Source: Nymphaea colorata | Lineage: Eukaryota; Streptophyta; Magnoliopsida; Nymphaeales; Nymphaeaceae | Direction of reading: 5' to 3' | Assembly: GCF_008831285.2 (NCBI RefSeq) | Contig: NC_045148.1 | Coordinates: 20,949,002-21,013,001, forward strand | DNA length: 64,000 nucleotides | Shown: positions 1 through 64,000 of the stretch, piece by piece | Numbering within the stretch: position 1 is the first letter of the stretch | Layout: each line of letters starts with the position of its first letter | The notes under the pieces: generated by a model | What the model saw: the letters and a program-made list of their open reading frames with translations, nothing else | Told to the model about the DNA's origin: nothing | Database searches by the model: none | Position numbers and translations under genes: made by a program

Positions 1-349
1 TTTTTTTGTAGTTTTTAAGGGGCATAACATAGTGGTCGTCATTTCTGTCATTTCTGTTCGTGTGAGTATTTTTTTCTTTAGAATGCAAATAGTGGATATG
101 CCACAATCTTTAAGGGGGCGTTTGACGGGCAGGAAAAATCCTGTAGCAGCAGAAAAAAAATTCAAATTTTTAAAAAATTTCCGGTTTATCAAACGCAGAA
201 AAAAATTTAGGACCGTTACGGTCGATTTCGAAAACTTTTTTCCGGAAAAAAATTTCCACCCAGAGGGGTGGAAATTTTTTTCCGGAGAAATATTTTTGCC
301 CGTTAGGGCACACCTTGCTTCTCCTTGCTTTCTCCTCCCGCAGCCGCAT

Positions 350-525
350 CATCCTCTCTCTCGCCCGCAGCAGCACCAACCTCGCTTTCTCCTCTCACAG
401 CGTCTTCCTCTCACCCGCAGCCGCACCAACCTCGCTGTCTCCTCTCACAGCGTCTTCCTCTCGCCCGTTTGCCCTCTCGCCTGCTCGCCCTCTCACAGCG
501 TCTTCCTCTCGCCCGTTCACCCACC
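350..525. repeat. GC-rich minisatellite inside the TIR element
   Basis: The phrase CTCTCACAGCGTCTTCCTCTC recurs three times (about 392, 446 and 490). Between the first two it is embedded in a longer repeat of about 54 bp that includes GCACCAACCTCGCT. It gives repetitive Arg/Ser/Pro ORFs in several frames, which I do not regard as genes. It lies just beyond the donor-like end of the captured exon, so it may be expanded intron sequence. Confidence 0.7.
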
Positions 526-737
526 TGAGGTTTCGCCGGGGAATCCGTTGGGAGGAAGAATGTCTGCTTCTGTTGGGCGGTTGAGGCTGACCTTGTTGCT
601 GCCGCTGATGGTGGTGGTACTGGCGGTTGTGGTGTTGGATTGGTGCTAGTGGATGATGGGGGAGAGAGGATAGATGGGGAATGGGGAAGCTTGGCAGGCG
701 ACGGTGCCTTCATCTGGGTAGGGTTCTGCATCATCAT
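525..737 (-). pseudogene. captured proline/serine-rich first-exon fragment
   Basis: Read on the minus strand, three ATGs in a row (737-729) follow a purine-rich leader. They open a frame of 71 codons starting MMMQNPTQMKAPSPAKLP and continuing Pro/Ser/Thr/Ala-rich. The frame reaches CCTCAG|GTGGGT at 525/524, a good splice donor, and decays into minisatellite beyond it. This looks like the 5' UTR and first coding exon of a host gene picked up by the surrounding TIR element, with no sign of the rest of the gene. I do not recognise the parent. The composition is low complexity, so homology by eye is unreliable, and it could be a chance ORF in GC-rich DNA. Confidence 0.4.
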
Positions 738-959
738 CTTCTCTTCCTCTTTCCTTTTGCTTCTTCTTCTTAACCCCTCTGATCAAACGAATCGGTCGTC
801 AACTGTTAGGTGGAATTGGATGTGGCAGAAACCCTTTGAACAAGAGATGGAACGCAAAAATTTGAATGCGCAGGCGGATATGGCTGCCCTGATCCACAGG
901 GAGAGACATAGAGAGAGAGGGAAAGGGAAAGGATGAGATTCCTACAGTTCCTCCCTCTT

Positions 960-1314
960 TTCTCGCGGGTGGAGTTCCGTCCCCCTTTTGCTTCCAGTTG
1001 AGAAAATCTTCCAGAGTATATCGGTGGTCATAGATCTCGACGGCATCCTCCAAGAGCTATTCGACCTCTCTGCAGAGGGTGTGAGAGTCGGGGCCATTGT
1101 CGAGCTGGGCAAACTTCGAACCCACAAAGAGGGCGATGTTTCTGGCCCACGAATGCCACTTCTGCAGGTCCGGGATGGTGGTGGTGTAGACCAGAGGGCG
1201 GAGGAAAAGACGACTCGGAGTTTCCTCGGTGATGGCGGTGGTCGTCGTCTTCCTCTCACACAGAACCGTCGTCCCCTTCCTTCTTTTCCAATTTTTTTTC
1301 ATTTCCAGAAACAT
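960..1314 (-). pseudogene. captured fragment resembling N-terminus of plant PrmC/HemK-type methyltransferase
   Basis: One minus-strand frame runs from about 1314 to 960 with a single in-frame TAG near 1056, where a Trp codon would fit. It contains, in order, IPDLQKWHSWA, LDNGPDSHTLCREVE, stop, LLEDAVEIYD and TLEDFLNWKQK. Spacing and sequence resemble the helical N-terminal domain of plant organellar release-factor glutamine methyltransferase (PrmC/HemK), which methylates the Gln of the GGQ motif in peptide release factors. The catalytic domain with its NPPY motif is absent, so this piece cannot be an enzyme. Together with its place inside a TIR element it is best read as a captured, decayed gene fragment. 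The family call is from memory and moderate; the alternative is another unrecognised plant gene. Confidence 0.45.
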
Positions 1315-1443
1315 AATTCCTATGTAACAAACAAAACTTGGTTTTGGACAATTGAAATTTTATTTCCTATTCATTAATTCCAGGAATTTTTTTCTAAAAA
1401 GTTTTTTCCATTTTCATATTTTCTGCCATCAAACGGCCCCTAA

Positions 1444-2289
1444 GGATCTTACGAATTTTACATGCTATAAAAAAGAATATCAAAGCCATATTGTGCACTA
1501 GCTGAGCATTCCTAAAAGCAATATCATTCTTCTTTTAAGTCATGCAGCAGAGGGAAAGCCGTGATACGAGGTGTCTTGGTCCAACTTTTGTCAGTGCATT
1601 TTTTGGGGTAAAATTATGACAGATTTGATGCACATAAAAAAGAGATTGACTTTTTGGAAATTGGTTTATAATCATGAATCATCATGAATTAAGAAGGTAA
1701 CAGGTGCAGACTGATCAACTCCGACCCACAGTTTTCCATATCCAATTTAGTCGATCTTCTTTATTTAATTCAAATCGGACTTCGATTGATATTGGTGAGG
1801 CCGGAATTTTGAAACCAAAGTTCCAACTTTTATCAAATAGGAAACCTGATTCATATACTAAGACATGATGACAATGTCTTATGCTGACTACTAATACTTA
1901 TTGGGTAGAGCCTGAAGCACTCAAAATTTTTTGATAACATACAAATCACAATAGTAATTCTAAACTGATTCTGATTTCCAGCAAATTTGACTTCAAATGA
2001 TGTCCCCTCATGATCTTACTCTTTTGAGTGATCATGGCTTCAACTCTTGGCCGTATCTTTTTCATTCCTCGCCAGTAAAAGAGAAGGTCATGCCAACCGT
2101 CGTCACGTTTGAGGCATCTGCTGATACCAGAATTGTTGCATGACTGCCAGTCCTTAAACGCGCTTGTATTTCGTCTTCCTTTCCAAAATTGACTTCGTAA
2201 TCGCCCGATACGGCGGAGCGTTCATGCGTCCAAAGAATGAAGCGTGGCCCGCTAGCCAGAAAGTGTGGGACGCGGTTAGATTGGAAGAC
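1444..2289. other. intergenic DNA, nothing recognised
   Basis: AT-rich, with no ORF above 60 codons that looks like a protein, no RNA gene and no obvious repeat. A less AT-rich stretch at about 2030-2290 shows no coding pattern. Confidence 0.6.
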
Positions 2290-2500
2290 TGTTGGTGTAT
2301 GGAACTTGATCCATACTGTTAGGTTGGAAATTTTTCTTTATGTAAGGGCATATATGTTATTTTATACAAATGCGGGTTTGCCATAATCCTTATGTTTTGA
2401 GGATGGCCGCCGCTTGTGTGTGTCTGTCTGTGTGTTCTTCTGAGAGAGAGAATACAAGAGATCTGCGCGACCGTGGACATAGGAGATTATTGTTCCGAAC
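2290..2500 (+). repeat. LTR-like remnant (possible solo or partial LTR)
   Basis: It begins TGTTGGTGTATGGAAC and ends with a GTGTGTCTGT/GAGAGAGA tract followed by CCGTGGACATAGGAG and TTCCGAAC. That order of features is common at the 3' end of plant copia LTRs. No second LTR, primer site or TSD was found, so the assignment is by resemblance only. Its right end coincides with the left end of the 3.76-kb tandem array. Confidence 0.3.
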
Positions 2501-3289
2501 TAAGGTGACAGTTTTTCATCTTGCTGTCAAAGTGGTAATTGCTTCTTCTTCTTTTTTTTTTTTCCCAACTGTTCATGCTGAACTGGGATTACTCAACTTG
2601 AGATCAGCTTCTTTGTGCTCATAGAACCTAGCGGTCTTCACCAGAATTTATGGGGTTATGAAACGGGGATTGGAAGGAATAAGCATCCACGAACTTTTGG
2701 GAAATTTCCAGGTTTAGACGTAGAATAGAAATAAAATACAAAAGGGAAACATGATTTCAAGTATGTACTTAATTTATTGAACAGAGCTGTTAATGTAGTG
2801 AACTGAGATTGAAGATCCTAGGTTCGATTTCATGGTGTTTGGCAGTTTAGGTTGTTGTCTTTCCTCCTGTCTATCCGCTGCTAGCATTTGTAGTCATTAT
2901 AAGAATAAAAAAACAGCCTCGTTTTTACTTAATGTTAGGTAAAAGAGGTACAGTGAAATTAATTGTTCAATAACTGGATCTGCATCTCTGTTTGGATTGA
3001 CATCATTATGTCTTTGCGCAAATACCTGCCATGTTCTGGCCCACAAGTAGTAAATATATGCATACATTGCTGCCCTTCAAATCCTATATACAAGACTTGA
3101 TACATTACGGTTGTAATCACCCTTAATTTTTCAAAAATCTATGTAGCGGTTTTGAACATTTTATGATAACTTTTTACTACAACCTTTAAAAATATTCAGC
3201 TTCAAACAGTTCAATTTCTCTTAATTCTAGTCAATTTTTGCTTTTATTTAACTATCAATGAAATTTGGGATTTATTTGGATCTAATTTC

Positions 3290-3712
3290 AGACTTTGAAC
3301 ATAAATCCCAATCTCAATTTAGACATATTTTATAATTCAAACGGGATCTGGATCAAAAACTCATATAGAAGCCTAAAACAAATCCCTAGATCTAAATTAG
3401 GATCCAAAACTCAACTCCATATCCAAAACAGAGCCTAGATCCAAATCCCAGCTACATGTAAGAAAAAGAGCTCTAGATCCAAATCTGGATCCAAATATGA
3501 TTACTAGATCTAAAATAGATGCCTACATCCAAACCAGATTCAAGTTATAGATCTAGATCCAAAATAGTTCCATATCTAAATCCAAATGCTGGAGCCGCAA
3601 CAGAACTTTAAATCTAGACCTAATCCAAACCTAAGATCCAAAATCTAGATCCATATTCTTGATCAGTTCTAAATTCATAATTTAAATCCAAATTTAAATC
3701 TAATTCCATGTT
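3290..3712. repeat. degenerate ATCCAAA/AGATCTA repeat, copy 1
   Basis: About 420 bp made largely of variants of AGATCCAAA and AGATCTAAA spaced roughly 10-25 bp apart, e.g. AGATCCAAATCTGGATCCAAA near 3475. It is too irregular for a clean minisatellite period. A related AATCYGAAT-rich stretch follows at about 4300-4560. Confidence 0.6.
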
Positions 3713-4112
3713 TTTACACTGTAGGGGACTTTGGAGAGCCAATGTAGGGCCAGTGAAGAATTGAAGCAGTAGATTGATGGTCGAGGAAATAGCCCCGACG
3801 CCAATAAAATGGTCCGACCACCGCTGCCACCCAGTACGATCGACTAGAAGGCATGGAACTGAAGAGCATGTTGATAAAATCATTCCCAACTTGATCGTTG
3901 AAGAATACTTGGATTTCTAGCTTCTCTCCTTCACCACTTGCTAGCAGCCCCCTAGCTTTTAATGCCATGGCATCCACAATTGTTTGCATTATATAAAATG
4001 TGTTAGGTCCAATGGCGCAGCCAAGATCCGCAATTCGGATAGTGCCGGCACAAATCGGGACATTATCAAATTTCACAACAATAACTTCATGCACCTTATT
4101 TTTCACACTCAA
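3711..4112 (-). pseudogene. SABATH-family methyltransferase exon fragment, copy 1
   Basis: The frame contains IRIADLGCAIGPNTF, the SAM-binding motif I of SABATH enzymes, which methylate carboxyl groups of salicylate, jasmonate and related acids. It continues with VFFNDQVGNDFINMLF and a YWVAAVVGPFY segment that match the next conserved blocks in order. After about residue 105 the frame shifts; the family's SLALHWLSKVP block is found in another frame. The N-terminal substrate-binding exon and the whole C-terminal cap are absent. Only about 130 of the usual roughly 370 residues remain, so this is an exon relic and not an enzyme. The identification rests on several ordered motifs and is firm; the substrate cannot be inferred. 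Confidence 0.8.
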
Positions 4113-5472
4113 AATCCTGCTTTCCTACAAATTATGAGTAGGAATATCGTCAGGATCAGTTTTATCATATTTTGTTAATAAATATTTTTGGCATTCATGA
4201 AGGTCGTCTGAATGCAACTTATAAATATCAAGCAGGAACCAGAATTATCAAGATATATATAGCAAGGCACTACAACCAACTTTATCCGCTTTTTCAAATA
4301 TTCACATATTCAGATTCGAATACAAAAAACCAAAAGTCATATATGAATCCAAAATCTGATTTCACAATTTGAATATGATCAGAATGCCATTTTTGCATTC
4401 ACATCCGAATTGTGAACCAAATCTGGCCAGTTTTCAAAATGTAAGAGCATTATATATAGGACATTTACAATCTGATCTAAATTTGATTGTATATTTATGT
4501 AAATCTGAATCCGAATGTGATAGGATATCAGTTCTTAAATCCGAATACGATCTGATTTCTTAATAAAATATTAATATTTTTTCCATATCTGATTTTTTGC
4601 AGAATGGTTTGGTTGGTCAGATACCTGATTCAAATCAAAAGTATTAATGTTAATCCTATTGATAAAGAGAAAGGTGAAGTAGCACCCGTGCTATACTAGC
4701 TAGGTGGCAATGTAGGGTCACAAAACAAGTCTAGCCAGCTCGAGCTCAACTCAAGCTCATTCGTCAAAACCAGATTCAAACTCAACTCGTTTATTAATGA
4801 GTGGAGCTCGAGTCCAAATATATGCTTGAAATATTGATGTTGATTGGCTGTAGATGTCGTGTGGACTTGGAGCATGTTGAAATTTCTATAATTTGCTACA
4901 CAAAGAGGTGGTGATACCAATTGATGTTGAATTATATTGTTCCGTGAGGCAAATGTTTTTCTCTAATATAATCTTAAAACAGATATAAACCAACACAGTA
5001 ATCTCAAAGTATCAAATGTTTCTCAACATAAACAGTCTACCAAAAAAAACAGTAAGAATGAGGTCAATTTTAAACATATCTGCTACATAAACAGGGTTGA
5101 GGTCATTCGGTTATGACAATGGGATAGAAAGTAAAATGTGGGAGGAGAAACAAGTCACTTCACTCCGTTTCTGCAGTTTGCTCTCATGTCTCTTTTGCAT
5201 AAAGCATAAGATAAATTAAAACCAAGGTACACAAGAAACAAGCACAAGATTAAAAATAATAATTTAGATTGAAGGCCATTTTGGGGAACTCGAATCCGAT
5301 AAAACAGATCAGACTCTGGTGGCCATACTACGTATTAACTCACTATACAGAGCGAAGACTTGGTAAGTCGTCATTGATTTCACCGAATCATTCTTGAATT
5401 CCATCTTCTCTATGTTACTGTTGAGAAGTATCTAAGTCAATAAATATCGACCCATTCCTCAGTTCTTGTTTC
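4113..5472. other. AT-rich spacer of the tandem unit (also 7869-9227 and 11606-12930)
   Basis: No gene recognised. It includes an AATCYGAAT-rich degenerate repeat (about 4300-4560). It also holds a patch of AGCTCGAGCTCAACTCAAGC and GGAGCTCGAGTCC around 4735-4815, a partly self-complementary GAGCTCGAG motif. The 74-codon minus-strand ORF at 4696-4920 (repeated at 8451-8675) has no recognisable features. Confidence 0.5.
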
Positions 5473-5479
5473 TATAAAT
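5473..5479 (+). promoter_or_regulatory. TATA box of the small array gene, copy 1
   Basis: TATAAAT lies 57 bp before the ATG at 5536, followed by a CT-rich leader (CTGTCTCTCTCTCGCGCGC). Spacing and leader fit a plant core promoter with a short 5' UTR. Confidence 0.5.
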
Positions 5480-5535
5480 CATATGCAATCTCTAGCTTCC
5501 CAATCATCCTCACCCACTGTCTCTCTCTCGCGCGC

Positions 5536-5790
5536 ATGGGCTATAACATGAAGAGGTTCATATTGGCAGTAGCCATCTTCTTTGCTGTTTTGGGAGTCTT
5601 TTATGTCCAAATGTTACTAAATCTGTGTTTTCCTTTGGCAAGAGTTGTTACGAAAGCTTCTGATGTTTCTTTCCTCTATATTGCTTGCAGTCGTTGTGAG
5701 CTTGCGGCCAAGCCCTGGCGTTACTGCATATCCTCTGCGTTTCAACTGTATCCACAGCATGGAACTGCCACAACACAATCTGTCCCGTGA
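5536..5790 (+). CDS. small ORF with hydrophobic N-terminus, copy 1, unidentified
   Basis: The 84-codon frame starts at the first ATG after a TATA box and CT-rich leader. A second in-frame Met follows at residue 5. Residues 6-24 (KRFILAVAIFFAVLGVFYV) have the charge-plus-hydrophobic-core pattern of a signal peptide or membrane anchor. The rest contains about five Cys and no family I recognise. TTGCTTGCAG at about 5681-5690 resembles a splice acceptor, so the true product may be spliced and read another frame: a second open frame past it ends in YGRLVDGDCNK near 5872. The frame stops at QSVP* here but continues in copy 2. It could be a secreted peptide gene, a relic of a larger gene, or noncoding. 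Confidence 0.35.
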   Translation: MGYNMKRFILAVAIFFAVLGVFYVQMLLNLCFPLARVVTKASDVSFLYIACSRCELAAKPWRYCISSAFQLYPQHGTATTQSVP

Positions 5791-5890
5791 AGGTCGCTAA
5801 GGACAGCGGTCTGAAAGAAGTAGCCAGAAAGTTTTACTGTCCGAATATGGAAGACTGGTTGACGGTGATTGTAATAAATAAACTTGTGAT

Positions 5891-6139
5891 ATGATTTTGA
5901 ATTGGATATTCTTTTCTCTGCTGGCTGGTAAGGCCTCTGTTAAAGAATCAATTCATGTGGCTAAAGATGATCATCCGCATAAGTTGGGGAAATCAGAAGA
6001 TGATAAGGTGCAATCAATTGCCAAAAAATCAGGAGTGGATGAAGAAGAGGACGTTGACGTCCAAATCTCTTTATCTATGGAAAGAGATAAAATAAAAAGC
6101 GATATTTTGAAGAAAACAAGTTGTATATCAGCTCCATGA
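5891..6139 (+). CDS. Lys/Asp/Glu-rich small frame, copy 1 (possible downstream exon)
   Basis: 82 codons. After a short hydrophobic start (ILNWIFFSLLAG), the frame turns strongly charged: KESIHVAKDDHPHKLGK, then SGVDEEEDVDVQ. The ATG lies in an AT-rich stretch. CTG|GTAAGG at about 5928 resembles a splice donor, and the charged part is more like coding sequence than the start. It may be a later exon of the small gene upstream or a separate relic. Not identified. Confidence 0.25.
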   Translation: MILNWIFFSLLAGKASVKESIHVAKDDHPHKLGKSEDDKVQSIAKKSGVDEEEDVDVQISLSMERDKIKSDILKKTSCISAP

Positions 6140-7045
6140 TTTTAGGAGTTCAATATTGTGTTTTGTATTCTTTAAATAGTGGAACCTCTATCTCTCGTTA
6201 CATGTTGAAAAGAGAGTTGAAAGACTTTGAGAACATAGGTGATTTCAGCACCGAACGTAGGTGACAGTTTTTCATCTTGCTGTCAAAGTGGTAATTGCTT
6301 CTTCTTCTTTTTTTTTTCTCCCAACTGTTCATGCTGAACTGTGCTTACTCAACTTGAGATCAGCTTCTTTGTGCTCATAGAACCTAGTGGTCTTCACCAG
6401 AATTTATGAGGTTATGAAACGGGGATTGGAAGGAATAAGCATCCACAAACTGTTGGGAAATTTCCAGGTTTAGACGTAGAATAGAAATAAATTACAAAAG
6501 GGAAACATGATTTCAAGTATGTACTTAATTTATTGAACAGAGCTGTTAATGTAGTGAACTGAGATTGAAGATCCTAGGTTCGATTTCATGGTGTTTGGCA
6601 GTTTAGGTTGTTGTCTTTCCTCCTATCTATCCGCTGCTAGCTTTTGTAGTCATTATAAGAATAAAAAAACATCCTCATTTTTACTTAATGTTAGGTAAAA
6701 GAGGTACAGTGAAATTAATTGTTCAATAACTGGATCTGCATCTCTGTTTGGATTGACATCATTATGTCTTTGCGCAAATACCTGCCATGTTCGGGCCCAC
6801 AAGTAGTAAATATATGCATATATTGCTGCCCTTCAAATCCTATATACAAGACTTGATACATTACGGTTGTAATCACCCATAATTTTTCAAAAATCTATAT
6901 AGCGGTTTTGAACATTTTATGATAACTTTTTACTACAACCTTTAAAAATATTCAGCTTCAAACACTTCAATTTCTCTTAATTCTAGTCAATTTTTGCTTT
7001 TATTTAACTATCAATGAAATTTGGGATTTATTTGGATCTAATTTC

Positions 7046-7468
7046 AGACTTTGAACATAAATCCCAATCTCAATTTAGACATATTTTGTAATTCAAACGG
7101 GTTCTGGATCAAAAACTCATATAGAAGCCTAAAACAAATCCCTAGATCTAAATTAGGATCCAAAACTCAACTCCATATCCAAAACAGAGCCTACGTCCAA
7201 ATCCCAGCTACATGTAAGAAAAAGAGCTCTAGATCCAAATCTGGATCCAAATATGATTACTAGATCTAAAATAGATGCCTACATCCAAACCAGATCCAAG
7301 TTATAGATCTAGATCCAAAATAGTTCCATATCTAAATCCAAATTCTGGAGCCGCAACAGAACTTTAAATCTAGACCTAATCCAAACCTAAGATCCAAAAT
7401 CTAGATCCATATTCTTGATCAGTTCTAAATTCATAATTTAAATCCAAATTTAAATCCAATTCCATGTT
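7046..7468. repeat. degenerate ATCCAAA/AGATCTA repeat, copy 2
   Basis: Same block as in the first tandem unit, with a few substitutions; the related AATCYGAAT-rich stretch is at about 8055-8315. Confidence 0.6.
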
Positions 7469-7868
7469 TTTACACTGTGGGGGACTTTGGAGAGCCAATG
7501 TAGGGCCAGTGAAGAATTGAAGCAGTAGATTGATGGTCGAGGAAATAGCCCCGACGCCAATAAAATGGTCCGACCACCGCTGCCACCCAGTACGATCGAC
7601 TAGAAGGCATGGAACTGAAGAGCATGTTGATAAAATCATTCCCAACTTGATCGTTGAAGAATACTTGGATTTCTAGCTTCTCTCCTTCACCACTTGCTAG
7701 CAGCCCCCTAGCTTTTAATGCCATGGCATCCACAATTGTTTGCATTATATAAAATGTGTTAGGTCCAATGGGGCAGCCAAGATCCGCAATTCGGATAGTG
7801 CCGGCACAAATCGGGACATTATCAAATTTCACAACAATAACTTCATGCACCTTATTTTTCACACTCAA
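7467..7868 (-). pseudogene. SABATH-family methyltransferase exon fragment, copy 2
   Basis: This is the same relic as in the first tandem unit, 3756 bp away. It differs at motif I (ADLGCPIGPNT in place of ADLGCAIGPNT) and keeps the same break before the HWLSKVP block. The shared frameshift shows the methyltransferase was already dead when the 3.76-kb unit amplified. Nothing suggests selection on this frame, and there are no flanking exons. It may be transcribed antisense to the small plus-strand ORF downstream, but the sequence gives no direct sign of that. Confidence 0.8.
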
Positions 7869-9227
7869 AATCTTGCTTTCCTACAAATTATGAGTAGAAT
7901 ATCGTCAGGATCAGTTTTATCATATTTTGTTAATAAATATTTTTGGTGTTCATGAAGGTCGTCTGAATGCAACTTATAAATATCAAGCAGGAACCAGAAT
8001 TATCAAGATATATATAGCAAGGCACTACGACCAACTTTATCCGCTTTTTCAAATATTCACATATTCAGATTCGAATACAAACAACCAAAAGTCATATATG
8101 AATCCAAAATCTGATTTCACAATTTGAATATGATCAGAATGCCATTTTTGCATTCACATCCGAATTGTGAACCAAATCTGGCCAGTTTTCAAAATGTAAG
8201 AGCTTTATATATAGGACATTTACAATCTGATCTGAATTTGATTGGATATTTATGTAAATCTGAATCCGAATGTGATAGGATATCAGTTCTTAAATCCGAA
8301 TACGATCTGATTTCTTAATAAAATATTAATATTTTTTCCATATCTGATTTTTTGCAGAATGGTTTGGTTGGTCAGATACTTGATTCAAATCAAAAGTATT
8401 AATGTTAATCCTATTGATAAAGAGAAAGGTGAAGTAGCACCCGTGCTATACTAGCTAGGTGGCAACGTAGGGTCACAAAACAAGTCTAGCCAGCTGGAGC
8501 TCAACTCAAGCTCATTCGTCAAAACCAGATTCAAACTCAACTCGTTTATTAATGAGTGGAGCTCGAGTCCAAATATATGCTTGAAATATTGATGTTGATT
8601 GGCTGTAGATGTCGTGTGGACTTGGAGCATGTTGAAATTTCTATAATTTGCTACACAAAGAGGTGGTGATACCAATTGATGTTGAATTATATTGTTCCGT
8701 GAGGCAAATGTTTTTCTCTAATATAATCTTAAAACAGATATAAACCAACACAGTAATCTCAAAGTATCAAATGTTTCTCAACATAAACAGTCTACCAAAA
8801 AAAACAGTAAGAATGAGGTCAATTTTAAACAGATCTGCTACATAAACAGGGTTGAGGTCATTCGGTTATGACAATGGGATAGAAAGTAAAATGTGGGAGG
8901 AGAAACAAGTCACTTCACTCCGTTTCTGCAGTTTGCTCTCATGTCTCTTTTGCATAAAGCATAAGATAAATTAAAACCAAGGTACACAAGAAACAAGCAC
9001 AAGATTAAAAATAATAATTTAGATTGAAGGCCATTTTGGGGAACTCGAATCCGATAAAACAGATCAGACTCTGGTGGCCATACTACGTATTAACTCACTA
9101 TACAGAGCGAAGACTTGGTAAGTCGTCATTGATTTCACCGAATCATTCTTGAATTCCATCTTCTCTATGTTACTGTTGAGAAGTATCTAAGTCAATAAAT
9201 ATCGACCCATTCCTTAGTTCTTGTTTC

Positions 9228-9234
9228 TATAAAT
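9228..9234 (+). promoter_or_regulatory. TATA box of the small array gene, copy 2
   Basis: TATAAAT at the same distance before the ATG at 9291 as in copy 1. Copy 3 lacks it: about 53 bp are missing between CCATTCC and ACCCACTG near 12938. Confidence 0.5.
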
Positions 9235-9290
9235 CATATGCAATCTCTAGCTTCCCAATCATCCTCACCCACTGTCTCTCTCTCGCGCGC

Positions 9291-9650
9291 ATGGGCTATA
9301 ACATGAAGAGGTTCATATTGGCAGTAGCCATCTTCTTTGCTGTTTTGGGAGTCTTTTATGTCCAAAAGTTACTAAATCTGTGTTTTCCTTTGGCAAGAGT
9401 TGTTACGAAAGCTTCTGATGTTTCTTTCCTCTATATTGCTTGCAGTCGTTGTGAGCTTGCGGCCATGCCCTGGCGTTACTGCATATCCTCTGCGTTTCAA
9501 CTGTATCCACAGCATGGAACTGCCACAACACAATCTGTCCCGTGCAGGTCGCTAAGGACCAGCGGTCTGAAAGAAGTAGCCAGAAAGTTTTACTGTCCGA
9601 ATACGGAAGACTGGTTGACGGTGATTGTAATAAATAAACTTGTGATATGA
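9291..9650 (+). CDS. small ORF with hydrophobic N-terminus, copy 2, unidentified
   Basis: This copy reads 119 codons because the TGA that ends copies 1 and 3 is TGC here. It also has the extra C (GGACCAGCGG) that copy 1 lacks. The N-terminal hydrophobic segment is identical in all three copies, while the tail varies by substitution. Its stop overlaps the ATG of the next Lys/Asp-rich frame (9647). The promoter-like TATAAAT at 9228 is present. I do not recognise the product. If one copy of the array gene is functional, this is the likeliest candidate, but a noncoding origin remains possible. Confidence 0.35.
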   Translation: MGYNMKRFILAVAIFFAVLGVFYVQKLLNLCFPLARVVTKASDVSFLYIACSRCELAAMPWRYCISSAFQLYPQHGTATTQSVPCRSLRTSGLKEVARKFYCPNTEDWLTVIVINKLVI

Positions 9651-9865
9651 TTTTGAATTGGATATTCTTTTCTCTGCTGGCTGGTAAGGCCTCTGTTAAA
9701 GAATCAATTCATGTGGCTAAAGATGATCATCCGCATAAGTTGGGGAAATCAGAAGATGATAAGGTGCAATCAATTGCCAAAAAATCAGGAGTGGATGAAG
9801 AAGAGGAGGTTGACGTCCAAATCTCTTTATCTATGGAAAGAGATAAAATAAAAGCGATATTTTGA
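9647..9865 (+). CDS. Lys/Asp/Glu-rich small frame, copy 2 (possible downstream exon)
   Basis: Same frame as in copy 1 with Asp to Glu in the acidic run. It ends earlier (KIKAIF*) because one A is missing in AAATAAAAGC compared with copy 1. The indel changes the C-terminus, which argues against strong constraint there. Not identified. Confidence 0.25.
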   Translation: MILNWIFFSLLAGKASVKESIHVAKDDHPHKLGKSEDDKVQSIAKKSGVDEEEEVDVQISLSMERDKIKAIF

Positions 9866-10796
9866 AGAAAACAAGTTGTATATCAGCTCCATGATTTTAG
9901 GAGTTCAATATTGTGTTTTGTATTCTTTAAATAGTGGAACCTCTATCTCTCGTTACATGTTGAAAAGAGAGTAGAAAGACTTTGAGAACGTAGGTGATTT
10001 CAGCACCGAACGTAGGTGACAGTTTTTCATCTTGCTGTCAAAGTGGTAATTGCTTCTTCTTCTTTTTTTTTTCTCCCAACTGTTCATGCTGAACTGTGCT
10101 TACTCAACTTGAGATCAGCTTCTTTGTGCTCATAGAACCTAGCGGTCTTCACCAGAATTTATGGGGTTATGAAACGGGGATTGGAAGGAATAAGCATCCA
10201 CGAACTGTTGGGAAATTTCCAGGTTTAGACATAGAATAGAAATAAATTAGAAAAGGGAAACATGATTTCAAGTATGTACTTAATTTATTGAACAGAGCTG
10301 TTAATGTAGTGAACTGAGATTGAAGATCCTAGGTTCGATTTCATGGTGTTTGGCAGTTTAGGTTGTTGTCTTTCCTCCTGTCTATCGCTGCTAGCTTTTG
10401 TAGTCATTATAAGAATAAAAAAACAGCCTCATTTTTACTTAATGTTAGGTAAAAGAGGTACAGTGAAATTAATTGTTCAATAACTGGATCTGCGTCTCTG
10501 TTTGGATTGACATCATTATGTCTTTGCGCAAATACCTGCCATGTTCTGGCACACAAGTAGTAAATATATGCATATATTGCTGCCCTTCAAATCCTATATA
10601 CAAGACTTGATACATTACGGTTGTAATCACCCTTAATTTTTCAAAAATTTATATAGCGGTTTTGAACATTTTATGATAACTTTTTACTACAACCTTTAAA
10701 AATATTCAGCTTCAAACAATTCAATTTCTCTTAATTCTAGTCAATTTTTGCTTTTATTTAACTATCAATGAAATTTGGGATTTATTTGGATCTAAT

Positions 10797-11218
10797 TTCA
10801 GACTTTGAACATAAATCCCAATCTCAATTTAGACATATTTTATAATTCAAACGGGATCTGGATCAAAACTCATATAGAAGCCTAAAACAAATCCCTAGAT
10901 CTAAATTAGGATCCAAAACTCAACTCCATATCCAAAACAGAGCCTAGATCCAAATCCCAGGTACATGTAAGAAAAAGAGCTCTAGATCCAAATCTGGATC
11001 CAAATATGATTACTAGATCTAAAATAGATGCCTACATCCAAACCCGATCCAAGTTATAGATCTAGATCCAAAATAGTTCCATATCTAAATCCAAATGCTG
11101 GAGCCGCAACAGAACTTTAAATCTAGACCTAATCCAAACCTAAGATCCAAAATCTAGATCCATGTTCTTGATCAGTTCTAAATTCATAATTTAAATCCAA
11201 TTTAAATCCATTCCATGT
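10797..11218. repeat. degenerate ATCCAAA/AGATCTA repeat, copy 3
   Basis: Same block in the third tandem unit; its last part lies in the zone of one-base deletions. Confidence 0.6.
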
Positions 11219-11605
11219 TTTTACATTGTGGGGGACTTTGGAGAGCCAATGTAGGGCCAGTGAAGAATTGAAGCAGTAGATTGATGGTCGAGGAAATAGC
11301 CCCGACGCCAATAAAATGGTCTGACACCGCTGCCACCCAGTACGATCGACTAGAAGGCATGGAACTGAAGAGCATGTTGATAAATCATTCCCAACTTGAT
11401 CGTTGAAGAATACTTGGATTTCTAGCTTCTCTCTTCACCACTTGCTAGCAGCCCCTAGCTTTTAAAGCCATGGCATCCACAATTGTTTGCATTATATAAA
11501 ATGTGTTAGGTCCAATGGCGCAGCCAAGATCCGCAATTCGGATAGTGCCGGCACAAATCGGGACATTATCAATTTCACACAATAACTTCATGCCCTTATT
11601 TTTCA
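11217..11605 (-). pseudogene. SABATH-family methyltransferase exon fragment, copy 3
   Basis: This is the third copy of the relic, broken into short pieces by about ten one-base deletions. The segment with SIYCFNSSLALHWLSKVP is clearest here, in the 60-codon frame at 11129-11311. The extra deletions hit short homopolymers and are absent from copies 1 and 2. They lie in a tract where noncoding DNA shows the same pattern, so they probably reflect consensus quality more than biological decay. Confidence 0.75.
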
Positions 11606-12961
11606 CACTCAAATCCTGCTTTCCTACAAATTATGAGTAGGATATCGTCAGGATCAGTTTTATCATATTTTGTTAATAATATTTTTGGCGTTCATGAAGG
11701 TCGTTTGAATGCAACTTATAAATATCAAGCAGGACCAGAATTATCAGATATATATAGCAAGGCACTACGACCAACTTTATCCGCTTTTTCAAATATTCAC
11801 ATATTCAGATTCGAATACAAACAACCAAAAGTCATATATGAATCCAAAATCTGATTTCACAATTTGAATATGATCAGAATGCCATTTTTGCATTCACATC
11901 CGAATTGTGAACCAATCTGGCAAGTTTTCAAATGTAAGAGCATTATATATAGGACATTTACAATCTGATCTGAATTTGATTGGATAATTATGTAAATCTG
12001 AATCCGAATGTGACAGGATATCAGTTCTTAAATCCGAATACGATCGGATTTCTTAATCAAATATTAATATTTTTTCCCATATCTGATTTTTTGCAGAATG
12101 GTTTGGTTGGTCAGATACTTGATTCAAATCAAAAGTATTAATGTTAATCCTATTGATAAGAGAAAGTGAAGTAGCACCCGTGCTATACTAGCTAGGTGGC
12201 AATGTAGGGTCACAAACAAGTCTAGCCAGCTCGAGCTCAACTCAAGCTCATTCGTCAAAACCAGATTCAAACTCAACTCGTTTATTAATGAGTGGAGCTC
12301 GAGTCCAAATATATGCTTGAAATATTGATGTTGATTGGCTGTGATGTCGTGTGGACTTGGAGCATGTGAAATTTCTATAATTTGCTACACAAAGAGGTGT
12401 GATACCAATTGATGTTGAATTATATTGTTCCGTGAGGCAAATGTTTTTTCTAATATTAACAGATATAAACCAACACAGTAATCTCAAAGTATCAAATGTT
12501 TCTCAACATAAACAGTCTACCAAAAAAAACAGTAAGAATGAGGTCAATATTAAACAGATCTGCTACATAAACAGGTTTGAGGTCATTCGGTTATGACAAT
12601 GGGATAGAAAGTAAAATGTGGGAGGAGAACAAGTCACTTCACTCCGTTTCTGCAGTTTGCTCTCATGTCTCTTTTGCATAAAGCATAAGATAAATTAAAA
12701 CCAAGGTACACAAGAAACAAGCACAAGATTAAAAATAATAATTTAGATTGAAGGCCATTTTGGGGAACTCGAATCCGATAAAACAGATCAGACTCTGGTG
12801 GCCATACTACGTATTAACTCACTATACAGAGCGAAGACTTGGTAAGTCGTCATTGATTTCACCGAATCATTCTTGAATTCCATCTTCTCTATGTTACTGT
12901 TGAGAAGTATCTAAGTCAATAAATATCGACCCATTCCACCCACTGTCTCTCTCTCTCGCGC

Positions 12962-13216
12962 ATGGGCTATAACATGAAGAGGTTCATATTGGCAGTAGCC
13001 ATCTTCTTTGCTGTTTTGGGAGTCTTTTATGTCCAAAAGTTACTAAATCTGTGTTTTCCTTTGGCAAGAGTTGTTACGAAAGCTTCTGATGTTTCTTTCC
13101 TCTATATTGCTTGCAGTCGTCGTGAGCTTACGGCCATGCCCTGGCGTTACTGCATATCCTCTACGTTTCAACTGTATCCACAACATGGAACTGCCACAAC
13201 ACAATCTGTCCCGTGA
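12962..13216 (+). CDS. small ORF with hydrophobic N-terminus, copy 3, promoter deleted
   Basis: 84 codons, differing from copies 1 and 2 by a few substitutions (for example the Cys after SR is Arg). The 5' leader has lost about 53 bp including the TATA box, so this copy probably lacks its core promoter. It stops at QSVP* as in copy 1. Function unknown; possibly a dead copy. Confidence 0.3.
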   Translation: MGYNMKRFILAVAIFFAVLGVFYVQKLLNLCFPLARVVTKASDVSFLYIACSRRELTAMPWRYCISSTFQLYPQHGTATTQSVP

Positions 13217-13317
13217 AGGTCGCTAAGGACCAGCGGTCTGAAAGAAGTAGCCAGAAAGTTTTACTGTCCGAATATGGAAGACTGGTTGACGGTGATTGTA
13301 ATAAATAAACTTGTGAT

Positions 13318-13448
13318 ATGATTTTGAATTGGATATTCTTTTCTCTGCTGGCTGGTAAGGCCTCTGTTAAAGAATCAATTCATGTGGCTAAAGATGATCA
13401 TCCGCATAAGTTGGGGAAATCAGAAGATGATAAGGTGGCAATCAATTG
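13318..13448 (+). pseudogene. Lys/Asp/Glu-rich small frame, copy 3, cut by gap
   Basis: The frame matches copies 1 and 2 up to KSEDDKV. One extra G (AAGGTGGCAATC) then shifts it just before the run of N. Nothing can be said of its end. Confidence 0.3.
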
Positions 13449-13548
13449 NNNNNNNNNNNNNNNNNNNNNNNNNNNNNNNNNNNNNNNNNNNNNNNNNNNN
13501 NNNNNNNNNNNNNNNNNNNNNNNNNNNNNNNNNNNNNNNNNNNNNNNN
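13449..13548. other. assembly gap of 100 N
   Basis: Exactly 100 N, a conventional size for a gap of unknown length. Left of it is copy 3 of the 3.76-kb array. Right of it the sequence begins 21 bp inside the TNL intron, next to where the LRR exon should start (compare 35569). The LRR and 3' exons of the first TNL are therefore missing from the window. Confidence 0.98.
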
Positions 13549-14235
13549 AAATGAAAATGATGCAGGTCTGAATACTGCAATGTCCTAGACCTAAACTGAA
13601 CATCAAGCATGAATTCACTTGTGGCCAGCCTTAACCTCAGTACGACAGGAATGCAGGAGTACTTTTCATGTTTTGTTTGGAAATTTTCAAGAGCCCTTAA
13701 GCTCATTTGGATCAAGCTTCAAAAGAAAAAAAGCAAGTTATAGTAAGAAAACAATCTCTAGGTATGCATTGTATTGAGGAAGACGAAATTTCTCTCTACT
13801 TGGAGGTAAAATAACATTTTTGTCACCAACAAATAAGGCTCAAAATAAAAATATTTAATACCCGAAAGGGAGGTAGGTCAAAAAAAAAAATCAAAGCCTT
13901 TGTAGCCGAAAATTTTCAACTCATTTTACCCAAATAAATATTTTTAAGTGCATTTGAAAATGTTCTCTTACTTCAAAGATAAATGCACAGAGGCATTTAA
14001 TTTTGGTATACATCCAAACACGTTTTTTCAGAGAAACATCCAAACGCATCCGTAACTGCTGACAATAATAAAACATTCCCTCAAGTTTTCCATTTTATGA
14101 AGGCTGCACTCGTCCATCAGTAAAGATGGCATCAAACTTTCTGCATTATTAACTAAAAGAAAGAAAAGAAAGAACAATATGAGCTGATACTTGTTTTTCC
14201 TGTAGCACGTTTAACGTTTCCTCATTTCCCATTAC
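13549..14235 (-). other. TNL intron between NBS and LRR exons (unit A)
   Basis: It corresponds to the complete introns at 35570-36282 and 58311-59033, which run from donor CAG|GTAATG to acceptor GTTTCAG|GC on the minus strand. AT-rich with no other gene. The LRR end is lost in the gap. Confidence 0.7.
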
Positions 14236-15126
14236 CTGCTCGGCACTGAGCTTTGCTGCCGAACAATCTGTCTTCCCATGTCTCGAATTTGATCATGCAT
14301 TTCAAACTCCCCCGTCTTATCACTTATTCTGATGAGAGATTTACGCTCTAAGATTCGAATTGCAGGAATTGGAGAGTTTAGAACCTTTCCACATGGAAAC
14401 CGCATTCTTTCTGTCCTTCCCAATGAAAAAACATGCTATATCCAAGAATATGCACTTTTTTTCCTCATCAAGTCCGTCGTAGCTAATTCTCAATCTCTCA
14501 TGAACTTCTTTATCTTGGACTCTTTTCAGCTTTTCCAACATCGAGTTCCATTCGTCAAAACTTTCGATATCATAGAAGAGCGACCCAAATACTTTAAGGC
14601 ATAAAGGTAAACCACCAGCAACAGACACAACTTTCTCCGACAATTCGCCGTATTCCGGCCTTGGCTCAGGCTGCCCAAACGCATGCCAACTGAAAAGTTG
14701 AAGCGATTGGGCACAATCCAATTCTGCAAGCTTGTACATGACATGCAGCCACGAACTTAGCACCTTTTCATCTCTAGTGGTGATGATGATTCTGCTTTTA
14801 CCCCCAAACCAATCTCGACTACCAGCCAATTCGTCAAGTCGATCATTATGATCAACGTCGTCGAGAACAATGAGAACTTTCTTACCACCAATTCGCCATC
14901 TGATTTGGCTGATGCCTTCGTCCTAGTTGCTTCTACGTGTTTTATTGTCCCTGAAAATGTCAGGGAGCAGCTGTTCTTGCAAGGTGACAACGCCAATGGC
15001 ATGTGGTGATACTTCTCGGACGTTTGCAAGAAAGCTGCGGGCTTCGAAACTGGAATGTAATCTGTTATAGACTGCTTTGGCAAGGGTGGTCTTCCCGATC
15101 CCGCCCATCCCGCAGATGCCGACCAT
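14236..15126 (-). pseudogene. TNL NBS exon, unit A (nonsense and frameshift)
   Basis: Read on the minus strand, the exon starts MVGICGMGGIGKTTLAKAVY (P-loop) and reaches NKTRRSN, then a TAG at about 14923-14925 where the unit-B copy has Lys. It continues in frame with DDVD (kinase-2, the Asp typical of TIR-class NLRs), RIIITTRDEKVL (RNBS-B), VAGGLPLCLKVFG (GLPL) and FLDIACFF (RNBS-D). A frameshift near 14380 precedes EFEMHDQIRDMGRQ (MHD motif). It ends at donor CAG|GTAATG. NB-ARC domains bind ADP/ATP and switch intracellular immune receptors. No TIR exon is visible upstream, and an in-frame stop lies just before the P-loop. The matching LRR exons would lie in the gap. This is a pseudogene fragment. 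Confidence 0.85.
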
Positions 15127-16467
15127 CTACAGAGTCTCATATACTTGATTTAATAGGAATTATCTAGCAATCGATTTCAAAAAGATTCGACTTTTAAGAT
15201 TAAATTGCAAATATACAAGGCAATTGTATTTTTAAGAGTTCAAAATACTTATCCCAAACAAGAGTTTCCTTTTAAGGAATCTCATTTGTTTCCTTCTTTC
15301 TCTTTTTCTTTCCCACTCTCACCCTTTGAAGCATATTTCAAACTCTTGAAAAAACAATTTGGTTTCTACATTTACAACTTAATTTTTACCATCTGATCCT
15401 TGGTTTTGGAATTGGTAGCTCTATGATTCCCATCAAAATCTATTATACGAGTTTGACACTACTTGTTTTCATCCAAACACACACGCGACATCATAAACTT
15501 ACATTTTTTTCTTTTATATTTTAGATTTAAACAATTGGACGTCATTCTGCAATTGGATTTATAGAACGGCTTTAATATAACGAAAATGGCCTTTGAACCT
15601 ACAAACTTTTACCTACGTAGGCCTAGTAAGATTGTATCTTTGAACCCCTCACCAGCCGTCTATCAACACACTCAGCACACATAAACTTTCATTGATTTCA
15701 CGCTTGAACGACTGCTACTGAAGAGGAGAATGGGAGAGTCCCTTACTCTCTAGAGCATCTACCATGGAAAAACGTGGAAGGTTCTTGAATACCTTATACT
15801 TGTTTCTATATATGTGCTTAGCAAATATTCTTAATAATGTTTTTTATTTGGCTAATTACACGGTTTCCTGGAGGAATCTATATCAATTAGAATTTTAATG
15901 AATCATGATGATCTCAAACAGAACTGTTCTAGTACATAATATGTTTCTTTGCACGGTAAATAGCCAAAACACACGTTGAAACTAGAGAAGCATTCTTTTA
16001 AGAGTCAAAGAAAGATTGAAACTTTACTAGTGCTTGTACCATTAACTAGACCCGATTCAACATGTACCCAGTTGCCTTTCTGCATACCCCTGTACCCATG
16101 TTACTGAAGGGGCGTTTGGTAACAAGAACACTGCATTTTTTGGAACAAGTAAAATGTGAAATATCATCTTCTAAATCTCTTTCCAGATCCAATCCATTTG
16201 AGACGATACTTTAGCCTTCGACGCCAAGATTTATCACACGAGAAAAGAGATAACTGCTGATATTTCATTACTCATTGACAATGAAAGATAAATGTTTATT
16301 TCTTGTTTTCCTTTTTATATTCATAATACTGACATTCTGGGTCACTAGCCAATTACCCCAACTCGTCTCCATAGTATGGGTATTGATAAATTCATCTCTG
16401 CTTTTTAATTAAGAATTGCAATGAGTTCTTGATGATAATAGTCAGTGAATGACAATTTTGATTCTCT
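15127..16467. other. spacer between head-to-head TNL and NB-LRR, unit A
   Basis: AT-rich with no gene recognised. CTCTGTAG precedes the TNL exon on the minus strand and could be a splice acceptor for a lost upstream (TIR) exon, but no TIR-domain sequence follows. Many one-base deletions occur here relative to units B and C from about 15400 on. Confidence 0.5.
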
Positions 16468-16640
16468 AGAGTCAACCAGCCATCTAACCAAGGCCATTCA
16501 CCTGAAGTACATAGATGGTCGAGAAAAAAAAAACAAGGACAAAAAAGATATAAACTAATACTAAATGATGATAGTCATCACCTTTTTCTCCTTGTTGTTT
16601 TCTGAGATTGGATGACCATGGTTAGATGGCTCAGTGACTA
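16468..16640. mobile_element. short foldback MITE 1, unit A
   Basis: The left arm AGAGTCAACCAGCCATCTAACC pairs with the right arm, which reverse-complemented reads TAGTCACTGAGCCATCTAACC; pairing continues with mismatches inward. About 173 bp, no coding capacity. Its ends resemble those of the larger foldback element that starts 9 bp further on. Confidence 0.5.
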
Positions 16641-16649
16641 TGAAAAGTT

Positions 16650-16934
16650 AGAGTCACCCAGCCATGTAATATGCACCGTCTAATATGATGGATGGTTAAG
16701 AAAAAAGAAGAAAAAAGTGATAGGCATTTTTGTCATTTAAAATTAGTCTATATGTTATTTTCTGCTATCTAACGAAGGTCATCCATCTAAAGCAGACATA
16801 TGGTTGAGCGAAAAACAAAGAAAATAATGTGTAAACTAATATTAAATGACGAAAATGTCCATCACCTTCTTCTCTTCTTTTTTCTTAACCATTCATCATG
16901 TTAGACGGTACAAATTATGTGGCTGGGTGACTCT
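16650..16934. mobile_element. foldback MITE 2, unit A
   Basis: About 285 bp made almost entirely of two inverted arms of some 115 bp. The outer ends are AGAGTCACCCAGCCA and, reverse-complemented, AGAGTCACCCAGCCA. Inner matches include GGTTAAGAAAAAAGAAGA and the TCATTTAA/TATTAG region. No target duplication could be fixed. Such arms would give a long RNA hairpin if transcribed. Confidence 0.7.
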
Positions 16935-16948
16935 ATCTAAAAAGCTAG

Positions 16949-17060
<112 letters not shown>

Positions 17061-17798
17061 CCGATAAATAAAAATATATAAGAAAATTTAGGGACAAGAA
17101 GTCCCTAAATACAAAAACAAATCACATAAACAAAATATAAAAAGGGAATATATAAGTTAGTAGCACAATAAAACATAATAAGAGAGTGGAGAGAGAGTGG
17201 ACAGATGAAACAACAGAGTCACCCAGCAAAGATGAAGAAGGACGGTGCCGTAGCCGAATAGCAAAGTGAACACTCCCTGCACAAAGCATGCCACAGATTC
17301 CGACGATGAGAAGTGTCCCTGAAGACCCTGTTTTTTGGGTTCCTTCTAAAGAGAGAGAGAGAGAGAAACAAAGACTATGTGTCTTAAATGTGAGTCAGCT
17401 ATGACACTGCAGGGTCACCGTTTAAGTGTCTCATTCATTTTTCTTACCACGGAAGGGCCATATGAATTGGAAGTTAAGCTGCCATTGTCATGGTTCTGGT
17501 ATTATCGGTTTCGTCTTTGGGAACGCACCATGTCGCTTTCGTTAACAGGCAAAGAGCGCAACTTCTCGACCAAGAAAAAGCACAGACGACAATGCTTGTA
17601 TTCAACGTGTTAGTGCACGAAAGCCAACTGTTTACCAAACGAATCTCACAAGGATGCCTGGGTTTGGCAAATGAAACCCATTTTTTTTAGTTTACCTTCA
17701 TTTGTTTAATCTCAAAATGTCACCTCTTCCCTCTCTGCTTTGAATAAGCAAACAATAAATAATCTACATAAACGACATTCTGCATGACTACCATGTGC
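17061..17798. other. promoter-side spacer upstream of NB-LRR, unit A
   Basis: No gene recognised. It contains a short GA run (17350-17367) and an 80-codon frame with FWYYRFRLWE that has no known match and is disrupted differently in units B and C. Confidence 0.4.
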
Positions 17799-17807
17799 TA
17801 TATATAG
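17799..17807 (+). promoter_or_regulatory. TATA box of NB-LRR gene, unit A
   Basis: TATATATAG, about 93 bp upstream of a strong splice donor (AAAG|GTAAGT at 17899/17900) and conserved in all three units. It is the only good TATA near the leader exon. Confidence 0.5.
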
Positions 17808-17830
17808 TCAATCGATCAATTGTAGGATTC

Positions 17831-17899
17831 ATCTCTCTTAATTCCTCTAACTTAAATCTTGGTTCTCCTACATCGTTCTGCGTCATCTCTCTCCTAAAG
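17831..17899 (+). other. probable noncoding first exon of NB-LRR gene, unit A
   Basis: A CT-rich leader ending CTCTCCTAAAG|GTAAGT, a near-perfect plant donor. The start is placed about 30 bp after the TATA box and is approximate. It has no ATG in a useful frame. The partner acceptor is TTTGCAG at 20109. Confidence 0.45.
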
Positions 17900-20109
17900 G
17901 TAAGTAATTCAATTACCTTTTGTGATATATAATGATACTTTACATGTAATTCGTTTTATTGAGTTAAACTTAGAACACGTTGATTACTTTGGGTGGTCAA
18001 AGGAGTTTCCTTAGTTACTAATTAAACTGAACCTTAGTCTTTTGATCTTGGAGAATCCGGCAAAAGATTTGTGGTGAATTATCACGAGTCAGGACCTTAT
18101 AACAGTATCGACGTCGCCGGATTGTATACTCCGACGCTGAAATGATAGGCCGGGTAACTTGCAAAAATAGGAATAAGTTCAAGAGATTTCATGAACCTGA
18201 ATCGCATGTTCAAGGACAAGGTTTAAATCCTGTAAGGAAAACGAGATTTAATAGTTAGTTGGATTCTCCGTGGCATACGATTGGTATCTGATTCTGATGG
18301 ATATCTGAATCTAGCAACCAGTAAAGATTTGGGTCTTGTAGTTCATTTTGCTGTGAATCTGTACATCTAATAATTAATTGGATTCTATGCCCACTCGTGT
18401 CTGCTTCCGATGGATATCTGAATCCAATAATCAGTAAAGATTTGGATCTGGTATTTCACTTTGCTGTGAGTCCAAATTGAGTTTAATTACAAGTGTCTTA
18501 TCAATTTGAGTTTGATCCCTTTGGGTTTTTTGGCAATTGGAACAGTAACATACCATACTATGTATATGCTCCATAGTACACCAAACATTGACTTGGATCT
18601 CCTGGCTCCGGAACTGATTCCCATCTCCTAAACGTCTTCCCCTTGGAGAACTCTTTGTCTTAGATTATTTCATTGGATTTCGTCAGATTTATGAATTCAT
18701 ATGGCTGATTTACTACTAAATCATACTTTTGTCAAAAAAGTCCAAGATAATTTACTGCAATCCATTTTTAGGATACTTGACAGAAATCCTGTAAGCAGCT
18801 CAAAGTTTGAGTAATTTAAACGAAATTTTCCTAAATGAAACAAATCCATTCATTTGACTAATTGTGGTTGAAATTAGCTTTGGTTTTCCAAAATTAGCGA
18901 AAGATATATCAAACAAAAAAAGAAAAATAAGAGAAGTTCAAATATTTGACAACAAATTGGGGAAATGGAGTAACAATGAGGTTTCATCAGTCTTAAGAGA
19001 AAAAAAAAAACATAAGGCGTTCAGCAATAACAAAATACAAGATAATTTAAAACTCTAAAAGTATAATTAAGTAATGGCATGACACGAATCGATGCTAAAA
19101 CCATATTATTTTCCATAAATTTAATCAAATAGGTCGACTCTGGCTTGATTCCAATTGATTTAGCAACATTGGTGCGAAGCAATATAACTTGCCAAAGGGG
19201 TACCCATTTCTCACTATTATTATTACTATTGTTATTATCTTATTATTATTACCATGACCTGTTAATTTCAAATAAAATAATTTTTACTATTGTGAACAAG
19301 TCTATTTTAATCTCTTAAATTGTAACGCACGTCAGTTTGTCAATCGAATGCCTTGACCAAAAATGTAGAAACACCAAACATGCTTGCCACTCCCCATACC
19401 TTTTCTCCAACTCATTCTTAGCCATCTTAATTTACAGATTATGCAAAATTCATCGTTAACCATCTTAGTTTACAAAAAAAAAAAAATTCCTTCCTTTCTT
19501 CATGTGAGGGGAAACCTCTTGAACAAGGGTTGTAACCCTTTCCTTTCTCCTGCCCCTCATTCAAGGCTGTTTGATATACTCGTCAACTAACGTGTAGTAT
19601 TATCATTGTTGTCAAGATGTTCGATTGAGATAGAAACATAATAAGAGTGGAATAACGTGGTTCAGCTATTAGATGCCTACATCCATGAACTGAGTGATCT
19701 ATTTCACTTAATTCTCATCAGCCGAATTACAATATATTCTCTTTTATATATAGCAAAGGCTAGAACCGTTAAGCCAAATAAGAGTATAAGAGCACAGCAG
19801 CTGCCTAGAATATTAGCGGCCCATCAATCTGACCAACTACGTCAAGTTCTTCGGGCAAAAAATATCACTAGGACAAAAAAAACATCATTGCTCTCAAACC
19901 AACTATCTATCTGATGAAACGCTTAGCGAGAAAAGCAAGGACTTCCATTCCTCACCTGTACATCGTTTTTTCTCTGCCAATGTGCACGTCTTTTTACTTG
20001 AAATCGGGTGAAGAATGTGGATGGAGGAAAGACCTGACTTTCTTCATTGATGGTGTTTTTTCAAGGTTGAGATAAGTTATTAACTCATGCACATATCTCT
20101 CCTTTGCAG
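17900..20109 (+). other. leader intron of NB-LRR gene, unit A (with LTR-like scrap at 19607-19915)
   Basis: It begins GTAAGT and ends CTCCTTTGCAG, 31 bp before the ATG at 20141. At 2.2 kb it is long but plausible for a 5' UTR intron. At about 19607-19915 it holds sequence starting TGTTGTCAAGATG, with AACGTGGTTCAG and CCTACATCCATGA resembling the Copia-1 LTR phrases ACGTGGTTCGGTG and CCTACGTCCATGA. This is probably an old LTR remnant. No ORF in it looks real. Confidence 0.4.
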
Positions 20110-20140
20110 ATCTATTGACACATCCCATTCTGTCTCAGAC

Positions 20141-22052
20141 ATGAGCACATTTACCGGCATGTTACGCCATTTTAGCCTAAAGAACAGGAAAAAGGATTCA
20201 AAAATCGTGACACCAATAACGAAGAATCACAGGACAGTGAGCTTGGCCTCAACGCAAAATTGATTCTATGCTTCTTAAACCCGGCAATTCAAAAGATTGG
20301 AGTCTGGGGCATGGCTGGAACAGGCAAAACCTTGAATGTCACGACGGCACTGGGAACTTTAAATGAATTGAAAAATAAAATATTTGATTTTATCCTCTTC
20401 TTCACCGTCAAAGACGGCTTGAGAACTCTGAGAAATGATTTGATGAGGGAACTAGGCGTTATTAAGGTTGATAGTGAAGATGATGACATGAAAGCTGCGG
20501 CCTTGTTGTACAGGAGGCTGAGAGGGAAGAAGTTCCTTCTCGTCTTAGATGACTTGTGGGAAACAATCAGTTTAGAAGAGCTGGGAGTTCCTGAAACCAC
20601 CGAAGAAAATGGCTGCAAGCTCTTGGTGATCACTCGAAACCGCAAACTGTGTGACCGTATGGGCACTCAGGTTGATATCAGGGTGCCTGGTTTTACTGAG
20701 GAAGATGCATGGACCTACATCTGTGAAGCAGCCGGCGACGTCGTGAAGCAGCCATCAATCGAGCCCATAGCTAAACGAGTTGCAAAAGAATGTGATTGCA
20801 TGCCTCTTGCACTTAAAGCGACAATGGAGGCTATGGCGGGCAGAAGCGATGAGGTTTCTTGGCTGAGAATGTTGGGTGATTGGATGCACTTCAGGCCTTC
20901 AAGGCGAATCTTCGAAAAGTTGTTCCTGCGTTTGAAGTTGAGTTACGATCACTTGGAAAGTGAACTCCTAAGAAAATGCTTCTTAGCTTGTTCTTTCTAT
21001 GCAGAAAAACAGGAGGTCAATGTGATAGAACTGATACACTGGTGGATTTATGAAGGCTACATTGACCTTACAGAGGAAATGGCATTGTTGGAGGCTTATG
21101 AGAAGGGGGCTCATCTGATAGCAGATCTAAGAGATGCAAGTATGATCCAAGTTCGTGATGGAGGCCTTATTAAATTCAATGATGTGATGAGGGACCTAGC
21201 TCTAATTATCAAATCCAAAGAGTTCATAAAGAAGATCGATCAAAAGCTACTCGAAGCACCAGACAGAGAAGCATGGGAAGAAGCAGAGATGATATCACTA
21301 AAAGAAAACCAAATAACAAGCCTTGAGCAGAACCCAAACTGTCCCAATCTCACTTGCCTGCACCTCTGTAGCAACCATCAGCTGAGAAAGATCTCCCCAG
21401 AGTTTTTGAGCAAATGCCGGAACTTCGCTTTCTAGATTTGTCATGGACAGGAATTGATTCTCTGCCAAGATCAATCTCTCATCTTGTGAAGCTTCGGTTG
21501 CTTGATTTGGACTTCTGCAGGTCCTTGAGAAACATAACAGGTGTAGGGGCTCTCAAGCAACTGATCACTCTTGATCTCTCAGCCACCCCAATAGAAGAGC
21601 TACCAGTGGAAATTGGTGAACTGACTCAGCTGAGGCGCCTGCACATGTTTGCCACTGTGCATCTCAAGAGAGTTGCTAGTGGGATCTTGCCCAGACTCTG
21701 TTTTCTGGAAATCCTCAAGATGGGAGGCAGTTCCTATGCTTGGCAAAGCGAGGGCCTGGTCGGTGAAGCCAGCTTGCAGGAGCTGTTGGGCTTGAGACGC
21801 TTAGATGATTTAGCACTTGTAGTGAGAAGTGTTACTGATTTTGAATTCTTTGACCAAAGTACATCTCTACAGTCATGGAAAGATGACGTTACCATAGAGT
21901 GCAGAATCTTAGAGACGTCGACGACTATGAAGTTTGAAGGCAAATTCAACAAGTGGGAGAGCGAATTTGAGGAAGAAGACATGGTTGCCAAGATCCTAGC
22001 CGCTGCATCATCGATGGTGGATAAGTATGAAGGGTTCTTTGACAAAGCTTAA
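20141..22052 (+). pseudogene. CC-less RPS2-like NB-LRR gene, unit A (two one-base frameshifts)
   Basis: This is the same gene as the intact unit-B copy, with all NB-ARC motifs and the LRR region, but split into three frames. An A-run at 20200-20204 has 5 A against 6 in unit B, and a T-run at 21403-21407 has 5 T against 6. Between them the central frame (20260-21435) is open for over 390 codons; the last (21414-22052) gives the LRR and C-terminus. No other change in the coding part disrupts it. Single-base homopolymer losses are frequent throughout the surrounding noncoding DNA relative to units B and C. Sequence-consensus error is therefore a real alternative to a pseudogene. Promoter, leader exon and acceptor are all present. 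Confidence 0.8.
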
Positions 22053-22891
22053 TTTGGTCGAATTGACTTGGTGTTTAAAATGGGTAGTGGATTCAGAGCT
22101 TTTTCAAGGGGCTGGGAGTGAAGCTCCGGATTGCTACTGCTGAGTGGCTTTTGAGATTGAAGAACTTCTTGTTTGTGGATTGATATGTTGTTTGGCTTTC
22201 TTTTGTATGAAACTGCAGGAATGGTCTGTTTGATTTCGAATTGCAAAACGTTTGCAATGTCGTGCATAAATTAATTTGTTGAAGATTTGTATAAAGACCT
22301 TGTGTAAAAGAAAAGTTGATTTGACTAGAGCTTGCTAAGAGAAAAGAATCCATGTTGGGATCTGGTATTCAGTTCCACGTTTGACTATGAATCCAATCTC
22401 AATCCTACGCAGAACCAAAATCGAAGTACAAGAAAATGATAGATTTTAAACTAGCTTGACAAGTTTGGATTTAGTTTCAGAAAATCAATTTGGAGTCGAA
22501 CACTCGATCCACATCAAAATAGGTTTGATTCGGTTAACTTGAACTAGGTAATAGCCATATCCAAATAAAAAGTAATTTATTCTACCCCATTCATTTTAAT
22601 TGTTGCTAGTCGTTGATACTCGAAAAATGATCGACGATGTACCATATCATGTAATCTTGCACGTTGTCACAGAATCACATATAATTTGAATTCAAATCCA
22701 GAGCTTTCTTGAGACAGTCCTGCATCTCCACTCAACATCTGAATCTCCCATCTGGACTTCGGATGCACTTCTTTTAGGAAGCACAGTTATTTTTCATTAT
22801 CTTCGATCTGTCTAAAGCTGCACCTTTGGCGCCGGTGAGAAACCAAGTATCTGCAGGGAACAGAGTGCCAAGCAAACGTTTAACATCTAAA
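22053..22891. other. 3' flank of NB-LRR gene, unit A
   Basis: It probably contains the 3' UTR (the T-rich stretch to about 22300 could hold the poly(A) site, not assignable). Then AT-rich DNA up to the Copia-1 target site. No further gene seen. Confidence 0.5.
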
Positions 22892-23384
22892 TGTGTAAGA
22901 AAGAAACAAGAGACAAGTTTTTATGTGGTTCAGTGAAGCACACCTACGTCCACGAGAGAGACTCTTCCACCGTGTGTGGTGGAGAGGTTCATTCTACTAT
23001 TTATAATGTTACACTTGAGACTTCTCCTTGATTTCAGGAGAGATTATAGTCCTACCATGATTGCTCTTGCGAGCTGTACATATACGTTTCATGTTGCTAA
23101 TGTCTTGGGATTGACTTTCCCTGTTGAGTCGTTGCATTCTTGGATCCTTATTTGTAACTGTGGCCTGATTCCCTTCATCGTCATCTTCTTTAGTAACTGC
23201 CGTAATCTGCAATCTGGCTGATTTATCATTTTGTGTAATGGTGGCCTGATTTCCTTCATCGTTGCTCTGTTCTTTAGTAACTGACGTAATCGGCAGCCTG
23301 GTTGATTTGTGATTTTGTGTAACTGGCACAACAATCTTCATTCTAGTCGTTTGATGATATTGATTATATTCCTTTACCGTTTCA
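22892..23384 (-). repeat. Copia-1 3' LTR, unit A
   Basis: 493 bp, identical by eye to its counterpart in unit B. On its right side (23385-23400) is the polypurine tract, TTTGAGGGGGA when read on the minus strand. Confidence 0.93.
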
Positions 23385-23427
23385 TCCCCCTCAAATTGGG
23401 CGGGCCGTTAGCCAGACCCAGTTTGTC

Positions 23428-26400
23428 TCAAAGTGAATTAAAGTGGTTGCTAGACAATGCCTTGGTGAATATATCAGCAAGTTGTTGAGAGGATGGCACA
23501 AATTGCGTGGTAAGTTGTCCAAGCGTGATCTTTTCACGAAGGAAATGATAATCCAACTCAACATGTTTCATTCGAGAGTGAAAAACTGGTTTGATAGAAA
23601 CCTGTAGGGCAGACATATTGTCACAATATAAGATTGGAGTGCAGGCTAGATATATTCCAAGATCTTTCAATATATATTGAATCCATGTAAGTTTGGTGGC
23701 GGCAGAGGCCATAGATCTATATTCTGCTTCTGTCATAGATCGAGCGACAGTAGGTTGTTTCTTAGCTGCCCAAGATATACAATTTGTGCCAATGAAAGTG
23801 CAATATCTAGCAGTTGAGCATCGAGTGTCCTTGCATCCTGCCCAGTCTCAATCAGAGAAGGCATGAAGTTGAAAATCAGTCAGAGGGGAGAGAGTACAAC
23901 CATCAGAAATAGTTTCGTGAATGTAGCAGAGTATAAGTTTAACAAGCTGAAAATGACTATTCTTTGGTGTCTGCATATACCGACTGACATAATTAACACT
24001 GACTGATATATCGGGCCTGGTAAACATCAAATATTGTAGCCCCCCAACCAAACTGTGAAACAGTGTTGGATCTGAAAAAGGTCCATCATGAAGAGGTGAT
24101 TGATAATGTTGAACTAAAGGGGTGATGACTGGTTTACAGCCAAGAAATTTTGCACGTTCGAGAAGACTAAAGGCGTAACGCCGTTGATTTAAGAAACAGT
24201 CCAGATTTAGTCTTAATAACTTCCACACCTAAGAAGTGATGAAGATATCCAAGATCTTTCATGGCGAACTCGATACTCAACTCTTTAATAATTTGTTGAA
24301 GAAGGATACTATTGCTTCCTGTTAATATGGTGTCGTCAACATAAAGAAGGAGAAAGATAGTACCTTGAGCTTCTTGATAAACAAACAATGAAGAGTCTGA
24401 GATGCTGGCGTAAAAGCCTTTGGTTAACAAGGAGCCAAACCGATTGTACCAAACTCGAGGTGCCTGGGGAACTCCATATAAAGCTCGGTGAAGTCGGCAG
24501 ACATGTGTGGGTTTGGAAGGATCAATGAATCCTCGTGGCTGTTCAATGAATACAGTTTGATCCAAGTTGCTATGGAGAAACACATTTTTGACATCGAGCT
24601 GCTTAATGTCCCAATTGTTGGTCAAGGCAATAGTAAGAACAATGCAAATTGTAGTCGGTTTGATAACAGGAGAGAAAGTTTCCATAAAGTCAACACCAGG
24701 AATTTGGTTGAACTCGCTAGCTACCAGCCGTGCCTTCAAGCATTCCAAAGTGCCATCACTTTTTAATTTGGTTTTAAAAACCCAATACCACATTCATGTT
24801 TGGTTGTCGAGGAACTAGAGTCCAAGTTTGACAATAGTGAAGTGCGTGTAATTCCCCTTTCATCGCCGCGACCCAGCCATCATGCATGAGAGCATCTTTC
24901 ACCGTTTTGGGCTCTAGATGAATACTCATAGTGAGCAAGTAGCAAGGATTAGGCTTAACGACACCAACCTTTGCTCGAGTAATCATGACATGAGAGTTTG
25001 AGGATGGAGGCGGAACTTGAGTGGCTGCGGCATGGAGATCGAGAGATGGTTCAGCTTGAGGTGGAAGCTCGTCACTAGAAGATGGTGAGGCTGCTGCAAT
25101 AGGGGATAGCACAACTTGTTGAATCAGTGAGTTTTCATGAGGAGAAGATACAGCAGGTGTAGCTAGTAACATTTCTGGAGTTGGGAGCTCTTCATGATGC
25201 ATACAAGTGGAGGAGCCAACAACAAGCTGTCTATCCACATTCTGAGTATTATTAGGGGGCTCGGTCTAATCCCTGAATGTTGTAGGTTGCAGTTGATATT
25301 CAACTTTGGAAAATAATATGCCAGGCTTGTGATACGGAAAGTTAGCTTCATCAAAAACCACATGCCGTGAAGTATATATACAACCAGTAGGAGGATATAA
25401 TCTGCGATAGCCTTTGTGAATGGAACTATATCCCAAGAATACACAAAGTAACGGTCTTGGTTCAAATTTATGCTTGGCATAATCTTTCAAGTAAGGAAAG
25501 CAACGACTTCCAAAAATACCAAGGCATGTATAATATGATTTCTTTCCAAAAACACATTCAAATGGTGATTTCATTTGCAAGGTGGGTATAGGCAACCGAT
25601 TGATTAACCATGCATCAGTCAAGAAAGCATCGACCCAATATTTCATGGGTATATGAGCATGGAAGAGCATGGTGAGACCCAACTCAACTATTGATCGATG
25701 ACGCCGTTCAGCCAGTCCGTTTTGCGGTGGCGTTTTGGGGCATGACTTAATATGTCAGATGCCATGATTTCTCAAATAATTTTCTAGGATCCGACTATTA
25801 AATTCACCTCCTTCATTGGTTTGAAAATTTTTTAATTTTGTTTCGAATTGACGTTCAACTAGTTTGTGGAAATCCATAAACACTTGACAAAGTTCAGATT
25901 TGTGTCGAAGAGGATATAACCAAACAAATCTTGTAGCTTCATCAACAAATATAGCATAAAACTGAAATTTTTTTGTAGACGTGATAGGGGCTGGTTCCCA
26001 TAAGTCACAATGAACACATTCAAGGAAGATTTGAGAATGCTCTTCTATAGGAAGAAATGGAAGCCGACACATTTTGGCAAGCTGACAACTAGAACAAACT
26101 GACATTCTTGATTGAGGTCCACTCACCTCAATATTATTTTTGCTAACAAGAAAATCAACTATCCGATGATGAGGATGGCCCAAACGTTGATGCCACGTTT
26201 CTTTATTGATTGACTGAAACCTGTTGGAAAAGAAGACTGCATGTTGTCGATCCTTGGAGTTTTCTTGAAATGCATAAAGATCTCTGGTTCTACTGCCCAA
26301 CGCTATTAGACGATTGTCCCTCTTGTCCTTAACAGAAAAACCATCAGTAGATAATTGAAAAACATATGGATATTCAGACGTTAACTGGCTGATAGAGACT

Positions 26401-27603
26401 AAATTTTTCTTAATTTGAGGCACAACTAGAACATTATTGAGCGGCACGCATTTTTTTCCCGTTTTGAATATCAGCATTTCCAATATGAGTGATACTTAAT
26501 TTTTCACCATTTCCCACCATAATTTGATCGTTACCATGATATTCAGTATAGTTTGTAAGTTTATCTGGATTAGACATTATATGTGTGGACGCCCCCGTAT
26601 CAGGAAACCATTTGCCATCATGTCCGTCAGCTGTCTTCATTGCTGCCAAAGCGTAGGGTACTTCCTACACTTGGAAAGCGTGATTGAATCAATGCCAACA
26701 ATTAGCAGCATTGTGATTCATTTTGTGGCAGATTTGACATTGAACACCTTTGTTCTTGTTTTGGTTCTCTCCGCGTCCACCATTCTTGTCTTGATTGAAT
26801 TGAAATTGTCTTCCTCCTTGGGCCGACTGAAAATGTCCTCCTCCTTGGGTCGACTGAAAAGCTCCTCCGGCCTCCTTGGGCCGCTTGTGTGAATTCTCGC
26901 CCCTTTGAGTTAAAGAACTAATTTCTATTTGATTTAAACTTGGAATTTGAATATTTCTCTCTGTAAAGTGCAACCTGCTGACTAGTATCCTCATGATACA
27001 TACTCCGCATAGTTTCATGACTCTGGAGTAAAGCTACCACATCTATGTAGGATGGTGTTGGGGGTTTCATCATGGTGGTGGTAAAGGAATCATATTCGTG
27101 TTCCAATCCACGAGCCAAAAAACTTTGGAATGGTCTTCTATAGGCTTGCCTATAGCCGCAAGCTCGTCACATATCTTCTTGAACTCACAAATAAAATCAG
27201 CAATAGACAGATTTCTTTTCTTACAAGTCTCAAGCTTTTGCATAACCAAGTGTTCCCTCTCTTGACATTTATGAGAGAAATGTGTCATAAGTGTATGTCA
27301 TACCTCTTTAGATGTTTGAAGTCCAATGACGGTACCCATGACTTCTTCTGCAAGAGTGCCGGTGATCCATCCACGCAATAGTCGATCTGATTTTCGCCAT
27401 GCTTGATAGATTGGATTCACTCGTTCCTCCACCGTACCGTCTTCTTTGGTGTGATGGACTGTAGGTTCGGGCGCAGCTGTCTCTCCTTCAATGAACTCAA
27501 TCATATCTTGGCTCTCAATGACTCGAAGGAGTTGGGTTTTCCATATCAAAAAATTGGTCTGGTTCAACTTAATGGTAAGAAAGTTTGCGACTTTAAGTTG
27601 TAA
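23428..27603 (-). pseudogene. Copia-1 gag-pol, unit A, inactivated
   Basis: Pieces on the minus strand, in order: gag (27567-27298, NFLIWKTQLLRVIESQD; 27288-26918), zinc knuckle CQICHKMNHNAANC near 26700, protease WFPDTGASTHIM near 26600, and integrase zinc region WHQRLGHPHHR plus core (26483-25755, 25682-25266). Then come reverse transcriptase (24793-24167, with YVDD at about 24343-24332) and RNase H with EAEYRSMASAATKL (23736-23428). At least five stops or frameshifts separate them and most are shared with unit B, so the element was dead before the duplication. The relatively short gag and DTGAS protease suit an RE1-like lineage, but the lineage call is tentative. Confidence 0.9.
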
Positions 27604-27680
27604 GGGTATGGGTAAGGAGAAGAGACGGTGGAAGCCATTGAAGGTATACTAAAAAAAAACTCACGGTGCAAGACCCTAAT

Positions 27681-27692
27681 GCTCTGATACCA
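27681..27692 (-). other. Copia-1 primer-binding site, unit A
   Basis: Read on the minus strand, TGGTATCAGAGC directly follows the 5' LTR. It is complementary to the 3' end of initiator tRNA-Met, the usual plant copia primer. Confidence 0.9.
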
Positions 27693-28185
27693 TGTGAAAG
27701 AAAGAAACAAGAGACAAGTTTTTACGTGGTTCGGTGAAGCACACCTACGTCCATGAGAGAGACTCTTCCACCGTGTGTGGTGGAGAGGTTCATTCCACTA
27801 TTTATGATGTTACACTTGAGACTTCTCCTTGATTTCAGGAGAGATTATAGTCCTTTCATGATTGCTCTTGCGAGCTGTACATATACGTTTCATGTTGCTA
27901 ACGTTTTGGGATTGACTTTCCCTATTGAGTCGTTGCATTCTTGGATCCTCATTTGTAACCGTGGCCGGATTCCCTTCATCGTCATCTTCTTTAGTAACTG
28001 TCGTAATCCGCAATCTGGCTGATTTATCATTTTGTGTAATGGTGGCCTGATTTCCTTCATCGTTGCCTTCTTCTTTAGTAACTGACGTAATCGACAGCCT
28101 CGTTGATTTGTGATTTTCTATAACTGGCGCAACAATCTTCATTCTAGCCGTTTGATGATATTGATTATATTCCTTTACCGTTTCA
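27693..28185 (-). repeat. Copia-1 5' LTR, unit A
   Basis: 493 bp, the same length as the partner LTR. It ends at CTAAA, the right target duplication. Confidence 0.93.
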
Positions 28186-28607
28186 CTAAACGGGCATGCC
28201 CATCGAGTTTCCTGTGTGATTCCTCGTTTTCAGCAAGTCTATCAGGTTGAGGAAAAAGGCACAAGTTGGAAAACAAGCATAAATCCTCAGAAAAGCAACC
28301 CCAAGAAGTACAATGGTTCTGCTCCTGACGAATGAAAGTAAATTGCGAAACCAATTTCTTGGGTTGTACAACTTTAACTTGTTTATCAAGATTAGCTCGT
28401 GATCGATTAGGAAGATCTATACTCGACCACTTAAACCTTTAATGATCTCTCGTTTCAAATGAATTATTCAGAGGTCACAAATGTGCTCATCCCCTGTTTG
28501 CCTTGAACAAGAAAAATCTTCCTCACAATTCAAGGATCCAAAACAGCAGTGTGTGTTGCACCAAGTAATTAAGCGGTAGCTTAACCATGATGCGCAGCAG
28601 TGGGGGT
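28186..28607. other. flank between Copia-1 and TNL 3' end, unit A
   Basis: 422 bp with no gene recognised; probably TNL 3' untranslated or flanking sequence. Confidence 0.4.
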
Positions 28608-29028
28608 TTACCTCCTCAAAACGATACTACATTTTCTCAATTTGTAAGCTCCGACGACTGTAAGATCCATCGTCCGGTAGCCGTTTCCGTTTGCTAGCAT
28701 CTGGGTAACTTCTTCTGCCTCCTTCTGTTCTCGAAGAACCAAACACCCGATGCGGGCATTTGATTCCAACTCTCCACATTCCATTTCCCTTAACAACATT
28801 TCTCTCCATTGCATTCCCCTCCGATCACAGATCAAAAAATCATCCTTTGAGACTATAAACCGAGTACTTGTCACGGACTGCCCCCTCCAGAAACGCTCGA
28901 AGGACGCTGAAAGAACCCACACTCGGCACATTTGGAACAAGGAAAGATATTACTGCCGTCCCATTGGGGCTCGAACAATTCAGAAATCCAGGAAGGCAGA
29001 GCTTTACATAGCCTTCAAAATTCGCCTC
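28608..29028 (-). pseudogene. TNL C-terminal exon, unit A side
   Basis: On the minus strand a good acceptor (TTTGTTTTCAG|GAGG) at 29029 starts an exon reading EANFEGYVKLCLPGFLN in one frame. A second frame is open to 28608 and contains FIVSKDDFLICDRRG and EMECGELESNARIGC. Joining the two needs a frame change near 28950, so a frameshift or a further small intron is likely. The exon follows the LRR exon and fits the post-LRR C-terminal region of TNL proteins, but I recognise no named domain. It ends with GAGGAG|GTAAAC, which could be a stop (TAA) or a donor. Confidence 0.5.
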
Positions 29029-29122
29029 CTGAAAACAAACATTTATAGTATAATAAATTGCAGATTAGCAAACCAAATTTAATAAGCCACCATTCAGAAG
29101 GCACAATTCTCTCTTTGTTTAC

Positions 29123-29332
29123 CTTCAGCCTGTTCCACAAGGCATCGGAAAGGCTGGTGCATTCTCTAAGATCCAAGTCCTCCAAGCATTTCAATTTCTC
29201 AAGGCCAGGAATGTCGACGAGATTCCCGCACTTGTTTAGATTTAATTCTCGCAGCATATTCAAATTCGAGACATCTGAAATTGTCTCCAGAGCCTCGCAG
29301 CATGTGGCATTCAGATGGATCAACGATGGTGG
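29123..29332 (-). pseudogene. TNL LRR exon, distal part cut off by Copia-2, unit A
   Basis: On the minus strand it resumes at PPSLIHLNATCCEALETIS and continues LRR-like (LNMLRELNLNKCGNLV, LKCLEDLDLRECTSL) to donor CTGAAG|GTAAAC. It is the continuation of the LRR exon at 34607-35569: removing the retrotransposon and one copy of the 5-bp target duplication restores the frame across SIPKLP/PSLIHL. LRRs of TNLs recognise effectors or guarded proteins. The insertion separates this part from the rest of the exon by 5.3 kb. Confidence 0.85.
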
Positions 29333-29984
29333 TGTTGGGTCGGGTCCAGCCACAAGAGAACCTGACCCGGCCCGTCACTTAAGTGACGGGCGGGAGAAAT
29401 AAAGGGGAGGGCACTCGATGGTGCCTCCCATTCTTTTCTTACGTCTCTCTCTCTTTTAGGGTTTTCTTTTGGGAAAAGGAAAAGAAAGGGGGAGCAATTC
29501 TTGTGGCTGCACGACAAGAGGAGAGAGGGAGAAGAGGAAATGATGGAAGGAGAAGAGGATGGCAAGGAAGAGAAGGTTGCGAGCACTTGGCTCCAGCAAG
29601 ATTCGATTCCAAGGAGGAAGCCAGATACATCTCCTCCCAATCCATGATTTCTCCCAATCCATCGGTGATATTTCCCTTGTTTTCTCATATAGTTTTGATG
29701 AGATATTATTGTTTGAGGGTTGGCTTTGTATAGCCCCTCGTGGGATAACTTATATCATTGATTATAGTGGATTGAGTTTGGGTCGTAATACCCCGTGGTT
29801 TTTACCCTCATTATTTTGAGGGGTTTTCCACGTAAAAATCTTCTTGTGCAGTTTGTGATTGTGATTACTTTGCTTGGATTGCTTGGTAGTTGATTCGTTG
29901 CTCATTACATGATCAATTTGGGATATATTTTGTTGTTGAATCAATTTTAGTAGATTTGTGTCCTATCCATTTTTTATCCCAACA
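29333..29984 (+). repeat. Copia-2 5' LTR, unit A
   Basis: 652 bp from TGTTGGGTCGGG to TATCCCAACA. It contains the inverted phrase CCCGTCACTTAAGTGACGGG near 29368, a perfect 20-bp palindrome. It is longer than the 3' LTR, partly through a duplicated TCCCAATCCAT. Confidence 0.93.
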
Positions 29985-29987
29985 AAG

Positions 29988-30000
29988 TGGTATCAGAGCC
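29988..30000 (+). other. Copia-2 primer-binding site, unit A
   Basis: TGGTATCAGAGCC three bases after the 5' LTR, complementary to initiator tRNA-Met. Confidence 0.92.
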
Positions 30001-30003
30001 AAC

Positions 30004-33000
30004 ATGGTGGATAACAAAATTGATTTTGGTACTAGCCGTATGATTAGCCTAAATGGGACTAATTATAGTCTATGGAAAAATAAGATGAAAGATCTCTTAT
30101 ATGTGAAGGCTATGCACCTCCCTGTTTTTTCCAAAGAAAAGCCTACTTCTAAGTCTGATGAGGAATGAAAATTTGAACACAAACAAGTTTGTGGTTTCAT
30201 TCGACAATTTGTGGATGAAAATATTTATAACCATATCCAAGATGAAAATCATTCATGTAGTTTGTGGGAAAAATTAGAAAATCTTTATGCCTCCAAGACA
30301 GGAAGTAGTAAATTATTTCTTCTAAAATGATTGATGAATTTGAGATTCAGGGAGGGCAGTTCAGTGTCAGATTTTCTAAATGATTTTCAGGGATCACCAG
30401 TCAGTTATCCAGTATGGGTGTTAAATTTGAAGATGAGATTTTGGGATTATTATTGCTTGCTACTTTGCCTGATTTGTGGGAGACATTTAGAGTCTCGCTT
30501 ACTAATTCTGCAGCTAATGGGGTAGTTTCTTTAGAGACTGTTAAGTCAGGTATTCTCAATGAGGAAATGATAAGAAAATCCCAGGCTTGCTCTTCTTAGA
30601 CAAAGGTTCTTTTCACAGAGAACAGGGGGAGGAGTAAATTCAAGAGTGACAGGGGCAGAGATAAAAGCAGAAGCAAGTCTAAATCGAGATATAAGAATTT
30701 GGAATGCCACCACTGTGGAAAGAAAGGACACATAAAGAAGTACTGCTTCCAATTGAAGAAGGAGAATAAAATTGGAGAGAAACAGGAGAAGAAAAATGAC
30801 CGAGATGATAATGTCGCAGCTGCTGCACAACATGAAATGTTCATTGTTTGTAATGCTGTCATGGTTAATGTTGCGAGAGATGATACTTGTTGGCTTGTTG
30901 ATAGTGGTTCAGCTTTTCTTGTTACGTCCCATAAGGATTTTTTCTCTTCATATATTTCTGGTGATTTTGGCACTTTGAGAATGGATAATGGTTCTTTGTC
31001 TTATGTTGTAGGCAGAAGCGACGTCATTCTGAAGAATGCGAATGAAGCTCTATTGAAGCTGACAGACGTGAGCATGGAAGCTTACCAGAGGTTCCTTAAT
31101 TATTGCTCGAGGCAAAAGATGCAGCAATAATCTTTATACTATGCAGGCATTGATTTCCAGAGACATGGTACATGTGACACAAGATGAGGAATCTATTGAG
31201 TTTTGGCATAGGAGGCTGAGACATATGAGTGACAAGGGACTGAAATTCTTGATCAAGAAGAATCTTCTAGAAGATGTAAAGAAGGATAAACTTGACAAAT
31301 GCAGTCATTGTTTTGCAGGAAAGCAGACGCGGGTCTCTTTCAAGAGTCATCCACCTTCCAGAAAGTCAGTAGCACTTGAGTTGGTTCATACAGATGTATG
31401 CGGTCCAATGAAAGTAAATTTACATGGTGGTGCACTTTATTTCGTTACATTTATTGATGATTTTTCCAGGAAAGTTTGGGTCTATTCTTTAAAGAGGAAA
31501 GACCAAGTCCTTGGTGTTTTTAAGGACTTTTATGCACTGGTTGAAAGGCAGTCAGAAAAGAAGCTGAAGTGTGTTCACAGCGATAATGGGAGAGAGTATA
31601 TTGGTTTATTTGATGAGTATTGCAGATCTCATGACATCAGGTACCAGAAGACTCTACCTAAGACTCCACCTAAGTCTCCTCAGTTGAATGGTGTGGTAGA
31701 AAGAATGAACAGGGCACTCATGGAGAGGGCTAAATGTCTTCTATCTGAAGCTAAATTATCTGATTCTTTTTGGTATAAAGCTTTGCATACTGCTGCTTAT
31801 GTGATTAACTTGTCTCCACATGTTCCTTTGGATGATGATGTTCCTAACAGAGTTTGGTATGGAAAGGATGTATCCTGTGAGCACTTACGTGTATTTGGAT
31901 GCAAGGCATTTGTGCATATACCAAAGGATGAGAGATCAAAGTTAGAATAAAAAAGCAGGCAGTGCGTGTTTTTGGGTTATGGCCATGATGAATTTGGTTA
32001 CATATTGTATGATCCAGTTGGGAAGAACCTTGTCAGAAGCAGGGATATGGTATTTGCTGAAGATCAGGATATTGAGGATATTCATAAAACAGTAAATGAT
32101 TCTTCTCATAGCAGCTATCAGCCAGTTGATGTGGAGCCTATTCCCTTGCAGAACGCTCCAAAAGTAGTACCAGATGAGTCTATTGGGCAGATGCATGATA
32201 GAGAAGAACAAATAGACATGTCATATATTCCTAATTCAGATGACGAAGGTGACAATCATAATTTGGAGGGTTCTTCCTCAGATGTAGATCGGCAATGGAG
32301 ATCCACGAGGGAGCGGCGTTCCTCAACTAGATATCCCGCACATGACTATATTTTGTTGACGGACAGTGGTGAGCCTAAATGCTATGAAGAAGCTATGCAT
32401 GATGTGCACAAGGAAAAGTGGATGGAAGCCATGAAAGATGAGATGCAGTCACTTTACGACAACCACACCTTCAAGCTTGTGGAAATGCCCCAAGGCAAAA
32501 GGACATTTTGAAACAAATGCGTTTTTAGAGTGAAGCATGATGAAAACTCTCTAAACCCAAGATACAAAGCTAGGTTGGTTGTGAAGGGGTTCAATCAGAG
32601 GAAAGGAGTTGACTTTGACGAGATATTCACACCGGTGGTCAAGATGTCGTATATCAGAATTGTTCTTAGTTTGGCAGTCAGTCTTGATTTGGAGATCGAG
32701 CAGATGGATGTGAAGATAGTTTTTTTTCATGGTGATCTTGATGAGGAAATTTACATGATGCAACCCGAAGGTTTTCTTGTGAAAGGTAAAGAAAACCATG
32801 TTTGCAGATTAAAGAAAACTTGTATGGTCTGAAGCAGACACCTAGGCAGTGGTACAAGAAGTTCGAGTCATTTATGGGAGAGTATGACTATACCAAGACT
32901 ACTTTATATCACTGCGTCTTCGTGAAGAAATTCTCAGGTGATGATTTTATCATTTTGTTGATTTATGTTGATGACATGCTTATCGTTGGAAACAATATAT

Positions 33001-33921
33001 CGAGAATTTCAAGCTTGAAAAAGGAGTTGAGCAAGCCTTTCGCTATGAAAGACTTGGGACTGCTAGTCAGATTTTGGGTATGAAGACCACGCAAGATAGG
33101 AAGTCGAAGAAGCTATGGCTATCTCAGGAGAAGTACATTGAAAAGGTACTTTAAAGATTTCACATGGACAAGGCAAAACCTGTTAGCACCCCTTTTGCAC
33201 CGCATTTCAAGTTGAGCACCAAGAAGAGTCCAATGACAGATTCATAAAAGGAAGATATGGAGAAGATTCCATATGCCTCAGCCACAAGTAGTCTGATGTA
33301 TGCTATGGTATGTACTAGACCTGATATTGCTCATTCAATTGAAGTTGTTAGTCGGTTTGTCTCAAATCCTGGAAAGAAACACTGGGAAGCAGTTAAATAA
33401 ATTTTGAGATATCTTCGTGGGACTAGCAGTTTTTCACTTTGTTTTGGGGCAGGAAAATCTATTCTTGTTGACTATACAGATTCAGACATGGCACGAGACA
33501 GTGATGGGAGAAGATCTATATCCATATATTTATTGACATATGTAGGTGGTGCAGTTTCTTGGCAATCCAGACTTCAAAAATGTGTAGCATTATCTACTAC
33601 TGAAGCAGAGTTTATTGCAGCTATAGAGGCGAGCAAAGAGCTCCTATGGATGAAGAAGTTCATGCAGGAACTTTAGTTCAGTTAAGACGAGTATGAGTTT
33701 TACTGTGACAGTCAGAGTGTTATTCACCTTGGAAAGAATTCTACCTTTTATGCAAGGTCAAAGCATATAGATGTGAGGTATCATAAGATACGTGATGTTC
33801 TAGAGTCGAGATCCATATAGATAATAATCCTACAGATATAATGACAAAATTTCTACCTAAAGAGAAGCATGATATGTGTAGAGACTTAGTTGGGACGACT
33901 GCCTTTAAGGCAGCATATTAA
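30004..33921 (+). pseudogene. Copia-2 gag-pol, unit A, inactivated
   Basis: Gag begins at the ATG at 30004 with [17 protein letters not shown] and is cut by TGA at 30166. It continues with LWEKLENLYASKTGSSKL, a further TGA at about 30329 and TAG at 30598. Next come CHHCGKKGHIKKYC (CCHC knuckle, 30705-30746), WLVDSGSA (protease), FWHRRLRHMSDKGL (integrase zinc region), the integrase core with HTDVCGPM and HSDNGREY, YVDD of reverse transcriptase (32964-32975), and RNase H with STTEAEFIAAIEASKELLW. It ends in an intact-looking C-terminus and TAA at 33921. The protease-integrase linker is unusually short, suggesting an internal deletion. Gag resembles the TNT1/Tork lineage. Confidence 0.9.
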
Positions 33922-33972
33922 TTTTGTTCATTTTGCAGGTATGTTTCCTCTCTTGAAGTTGGAGGGGGAGTT

Positions 33973-34606
33973 TGTTGGGTCGGGTCCAGCCTCAAGAGAA
34001 GACCTGACCCGGCCCGTCACTTAAGTGACGGGCGGGAGAAATAAAGGGGAGGGCACCCGATGGTGCCCCCCATTCTTTTCTTACGTCTCTCTCTCTTTTA
34101 GGGTTTTCTTTTGGGAAAAGGAAAAGAAAGGGGGAGCAATTCATGTGGCTACACAACAAGAGAGAAGGAGAAGAGGAAAGGAGAGAATGAGAAGAGGAAG
34201 GCAAGGAAGAGAAGGTTGCGAGCACTTGGCTCGAGCAAAATTCGATTCCAAGAAGGAAGCCAGACGCATCTCCTCCCAATCCATCAGTGATATTTCTCTT
34301 CTTTTCTCATATAGTTTTGATGAGATATTATTGTTTGAGGGTTGGCTTTGTATAGCCCATCGTGGGATAGTTATATCATTGATTATAGTGGATTGAGTTT
34401 TAGTCGTAGTACCCTGTGGTTTTTACCCTCATTGTTTTTGAGGGGTTTTCCACGTAAAAATCTTCTTGTGCAGTTTGTGATTGTGATTACTTTGCTTGGA
34501 TTGCTTGGTAGTTGATTCGTTGCTCATTACATGATCGATTTGGGATATATTTTGTTGTTGAATCAATTTTAGTAGATTCGTGTCCTATCCGTTTTTTATC
34601 CCAACA
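33973..34606 (+). repeat. Copia-2 3' LTR, unit A
   Basis: 634 bp with the same ends and the same CCCGTCACTTAAGTGACGGG palindrome (about 34014). Preceded by GGAGGGGGAG at 33961-33970. Confidence 0.93.
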
Positions 34607-35569
34607 AGTGGGAGTTTCGGTATGCTACCAACATCGCGACATCTGCTTAAGTCGAGGCTCTCAAGTAGAGGGAAGGTGTCCAAGCCTGAGTGCAAGCCGC
34701 GGCATGCATAACTGTAGCTCACAAAATGCGGGCTGAAGTCCACGTGAGTTAACGAAGAGAGATGACTGAAGTCAGCCCCACCTGCCCACTCGAACTGCTG
34801 GCCGATGGAAGAGAAACTCCATCTCTCCAGTGAGCGGAGATGGAAGAAACTTGAAGGAAGCGCTTTCAAGAGATCAGTACCTCCCATGCTTAGCCTTTTC
34901 AGTTTCAATATACCTCCGAAGAAATCAGGGATGTCTCTGATGCCTTTGCAGCCCTCAATTGATAAGTCCTCAAGGTTTTCCAGCGATCTGATGGAAGCTG
35001 GCAAAGCAACGAGTGAGCTGCATCCTTCAATTTTCAGTTTCCGGAGGTTGGTCAAGAGGCCGATGGATTCCGGAATACTTGGTATCTCCCCTTGACTTAT
35101 TTGGAACTCCGTTAAGGATTTCAGCCTTCCGATCAGTTTCGGGAGTTGCTTCAGCGACCGGCACCGGCATAAAGATAGCAACTTCAGATTCACCATGAGC
35201 GTCACAGATTCAGGCAAACCTGTTAGATTGGTAGCGTTGAGGATGAGGTTCTTCAATGATGTCAAATTTCCCAAATTCTCTGGCAAGGTTGAAACATTGG
35301 AGTATCCGTGAAGGTCCAGCGTCTCCAAGCAACTGAAGCGAGAGATGGTATCAGGTATTTGCTCCAGAGAAGAGCACTCTCTCAGGTTCAAGCAAACCAG
35401 GCTACGGAGGTGGCCGATGGATTCATCGACTCGTCTCAAACTGGTGCATCCATCAAATATCAACTTGGCTACGTTCGGTATCCACCTAAAATCTGGAGTT
35501 CCCCTAAGGTTCTTGCACCGCCCAAGATCGAGGACATTCAATTGGCCAAATGACCATGCCTGAAACAAC
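34607..35569 (-). pseudogene. TNL LRR exon, proximal part (TNL-1), open up to the insertion
   Basis: On the minus strand it starts after acceptor GTTTCAG and is open for about 320 codons: WSFGQLNVLDLGRCKNL, then about twelve LRRs of 22-24 residues with the TNL LxxLxxLxLxxCxxL pattern (for example LVCLNLRECSSLEQIP, LEDLSIEGCKGIRDIP). It runs to SIPKLP, where the Copia-2 LTR interrupts and a stop soon follows. The leucine-rich repeats would form the recognition surface. The exon belongs with the NBS exon at 36283-37167 through a 713-bp intron. No mutation other than the insertion is seen in this exon, unlike its sister at 57371-58310. Confidence 0.85.
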
Positions 35570-36282
35570 TATGAGACTCGCGTATCAGCAAAATGAAAAT
35601 GATGCAGGTCTGAATACTGCAATGTCCTAGACCTAAACTGAACCTCAAGCATGAATTCACTTGTGGCCAGCCTTAACCTCAGTACGACACGAATGCAGGA
35701 GTACTTTTCATGTTTTGTTTGGAAATTTTCAAGAGCCCTTAAGCTCATTTGGATCAAGCTTCAAAAGAAAAAAGGCAAGTTATAGTAAGAAAACAATCTC
35801 TAGGTACGCATTGTATTGAGGAAGACGAAATTTCTCTCTACTTGGAGGTAAAATAACATTTTTGTCACCAACAAATAAGGCTCAAAATAAAATATTTAAT
35901 ACCCGAAAGGGAGGTAGGTCAAAAAAAAAAATCAAAGCCTTTGTAGCCGAAAATTTTCAACTCATTTTACCCAAATAAATATTTTTAAGTGCATTTGAAA
36001 ATGTTCTCTTACTTCAAAGATAAATGCACAGAGGCATTTAATTTTGGTATACATCCAAACACGTTTTTTTAAGAGAAACATCCAAACGCATCCGTAACTG
36101 CTGACAATAATAAAACATTCCCTCAAGTTTTCCATTTTATGAAGGCTGCACTCGTCCATCAGTAAAGAAATGGCATCAAACTTTCTGCATTATTAACTAA
36201 AAGAAAAGAAAAGAAAGAACAATATGGAGCTGATACTTGTTTTTCCTGTAGCACGTTTAACGTTTCCTCATTTTCCCATTAC
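35570..36282 (-). other. TNL intron between NBS and LRR exons (TNL-1)
   Basis: Canonical ends on the minus strand: CAG|GTAATG at 36283/36282 and GTTTCAG|GC at 35570/35569. AT-rich, no other feature. Confidence 0.7.
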
Positions 36283-37167
36283 CTGCTCGGCACTGAGCTT
36301 TGCTGCCGAACAATCTGTCTTCCCATGTCTCGAATTTGATCATGCATTTCAAACTCCCCCGTCTTATCACTTATTCTGATGAGAGATTTACGCTCTAAGA
36401 TTCGAATTGCAGGAATTGGAGAGTTTAGAACCTTTCCACATGGAAACCGCATTCTTTCTGTCCTTCCCAATGAAAAAACATGCTATATCCAAGAATATGC
36501 ACTTTGTTTCCTCATCAAGTCCGTCGTAGCTAATTCTCAATCTCTCATGAACTTCTTTATCTTGGACTCTTTTCAGCTTTTCCAACATCGAGTTCCATTC
36601 GTCAAAACTTTCGATATCATAGAAGAGCGACCCAAATACTTTAAGGCATAAAGGTAAACCACCAGCAACAACTTTCTCCGACAATTCGCCGTATTCCGGC
36701 CTTGGCTCAGGCTGCCCAAACGCATGCCAACTGAAAAGTTGAAGCGATTGGGCACAATCCAATTCTGCAAGCTTGTAGATGACATGCAGCCGCGAACTTA
36801 GCACCTTTTCATCTCTAGTGGTGATGATGATTCTGCTTTTACCACCAAACCAATCTCGACTACCAGCCAATTCGTCAAGTCGATCTTTATGATCAACGTC
36901 GTCGATAACAATAAGAACTTTCTTACCACCAATTCGTCTTCTGATTTGGCTGATGCCTTCGTCCTTGTTGCTTATACGTGTTTTATTGTCCCTGAAAATG
37001 TCACGGAGCAGCTGTTCTTGCAAGGTGACAACGCCATTGGCATGTGATGATACTTCTCGGACGTTTGCAAGAAAGCTGCAGGCTTCGAAACTGGAATGTA
37101 ATCTGTTATAGACTGCTTTGGCAAGGGTGGTCTTGCCGATCCCGCCCATCCCGCAGATGCCGACCAT
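36283..37167 (-). pseudogene. TNL NBS exon, unit B (TNL-1), best preserved copy
   Basis: On the minus strand it is open for 259 codons from MVGICGMGGIGKTTL. P-loop at residues 6-14, kinase-2 LIVIDDVD at 85-92 (Asp at the end marks the TIR class), RNBS-B SRIIITTRD at 111-119, GLPL GGLPLCLKV at 169-177, RNBS-D FLDIACFF at 225-232. It then goes out of frame near 36430; the frame after the shift carries EFEMHDQIRDMGRQ (MHD motif) to the donor at 36283. It lacks the nonsense codon of units A and C and has two residues fewer before GLPL. Stops lie directly upstream of the first Met, with no splice acceptor in place, so TIR and linker are missing. Dead by frameshift, truncation and the Copia-2 insertion downstream. 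Confidence 0.88.
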
Positions 37168-37872
<705 letters not shown>

Positions 37873-39234
37873 AGCTATAGACTCTCATATACTAATTTGG
37901 TCGGAATTATCTAGCAATCGATTCCAAAAAGATTCAGCTGTTAAGATTAAATTGCAAATATACAAGGCAATTGTATTTTTAAGAGTTCAAAATTCTTATC
38001 CCAAACAGGAGTTTCATTTAAGGAATCTCATTTGTTTCCTTCTTTCTCTTTTTCTTTCCCTCTCTCATCCTTTGAAGCATATTTCAAACTCTTGAAAAAA
38101 CAATTTGGTTTCTACATTTACAACTTAATTTTTACCATCTGATCTCCTTGGGTTTTGGAATTGGTAGCTCTATGATTCCCATCAAAATCTATTATATGAG
38201 TTTGACAGCTACTTGTTTTCATCCAAACACACACGCGACATCATAAACTTACATTTTTTTCTTTTATATTTTAGAATTTAAACAATTGGACGTCATTCTG
38301 CAATTGGATTTATAGAACGGCTTTAATATAACGAAAACGGCCTTTGAACCTACAAACTTTTACCTACGTAGGCCTAGTAAGATTGTATCTTGCGTAAGAT
38401 TTGAACCCCTCACCAGCCGTCTATCAACACACTCAGCACACATAAACTTTGACATTGATTTTCACACTTGAACGACTGCTACTGAAGAGGAGAATGGGAG
38501 AGTCCCTTACTCTCTAGAGCATCTACCATGGAAAAACGTGGAAGGTTCTTGAATACCTTATAACTTGTTTCTATATATGTGCTTAGCAAATATTCTTCAA
38601 TAATGTTTTTTATTTGGCTAATTACACGGTTTCCTGGAGGAATCTATATCAATTAGAATTTTAATGAATCATGATGATCTCAAAGAGAACTGTTCTAGTA
38701 CATAATATGTTTCTTTGCACGGTAAATAGCCAAAACACAACGTTGAAACTAGAGAAGCATTCTTTTAAGAGTCAAAGAAAGATTGAAACTTTACTAGTGC
38801 TTGTACCATTAACTAGACCCGATTCAACATGTACCCAGTTGCCTTTCTGCATACCCCTGTACCCATGTTACTGAAGGGGCGTTTGGTAACAAGAACACTG
38901 CATTTTTTGGAACAAGTAAAATGTGAAATATCATCTTCTAAATCTCTTTCCAGATCCAATCCATTTGAGACGATACTTTAGCCTTCGACGCCAAGATTTA
39001 TCACACGAGAAAAGAGATAACTGCTGATATTTCATTACTCATTGACAATGAAAGATAAATGTTTATTTCTTGTTTTCCTTTTTATATTCATAATACTGAC
39101 ATTCTGGGTCACTAGCCAATTACCCCAACTCGTCTCCATAGTATGGGTATTGATAAATTCATCTCTGCTTTTTAATTAAGAATTGCAATGAGTTCTTGAT
39201 GATAATAGTCAGTGAATGACAATTTTGATTCTCT
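37873..39234. other. spacer between head-to-head TNL and NB-LRR, unit B
   Basis: Same content as the unit A spacer, without the one-base deletions; no gene recognised. Confidence 0.5.
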
Positions 39235-39407
39235 AGAGTCAACCAGCCATCTAACCAAGGCCATTCACCTGAAGTACATAGATGGTCGAGAAAAAAAAAA
39301 CAAGGACAAAAAAGATATAAACTAATACTAAATGATGATAGTCATCACCTTTTTCTCCTTGTTGTTTTCTGAGATTGGATGACCATGGTTAGATGGCTCA
39401 GTGACTA
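39235..39407. mobile_element. short foldback MITE 1, unit B
   Basis: Copy of the unit A element, 173 bp, at the homologous place. Confidence 0.5.
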
Positions 39408-39416
39408 TGAAAAGTT

Positions 39417-39702
39417 AGAGTCACCCAGCCATGTAATATGCACCGTCTAATATGATGGATGGTTAAGAAAAAAGAAGAAAAAAGTGATAGGCATTTTTGT
39501 CATTTAAAATTAGTCTATATGTTATTTTCTGCTATCTAACGAAGGTCATCCATCTAAAGCAGACATATGGTTGAGCGAAAAACAAAGAAAATAATGTGTA
39601 AACTAATATTAAATGACGAAAATGTCCATCACCTTCTTCTTCTTCTTTTTTCTTAACCATTCATCATGTTAGACGGTACAAATTATGTGGCTGGGTGACT
39701 CT
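39417..39702. mobile_element. foldback MITE 2, unit B
   Basis: Copy of the unit A element, 286 bp, with arms ending AGAGTCACCCAGCC. Confidence 0.7.
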
Positions 39703-39718
39703 ATCTAAAAAGCTAGTC

Positions 39719-39805
<87 letters not shown>
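39719..39805. repeat. (TA)n(GA)n microsatellite, unit B
   Basis: About 54 bp of TA and about 32 bp of GA, the shortest TA tract of the three homologous loci. Confidence 0.95.
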
Positions 39806-39807
<2 letters not shown>

Positions 39808-40553
39808 GATAAATAAAAATATATAAGAAAATTTAGGGACAAGAAGTCCCCTAAATACAAAAACAAATCACATAAACAAAATATAAAAAGGGAATATATA
39901 AGTTAGTAGCACAATAAAACATAATAAGAGAGGTGGAGAGAGAGTGGACAGATGAAACAACAGAGTCACCCAGCAATAGATGAAGAAGGACGGTGCCGTA
40001 GCCGAATAGCAAAGTGAACATCTCCCTGCACAAAGCATGCCACAGATTCCGACGATGAGAAGGTGTCCCTGAAGACCCTGTTTTTTGGGTTCCTTCTAAA
40101 GAGAGAGAGAGAGAGAAACAAAGACTATGTTAGTCTTAAATGTGAGTCAGCTATGACACTGCAGGGTCACCGTTTAAGTGTCTCATTCATTTTTCTTACC
40201 ACGGAAGGGGCCATATGAATTGGAAGTTAAGCTGCCATTGTCATGGTTCTGGTATTATCGGTTTCGTCTTTGGGAACGCACCATGTCGCTTTCGTTTAAC
40301 AGGTCAAAGAGCGCAACTTCTCGACCAAGAAAAGCACAGACGACAATGCTTGTATTCAACGTGTTAGTGCACGAAAGCCAACTGTTTACCAAACGAATCT
40401 CACAAGGGATGCCTGGGTTTGGCAAATGAAACCCATTTTTTTTAGTTTACCTTCATTTGTTTAATCTCAAAATGTCACCTCTTCCCTCTCTGCTTTGAAT
40501 AAGCAAACAATAAATAATCTACATAAACGACATTCTGCATGACTACCATGTGC
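39806..40553. other. promoter-side spacer upstream of NB-LRR, unit B
   Basis: Nothing recognised beyond short GA runs; the region upstream of the TATA box at 40554. Confidence 0.4.
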
Positions 40554-40562
40554 TATATATAG
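40554..40562 (+). promoter_or_regulatory. TATA box of NB-LRR gene, unit B
   Basis: TATATATAG, 94 bp before donor AAAG|GTAAGT at 40655/40656; conserved in all three units. Confidence 0.5.
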
Positions 40563-40585
40563 TCAATCGATCAATTGTAGGATTC

Positions 40586-40655
40586 ATCTCTCTTAATTCC
40601 TCTAACTTAAATCTTGGTTCTCCTTACATCGTTCTGCGTCATCTCTCTCCTAAAG
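40586..40655 (+). other. probable noncoding first exon of NB-LRR gene, unit B
   Basis: CT-rich leader ending CCTAAAG|GTAAGT. The start is an estimate from the TATA position. Confidence 0.45.
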
Positions 40656-42868
40656 GTAAGTAATTCAATTACCTTTTGTGATATATAATGATACTTTACA
40701 TGTAATTCGTTTTATTGAGTTAAACTTAGAACACGTTGATTACTTTGGGTGGTCAAAGGAGTTTCCTTAGTTACTAATTAAACTGAACCTTAGTCTTTTG
40801 ATCTTGGAGAATCCGGCAAAAGATTTGTGGTGAATTATCACGAGTCAGGACCTTATAACAGTATCGACGTCGCCGGATTGTATACTCCGACGCTGAAATG
40901 ATAGGCCGGGTAACTTGCAAAAATAGGAATAAGTTCAAGAGATTTCATGAACCTGAATCGCATGTTCAAGGACAAGGTTTTAAATCCTGTAAGGAAAACG
41001 AGATTTAATAGTTAGTTGGATTCTCCGTGGCATACGATTGGTATCTGATTCTGATGGATATCTGAATCTAGCAACCAGTAAAGATTTGGGTCTTGTAGTT
41101 CATTTTGCTGTGAATCTGTACATCTAATAATTAATTGGATTCTATGCCCACTCGTGTCTGCTTCCGATGGATATCTGAATCCAATAATCAGTAAAGATTT
41201 GGATCTGGTATTTCACTTTGCTGTGAGTCCAAATTGAGTTTAATTACAAGTGTCTTATCAATTTGAGTTTGATCCCTTTGGGTTTTTTGGCAATTGGAAC
41301 AGTAACATACCATACTATGTATATGCTCCATAGTACACCAAACATTGACTTGGATCTCCTGGCTCCGGAACTGATTCCCATCTCCTAAACGTCTTCCCCT
41401 TGGAGAACTCTTTGTCTTAGATTATTTCATTGGATTTCGTCAGATTTATGAATTCATATGGCTGATTTACTACTAAATCATACTTTTGTCAAAAAAGTCC
41501 AAGATAATTTACTGCAATCCATTTTTAGGATACTTGACAGAAATCCTGTAAGCAGCTCAAAGTTTGAGTAATTTAAACGAAATTTTCCTAAATGAAACAA
41601 ATCCATTCATTTGACTAATTGTGGTTGAAATTAGCTTTGGTTTTCCAAAATTAGCGAAAGATATATCAAACAAAAAAAGAAAAATAAGAGAAGTTCAAAT
41701 ATTTGACAACAAATTGGGGAAATGGAGTAACAATGAGGTTTCATCAGTCTTAAGAGAAAAAAAAAAAACATAAGGCGTTCAGCAATAACAAAATACAAGA
41801 TAATTTAAAACTCTAAAAGTATAATTAAGTAATGGCATGACACGAATCGATGCTAAAACCATATTATTTTCCATAAATTTAATCAAATAGGTCGACTCTG
41901 GCTTGATTCCAATTGATTTTAGCAACATTGGTGCGAAGCAATATAACTTGCCAAAGGGGTACCCATTTCTCACTATTATTATTACTATTGTTATTATCTT
42001 ATTATTATTACCATGACCTGTTAATTTCAAATAAAATAATTTTTACTATTGTGAACAAGTCTATTTTAATCTCTTAAATTGTAACGCACGTCAGTTTGTC
42101 AATCGAATGCCTTGACCAAAAATGTAGAAACACCAAACATGCTTGCCACTCCCCATACCTTTTCTCCAACTCATTCTTAGCCATCTTAATTTACAGATTA
42201 TGCAAAATTCATCGTTAACCATCTTAGTTTACAAAAAAAAAAAAATTCCTTCCTTTCTTCATGTGAGGGGAAACCTCTTGAACAAGGGTTGTAACCCTTT
42301 CCTTTCTCCTGCCCCTCATTCAAGGCTGTTTGATATACTCGTCAACTAACGTGTAGTATTATCATTGTTGTCAAGATGTTCGATTGAGATAGAAACATAA
42401 TAAGAGTGGAATAACGTGGTTCAGCTATTAGATGCCTACATCCATGAACTGAGTGATCTATTTCACTTAATTCTCATCAGCCGAATTACAATATATTCTC
42501 TTTTATATATAGCAAAGGCTAGAACCGTTAAGCCAAATAAGAGTATAAGAGCACAGCAGCTGCCTAGAATATTAGCGGCCCATCAATCTGACCAACTACG
42601 TCAAGTTCTTCGGGCAAAAAATATCACTAGGACAAAAAAAACATCATTGCTCTCAAACCAACTATCTATCTGATGAAACGCTTAGCGAGAAAAGCAAGGA
42701 CTTCCATTCCTCACCTGTACATCGTTTTTTCTCTGCCAATGTGCACGTCTTTTTACTTGAAATCGGGTGAAGAATGTGGATGGAGGAAAGACCTGACTTT
42801 CTTCATTGATGGTGTTTTTTCAAGGTTGAGATAAGTTATTAACTCATGCACATATCTCTCCTTTGCAG
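40656..42868 (+). other. leader intron of NB-LRR gene, unit B (LTR-like scrap at about 42366-42676)
   Basis: From GTAAGT to CTCCTTTGCAG, 2213 bp. The coding start at 42900 is 31 bp past the acceptor. It contains the same LTR-like remnant as in unit A. Confidence 0.4.
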
Positions 42869-42899
42869 ATCTATTGACACATCCCATTCTGTCTCAGAC

Positions 42900-44813
42900 A
42901 TGAGCACATTTACCGGCATGTTACGCCATTTTAGCCTAAAGAACAGGAAAAAGGATTCAAAAAATCGTGACACCAATAACGAAGAATCACAGGACAGTGA
43001 GCTTGGCCTCAACGCAAAATTGATTCTATGCTTCTTAAACCCGGCAATTCAAAAGATTGGAGTCTGGGGCATGGCTGGAACAGGCAAAACCTTGAATGTC
43101 ACGACGGCACTGGGAACTTTAAATGAATTGAAAAATAAAATATTTGATTTTATCCTCTTCTTCACCGTCAAAGACGGCTTGAGAACTCTGAGAAATGATT
43201 TGATGAGGGAACTAGGCGTTATTAAGGTTGATAGTGAAGATGATGACATGAAAGCTGCGGCCTTGTTGTACAGGAGGCTGAGAGGGAAGAAGTTCCTTCT
43301 CGTCTTAGATGACTTGTGGGAAACAATCAGTTTAGAAGAGCTGGGAGTTCCTGAAACCACCGAAGAAAATGGCTGCAAGCTCTTGGTGATCACTCGAAAC
43401 CGCAAACTGTGTGACCGTATGGGCACTCAGGTTGATATCAGGGTGCCTGGTTTTACTGAGGAAGATGCATGGACCTACATCTGTGAAGCAGCCGGCGACG
43501 TCGTGAAGCAGCCATCAATCGAGCCCATAGCTAAACGAGTTGCAAAAGAATGTGATTGCATGCCTCTTGCACTTAAAGCGACAATGGAGGCTATGGCGGG
43601 CAGAAGCGATGAGGTTTCTTGGCTGAGAATGTTGGGTGATTGGATGCACTTCAGGCCTTCAAGGCGAATCTTCGAAAAGTTGTTCCTGCGTTTGAAGTTG
43701 AGTTACGATCACTTGGAAAGTGAACTCCTAAGAAAATGCTTCTTAGCTTGTTCTTTCTATGCAGAAAAACAGGAGGTCAATGTGATAGAACTGATACACT
43801 GGTGGATTTATGAAGGCTACATTGACCTTACAGAGGAAATGGCATTGTTGGAGGCTTATGAGAAGGGGGCTCATCTGATAGCAGATCTAAGAGATGCAAG
43901 TATGATCCAAGTTCGTGATGGAGGCCTTATTAAATTCAATGATGTGATGAGGGACCTAGCTCTAATTATCAAATCCAAAGAGTTCATAAAGAAGATCGAT
44001 CAAAAGCTACTCGAAGCACCAGACAGAGAAGCATGGGAAGAAGCAGAGATGATATCACTAAAAGAAAACCAAATAACAAGCCTTGAGCAGAACCCAAACT
44101 GTCCCAATCTCACTTGCCTGCACCTCTGTAGCAACCATCAGCTGAGAAAGATCTCCCCAGAGTTTTTTGAGCAAATGCCGGAACTTCGCTTTCTAGATTT
44201 GTCATGGACAGGAATTGATTCTCTGCCAAGATCAATCTCTCATCTTGTGAAGCTTCGGTTGCTTGATTTGGACTTCTGCAGGTCCTTGAGAAACATAACA
44301 GGTGTAGGGGCTCTCAAGCAACTGATCACTCTTGATCTCTCAGCCACCCCAATAGAAGAGCTACCAGTGGAAATTGGTGAACTGACTCAGCTGAGGCGCC
44401 TGCACATGTTTGCCACTGTGCATCTCAAGAGAGTTGCTAGTGGGATCTTGCCCAGACTCTGTTTTCTGGAAATCCTCAAGATGGGAGGCAGTTCCTATGC
44501 TTGGCAAAGCGAGGGCCTGGTCGGTGAAGCCAGCTTGCAGGAGCTGTTGGGCTTGAGACGCTTAGATGATTTAGCACTTGTAGTGAGAAGTGTTACTGAT
44601 TTTGAATTCTTTGACCAAAGTACATCTCTACAGTCATGGAAAGATGACGTTACCATAGAGTGCAGAATCTTAGAGACGTCGACGACTATGAAGTTTGAAG
44701 GCAAATTCAACAAGTGGGAGAGCGAATTTGAGGAAGAAGACATGGTTGCCAAGATCCTAGCCGCTGCATCATCGATGGTGGATAAGTATGAAGGGTTCTT
44801 TGACAAAGCTTAA
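42900..44813 (+). CDS. CC-less RPS2-like NB-LRR protein, unit B (intact, 637 aa)
   Basis: The ATG at 42900 (MSTFTGML) is the first in the exon after the acceptor at 42868. An upstream in-frame ATG at 42846 lies in the intron. With residues counted from 42846: P-loop GMAGTGKT 75-82, kinase-2 LLVLDDLWE 151-159 (the Trp is typical of non-TIR NLRs), RNBS-B KLLVITRN 178-185, a GLPL-like CDCMPLALKA 236-245, RNBS-D CFLACSFYAE 298-307, and MHD position FNDVMRDLA 364-372. LRRs follow from about 400 to 580, then an acidic tail. The family acts as a cytoplasmic immune receptor switched by nucleotide exchange. It lacks the usual N-terminal coiled coil of about 150 residues, has a short LRR, and reads FND where MHD is usual. 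It may be a helper-like, regulatory or decaying form. No stop or shift is seen. Confidence 0.88.
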   Translation: MSTFTGMLRHFSLKNRKKDSKNRDTNNEESQDSELGLNAKLILCFLNPAIQKIGVWGMAGTGKTLNVTTALGTLNELKNKIFDFILFFTVKDGLRTLRNDLMRELGVIKVDSEDDDMKAAALLYRRLRGKKFLLVLDDLWETISLEELGVPETTEENGCKLLVITRNRKLCDRMGTQVDIRVPGFTEEDAWTYICEAAGDVVKQPSIEPIAKRVAKECDCMPLALKATMEAMAGRSDEVSWLRMLGDWMHFRPSRRIFEKLFLRLKLSYDHLESELLRKCFLACSFYAEKQEVNVIELIHWWIYEGYIDLTEEMALLEAYEKGAHLIADLRDASMIQVRDGGLIKFNDVMRDLALIIKSKEFIKKIDQKLLEAPDREAWEEAEMISLKENQITSLEQNPNCPNLTCLHLCSNHQLRKISPEFFEQMPELRFLDLSWTGIDSLPRSISHLVKLRLLDLDFCRSLRNITGVGALKQLITLDLSATPIEELPVEIGELTQLRRLHMFATVHLKRVASGILPRLCFLEILKMGGSSYAWQSEGLVGEASLQELLGLRRLDDLALVVRSVTDFEFFDQSTSLQSWKDDVTIECRILETSTTMKFEGKFNKWESEFEEEDMVAKILAAASSMVDKYEGFFDKA

Positions 44814-45652
44814 TTTGGTCGAATTGACTTGGTGTTTAAAATGGGTAGTGGATTCAGAGCTTTTTCAAGGGGCTGGGAGTGAAGCTCCGGATTGCTACTG
44901 CTGAGTGGCTTTTGAGATTGAAGAACTTCTTGTTTGTGGATTGATATGTTGTTTGGCTTTCTTTTGTATGAAACTGCAGGAATGGTCTGTTTGATTTCGA
45001 ATTGCAAAACGTTTGCAATGTCGTGCATAAATTAATTTGTTGAAGATTTGTATAAAGACCTTGTGTAAAAGAAAAGTTGATTTGACTAGAGCTTGCTAAG
45101 AGAAAAGAATCCATGTTGGGATCTGGTATTCAGTTCCACGTTTGACTATGAATCCAATCTCAATCCTACGCAGAACCAAAATCGAAGTACAAGAAAATGA
45201 TAGATTTTAAACTAGCTTGACAAGTTTGGATTTAGTTTCAGAAAATCAATTTGGAGTCGAACACTCGATCCACATCAAAATAGGTTTGATTCGGTTAACT
45301 TGAACTAGGTAATAGCCATATCCAAATAAAAAGTAATTTATTCTACCCCATTCATTTTAATTGTTGCTAGTCGTTGATACTCGAAAAATGATCGACGATG
45401 TACCATATCATGTAATCTTGCACGTTGTCACAGAATCACATATAATTTGAATTCAAATCCAGAGCTTTCTTGAGACAGTCCTGCATCTCCACTCAACATC
45501 TGAATCTCCCATCTGGACTTCGGATGCACTTCTTTTAGGAAGCACAGTTATTTTTCATTATCTTCGATCTGTCTAAAGCTGCACCTTTGGCGCCGGTGAG
45601 AAACCAAGTATCTGCAGGGAACAGAGTGCCAAGCAAACGTTTAACATCTAAA
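44814..45652. other. 3' flank of NB-LRR gene, unit B
   Basis: Same as in unit A: probable 3' UTR then AT-rich DNA to the Copia-1 target CTAAA at 45648-45652. Confidence 0.5.
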
Positions 45653-46145
45653 TGTGTAAGAAAGAAACAAGAGACAAGTTTTTATGTGGTTCAGTGAAGC
45701 ACACCTACGTCCACGAGAGAGACTCTTCCACCGTGTGTGGTGGAGAGGTTCATTCTACTATTTATAATGTTACACTTGAGACTTCTCCTTGATTTCAGGA
45801 GAGATTATAGTCCTACCATGATTGCTCTTGCGAGCTGTACATATACGTTTCATGTTGCTAATGTCTTGGGATTGACTTTCCCTGTTGAGTCGTTGCATTC
45901 TTGGATCCTTATTTGTAACTGTGGCCTGATTCCCTTCATCGTCATCTTCTTTAGTAACTGCCGTAATCTGCAATCTGGCTGATTTATCATTTTGTGTAAT
46001 GGTGGCCTGATTTCCTTCATCGTTGCTCTGTTCTTTAGTAACTGACGTAATCGGCAGCCTGGTTGATTTGTGATTTTGTGTAACTGGCACAACAATCTTC
46101 ATTCTAGTCGTTTGATGATATTGATTATATTCCTTTACCGTTTCA
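45653..46145 (-). repeat. Copia-1 3' LTR, unit B
   Basis: 493 bp; no difference from the unit A counterpart seen by eye. The adjoining purine tract has one more C on the plus strand than in unit A. Confidence 0.93.
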
Positions 46146-46189
46146 TCCCCCCTCAAATTGGGCGGGCCGTTAGCCAGACCCAGTTTGTC

Positions 46190-49100
46190 TCAAAGTGAAT
46201 TAAAGTGGTTGCTAGACAATGCCTTGGTGAATATATCAGCAAGTTGTTGAGAGGATGGCACAAATTGCGTGGTAAGTTGTCCAAGCGTGATCTTTTCACG
46301 AAGGAAATGATAATCCAACTCAACATGTTTCATTCGAGAGTGAAAAACTGGTTTGATAGAAACCTGTAGGGCAGACATATTGTCACAATATAAGATTGGA
46401 GTGCAGGCTAGATATATTCCAAGATCTTTCAATATATATTGAATCCATGTAAGTTTGGTGGCGGCAGAGGCCATAGATCTATATTCTGCTTCTGTCATAG
46501 ATCGAGCGACAGTAGGTTGTTTCTTAGCTGCCCAAGATATACAATTTGTGCCAATGAAAGTGCAATATCTAGCAGTTGAGCATCGAGTGTCCTTGCATCC
46601 TGCCCAGTCTCAATCAGAGAAGGCATGAAGTTGAAAATCAGTCAGAGGGGAGAGAGTACAACCATCAGAAATAGTTTCGTGAATGTAGCAGAGTATAAGT
46701 TTAACAAGCTGAAAATGACTATTCTTTGGTGTCTGCATATACCGACTGACATAATTAACACTGACTGATATATCGGGCCTGGTAAACATCAAATATTGTA
46801 GCCCCCCAACCAAACTGTGAAACAGTGTTGGATCTGAAAAAGGTCCATCATGAAGAGGTGATTGATAATGTTGAACTAAAGGGGTGATGACTGGTTTACA
46901 GCCAAGAAATTTTGCACGTTCGAGAAGACTAAAGGCGTAACGCCGTTGATTTAAGAAACAGTCCAGATTTAGTCTTAATAACTTCCACACCTAAGAAGTG
47001 ATGAAGATATCCAAGATCTTTCATGGCGAACTCGATACTCAACTCTTTAATAATTTGTTGAAGAAGGATACTATTGCTTCCTGTTAATATGGTGTCGTCA
47101 ACATAAAGAAGGAGAAAGATAGTACCTTGAGCTTCTTGATAAACAAACAATGAAGAGTCTGAGATGCTGGCGTAAAAGCCTTTGGTTAACAAGGAGCCAA
47201 ACCGATTGTACCAAACTCGAGGTGCCTGGGGAACTCCATATAAAGCTCGGTGAAGTCGGCAGACATGTGTGGGTTTGGAAGGATCAATGAATCCTGGTGG
47301 CTGTTCAATGAATACAGTTTGATCCAAGTTGCTATGGAGAAACACATTTTTGACATCGAGCTGCTTAATGTCCCAATTGTTGGTCAAGGCAATAGTAAGA
47401 ACAATGCAAATTGTAGTCGGTTTGATAACAGGAGAGAAAGTTTCCATAAAGTCAACACCAGGAATTTGGTTGAACTCGCGAGCTACCAGCCGTGCCTTCA
47501 AGCGTTCCAAAGTGCCATCACTTTTTAATTTGGTTTTAAAAACCCAATACCACATTCATGTTTGGTTGTCGAGGAACTAGAGTCCAAGTTTGACAATAGT
47601 GAAGTGCGTGTAATTCCCCTTTCATCGCCGCGACCCAGCCATCATGCATGAGAGCATCTTTCACCGTTTTGGGCTCTAGATGAATACTCATAGTGAGCAA
47701 GTAGCAAGGATTAGGCTTAACGACACCAACCTTTGCTCGAGTAATCATGACATGAGAGTTTGAGGATGGAGGCGGAACTTGAGTGGCTGCGGCATGGAGA
47801 TCGAGAGATGGTTCAGCTTGAGGTGGAAGCTTGTCACTAGAAGATGGTGAGGCTGCTGCAATAGGGGATAGCACAACTTGTTGAATCAATGAGTTTTCGT
47901 GAGGAGAAGATACAGCAGGTGTAGCTAGTAACATTTCTGGAGTTGGGAGCTCTTCATGATGCATACAAGTGGAGGAGCCAACAACAAGCTGTCTATCCAC
48001 ATTCTGAGTATTATTAGGGGGCTCGGTCTAATCCCTGAATGTTGTAGGTTGCAGTTGATATTCAACTTTGGAAAATAATATGCCAGGCTTGTGATACGGA
48101 AAGTTAGCTTCATCAAAAACCACATGCCGTGAAGTATATATACAACCAGTAGGAGGATATAATCTGCGATAGCCTTTGTGAATGGAACTATATCCCAAGA
48201 ATACACAAAGTAACGATCTTGGTTCAAATTTATGCTTGGCATAATCTTTCAAGTAAGGAAAGCAACGACTTCCAAAAATACCAAGGCATGTATAATATGA
48301 TTTCTTTCCAAAAACACATTCAAATGGTGATTTCATTTGCAAGGTGGGTATAGGCAACCGATTGATTAACCATGCATCAGTCAAGAAAGCATCGACCCAA
48401 TATTTCATGGGTATATGAGCATGGAAGAGCATGGTGAGACCCAACTCAACTATTGATCGATGACGCCGTTCAGCCAGTCCGTTTTGCGGTGGCGTTTTGG
48501 GGCATGACTTAATATGTCAGATGCCATGATTTCTCAAATAATTTTCTAGGATCCGACTATTAAATTCACCTCCTTCATTGGTTTGAAAATTTTTTAATTT
48601 TGTTTCGAATTGACGTTCAACTAGTTTGTGGAAATCCATAAACACTTGACAAAGTTCAGATTTGTGTCGAAGAGGATATAACCAAACAAATCTTGTAGCT
48701 TCATCAACAAATATAGCATAAAACTGAAATTTTTTTGTAGACGTGATAGGGGCTGGTTCCCATAAGTCACAATGAACACATTCAAGAAAGATTTGAGAAT
48801 GCTCTTCTATAGGAAGAAATGGAAGCCGACACATTTTGGCAAGCTGACAACTAGAACAAACTGACATTCTTGATTGAGGTCCACTCACCTCAATATTATT
48901 TTTGCTAACAAGAAAATCAACTATCCGATGATGAGGATGGCCCAAACGTTGATGCCACGTTTCTTTATTGATTGACTGAAACCTGTTGGAAAAGAAGACT
49001 GCATGTTGTCGATCCTTGGAGTTTTCTTGAAATGCATAAAGATCTCTGGTTCTACTGCCCAACGCTATTAGACGATTGTCCCTCTTGTCCTTAACAGAAA

Positions 49101-50365
49101 AACCATCAGTAGATAATTGAAAAACATATGGATATTCAGACGTTAACTGGCTGATAGAGACTAAATTTTTCTTAATTTGAGGCACAACTAGAACATTATT
49201 GAGCGGCATGCATTTTTTTCCCGTTTTGAATATCAGCATTTCCAATATGAGTGATACTTAATTTTTCACCATTTCCCACCATAATTTGATCGTTACCATG
49301 ATATTCAGTATAGTTTGTAAGTTTATCTGGATTAGACATTATATGTGTGGACGCCCCCGTATCAGGAAACCATTTGCCATCATGTCCGTCAGCTGTCTTC
49401 ATTGCTGCCAAAGCGTAGGGTACTTCCTACACTTGGAAAGCGTGATTGAATCAATGCCAACAATTAGCAGCATTGTGATTCATTTTGTGGCAGATTTGAC
49501 ATTGAACACCTTTGTTCTTGTTTTGGTTCTCTCCGCGTCCACCATTCTTGTCTTGATTGAATTGAAATTGTCTTCCTCCTTGGGCCGACTGAAAATGTCC
49601 TCCTCCTTGGGTCGACTGAAAAGCTCCTCCGGCCTCCTTGGGCCGCTTGTGTGAATTCTCGCCCCTTTGAGTTAAAGAACTAATTTCTATTTGATTTAAA
49701 CTTGGAATTTGAATATTTCTCTCTGTAAAGTGCAACCTGCTGACTAGTATCCTCATGATACATACTCCGCATAGTTTCATGACTCTGGAGTAAAGCTACC
49801 ACATCTATGTAGGATGGTGTTGGGGGTTTCATCATAGTGGTCGTAAAGGAATCATATTCGTGTTCCAATCCACGAGCCAAAAAACTTTGGAATGGTCTTC
49901 TATAGGCTTGCCTATAGCCGCAAGCTCGTCACATATCTTCTTGAACTCACAAATAAAATCAGCAATAGACAGATTTCTTTTCTTATAAGTCTCAAGCTTT
50001 TGCATAACCAAGTGTTCCCTCTCTTGACATTTATGAGAGAAATGTGTCATAAGTGTATGTCATACCTCTTTAGATGTTTGAAGTCCAATGACGGTACCCA
50101 TGACTTCTTCTGCAAGAGTGCCGGTGATCCATCCACGCAATAGTCGATCTGATTTTCGCCATGCTTGATAGATTGGATTCACTCGTTCCTCCACCGTACC
50201 ATCTTCTTTGGTGTGATGGACTGTAGGTTCGGGCGCAGCTGTCTCTCCTTCAATGAACTCAATCATATCTTGGTTCTCAATGACTCGAAGGAGTTGGGTT
50301 TTCCATATCAAAAAATTGGTCTGGTTCAACTTAATGGTAAGAAAGTTTGTGACTTTAAGTTGTAA
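46190..50365 (-). pseudogene. Copia-1 gag-pol, unit B, inactivated
   Basis: Same broken frames as in unit A: gag 50329-49680, protease near 49370, integrase 49245-48517 and 48444-48028, reverse transcriptase 47555-46929, RNase H 46498-46190. The unit B copy keeps the more standard residues [14 protein letters not shown] and EQPPGF where unit A has [14 protein letters not shown] and EQPRGF, so A has drifted at those sites. The main stops and shifts between domains are common to both copies, so neither can be autonomous. Confidence 0.9.
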
Positions 50366-50443
50366 GGGTATGGGTAAGGAGAAGAGACGGTGGAAGCCAT
50401 TGAAGGTATACTAAAAAAAAAACTCACGGTGCAAGACCCTAAT

Positions 50444-50455
50444 GCTCTGATACCA
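50444..50455 (-). other. Copia-1 primer-binding site, unit B
   Basis: TGGTATCAGAGC on the minus strand, adjoining the 5' LTR. Confidence 0.9.
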
Positions 50456-50948
50456 TGTGAAAGAAAGAAACAAGAGACAAGTTTTTACGTGGTTCGGTGA
50501 AGCACACCTACGTCCATGAGAGAGACTCTTCCACCGTGTGTGGTGGAGAGGTTCATTCCACTATTTATGATGTTACACTTGAGACTTCTCCTTGATTTCA
50601 GGAGAGATTATAGTCCTTTCATGATTGCTCTTGCGAGCTGTACATATACGTTTCATGTTGCTAACGTTTTGGGATTGACTTTCCCTATTGAGTCGTTGCA
50701 TTCTTGGATCCTCATTTGTAACCGTGGCCGGATTCCCTTCATCGTCATCTTCTTTAGTAACTGTCGTAATCTGCAATCTGGCTGATTTATCATTTTGTGT
50801 AATGGTGGCCTGATTTCCTTCGTCGTTGCCTTCTTCTTTAGTAACTGACGTAATCGACAGCCTCGTTGATTTGTGATTTTCTATAACTGGCGCAACAATC
50901 TTCATTCTAGCCGTTTGATGATATTGATTATATTCCTTTACCGTTTCA
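50456..50948 (-). repeat. Copia-1 5' LTR, unit B
   Basis: 493 bp; about two substitutions from the unit A counterpart. Confidence 0.93.
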
Positions 50949-51370
50949 CTAAACGGGCATGCCCATCGAGTTTCCTGTGTGATTCCTCGTTTTCAGCAAG
51001 TCTATCAGGTTGAGGAAAAAGGCACAAGTTGGAAAACAAGCATAAATCCTCAGAAAAGCAACCCCAAGAAGTACAATGGTTCTGCTCCTGACGAATGAAA
51101 GTAAATTGCGAAACCAATTTCTTGGGTTGTACAACTTTAACTTGTTTATCAAGATTAGCTCGTGATCGATTAGGAAGATCTATAATCGACCACTTAAACC
51201 TTTAATGATCTCTCGTTTCAAACGAATTATTCAGAGGTCACAAATGTGCTCATCCCCTGTTTGCCTTGAACAAGAAAAATCTTCCTCACAATTCAAGGAT
51301 CCAAAACAGCAGTGTGTGTTGCACCAAGTAATTAAGCGGTAGCTTAACCATGATGCGCAGCAGTGGGGGT
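50949..51370. other. flank between Copia-1 and TNL 3' end, unit B
   Basis: 422 bp, nearly identical to 28186-28607; no gene recognised. Confidence 0.4.
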
Positions 51371-51791
51371 TTACCTCCTCAAAACGATACTACATTTTCT
51401 CAATTTGTAAGCTCCGACGACTGTAAGATCCATCGTCCGGTAGCCGTTTCCATTTGCTAGCATCTGGGTAACTTCTTCTGCCTCCTTCTGTTCTCGAAGA
51501 ACCAAACACCCGATGCGGGCATTTGATTCCAACTCTCCACATTCCATTTCCCTTAACAACATTTCTCTCCATTGCATTCCCCTCCGATCACAGATCAAAA
51601 AATCATCCTTTGAGACTATAAACCGAGTACTTGTCACGGACTGCCCCCTCCAGAAACGCTCGAAGGACGCTGAAAGAACCCACACTCGGCACATTTGGAA
51701 CAAGGAAAGATATTACTGCCGTCCCGTTGGGGCTCGAACAATTTAGAAATCCAGGAAGGCAGAGCTTTACATAGCCTTCAAAATTCGCCTC
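51371..51791 (-). pseudogene. TNL C-terminal exon, unit B side (TNL-2)
   Basis: Near-identical copy of the exon at 28608-29028, with the same acceptor (TTTTCAG|GAGG) and the same need for a frame change near 51710. The shared disruption shows it predates the duplication. It belongs to the TNL whose LRR exon lies at 57371-58310. No named domain recognised. Confidence 0.5.
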
Positions 51792-51885
51792 CTGAAAACA
51801 AACATTTATAGTATAATAAATTGCGGATTAGCAAACCAAATTTAATAAGCCACCATTCAGAAGGCACAATTCTCTCTTTGTTTAC

Positions 51886-52095
51886 CTTCAGCCTGTTCCA
51901 CAAGGCATCGGAAAGGCTGGTGCATTCTCTAAGATCCAAGTCCTCCAAGCATTTCAATTTCTCAAGGCCAGGAATGTCGACGAGATTCCCGCACTTGTTT
52001 AGATTTAATTCTCGCAGCATATTCAAATTCGAGACATCTGAAATTGTCTCCAGGGCCTCGCAGCATGTGGCATTCAGATGGATCAACGATGGTGG
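51886..52095 (-). pseudogene. TNL LRR exon, distal part cut off by Copia-2, unit B side (TNL-2)
   Basis: Same as 29123-29332: resumes at PPSLIHLNATCCEALE on the minus strand and ends at donor CTGAAG|GTAAAC. Copia-2 separates it from the proximal part at 57371. Confidence 0.85.
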
Positions 52096-52747
52096 TGTTG
52101 GGTCGGGTCCAGCCTCAAGAGAACCTGACCCGGCCCGTCACTTAAGTGACGGGCGGGAGAAATAAAGGGGAGGGCACTCGATGGTGCCTCCCATTCTTTT
52201 CTTACGTCTCTCTCTCTTTTAGGGTTTTCTTTTGGGAAAAGGAAAAGAAAGGGGGAGCAATTCTTGTGGCTGCACAACAAGAGGAGAGAGGGAGAAGAGG
52301 AAATGATGGAAGGAGAAGAGGATGGCAAGGAAGAGAAGGTTGCGAGCACTTGGCTCCAGCAAGATTCGATTCCAAGGAGGAAGCCAGATACATCTCCTCC
52401 CAATCCATGATTTCTCCCAATCCATCGGTGATATTTCCCTTGTTTTCTCATATAGTTTTGATGAGATATTATTGTTTGAGGGTTGACTTTGTATAGCCCC
52501 TCGTGGGATAACTTATATCATTGATTATAGTGGATTGAGTTTGGGTCGTAGTACCCCGTGGTTTTTACCCTCATTATTTTGAGGGGTTTTCCACGTAAAA
52601 ATCTTCTTGTGCAGTTTGTGATTGTGATTACTTTGCTTGGATTGCTTGGTAGTTGATTCGTTGCTCATTACATGATCAATTTGGGATATATTTTATTGTT
52701 GAATCAATTTTAGTAGATTTGTGTCCTATCCATTTTTTATCCCAACA
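52096..52747 (+). repeat. Copia-2 5' LTR, unit B
   Basis: 652 bp; about five substitutions from the unit A left LTR. Confidence 0.93.
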
Positions 52748-52750
52748 AAG

Positions 52751-52763
52751 TGGTATCAGAGCC
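52751..52763 (+). other. Copia-2 primer-binding site, unit B
   Basis: TGGTATCAGAGCC three bases after the 5' LTR, complementary to initiator tRNA-Met. Confidence 0.92.
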
Positions 52764-52766
52764 AAC

Positions 52767-55700
52767 ATGGTGGATAACAAAATTGATTTTGGTACTAGCC
52801 GTATGATTAGCCTAAATGGGACTAATTATAGTCTATGGAAAAATAAGATGAAAGATCTCTTATATGTGAAGGCTATGCACCTCCCTGTTTTTTCCAAAGA
52901 AAAGCCTACTTCTAAGTCTGATGAGGAATGAAAATTTGAACACAAACAAGTTTGTGGTTTCATTCGACAATTTGTGGATGAAAATATTTATAACCATATC
53001 CAAGATGAAAATCATTCATGTAGTTTGTGGGAAAAATTAGAAAATCTTTATGCCTCCAAGACAGGAAGTAGTAAATTATTTCTTCTAAAATGATTGATGA
53101 ATTTGAGATTCAGGGAGGGCAGTTCAGTGTCAGATTTTCTAAATGATTTTCAGGGATCACCAGTCAGTTATCCAGTATGGGTGTTAAATTTGAAGATGAG
53201 ATTTTGGGATTATTATTGCTTGCTACTTTGCCTGATTTGTGGGAGACATTTAGAGTCTCGCTTACTAATTCTGCAGCTAATGGGGTAGTTTCTTTAGAGA
53301 CTGTTAAGTCAGGTATTCTCAATGAAGAAATGATAAGAAAATCCCAGGCTTGCTCTTCTTAGACAAAGGTTCTTTTCACAGAGAACAGGGGGAGGAGTAA
53401 ATTCAAGAGTGACAGGGGCAGAGATAAAAGCAGAAGCAAGTCTAAATCGAGATATAAGAATTTGGAATGCCACCATTGTGGAAAGAAAGGACACATAAAG
53501 AAGTACTGCTTCCAACTGAAGAAGGAGAATAAAATTGGAGAGAAACAGGAGAAGAAAAATGACCGAGATGATAATGTCGCAGCTGCTGCACAACATGAAA
53601 TGTTCATTGTTTGTAATGCTGTCATGGTTAATGTTGCGAGAGATGATACTTGTTGGCTTGTTGATAGTGGTTCAGCTTTTCTTGTTACGTCCCATAAGGA
53701 TTTTTTCTCTTCATATATTTCTGGTGATTTTGGCACTTTGAGAATGGGTAATGGTTCTTTGTCTTATGTTGTAGGCAGAAGCGACGTCATTCTGAAGAAT
53801 GCGAATGAAGCTCTATTGAAGCTGACAGACGTGAGCATGGAAGCTTACCAGAGGTTCCTTAATTATTGCTCGAGGCAAAAGATGTAGCAATAATCTTTAT
53901 ACTATGCAGGCATCGATTTCCAGAGACATGGTACATGTGACACAAGATGAGGAATCTATTGAGTTTTGGCATAGGAGGCTGAGACATATGAGTGACAAGG
54001 GACTGAAATTCTTGATCAAGAAGAATCTTCTAGAAGATGTAAAGAAGGATAAACTTGACAAATGCAGTCATTGTTTTGCAGGAAAGCAGACGCGGGTCTC
54101 TTTCAAGAGTCATCCACCTTCCAGAAAGTCAGTAGCACTTGAGTTGGTTCATACAGATGTATGCGGTCCAATGAAAGTAAATTTACATGGTGGTGCACTT
54201 TATTTCGTTACATTTATTGATGATTTTTCCAGGAAAGTTTGGGTCTATTCTTTAAAGAGGAAAGACCAAGTCCTTGGTGTTTTTAAGGACTTTTATGCAC
54301 TGGTTGAAAGGCAGTCAGAAAAGAAGCTGAAGTGTGTTCGCAGCGATAATGGGAGAGAGTATATTGGTTTATTTGATGAGTATTGCAGATCTCATGACAT
54401 CAGGTACCAGAAGACTCTACCTAAGACGCCACCTAAGTCTCCTCAGTTGAATGGTGTGGCAGAAAGAATGAACAGGGCACTCATGGAGAGGGTTAAATGT
54501 CTTCTATCTGAAGCTAAATTATCTGATTCTTTTTGGTATGAAGCTTTGCATACTGCTGCTTATGTGATTAACTTGTCTCCACATGTTCCTTTGGATGATG
54601 ATGTTCCTAACAGAGTTTGGTATGGAAAGGATGTATCCTGTGAGCACTTACGTGTATTTGGATGAAAGGCATTTGTGCATATACCAAAGGATGAGAGATC
54701 GAAGTTAGAATAAAAAAGCAGGCAGTGCGTGTTTTTGGGTTATGGCCATGATGAATTTGGTTACATATTGTATGATCCAGTTGGGAAGAACCTTGTCAGA
54801 AGCAGGGATATGGTATTTGCTGAAGATCAGGATATTGAGGATATTCATAAAACAGTAAATGATTCTTCTCATAGCAGCTATCAGCCAGTTGATGTGGAGC
54901 CTATTCCCTTGCAGAACGCTCCAAAAGTAGTACCAGATGAGGCTATTGGGCAGATGCATGATAGAGAAGAACAAATAGACATGTCATATATTCCTAATTC
55001 AGATGACGAAGGTGACAATCATAATTTGGAGGGTTCTTCCTCAGATATAGATCGGCAGTGGAGATCCACGAGGGAGCGGCGTTCCTCAACTAGATATCCC
55101 GCACATGACTATATTTTGTTGACGGACAGTGGTGAGCCTAAATGCTATGAAGAAGCTATGCATGATGTGCACAAGGAAAAGTGGATGGAAGCCATGAAAG
55201 ATGAGATGCAGTCACTTTACGACAACCACACCTTCAATCTTGTGGAAATGCCCCAAGGCAAAAGGACATTTTGAAACAAATGCGTTTTTAGAGTGAAGCA
55301 TGATGAAAACTCTCTAAACCCAAGATACAAAGCTAGGTTGGTTGTGAAGGGGTTCAATCAGAGGAAAGGAGTTGACTTTGACGAGATATTCACACCGGTG
55401 GTCAAGATGTCGTATATCAGAATTGTTCTTAGTTTGGCAGTCAGTCTTGATTTGGAGATCGAGCAGATGGATGTGAAGATAGTTTTTTTTCATGGTGATC
55501 TTGATGAAGAAATTTACATGATGCAACCCGAAGGTTTTCTTGTGAAAGGTAAAGAAAACCATGTTTGCAGATTAAAGAAAACTTGTATGGTCTGAAGCAG
55601 ACACCTAGGCAGTGGTACAAGAAGTTCGAGTCATTTATGGGAGAGTATGACTATACCGAGACTACTTTATATCACTGCGTCTTCGTGAAGAAATTCTCAG

Positions 55701-56684
55701 GTGATGATTTTATCATTTTGTTGATTTATGTTGATGACATGCTTATCGTTGGCAACAATATATCGAGAATTTCAAGCTTGAAAAAGGAGTTGAGCAAGCC
55801 TTTTGCTATGAAAGACTTGGGACTGCTAGTCAGATTTTGGGTATGAAGACCACGCAAGATAGGAAGTCGAAGAAGCTATGGCTATCTCAGGAGAAGTACA
55901 TTGAGAAGGTACTTCAAAGATTTCACATGGACAAGGCAAAACCTGTTAGCACCCCTTTTGCACCGCATTTCAAGTTGAGCACCAAGAAGAGTCCAATGAC
56001 AGATTCATAAAAGGAAGATATGGAGAAGATTCCATATGCCTCAGCCACAAGTAGTCTGATGTATGCTATGGTATGTACTAGACCTGATATTGCTCATTCA
56101 GTTGAAGTTGTTAGTCGGTTTGTCTCAAATCCTGGAAAGAAACACTGGAAAGCAGTTAAGTAAATTTTGAGATATCTTCGTGGGACTAGCAGTTTTTCAC
56201 TTTGTTTTGGGGCAGGAAAATCTATTCTTGTTGGCTATACAGATTCAGACATGGCACGAGACAGTGATGGGAGAAGATCTATATCCATATATTTATTGAC
56301 ATATGTAGGTGGTGCAGTTTCTTGGCAATCCAGACTTCAAAAATGTGTAGCATTATCTACTACTGAAGCAGAGTTTATTGCAGCTATAGAGGCGAGCAAA
56401 GAGCTCCTATGGATGAAGAAGTTCATGCAGGAACTTTAGTTCAGTTAAGACGAGTATGAGTTTTACTGTGACAGTCAGAGTGTTATTTACCTTGGAAAGA
56501 ATTCTACCTTTTATGCAAGGTCAAAGCATATAGATGTGAGGTATCATAGGATACGTGATGTTCTAGAGTCGAGATCCATATAGATAATAATCCTACAGAT
56601 ATAATGACAAAATTTCTACCTAAAGAGAAGCATGATATGTGTAGAGACTTAGTTGGGATGACTGCCTTTAAGGCAGCATATTAA
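52767..56684 (+). pseudogene. Copia-2 gag-pol, unit B, inactivated
   Basis: Same domain order and the same early stops as in unit A (TGA after KSDEE at about 52929, TAG after QACSS at about 53361, TGA after GKRTF at about 55272). Two stops are private to this copy: TAG at about 53885 where unit A has CAG, and TGA at about 54663 where unit A has TGC. It therefore went on decaying after the duplication. The integrase core here reads VRSDNGREY and LNGVAERMNRAL. Confidence 0.9.
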
Positions 56685-56735
56685 TTTTGTTCATTTTGCA
56701 GGTATGTTTCCTCTCTTGAAGTTGGAGGGGGAGTT

Positions 56736-57370
56736 TGTTGGGTTGGGTCCAGCCTCAAGAGAAGACCTGACCCGGCCCGTCACTTAAGTGACGGGCGGGA
56801 GAAATAAAGGGGAGGGCACCCGATGGTGCCCCCCATTCTTTTCTTAGGTCTCTCTCTCTTTTAGGGTTTTCTTTTGGAAAAAGGAAAAGAAAGGGGGAGC
56901 AATTCATGTGGCTACACAACAAGAGAGAAGGAGAAGAGGAAAGGAGAGAATGAGAAGAGGAAGGCAAGGAAGAGAAGGTTGCGAGCACTTGGCTCGAGCA
57001 AAATTCGATTCCAAGAAGGAAGCCAGGCGCATCTCCTCCCAATCCATCGGTGATATTTCCCTTCTTTTCTCATATAGTTTTGATGAGATATTATTGTTTG
57101 AGGGTTGGCTTTGTATAGCCCATCGTGGGATAAGTTATATCATTGATTATAGTGGATTGAGTTTTGGTCGTAGTACCCCGTGGTTTTTACCCTCATTGTT
57201 TTTGAGGGGTTTTCCACGTAAAAATCTTCTTGTGCAGTTTGTGATTGTGATTACTTTGCTTGGATTGCTTGGTAGTTGATTCGTTGCTCATTACATGATC
57301 GATTTGGGATATATTTTGTTGTTGAATCAATTTTAGTAGATTCGTGTCCTATCCGTTTTTTATCCCAACA
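56736..57370 (+). repeat. Copia-2 3' LTR, unit B
   Basis: 635 bp; begins TGTTGGGTTGGG (one change from unit A). Preceded by GGAGGGGGAG at 56724-56733. Confidence 0.93.
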
Positions 57371-58310
57371 AGTGGGAGTTTCGGTATGCTACCAACATCG
57401 CGACATCTGCTTAAGTCGAGGCTCTCAAGTAGAGGGAAGGTGTCCAAGCCTGAGTGCAAGCCGCGGCATGCATAACTGTAGCTCACAAAATGCGGGCTGA
57501 AGTCCACGTGAGTTAACGAAGAGAGATGACTGAAGTCAGCCCCACCTGCCCACTCGAACTGCTGGCCGATGGAAGAGAAACTCCATCTCTCCAGTGAGCG
57601 GAGATGGAAGAAACTTGAAGGAAGCGCTTTCAAGAGATCAGTACCTCCCATGCTTAGCCTTTTCAGTTTCAATATACCTCCGAAGAAATCAGGGATGTCT
57701 CTGATGCCTTTGCAGCCCTCAATTGATAAGTCCTCAAGGTTTTCCAGCGATCTGATGGAAGCTGGCAAAGCAACGAGTGATCTGCATCCTTCAATTTTCA
57801 GTTTCCGGAGCCGATGGATTCCGGAATACTTGGTATCTCCCCTTGACTTATTTGGAACTCCGTTAAGGATTTCACCCTTCCGATCAGTTTCGGGAGTTGC
57901 TTCAGCGACCGGCACCGGCATAAAGATAGCAACTTCAGATTCACCATGAGCGTCACAGATTCAGGCAAACCTGTTAGATTGGTAGCGTTGAGGATGAGGT
58001 TCTTCAATGATGTCAAATTTCCCAAATTCTCTGGCAAGGTTGAAACATTGGAGTATCCGTGAAGGTCCAGCGTCTCCAAGCAACTGAAGCGAGAGATGGT
58101 ATCAGGTATTTGCTCCAGAGAAGAGCACTCTCTCAGGTTCAAGCGAACCAGGCTACGGAGGTGGCCGATGGATTCATCGACTCGTCTCAAACTGGTGCAT
58201 CCATCAAATATCAACTTGGCTACGTTCGGTATCCACCTAAAATCTGGAGTTCCCCTAAGGTTCTTGCACCGCCCAAGATCGAGGACATTCAATTGGCCAA
58301 ATGACCATGC
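57371..58310 (-). pseudogene. TNL LRR exon, proximal part (TNL-2), 13-bp deletion
   Basis: Copy of 34607-35569. Thirteen bases present in TNL-1 (GTTGGTCAAGAGG, plus-strand sense at about 35046) are missing at about 57811, flanked by GAG/GAGG microhomology. On the minus strand the frame breaks right after SIPESIG, giving two overlapping frames (58319-57798 and 57921-57349). All other repeats match TNL-1 closely. This lesion is private to TNL-2, so it arose after the duplication. Confidence 0.85.
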
Positions 58311-59033
58311 CTGAAACAACTATGAGACTCGCGTATCAGCAAAATGAAAATGATGCAGGTCTGAATACTGCAATGTCCTAGACCTAAACTGAACATCAAG
58401 CATGAATTCACTTGTGGCCAGCCTTAACCTCAGTACGACAGGAATGCAGGAGTACTTTTCATGTTTTGTTTGGAAATTTTCAAGAGCCCTTAAGCTCATT
58501 TGGATCAAGCTTCAAAAGAAAAAAGGCAAGTTATAGTAAGAAAACAATCTCTAGGTATGCATTGTATTGAGGAAGACGAAATTTCTCTCTACTTGGAGGT
58601 AAAATAACATTTTTGTCACCAACAAATAAGGCTCAAAATAAAATATTTAATACCCGAAAGGGAGGTAGGTCAAAAAAAAAAATCAAAGCCTTTGTAGCCG
58701 AAAATTTTCAACTCATTTTACCCAAATAAATATTTTTAAGTGCATTTGAAAATGTTCTCTTACTTCAAAGATAAATGCACAGAGGCATTTAATTTTGGTA
58801 TACATCCAAACACGTTTTTTTCAGAGAAACATCCAAACGCATCCGTAACTGCTGACAATAATAAAACATTCCCTCAAGTTTTCCATTTTATGAAGGCTGC
58901 ACTCGTCCATCAGTAAAGAAATGGCATCAAACTTTCTGCATTATTAACTAAAAGAAAAGAAAAGAAAGAACAATATGGAGCTGATACTTGTTTTTCCTGT
59001 AGCACGTTTAACGTTTCCTCATTTTCCCATTAC
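58311..59033 (-). other. TNL intron between NBS and LRR exons (TNL-2)
   Basis: Same canonical splice ends as the TNL-1 intron; no other feature. Confidence 0.7.
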
Positions 59034-59924
59034 CTGCTCGGCACTGAGCTTTGCTGCCGAACAATCTGTCTTCCCATGTCTCGAATTTGATCATGCATTT
59101 CAAACTCCCCCGTCTTATCACTTATTCTGATGAGAGATTTACGCTCTAAGATTCGAATTGCAGGAATTGGAGAGTTTAGAACCTTTCCACATGGAAACCG
59201 CATTCTTTCTGTCCTTCCCAATGAAAAAACATGCTATATCCAAGAATATGCACTTTTTTTCCTCATCAAGTCCGTCGTAGCTAATTCTCAATCTCTCATG
59301 AACTTCTTTATCTTGGACTCTTTTCAGCTTTTCCAACATCGAGTTCCATTCGTCAAAACTTTCGATATCATAGAAGAGCGACCCAAATACTTTAAGGCAT
59401 AAAGGTAAACCACCAGCAACAGACACAACTTTCTCCGACAATTCGCCGTATTCCGGCCTTGGCTCAGGCTGCCCAAACGCATGCCAACTGAAAAGTTGAA
59501 GCGATTGGGCACAATCCAATTCTGCAAGCTTGTACATGACATGCAGCCACGAACTTAGCACCTTTTCATCTCTAGTGGTGATGATGATTCTGCTTTTACC
59601 CCCAAACCAATCTCGACTACCAGCCAATTCGTCAAGTCGATCATTATGATCAACGTCGTCGAGAACAATGAGAACTTTCTTACCACCAATTCGCCATCTG
59701 ATTTGGCTGATGCCTTCGTCCTAGTTGCTTCTACGTGTTTTATTGTCCCTGAAAATGTCAGGGAGCAGCTGTTCTTGCAAGGTGACAACGCCAATGGCAT
59801 GTGGTGATACTTCTCGGACGTTTGCAAGAAAGCTGCGGGCTTCGAAACTGGAATGTAATCTGTTATAGACTGCTTTGGCAAGGGTGGTCTTCCCGATCCC
59901 GCCCATCCCGCAGATGCCGACCAT
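59034..59924 (-). pseudogene. TNL NBS exon, unit C (TNL-2; nonsense and frameshift)
   Basis: Nearly identical to the unit A exon: MVGICGMGGIGKTTL to NKTRRSN then TAG (about 59721-59723), then kinase-2 DDVD, RNBS-B, VAGGLPLCLKV, FLDIACFF, the shared frameshift and EFEMHDQIRDMGRQ. It shares with A, against B, the nonsense codon, Arg for Cys after SSFEA, and Trp for Arg before LHVMYK. The TIR exon is absent. Together with 57371-58310, 51886-52095 and 51371-51791 it makes up the remains of one gene. Confidence 0.87.
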
Positions 59925-61284
59925 CTACAGAGTCTCATATACTTGATTTAATAGGAATTATCTAGCAATCGATTTCAAAAAGATTCGACTTTTAAGATTA
60001 AATTGCAAATATACAAGGCAATTGTATTTTTAAGAGTTCAAAATACTTATCCCAAACAAGAGTTTCCTTTTAAGGAATCTCATTTGTTTCCTTCTTTCTC
60101 TTTTTCTTTCCCACTCTCACCCTTTGAAGCATATTTCAAACTCTTGAAAAAACAATTTGGTTTCTACATTTACAACTTAATTTTTACCATCTGATCAACT
60201 TGGATTTTGGAATTGGTAGCTCTATGATTCCCATCAAAATCTATTATACGAGTTTGACAACTACTTGTTTTCATCCAAACACACACGCATATGTATAACA
60301 TCATAAACTTACATTTTTTTTCTTTTATATTTTAGAGTTTAAACAATTGGACGTCATTCTGCAATTGGATTTATAGAAAACGGCTTTAATATAACGAATA
60401 TGGCCTTAGAACCTACAAACTTTTACCTCCGTAGGCCTAGGAAGATTGTATCTTTGAACCCCTCACCAGCCGTCTATCAACACACTCAGCACACATAAAC
60501 TTTCATTGATTCTCACGCTTGAACGACTGCTACTGAAGAGGAGAATGGGAGAGTCCCTTACTCTCTAGAGCATCTACCATGGAAAAACGTGGAAGGTTCT
60601 TGAATACCTTATAGCTTGTTTCTATATATGTGCTTAGCAAATATTCTTTAATCATGTTTTTTATTTGGCTAATTACACGGTTTCCTGGAGGAATCTATAT
60701 CAATTGGAATTTTAATGAATCATGATGATCTCAAACAGAACTGTTCTAGTACATAATATGTTTCTTTGCATGGTAAATAGCCAAAACACACGTTGAAACT
60801 AGAGAAGCATTCTTTTCAGAGTCAAAGAAAGATTGAAACTTTACTAGTGCTTGTACCATTAACTAGACCCGATTCAACATGTACCCAGTTGCCTTTCTGC
60901 ATACCCCTGTACCCATGTTACTGAAGGGGCGTTTGGTAACAAGAACACTGCATTTTTTGGAACAAGTAAAATGTGAAATATCATCTTCTAAATCTCTTTC
61001 CAGATCCAATCCATTTGCGACGATACTTTAGCCTTCGACGCCAAGACTTATCACACGAGAAAAGAGATAACTGCTGATATTTCATTACTCATTGACAATG
61101 AAAGATAAATGTTTATTTCTTGTTTTCCTTTTTATATTCATAATACTGACATTCTGGGTCACTAGCCAATTACCCCAACTCGTCTCCATAGTATGGGTAT
61201 TGATAAATTCATCTCTGCTTTTTAATTAAGAATTGCAATGAGTTCTTGATGATAATAGTCAGTGAATGAAAATTTTGATTCTCT
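59925..61284. other. spacer between head-to-head TNL and NB-LRR, unit C
   Basis: As in unit A at its TNL edge (CTACAGAGTCTC), without the B-specific segment. A few private changes at 60200-60420, for example an added CATATGTATA near 60288. No gene recognised. Confidence 0.5.
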
Positions 61285-61457
61285 AGAGTCAACCAGCCAT
61301 CTAACCAAGGCCATTCACCTGAAGTACATAGATGGTCGAGAAAAAAAAAACAAGGACAAAAAAGATATAAACTAATACTAAATGATGATAGTCATCACCT
61401 TTTTCTCCTTGTTGTTTTCTGAGATTGGATGACCATGGTTAGATGGCTCAGTGACTA
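61285..61457. mobile_element. short foldback MITE 1, unit C
   Basis: Copy of the unit A and B element, 173 bp. Confidence 0.5.
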
Positions 61458-61466
61458 TGAAAAGTT

Positions 61467-61752
61467 AGAGTCACCCAGCCATGTAATATGCACCGTCTAA
61501 TATGATGGATGGTTAAGAAAAAAGAAGAAAAAAGTGATAGGCATTTTTGTCATTTAAAATTAGTCTATACGTTATTTTCTGCTATCTAACGAAGGTCATC
61601 CATCTAAAGCAGACATATGGTTGAGCGAAAAACAAAGAAAATAATGTGTAAACTAATATTAAATGACGAAAATGTCCATCACCTTCTTCCTCTTCTTTTT
61701 TCTTAACCATTCATCATGTTAGACGGTACAAATTATGTGGCTGGGTGACTCT
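61467..61752. mobile_element. foldback MITE 2, unit C
   Basis: Copy of the unit A and B element, 286 bp, with the same AGAGTCACCCAGCC ends. Confidence 0.7.
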
Positions 61753-61768
61753 ATCTAAAAAGCTAGTC

Positions 61769-61891
<123 letters not shown>

Positions 61892-62639
61892 CCGATAAAT
61901 AAAAATATATAAGAAAATTTAGGGACAAGAAGTCCCCTAAATACAAAAACAAATCACATAAACAAAATATAAAAAGGGAATATATAAGTTAGTAGCACAA
62001 TAAAACATAATAAGAGAGGTGGAGAGAGAGTGGACAGATGAAACAACAGAGTCACCCAGCAATAGATGAAGAAGGACGGTGCCGTAGCCGAATAGCAAAG
62101 TGAACATCTCCCTGCACAAAGCATGCCACAGATTCCGACGATGAGAAAGTGTCCCTGAAGACCCTGTTTTTTGGGTTCCTTCTAAAGAGAGAGAGAGAGA
62201 GAAACAAAGACTATGTTAGTCTTAAATGTGAGTCAGCTATGACACTGCAGGGTCACCGTTTAAGTGTCTCATTCATTTTTCTTACCACGGAAGGGGCCAT
62301 ATGAATTGGAAGTTAAGCTGCCATTGTCATGGTTCTGGTATTATCGGTTTCGTCTTTGGGAACGCACGATGTCGCTTTCGTTTAACAGGTCAAAGAGCGC
62401 AACTTCTCGACCAAGAAAAGCACAGACGACAATGCTTGTATTCAACGTGTTAGTGCACGAAAGCCAACTGTTTACCAAACGAATCTCACAAGGGATGCCT
62501 GGGTTTGGCAAATGAAACCCATTTTTTTTAGTTTACCTTCATTTGTTTAATCTCAAAATGTCACCTCTTCCCTCTCTGCTTTGAATAAGCAAACAATAAA
62601 TAATCTACATAAACGACATTCTGCATGACTACCATGTGC
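61892..62639. other. promoter-side spacer upstream of NB-LRR, unit C
   Basis: Matches unit B closely; nothing recognised. Confidence 0.4.
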
Positions 62640-62648
62640 TATATATAG
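62640..62648 (+). promoter_or_regulatory. TATA box of NB-LRR gene, unit C
   Basis: TATATATAG at the same distance from the leader donor (62751/62752) as in units A and B. Confidence 0.5.
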
Positions 62649-62671
62649 TCAATCGATCAATTGTAGGATTC

Positions 62672-62751
62672 ATCTCTCTTAATTCCTCTAACTTAAATCT
62701 TGGTTCTCCTTACATCGTTCTGCGTCATCTCTCTCCTAAAGGTAAGTAATT
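62672..62751 (+). other. probable noncoding first exon of NB-LRR gene, unit C
   Basis: CT-rich leader ending CCTAAAG|GTAAGT. Its coding exon lies beyond the window. Confidence 0.45.
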
Positions 62752-64000
62752 CAATTACCTTTTGTGATATATAATGATACTTTACATGTAATTCGTTTTA
62801 TTGAGTTAAACTTAGAACACGTTGATTACTTTGGGTGGTCAAAGGAGTTTCCTTAGTTACTAATTAAACTGAACCTTAGTCTTTTGATCTTGGAGAATCC
62901 GGCAAAAGATTTGTGGTGAATTATCACGAGTCAGGACCTTATAACAGTATCGACGTCGCCGGATTGTATACTCCGACGCTGAAATGATAGGCCGGGTAAC
63001 TTGCAAAAATAGGAATAAGTTCAAGAGATTTCATGAACCTGAATCGCATGTTCAAGGACAAGGTTTTAAATCCTGTAAGGAAAACGAGATTTAATAGTTA
63101 GTTGGATTCTCCGTGGCATACGATTGGTATCTGATTCTGATGGATATCTGAATCTAGCAACCAGTAAAGATTTGGGTCTTGTAGTTCATTTTGCTGTGAA
63201 TCTGTACATCTAATAATTAATTGGATTCTATGCCCACTCGTGTCTGCTTCCGATGGATATCTGAATCCAATAATCAGTAAAGATTTGGATCTGGTATTTC
63301 ACTTTGCTGTGAGTCCAAATTGAGTTTAATTACAAGTGTCTTATCAATTTGAGTTTGATCCCTTTGGGTTTTTTGGCAATTGGAACAGTAACATACCATA
63401 CTATGTATATGCTCCATAGTACACCAAACATTGACTTGGATCTCCTGGCTCCGGAACTGATTCCCATCTCCTAAACGTCTTCCCCTTGGAGAACTCTTTG
63501 TCTTAGATTATTTCATTGGATTTCGTCAGATTTATGAATTCATATGGCTGATTTACTACTAAATCATACTTTTGTCAAAAAAGTCCAAGATAATTTACTG
63601 CAATCCATTTTTAGGATACTTGACAGAAATCCTGTAAGCAGCTCAAAGTTTGAGTAATTTAAACGAAATTTTCCTAAATGAAACAAATCCATTCATTTGA
63701 CTAATTGTGGTTGAAATTAGCTTTGGTTTTCCAAAATTAGCGAAAGATATATCAAACAAAAAAAGAAAAATAAGAGAAGTTCAAATATTTGACAACAAAT
63801 TGGGGAAATGGAGTAACAATGAGGTTTCATCAGTCTTAAGAGAAAAAAAAAAAACATAAGGCGTTCAGCAATAACAAAATACAAGATAATTTAAAACTCT
63901 AAAAGTATAATTAAGTAATGGCATGACACGAATCGATGCTAAAACCATATTATTTTCCATAAATTTAATCAAATAGGTCGACTCTGGCTTGATTCCAATT
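62752..64000 (+). other. leader intron of NB-LRR gene, unit C (runs off window)
   Basis: First 1.25 kb of the intron, matching unit B. A third NB-LRR copy is expected about 1 kb beyond the end of the window. Confidence 0.4.

Follow-up and report, generated by a model that had tools for sequence, protein, structure and literature searches.

We begin by considering a window of 64,000 nucleotides from Nymphaea colorata (NC_045148.1), to which all coordinates below refer; values above 64000 or below zero lie outside it. An assembly gap of 100 N (13449..13548) opens a contig that runs from 13549 to 78457, where a second 100-N gap follows directly, and the whole of this contig is made up of copies of one block. 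The first-pass annotation had divided it into copies A (13549-35590), B (35591-58341) and C (58342 onward), and sequence comparison bears out that these are head-to-tail copies. These limits are not unit limits, however, because 13549 is merely the base directly after the 100 N; the true junctions are at 15126|15127 (J1), 37167|37168 (J2) and 59924|59925 (J3). Read between junctions, the contig consists of the tail of a preceding unit (T0, 13549..15126, with an NLR-1 intron and a minus-strand NB-ARC exon carrying an in-frame stop), unit a1 (15127..37167, most of A plus the start of B), unit b1 (37168..59924, most of B plus the start of C, with an extra 707 bp) and the start of unit a2 (59925..64000, that is C), which runs on outside the window to 78457. 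Between T0 and the tail preceding C, a single site in 1526 differs. A 22-kb tandem NLR block is real in this assembly. The same chromosome also has, at 20.67-20.72 Mb, a fourth copy (D) and the related stretches E, G and F.

NLR-2 lies on the plus strand, and its copy in b1 (42843..44813) has an open frame of 656 amino acids, starting with the ATG at 42900 and containing NB-ARC, winged helix and LRR (PF00931 at 2.5e-32, LRR_8 at 7.9e-15, and WH_DRP at 8.5e-05, which is under its curated cut-off). The top solved chain is 9h2l, named only as an NB-ARC domain-containing protein; the next solved relatives are CNL9/Sr35 and RPP13-like protein 4, then Roq1. Approximately 50 residues separate the first ATG from the NB-ARC, and Pfam gives no match at all, neither CC nor TIR, in 42900-43100 or in the upstream ORF 42404-42670. 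Of the features of a CNL, the gene has the NB-ARC, the winged helix and the LRR but not, in the stretches searched, the N-terminal coiled-coil; the same short N-terminal start is found in NLR-3 and in the NLR-2 of F.

B, D and F each keep the 656-aa frame open, D with a copy identical to that of B. In C, whose copy is outside the window, a stop at codon 249 is the sole difference from B. In a1 (20084..22052, plus strand) the gene is that of B, broken by single-base deletions and frameshifted. Private indels of 1-2 bp are concentrated near contig ends (26 of 30 in A, 9 of 11 in C and 51 of 52 in D, with four in B), those of A lying within 6 kb of the contig start, and this noise probably disrupts reading frames in A. 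Since the indels cluster at the contig start and the frames of B and D are open, we set aside the idea that A's broken NLR-2 is a pseudogene as less likely than sequencing error. The deletion that splits the frame at 21402 is 7.9 kb from the contig start and outside the cluster, so that this reading of the break is not certain.

The second gene, NLR-1, lies on the minus strand in pieces. Its LRR exon remnant in a1 (34612..35568) is missing, at 35562|35563, about 364 bp that are present in F, and the one in b1 (57372..58319) carries a 13-bp deletion that shifts the frame. The NB-ARC exon in the tail of a1 (36388..37176), which is closest to F, is cut by J2 just before the P-loop; that in the tail of b1 (59139..59924) is cut by J3 and has an in-frame stop common to T0. 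The profiles (PF00931 at 9.4e-28, LRR_14 at 5e-35) and the best solved relative, Roq1 (5.7e-59), describe a TNL-type NB-ARC with LRR. The TIR of F (PF01582, E 2e-36) has no tblastn match in 13549-78457 with E up to 0.01, while the TIR exon of F matches two TNLs left of the window at 58-59%; the NLR-1 copies of the array are without the TIR of a TNL. The damage is threefold, with the TIR gone at the unit junction, the 364-bp piece gone from the LRR exon and a Copia-2 insertion. The array copies of NLR-1 are TNL pseudogenes.

Two retrotransposons accompany the genes. Copia-1, on the minus strand, occupies 22892..28185 in a1 (LTRs 22892-23384 and 27693-28185; TSD CTAAA) and 45653..50948 in b1, between the convergent genes NLR-1 and NLR-2. 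Copia-2, on the plus strand, occupies 29333..34606 in a1 (TSD GGTGG at 29328-29332 and AGTGG at 34607-34611) and 52096..57370 in b1, and lies in the LRR exon of NLR-1. Both elements have two LTRs with TG...CA ends and a 5-bp TSD, as Ty1-copia LTR elements do, and the domains found in their B copies, with the ORFs searched separately, follow the order rve, SH3, RVT_2, the integrase before the reverse transcriptase. As had been noticed earlier, Copia-1 with CTAAA on both sides and Copia-2 with the same TSD mismatch are at the same places in A and B. They had also been called nested, a description that we reject: the two positions are adjacent, and neither element interrupts the other. Nor are three units with both insertions seen in 50 kb, as had been claimed, for C within the window (58342-64000) has neither copia; its Copia-1 is at 67738-73034, outside the window, and C ends at 78457 before the 3' LTR of Copia-2.

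We turn our attention to the relatives at 20.67-20.72 Mb. D is a near-identical copy with its own left flank, 276 kb upstream, and ends at a 100-N gap inside the LTR of Copia-2. Over 15 kb it resembles B, with 11 BLAST mismatches, and at 37 sites D and B agree against A and C; its left flank holds another NLR and resembles the array at just 74-81%, in short stretches. Past this gap lies an older relative (E/G). E, which starts after the gap, has the Copia-1 site in common by its right edge and retains, of Copia-2, a solo LTR between perfect GGTGG duplications. In F, both copia sites are empty and both genes have open frames, NLR-1 being an open full-length gene with TIR, NB-ARC/WHD_ROQ1 and LRR. 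The head-to-tail copies and the common junction of a tandem segmental duplication are present, and unique flanks exist at D (left) and F (right, the TIR side), none being on the A-B-C contig.

The explanation that we favor, with a probability of roughly 0.7 for the whole, is a recent local tandem amplification of the 22-kb NLR block at a home locus from which the contig has been displaced. The ancestral block would have consisted of a convergent pair, NLR-2 on the plus strand (an NB-ARC-LRR gene without TIR) and the TNL NLR-1 on the minus strand, and would have been copied by unequal homologous exchange between units together with gene conversion. The likely effect is that NLR-2 gains extra copies, of which some are decaying, and that dead NLR-1 copies and the retrotransposons travel with them as passengers. 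The stop at codon 249 in C would speak against simple selection for more intact NLR-2 copies.

The first question is whether A, B and C are separate units. Because both contig ends lie inside the repeat, their copy number and position are unanchored, and both are inferred here from the assembly sequence. In a three-way alignment, A and B differ at 104 of 20041 sites, A and C at 32 of 20058, and B and C at 127 of 20061 (0.16-0.63%). It is possible, though doubtful, that the array is shorter (e.g., b-a-b) and that A-B-C represents the other haplotype of the home locus or a looped assembly, with A and C being one unit on two haplotypes or read twice. The contig ends fit such an assembly, as do the few A-C differences, which fall mostly within about 2 kb past the junction and at the noisy contig end and leave a longest substitution-free run of 12.5 kb; D and B are likewise almost identical. 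Against it, C has 24 private substitutions, 5 of them in the noisy last stretch, and of the 12 C-private sites in the first kilobase past the junction, 7 agree with the F unit and 4 with A, B and D. Moreover, J1/J3 and J2 types occur in one contig, which, provided that the contig is right, makes three or more units in a row likely.

Given separate units under the favored amplification, how were they joined? A J1-type junction, in which the P-loop end of NLR-1 is joined to the start of the next unit, precedes A and C and also lies between G and F (J0), so that the units with a right end that has been read are without the TIR. The bases of J0 are those of J1 and J3, and J2 is different. At J2, the start of b1 carries a 707-bp insert (37168..37874) that A and C do not have. 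Its sequence from 37180 onward corresponds to the flank linking D to its left neighbor gene, and TGGAATATTCATTA at 37169 is a templated filler, a repeat of the 14 bases found at 37194. The two sides of the unit junctions have no similarity at the join. With this and the filler, unequal exchange, the mechanism named earlier, is not supported as the only one, and the left flank and filler of J2 point to end joining besides homologous exchange. End joining may have produced J2, perhaps when a break at J1 was repaired with a copy of D's left flank. The filler resembles polymerase-theta-type end joining with templated insertions (PMC8654963) in that a short insert at a tandem junction repeats nearby sequence; here it is a single plant junction, and the pathway is suggested by its bases.

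The breaks that J1 and J2 make in NLR-1 are no more than three bases apart, which is unexpected from two independent events and counts against our explanation as it stands. This coincidence would follow if a unit junction were a recurrent break point, as in a variant that we regard as unlikely, in which growth proceeds by two-unit blocks of 45 kb (b-a-b-a) and repaired breaks at old junctions give rise to new ones. A break at a unit junction would then be repaired by copying the outer flank of the array and end-joined with templated filler.

As for position, the most likely home of the A-B-C contig is the gap that separates D (C11:20686657) from E (C11:20686758), the order at the home locus would probably be D-A-B-C-E/G-F, and the place of the contig in this window is probably a scaffolding error. 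That the array truly sits in the window, having been copied from the locus at 20.67 Mb as a second, dispersed array, is improbable. The assembly's own placement favors it, and two other TNL genes lie at window -36 to -11 kb, with NB-ARC 42-44% identical to NLR-1. However, the contig has no unique flank on either side, D and E stop at a gap exactly where the A-B-C sequence is needed, and T0 matches a b-type tail that D is without. A comparison of the contig's neighbors (-20000..13448 with 78558..100000) gives simple-repeat matches only, among the 30 matches listed, and so speaks neither for nor against these neighbors being contiguous without the contig. The earlier description of a clean example of three units is not supported as worded for a contig without flanks, with gaps at both ends and a probable home 276 kb away.

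Within the favored amplification, the insertions can be ordered against the duplications. The LTR pair of Copia-1 differs at 25 of 493-494 sites (K 0.053) and that of Copia-2 at 30/629 to 31/632, with 5-6 indels (K 0.049-0.051). Homologous LTRs of A and B differ by 0, 2, 5 and 8 substitutions. K is 0.049-0.053 for LTR pairs and 0-0.013 when homologous LTRs are compared among A, B and C, which makes the duplication younger than both insertions, as had been proposed; in support, both insertion sites recur in the independent and more divergent unit E and are empty in F. Separate insertion of the copias into each copy after duplication, for which we find no supporting point, is refuted by the same site, TSD and TSD mismatch in A and B, by homologous LTRs that are nearly identical while LTR pairs differ by 5%, and by both insertion sites in E.

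The ordered distances are 0.049-0.053 for LTR pairs, 0.046 for the dS of NLR-2 between B and F, and 0.021 for the Copia-1 right LTR between E and A. The LTR K is above the F-unit K (0.013-0.042) in the NB tail, LRR, NLR-2 and spacer segments, but not in the first kilobase past the junction, where the F-unit K is 0.042-0.052. An LTR K above that of the F unit fits only with faster LTR change or gene homogenisation, and it counts against our explanation. Between E and A, the Copia-1 interior is at 0.014 and the spacer at 0.032, and the NB tail of F is closest to the tail of a1 (0.013); the closeness of E in the interior and of F in the tail means that conversion blurs the order of events.

Copy distances differ segment by segment. 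Among A, B and C they are 0-0.006 in the NLR-2, spacer and Copia-1 segments and 0.015-0.038 in the first kilobase past the junction, and the NB tail of a1 is at 0.013-0.014 from the other two tails. D, A, B and C differ little, and their differences are strongly mosaic. Between A and B the longest substitution-free run is 6984 bp versus a maximum of 2263 in 5000 random placements, so that the copy distance is not supported as a simple clock; with mosaic copies it is a lower bound on age only.

Head-to-tail multiplication is the ordinary growth mode of NLR gene clusters, and the block described here is ordinary in kind and a well-resolved example. The account of Theobroma cacao NLR clusters (PMC12405883) describes copy number rising by local tandem or proximal duplication over short times. 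NLR number grows here by local duplication as well; unlike that account, one block is here resolved to its junctions with its insertions ordered, and an uninserted relative unit and a solo LTR are at hand, while the array ends are lost in gaps. At the RGA08 locus of wild banana (PMC3017797), as here, NLR paralogues show unequal recombination and sequence exchange, with LTR elements in the cluster. In its treatment of these retrotransposons, the RGA08 study reports no evidence that they took part in unequal recombination; here, by contrast, the amplified unit carries the elements with it, and one of them is now a solo LTR. Full-text literature searches, made without the species name, returned no description of the locus.

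The array gives a base-level view of NLR cluster amplification, in which NLR-2 is multiplied, partly with open frames, and a destroyed linked TNL rides along. The uninserted F and the solo LTR of E allow the insertions and duplications to be ordered without a molecular clock. For draft assemblies it carries a warning, as NLR arrays may be gap-cut, falsely frameshifted at contig ends and misplaced. In searches for further unit copies, the query 17600-20100, with all of its 11 candidates scored, has 14 matches, of which four are near-identical (A, B, C and D). With 40 of 121 candidates scored, 30000-31500 has at least 78 matches, three at about 100% (A, B and C), and with 40 of 104 scored, 34608-37167 has at least 53, seven of which are on C11 at 96% or more.

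We begin with the three units A, B and C, which start at 13549, 35591 and 58342 of the window (C11:20949002-21013001). Self-comparison pairs 13549-15126 with 35591-37167, 15127-37167 with 37875-59924 and 13549-19156 with 58342-64000, all head-to-tail, as the first-pass annotation had claimed. In the fetched flanking sequence, unit C runs on as far as 78457 and is cut off there by a 100-N gap; a second 100-N gap lies immediately 5' of 13549. The array is therefore a single 64.9-kb contig that lacks unique sequence at either end. Sections of two publications describe NLR expansion driven by local duplication (PMC12405883) and an NLR cluster with unequal recombination and sequence exchange (PMC3017797), so that, as far as those sections go, this kind of array is already known.

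Searching the genome (407.8 Mb, 783 contigs) with unit DNA gives a fourth near-identical copy, D, 276 kb upstream (C11:20671634-20686657), equivalent to 37180-52246 of B; it has almost all of the 707 bp absent from A and C. Its left neighbour, NLR-3, is another gene resembling NLR-2, the plus-strand NB-ARC-LRR gene of the unit (protein 49% identical), and its right end is a 100-N gap within the left LTR of Copia-2, one of the two Ty1-copia elements inside the unit. Past the gap, a stretch E starts at 20686758 and matches the right part of the unit at 94-98%. The match of E to NLR-1, the minus-strand TNL-type gene, stops at the homologue of 35292, and a further stretch, G (20708111-20709996), begins at 35288, so that the two appear to be parts of a single gene, interrupted by about 15.7 kb. 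The insert (C11:20692428-20708111) has GTTGA on both sides and the ends TGTTGG...CCAACA, and by these edges resembles an LTR element. G terminates at the bases of junctions J1/J3 of the array, and unit F follows.

D ends and E starts within the unit, at a gap, and both ends of the A-B-C contig also lie within the unit, at gaps. Setting the contig between D and E would give D-A-B-C-E/G-F, with NLR-3 as the left flank and a right end that retains a TIR; we put the probability that this is the real order at about 0.8. In a four-way alignment, 37 sites unite D and B against A and C, and by these sites two unit types, b and a, alternate as b, a, b, a in the order D, A, B, C. T0, the tail of the preceding unit before A, is of the b type and differs from the tail preceding C at a single site in 1526, as would be expected if A follows D. 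Less probably, the contig is an alternate haplotype, or a looped assembly of a shorter array.

Turning to divergence, a three-way alignment has A and B different at 104/20041 sites, A and C at 32/20058, and B and C at 127/20061; B alone departs from the other two at 93 sites, C alone at 24 and A alone at 8. These substitutions are unevenly distributed: the longest substitution-free runs are 6984 bp for A-B, 12486 for A-C and 3709 for B-C, against maxima of 2263, 6441 and 2212 in 5000 random placements. The unevenness implies that sequence was exchanged between copies or that amplification was stepwise, and in either case the mean copy distance underestimates the age of the first duplication. 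Distances among A, B and C are 0-0.006 across the NLR-2, spacer and Copia-1 segments and 0.015-0.038 in the first kilobase past the junction, while in the spacer the distance of D from A and C, noise counted in, reaches 0.012. Next to a long AT microsatellite whose length varies between copies lies a fold-back element about 290 bp long (16646-16938; 39413-39703 in B; 69-bp arms, 88% complementary). Private 1-2 bp indels fall within the first 6 kb of the contig for A (26/30), the last 2 kb for C (9/11) and the last 7 kb of D (51/52), with four in B; we read this concentration at contig ends as residual long-read errors. D and B differ at 61/14991 sites, 49 of them private to D, and all but one of these sit in short runs near D's contig end, where its private indels fall, which leaves about a dozen differences (11 by BLAST).

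In both Copia-1 and Copia-2 the integrase precedes RVT_2. The LTRs differ within the pair at 25 sites for Copia-1 (493 bp) and at 30/629 for Copia-2, plus indels, and homologous LTRs of A and B at 0, 2, 5 and 8 sites, close to the earlier manual counts. The conclusion drawn from those counts, that the duplication is younger than both insertions, stands and gains support independent of any clock. Both copia sites are empty in F (read directly, without joining); E has Copia-1 at the same site as the array (right edge read), and at the Copia-2 site of the array it has a solo LTR of that element, flanked by perfect GGTGG duplications. The order of events runs from F, lacking both copias, through E, having both, to the almost identical D, A, B and C. 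The LTR pairs (0.049-0.053) are near the NLR-2 synonymous divergence from F, and the Copia-1 right LTR differs by 0.021 between E and A. By segment, F differs from the units as follows: NB tail, 0.013-0.026; LRR, 0.016; NLR-2 block, 0.023; spacer, 0.037-0.042; first kilobase, 0.042-0.052. Set against the LTR pairs, these values mean that LTRs evolve faster or that the genes were homogenised.

At J1, J3 and the G/F junction J0, ...CCGACCAT is joined to CTACAGAG..., while at J2 ...CCGACCAT is followed by TGGAATATTCATTA at 37169, a repeat of the same 14 bases at 37194, and then by the left flank of D. No similarity is found between the two sides at the join, and the founding events therefore look like end joining, not homologous crossovers; later spread of same-junction units would fit unequal exchange. 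The left break of J2 is at most 3 bases from that of J1. J2 may have arisen when a break at J1 was repaired with the flank of D as source and closed by end joining, which would account for the near-identical breakpoints. Templated end joining is reportedly the subject of a further publication (PMC8654963).

NLR-1 has an LRR exon and an NB-ARC exon whose nearest match is Roq1 (5.7e-59); its array copies are dead. No TIR match is found for it in the whole A-B-C contig, the LRR exon lacks about 364 bp and carries the Copia-2 insertion, and the tails in T0 and b1 (the J2-J3 unit) have an in-frame stop. The tail in a1 (the J1-J2 unit) is free of that stop, yet is cut at the P-loop as in the other tails. 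This tail (36388-37176) is 0.013-0.014 from the two others, and F is its nearest relative (K 0.013); taken with the missing stop, this suggests that F was the donor in a conversion. The TNL of F has a TIR (2e-36) and an NB-ARC (1.4e-31) with WHD_ROQ1, and its LRR frame runs uninterrupted over 533 aa.

NLR-2 has an NB-ARC (2.5e-32), LRRs and a weak winged-helix match, with neither CC nor TIR detected in the parts scanned. B and D carry the same open frame of 656 aa, F also has an open one of that length, and in A the frame is shifted. In C (C11:21013930-21015897, window 64929-66896) the sole protein difference is a nonsense change at codon 249, distant from the noisy contig end. Between B and F, dN is 0.013 and dS 0.046 (637 codons), a sign of constraint as judged from these rates; for the LRR piece of NLR-1 the values are 0.017 and 0.023 (318 codons).

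Beside the array, a 3.75-kb unit present three times (2477-13448, copies 97-98% alike) forms a second tandem array that also reaches the gap at 13449; the unit contains a fragment of a SABATH-type methyltransferase (PF03492, 6.1e-20). Left of the window (-39477 to -11060; C11:20909524-20937941) are two TNL genes that share a 3.2-kb duplicated piece (93%), their NB-ARC 42-44% identical to NLR-1 and their TIR 58-59% identical to that of F. Contig C13 has many distant NLR-1 relatives at 11.3-15.8 Mb, mostly at 65-73% DNA identity among the matches listed, and this region is probably another large TNL cluster.
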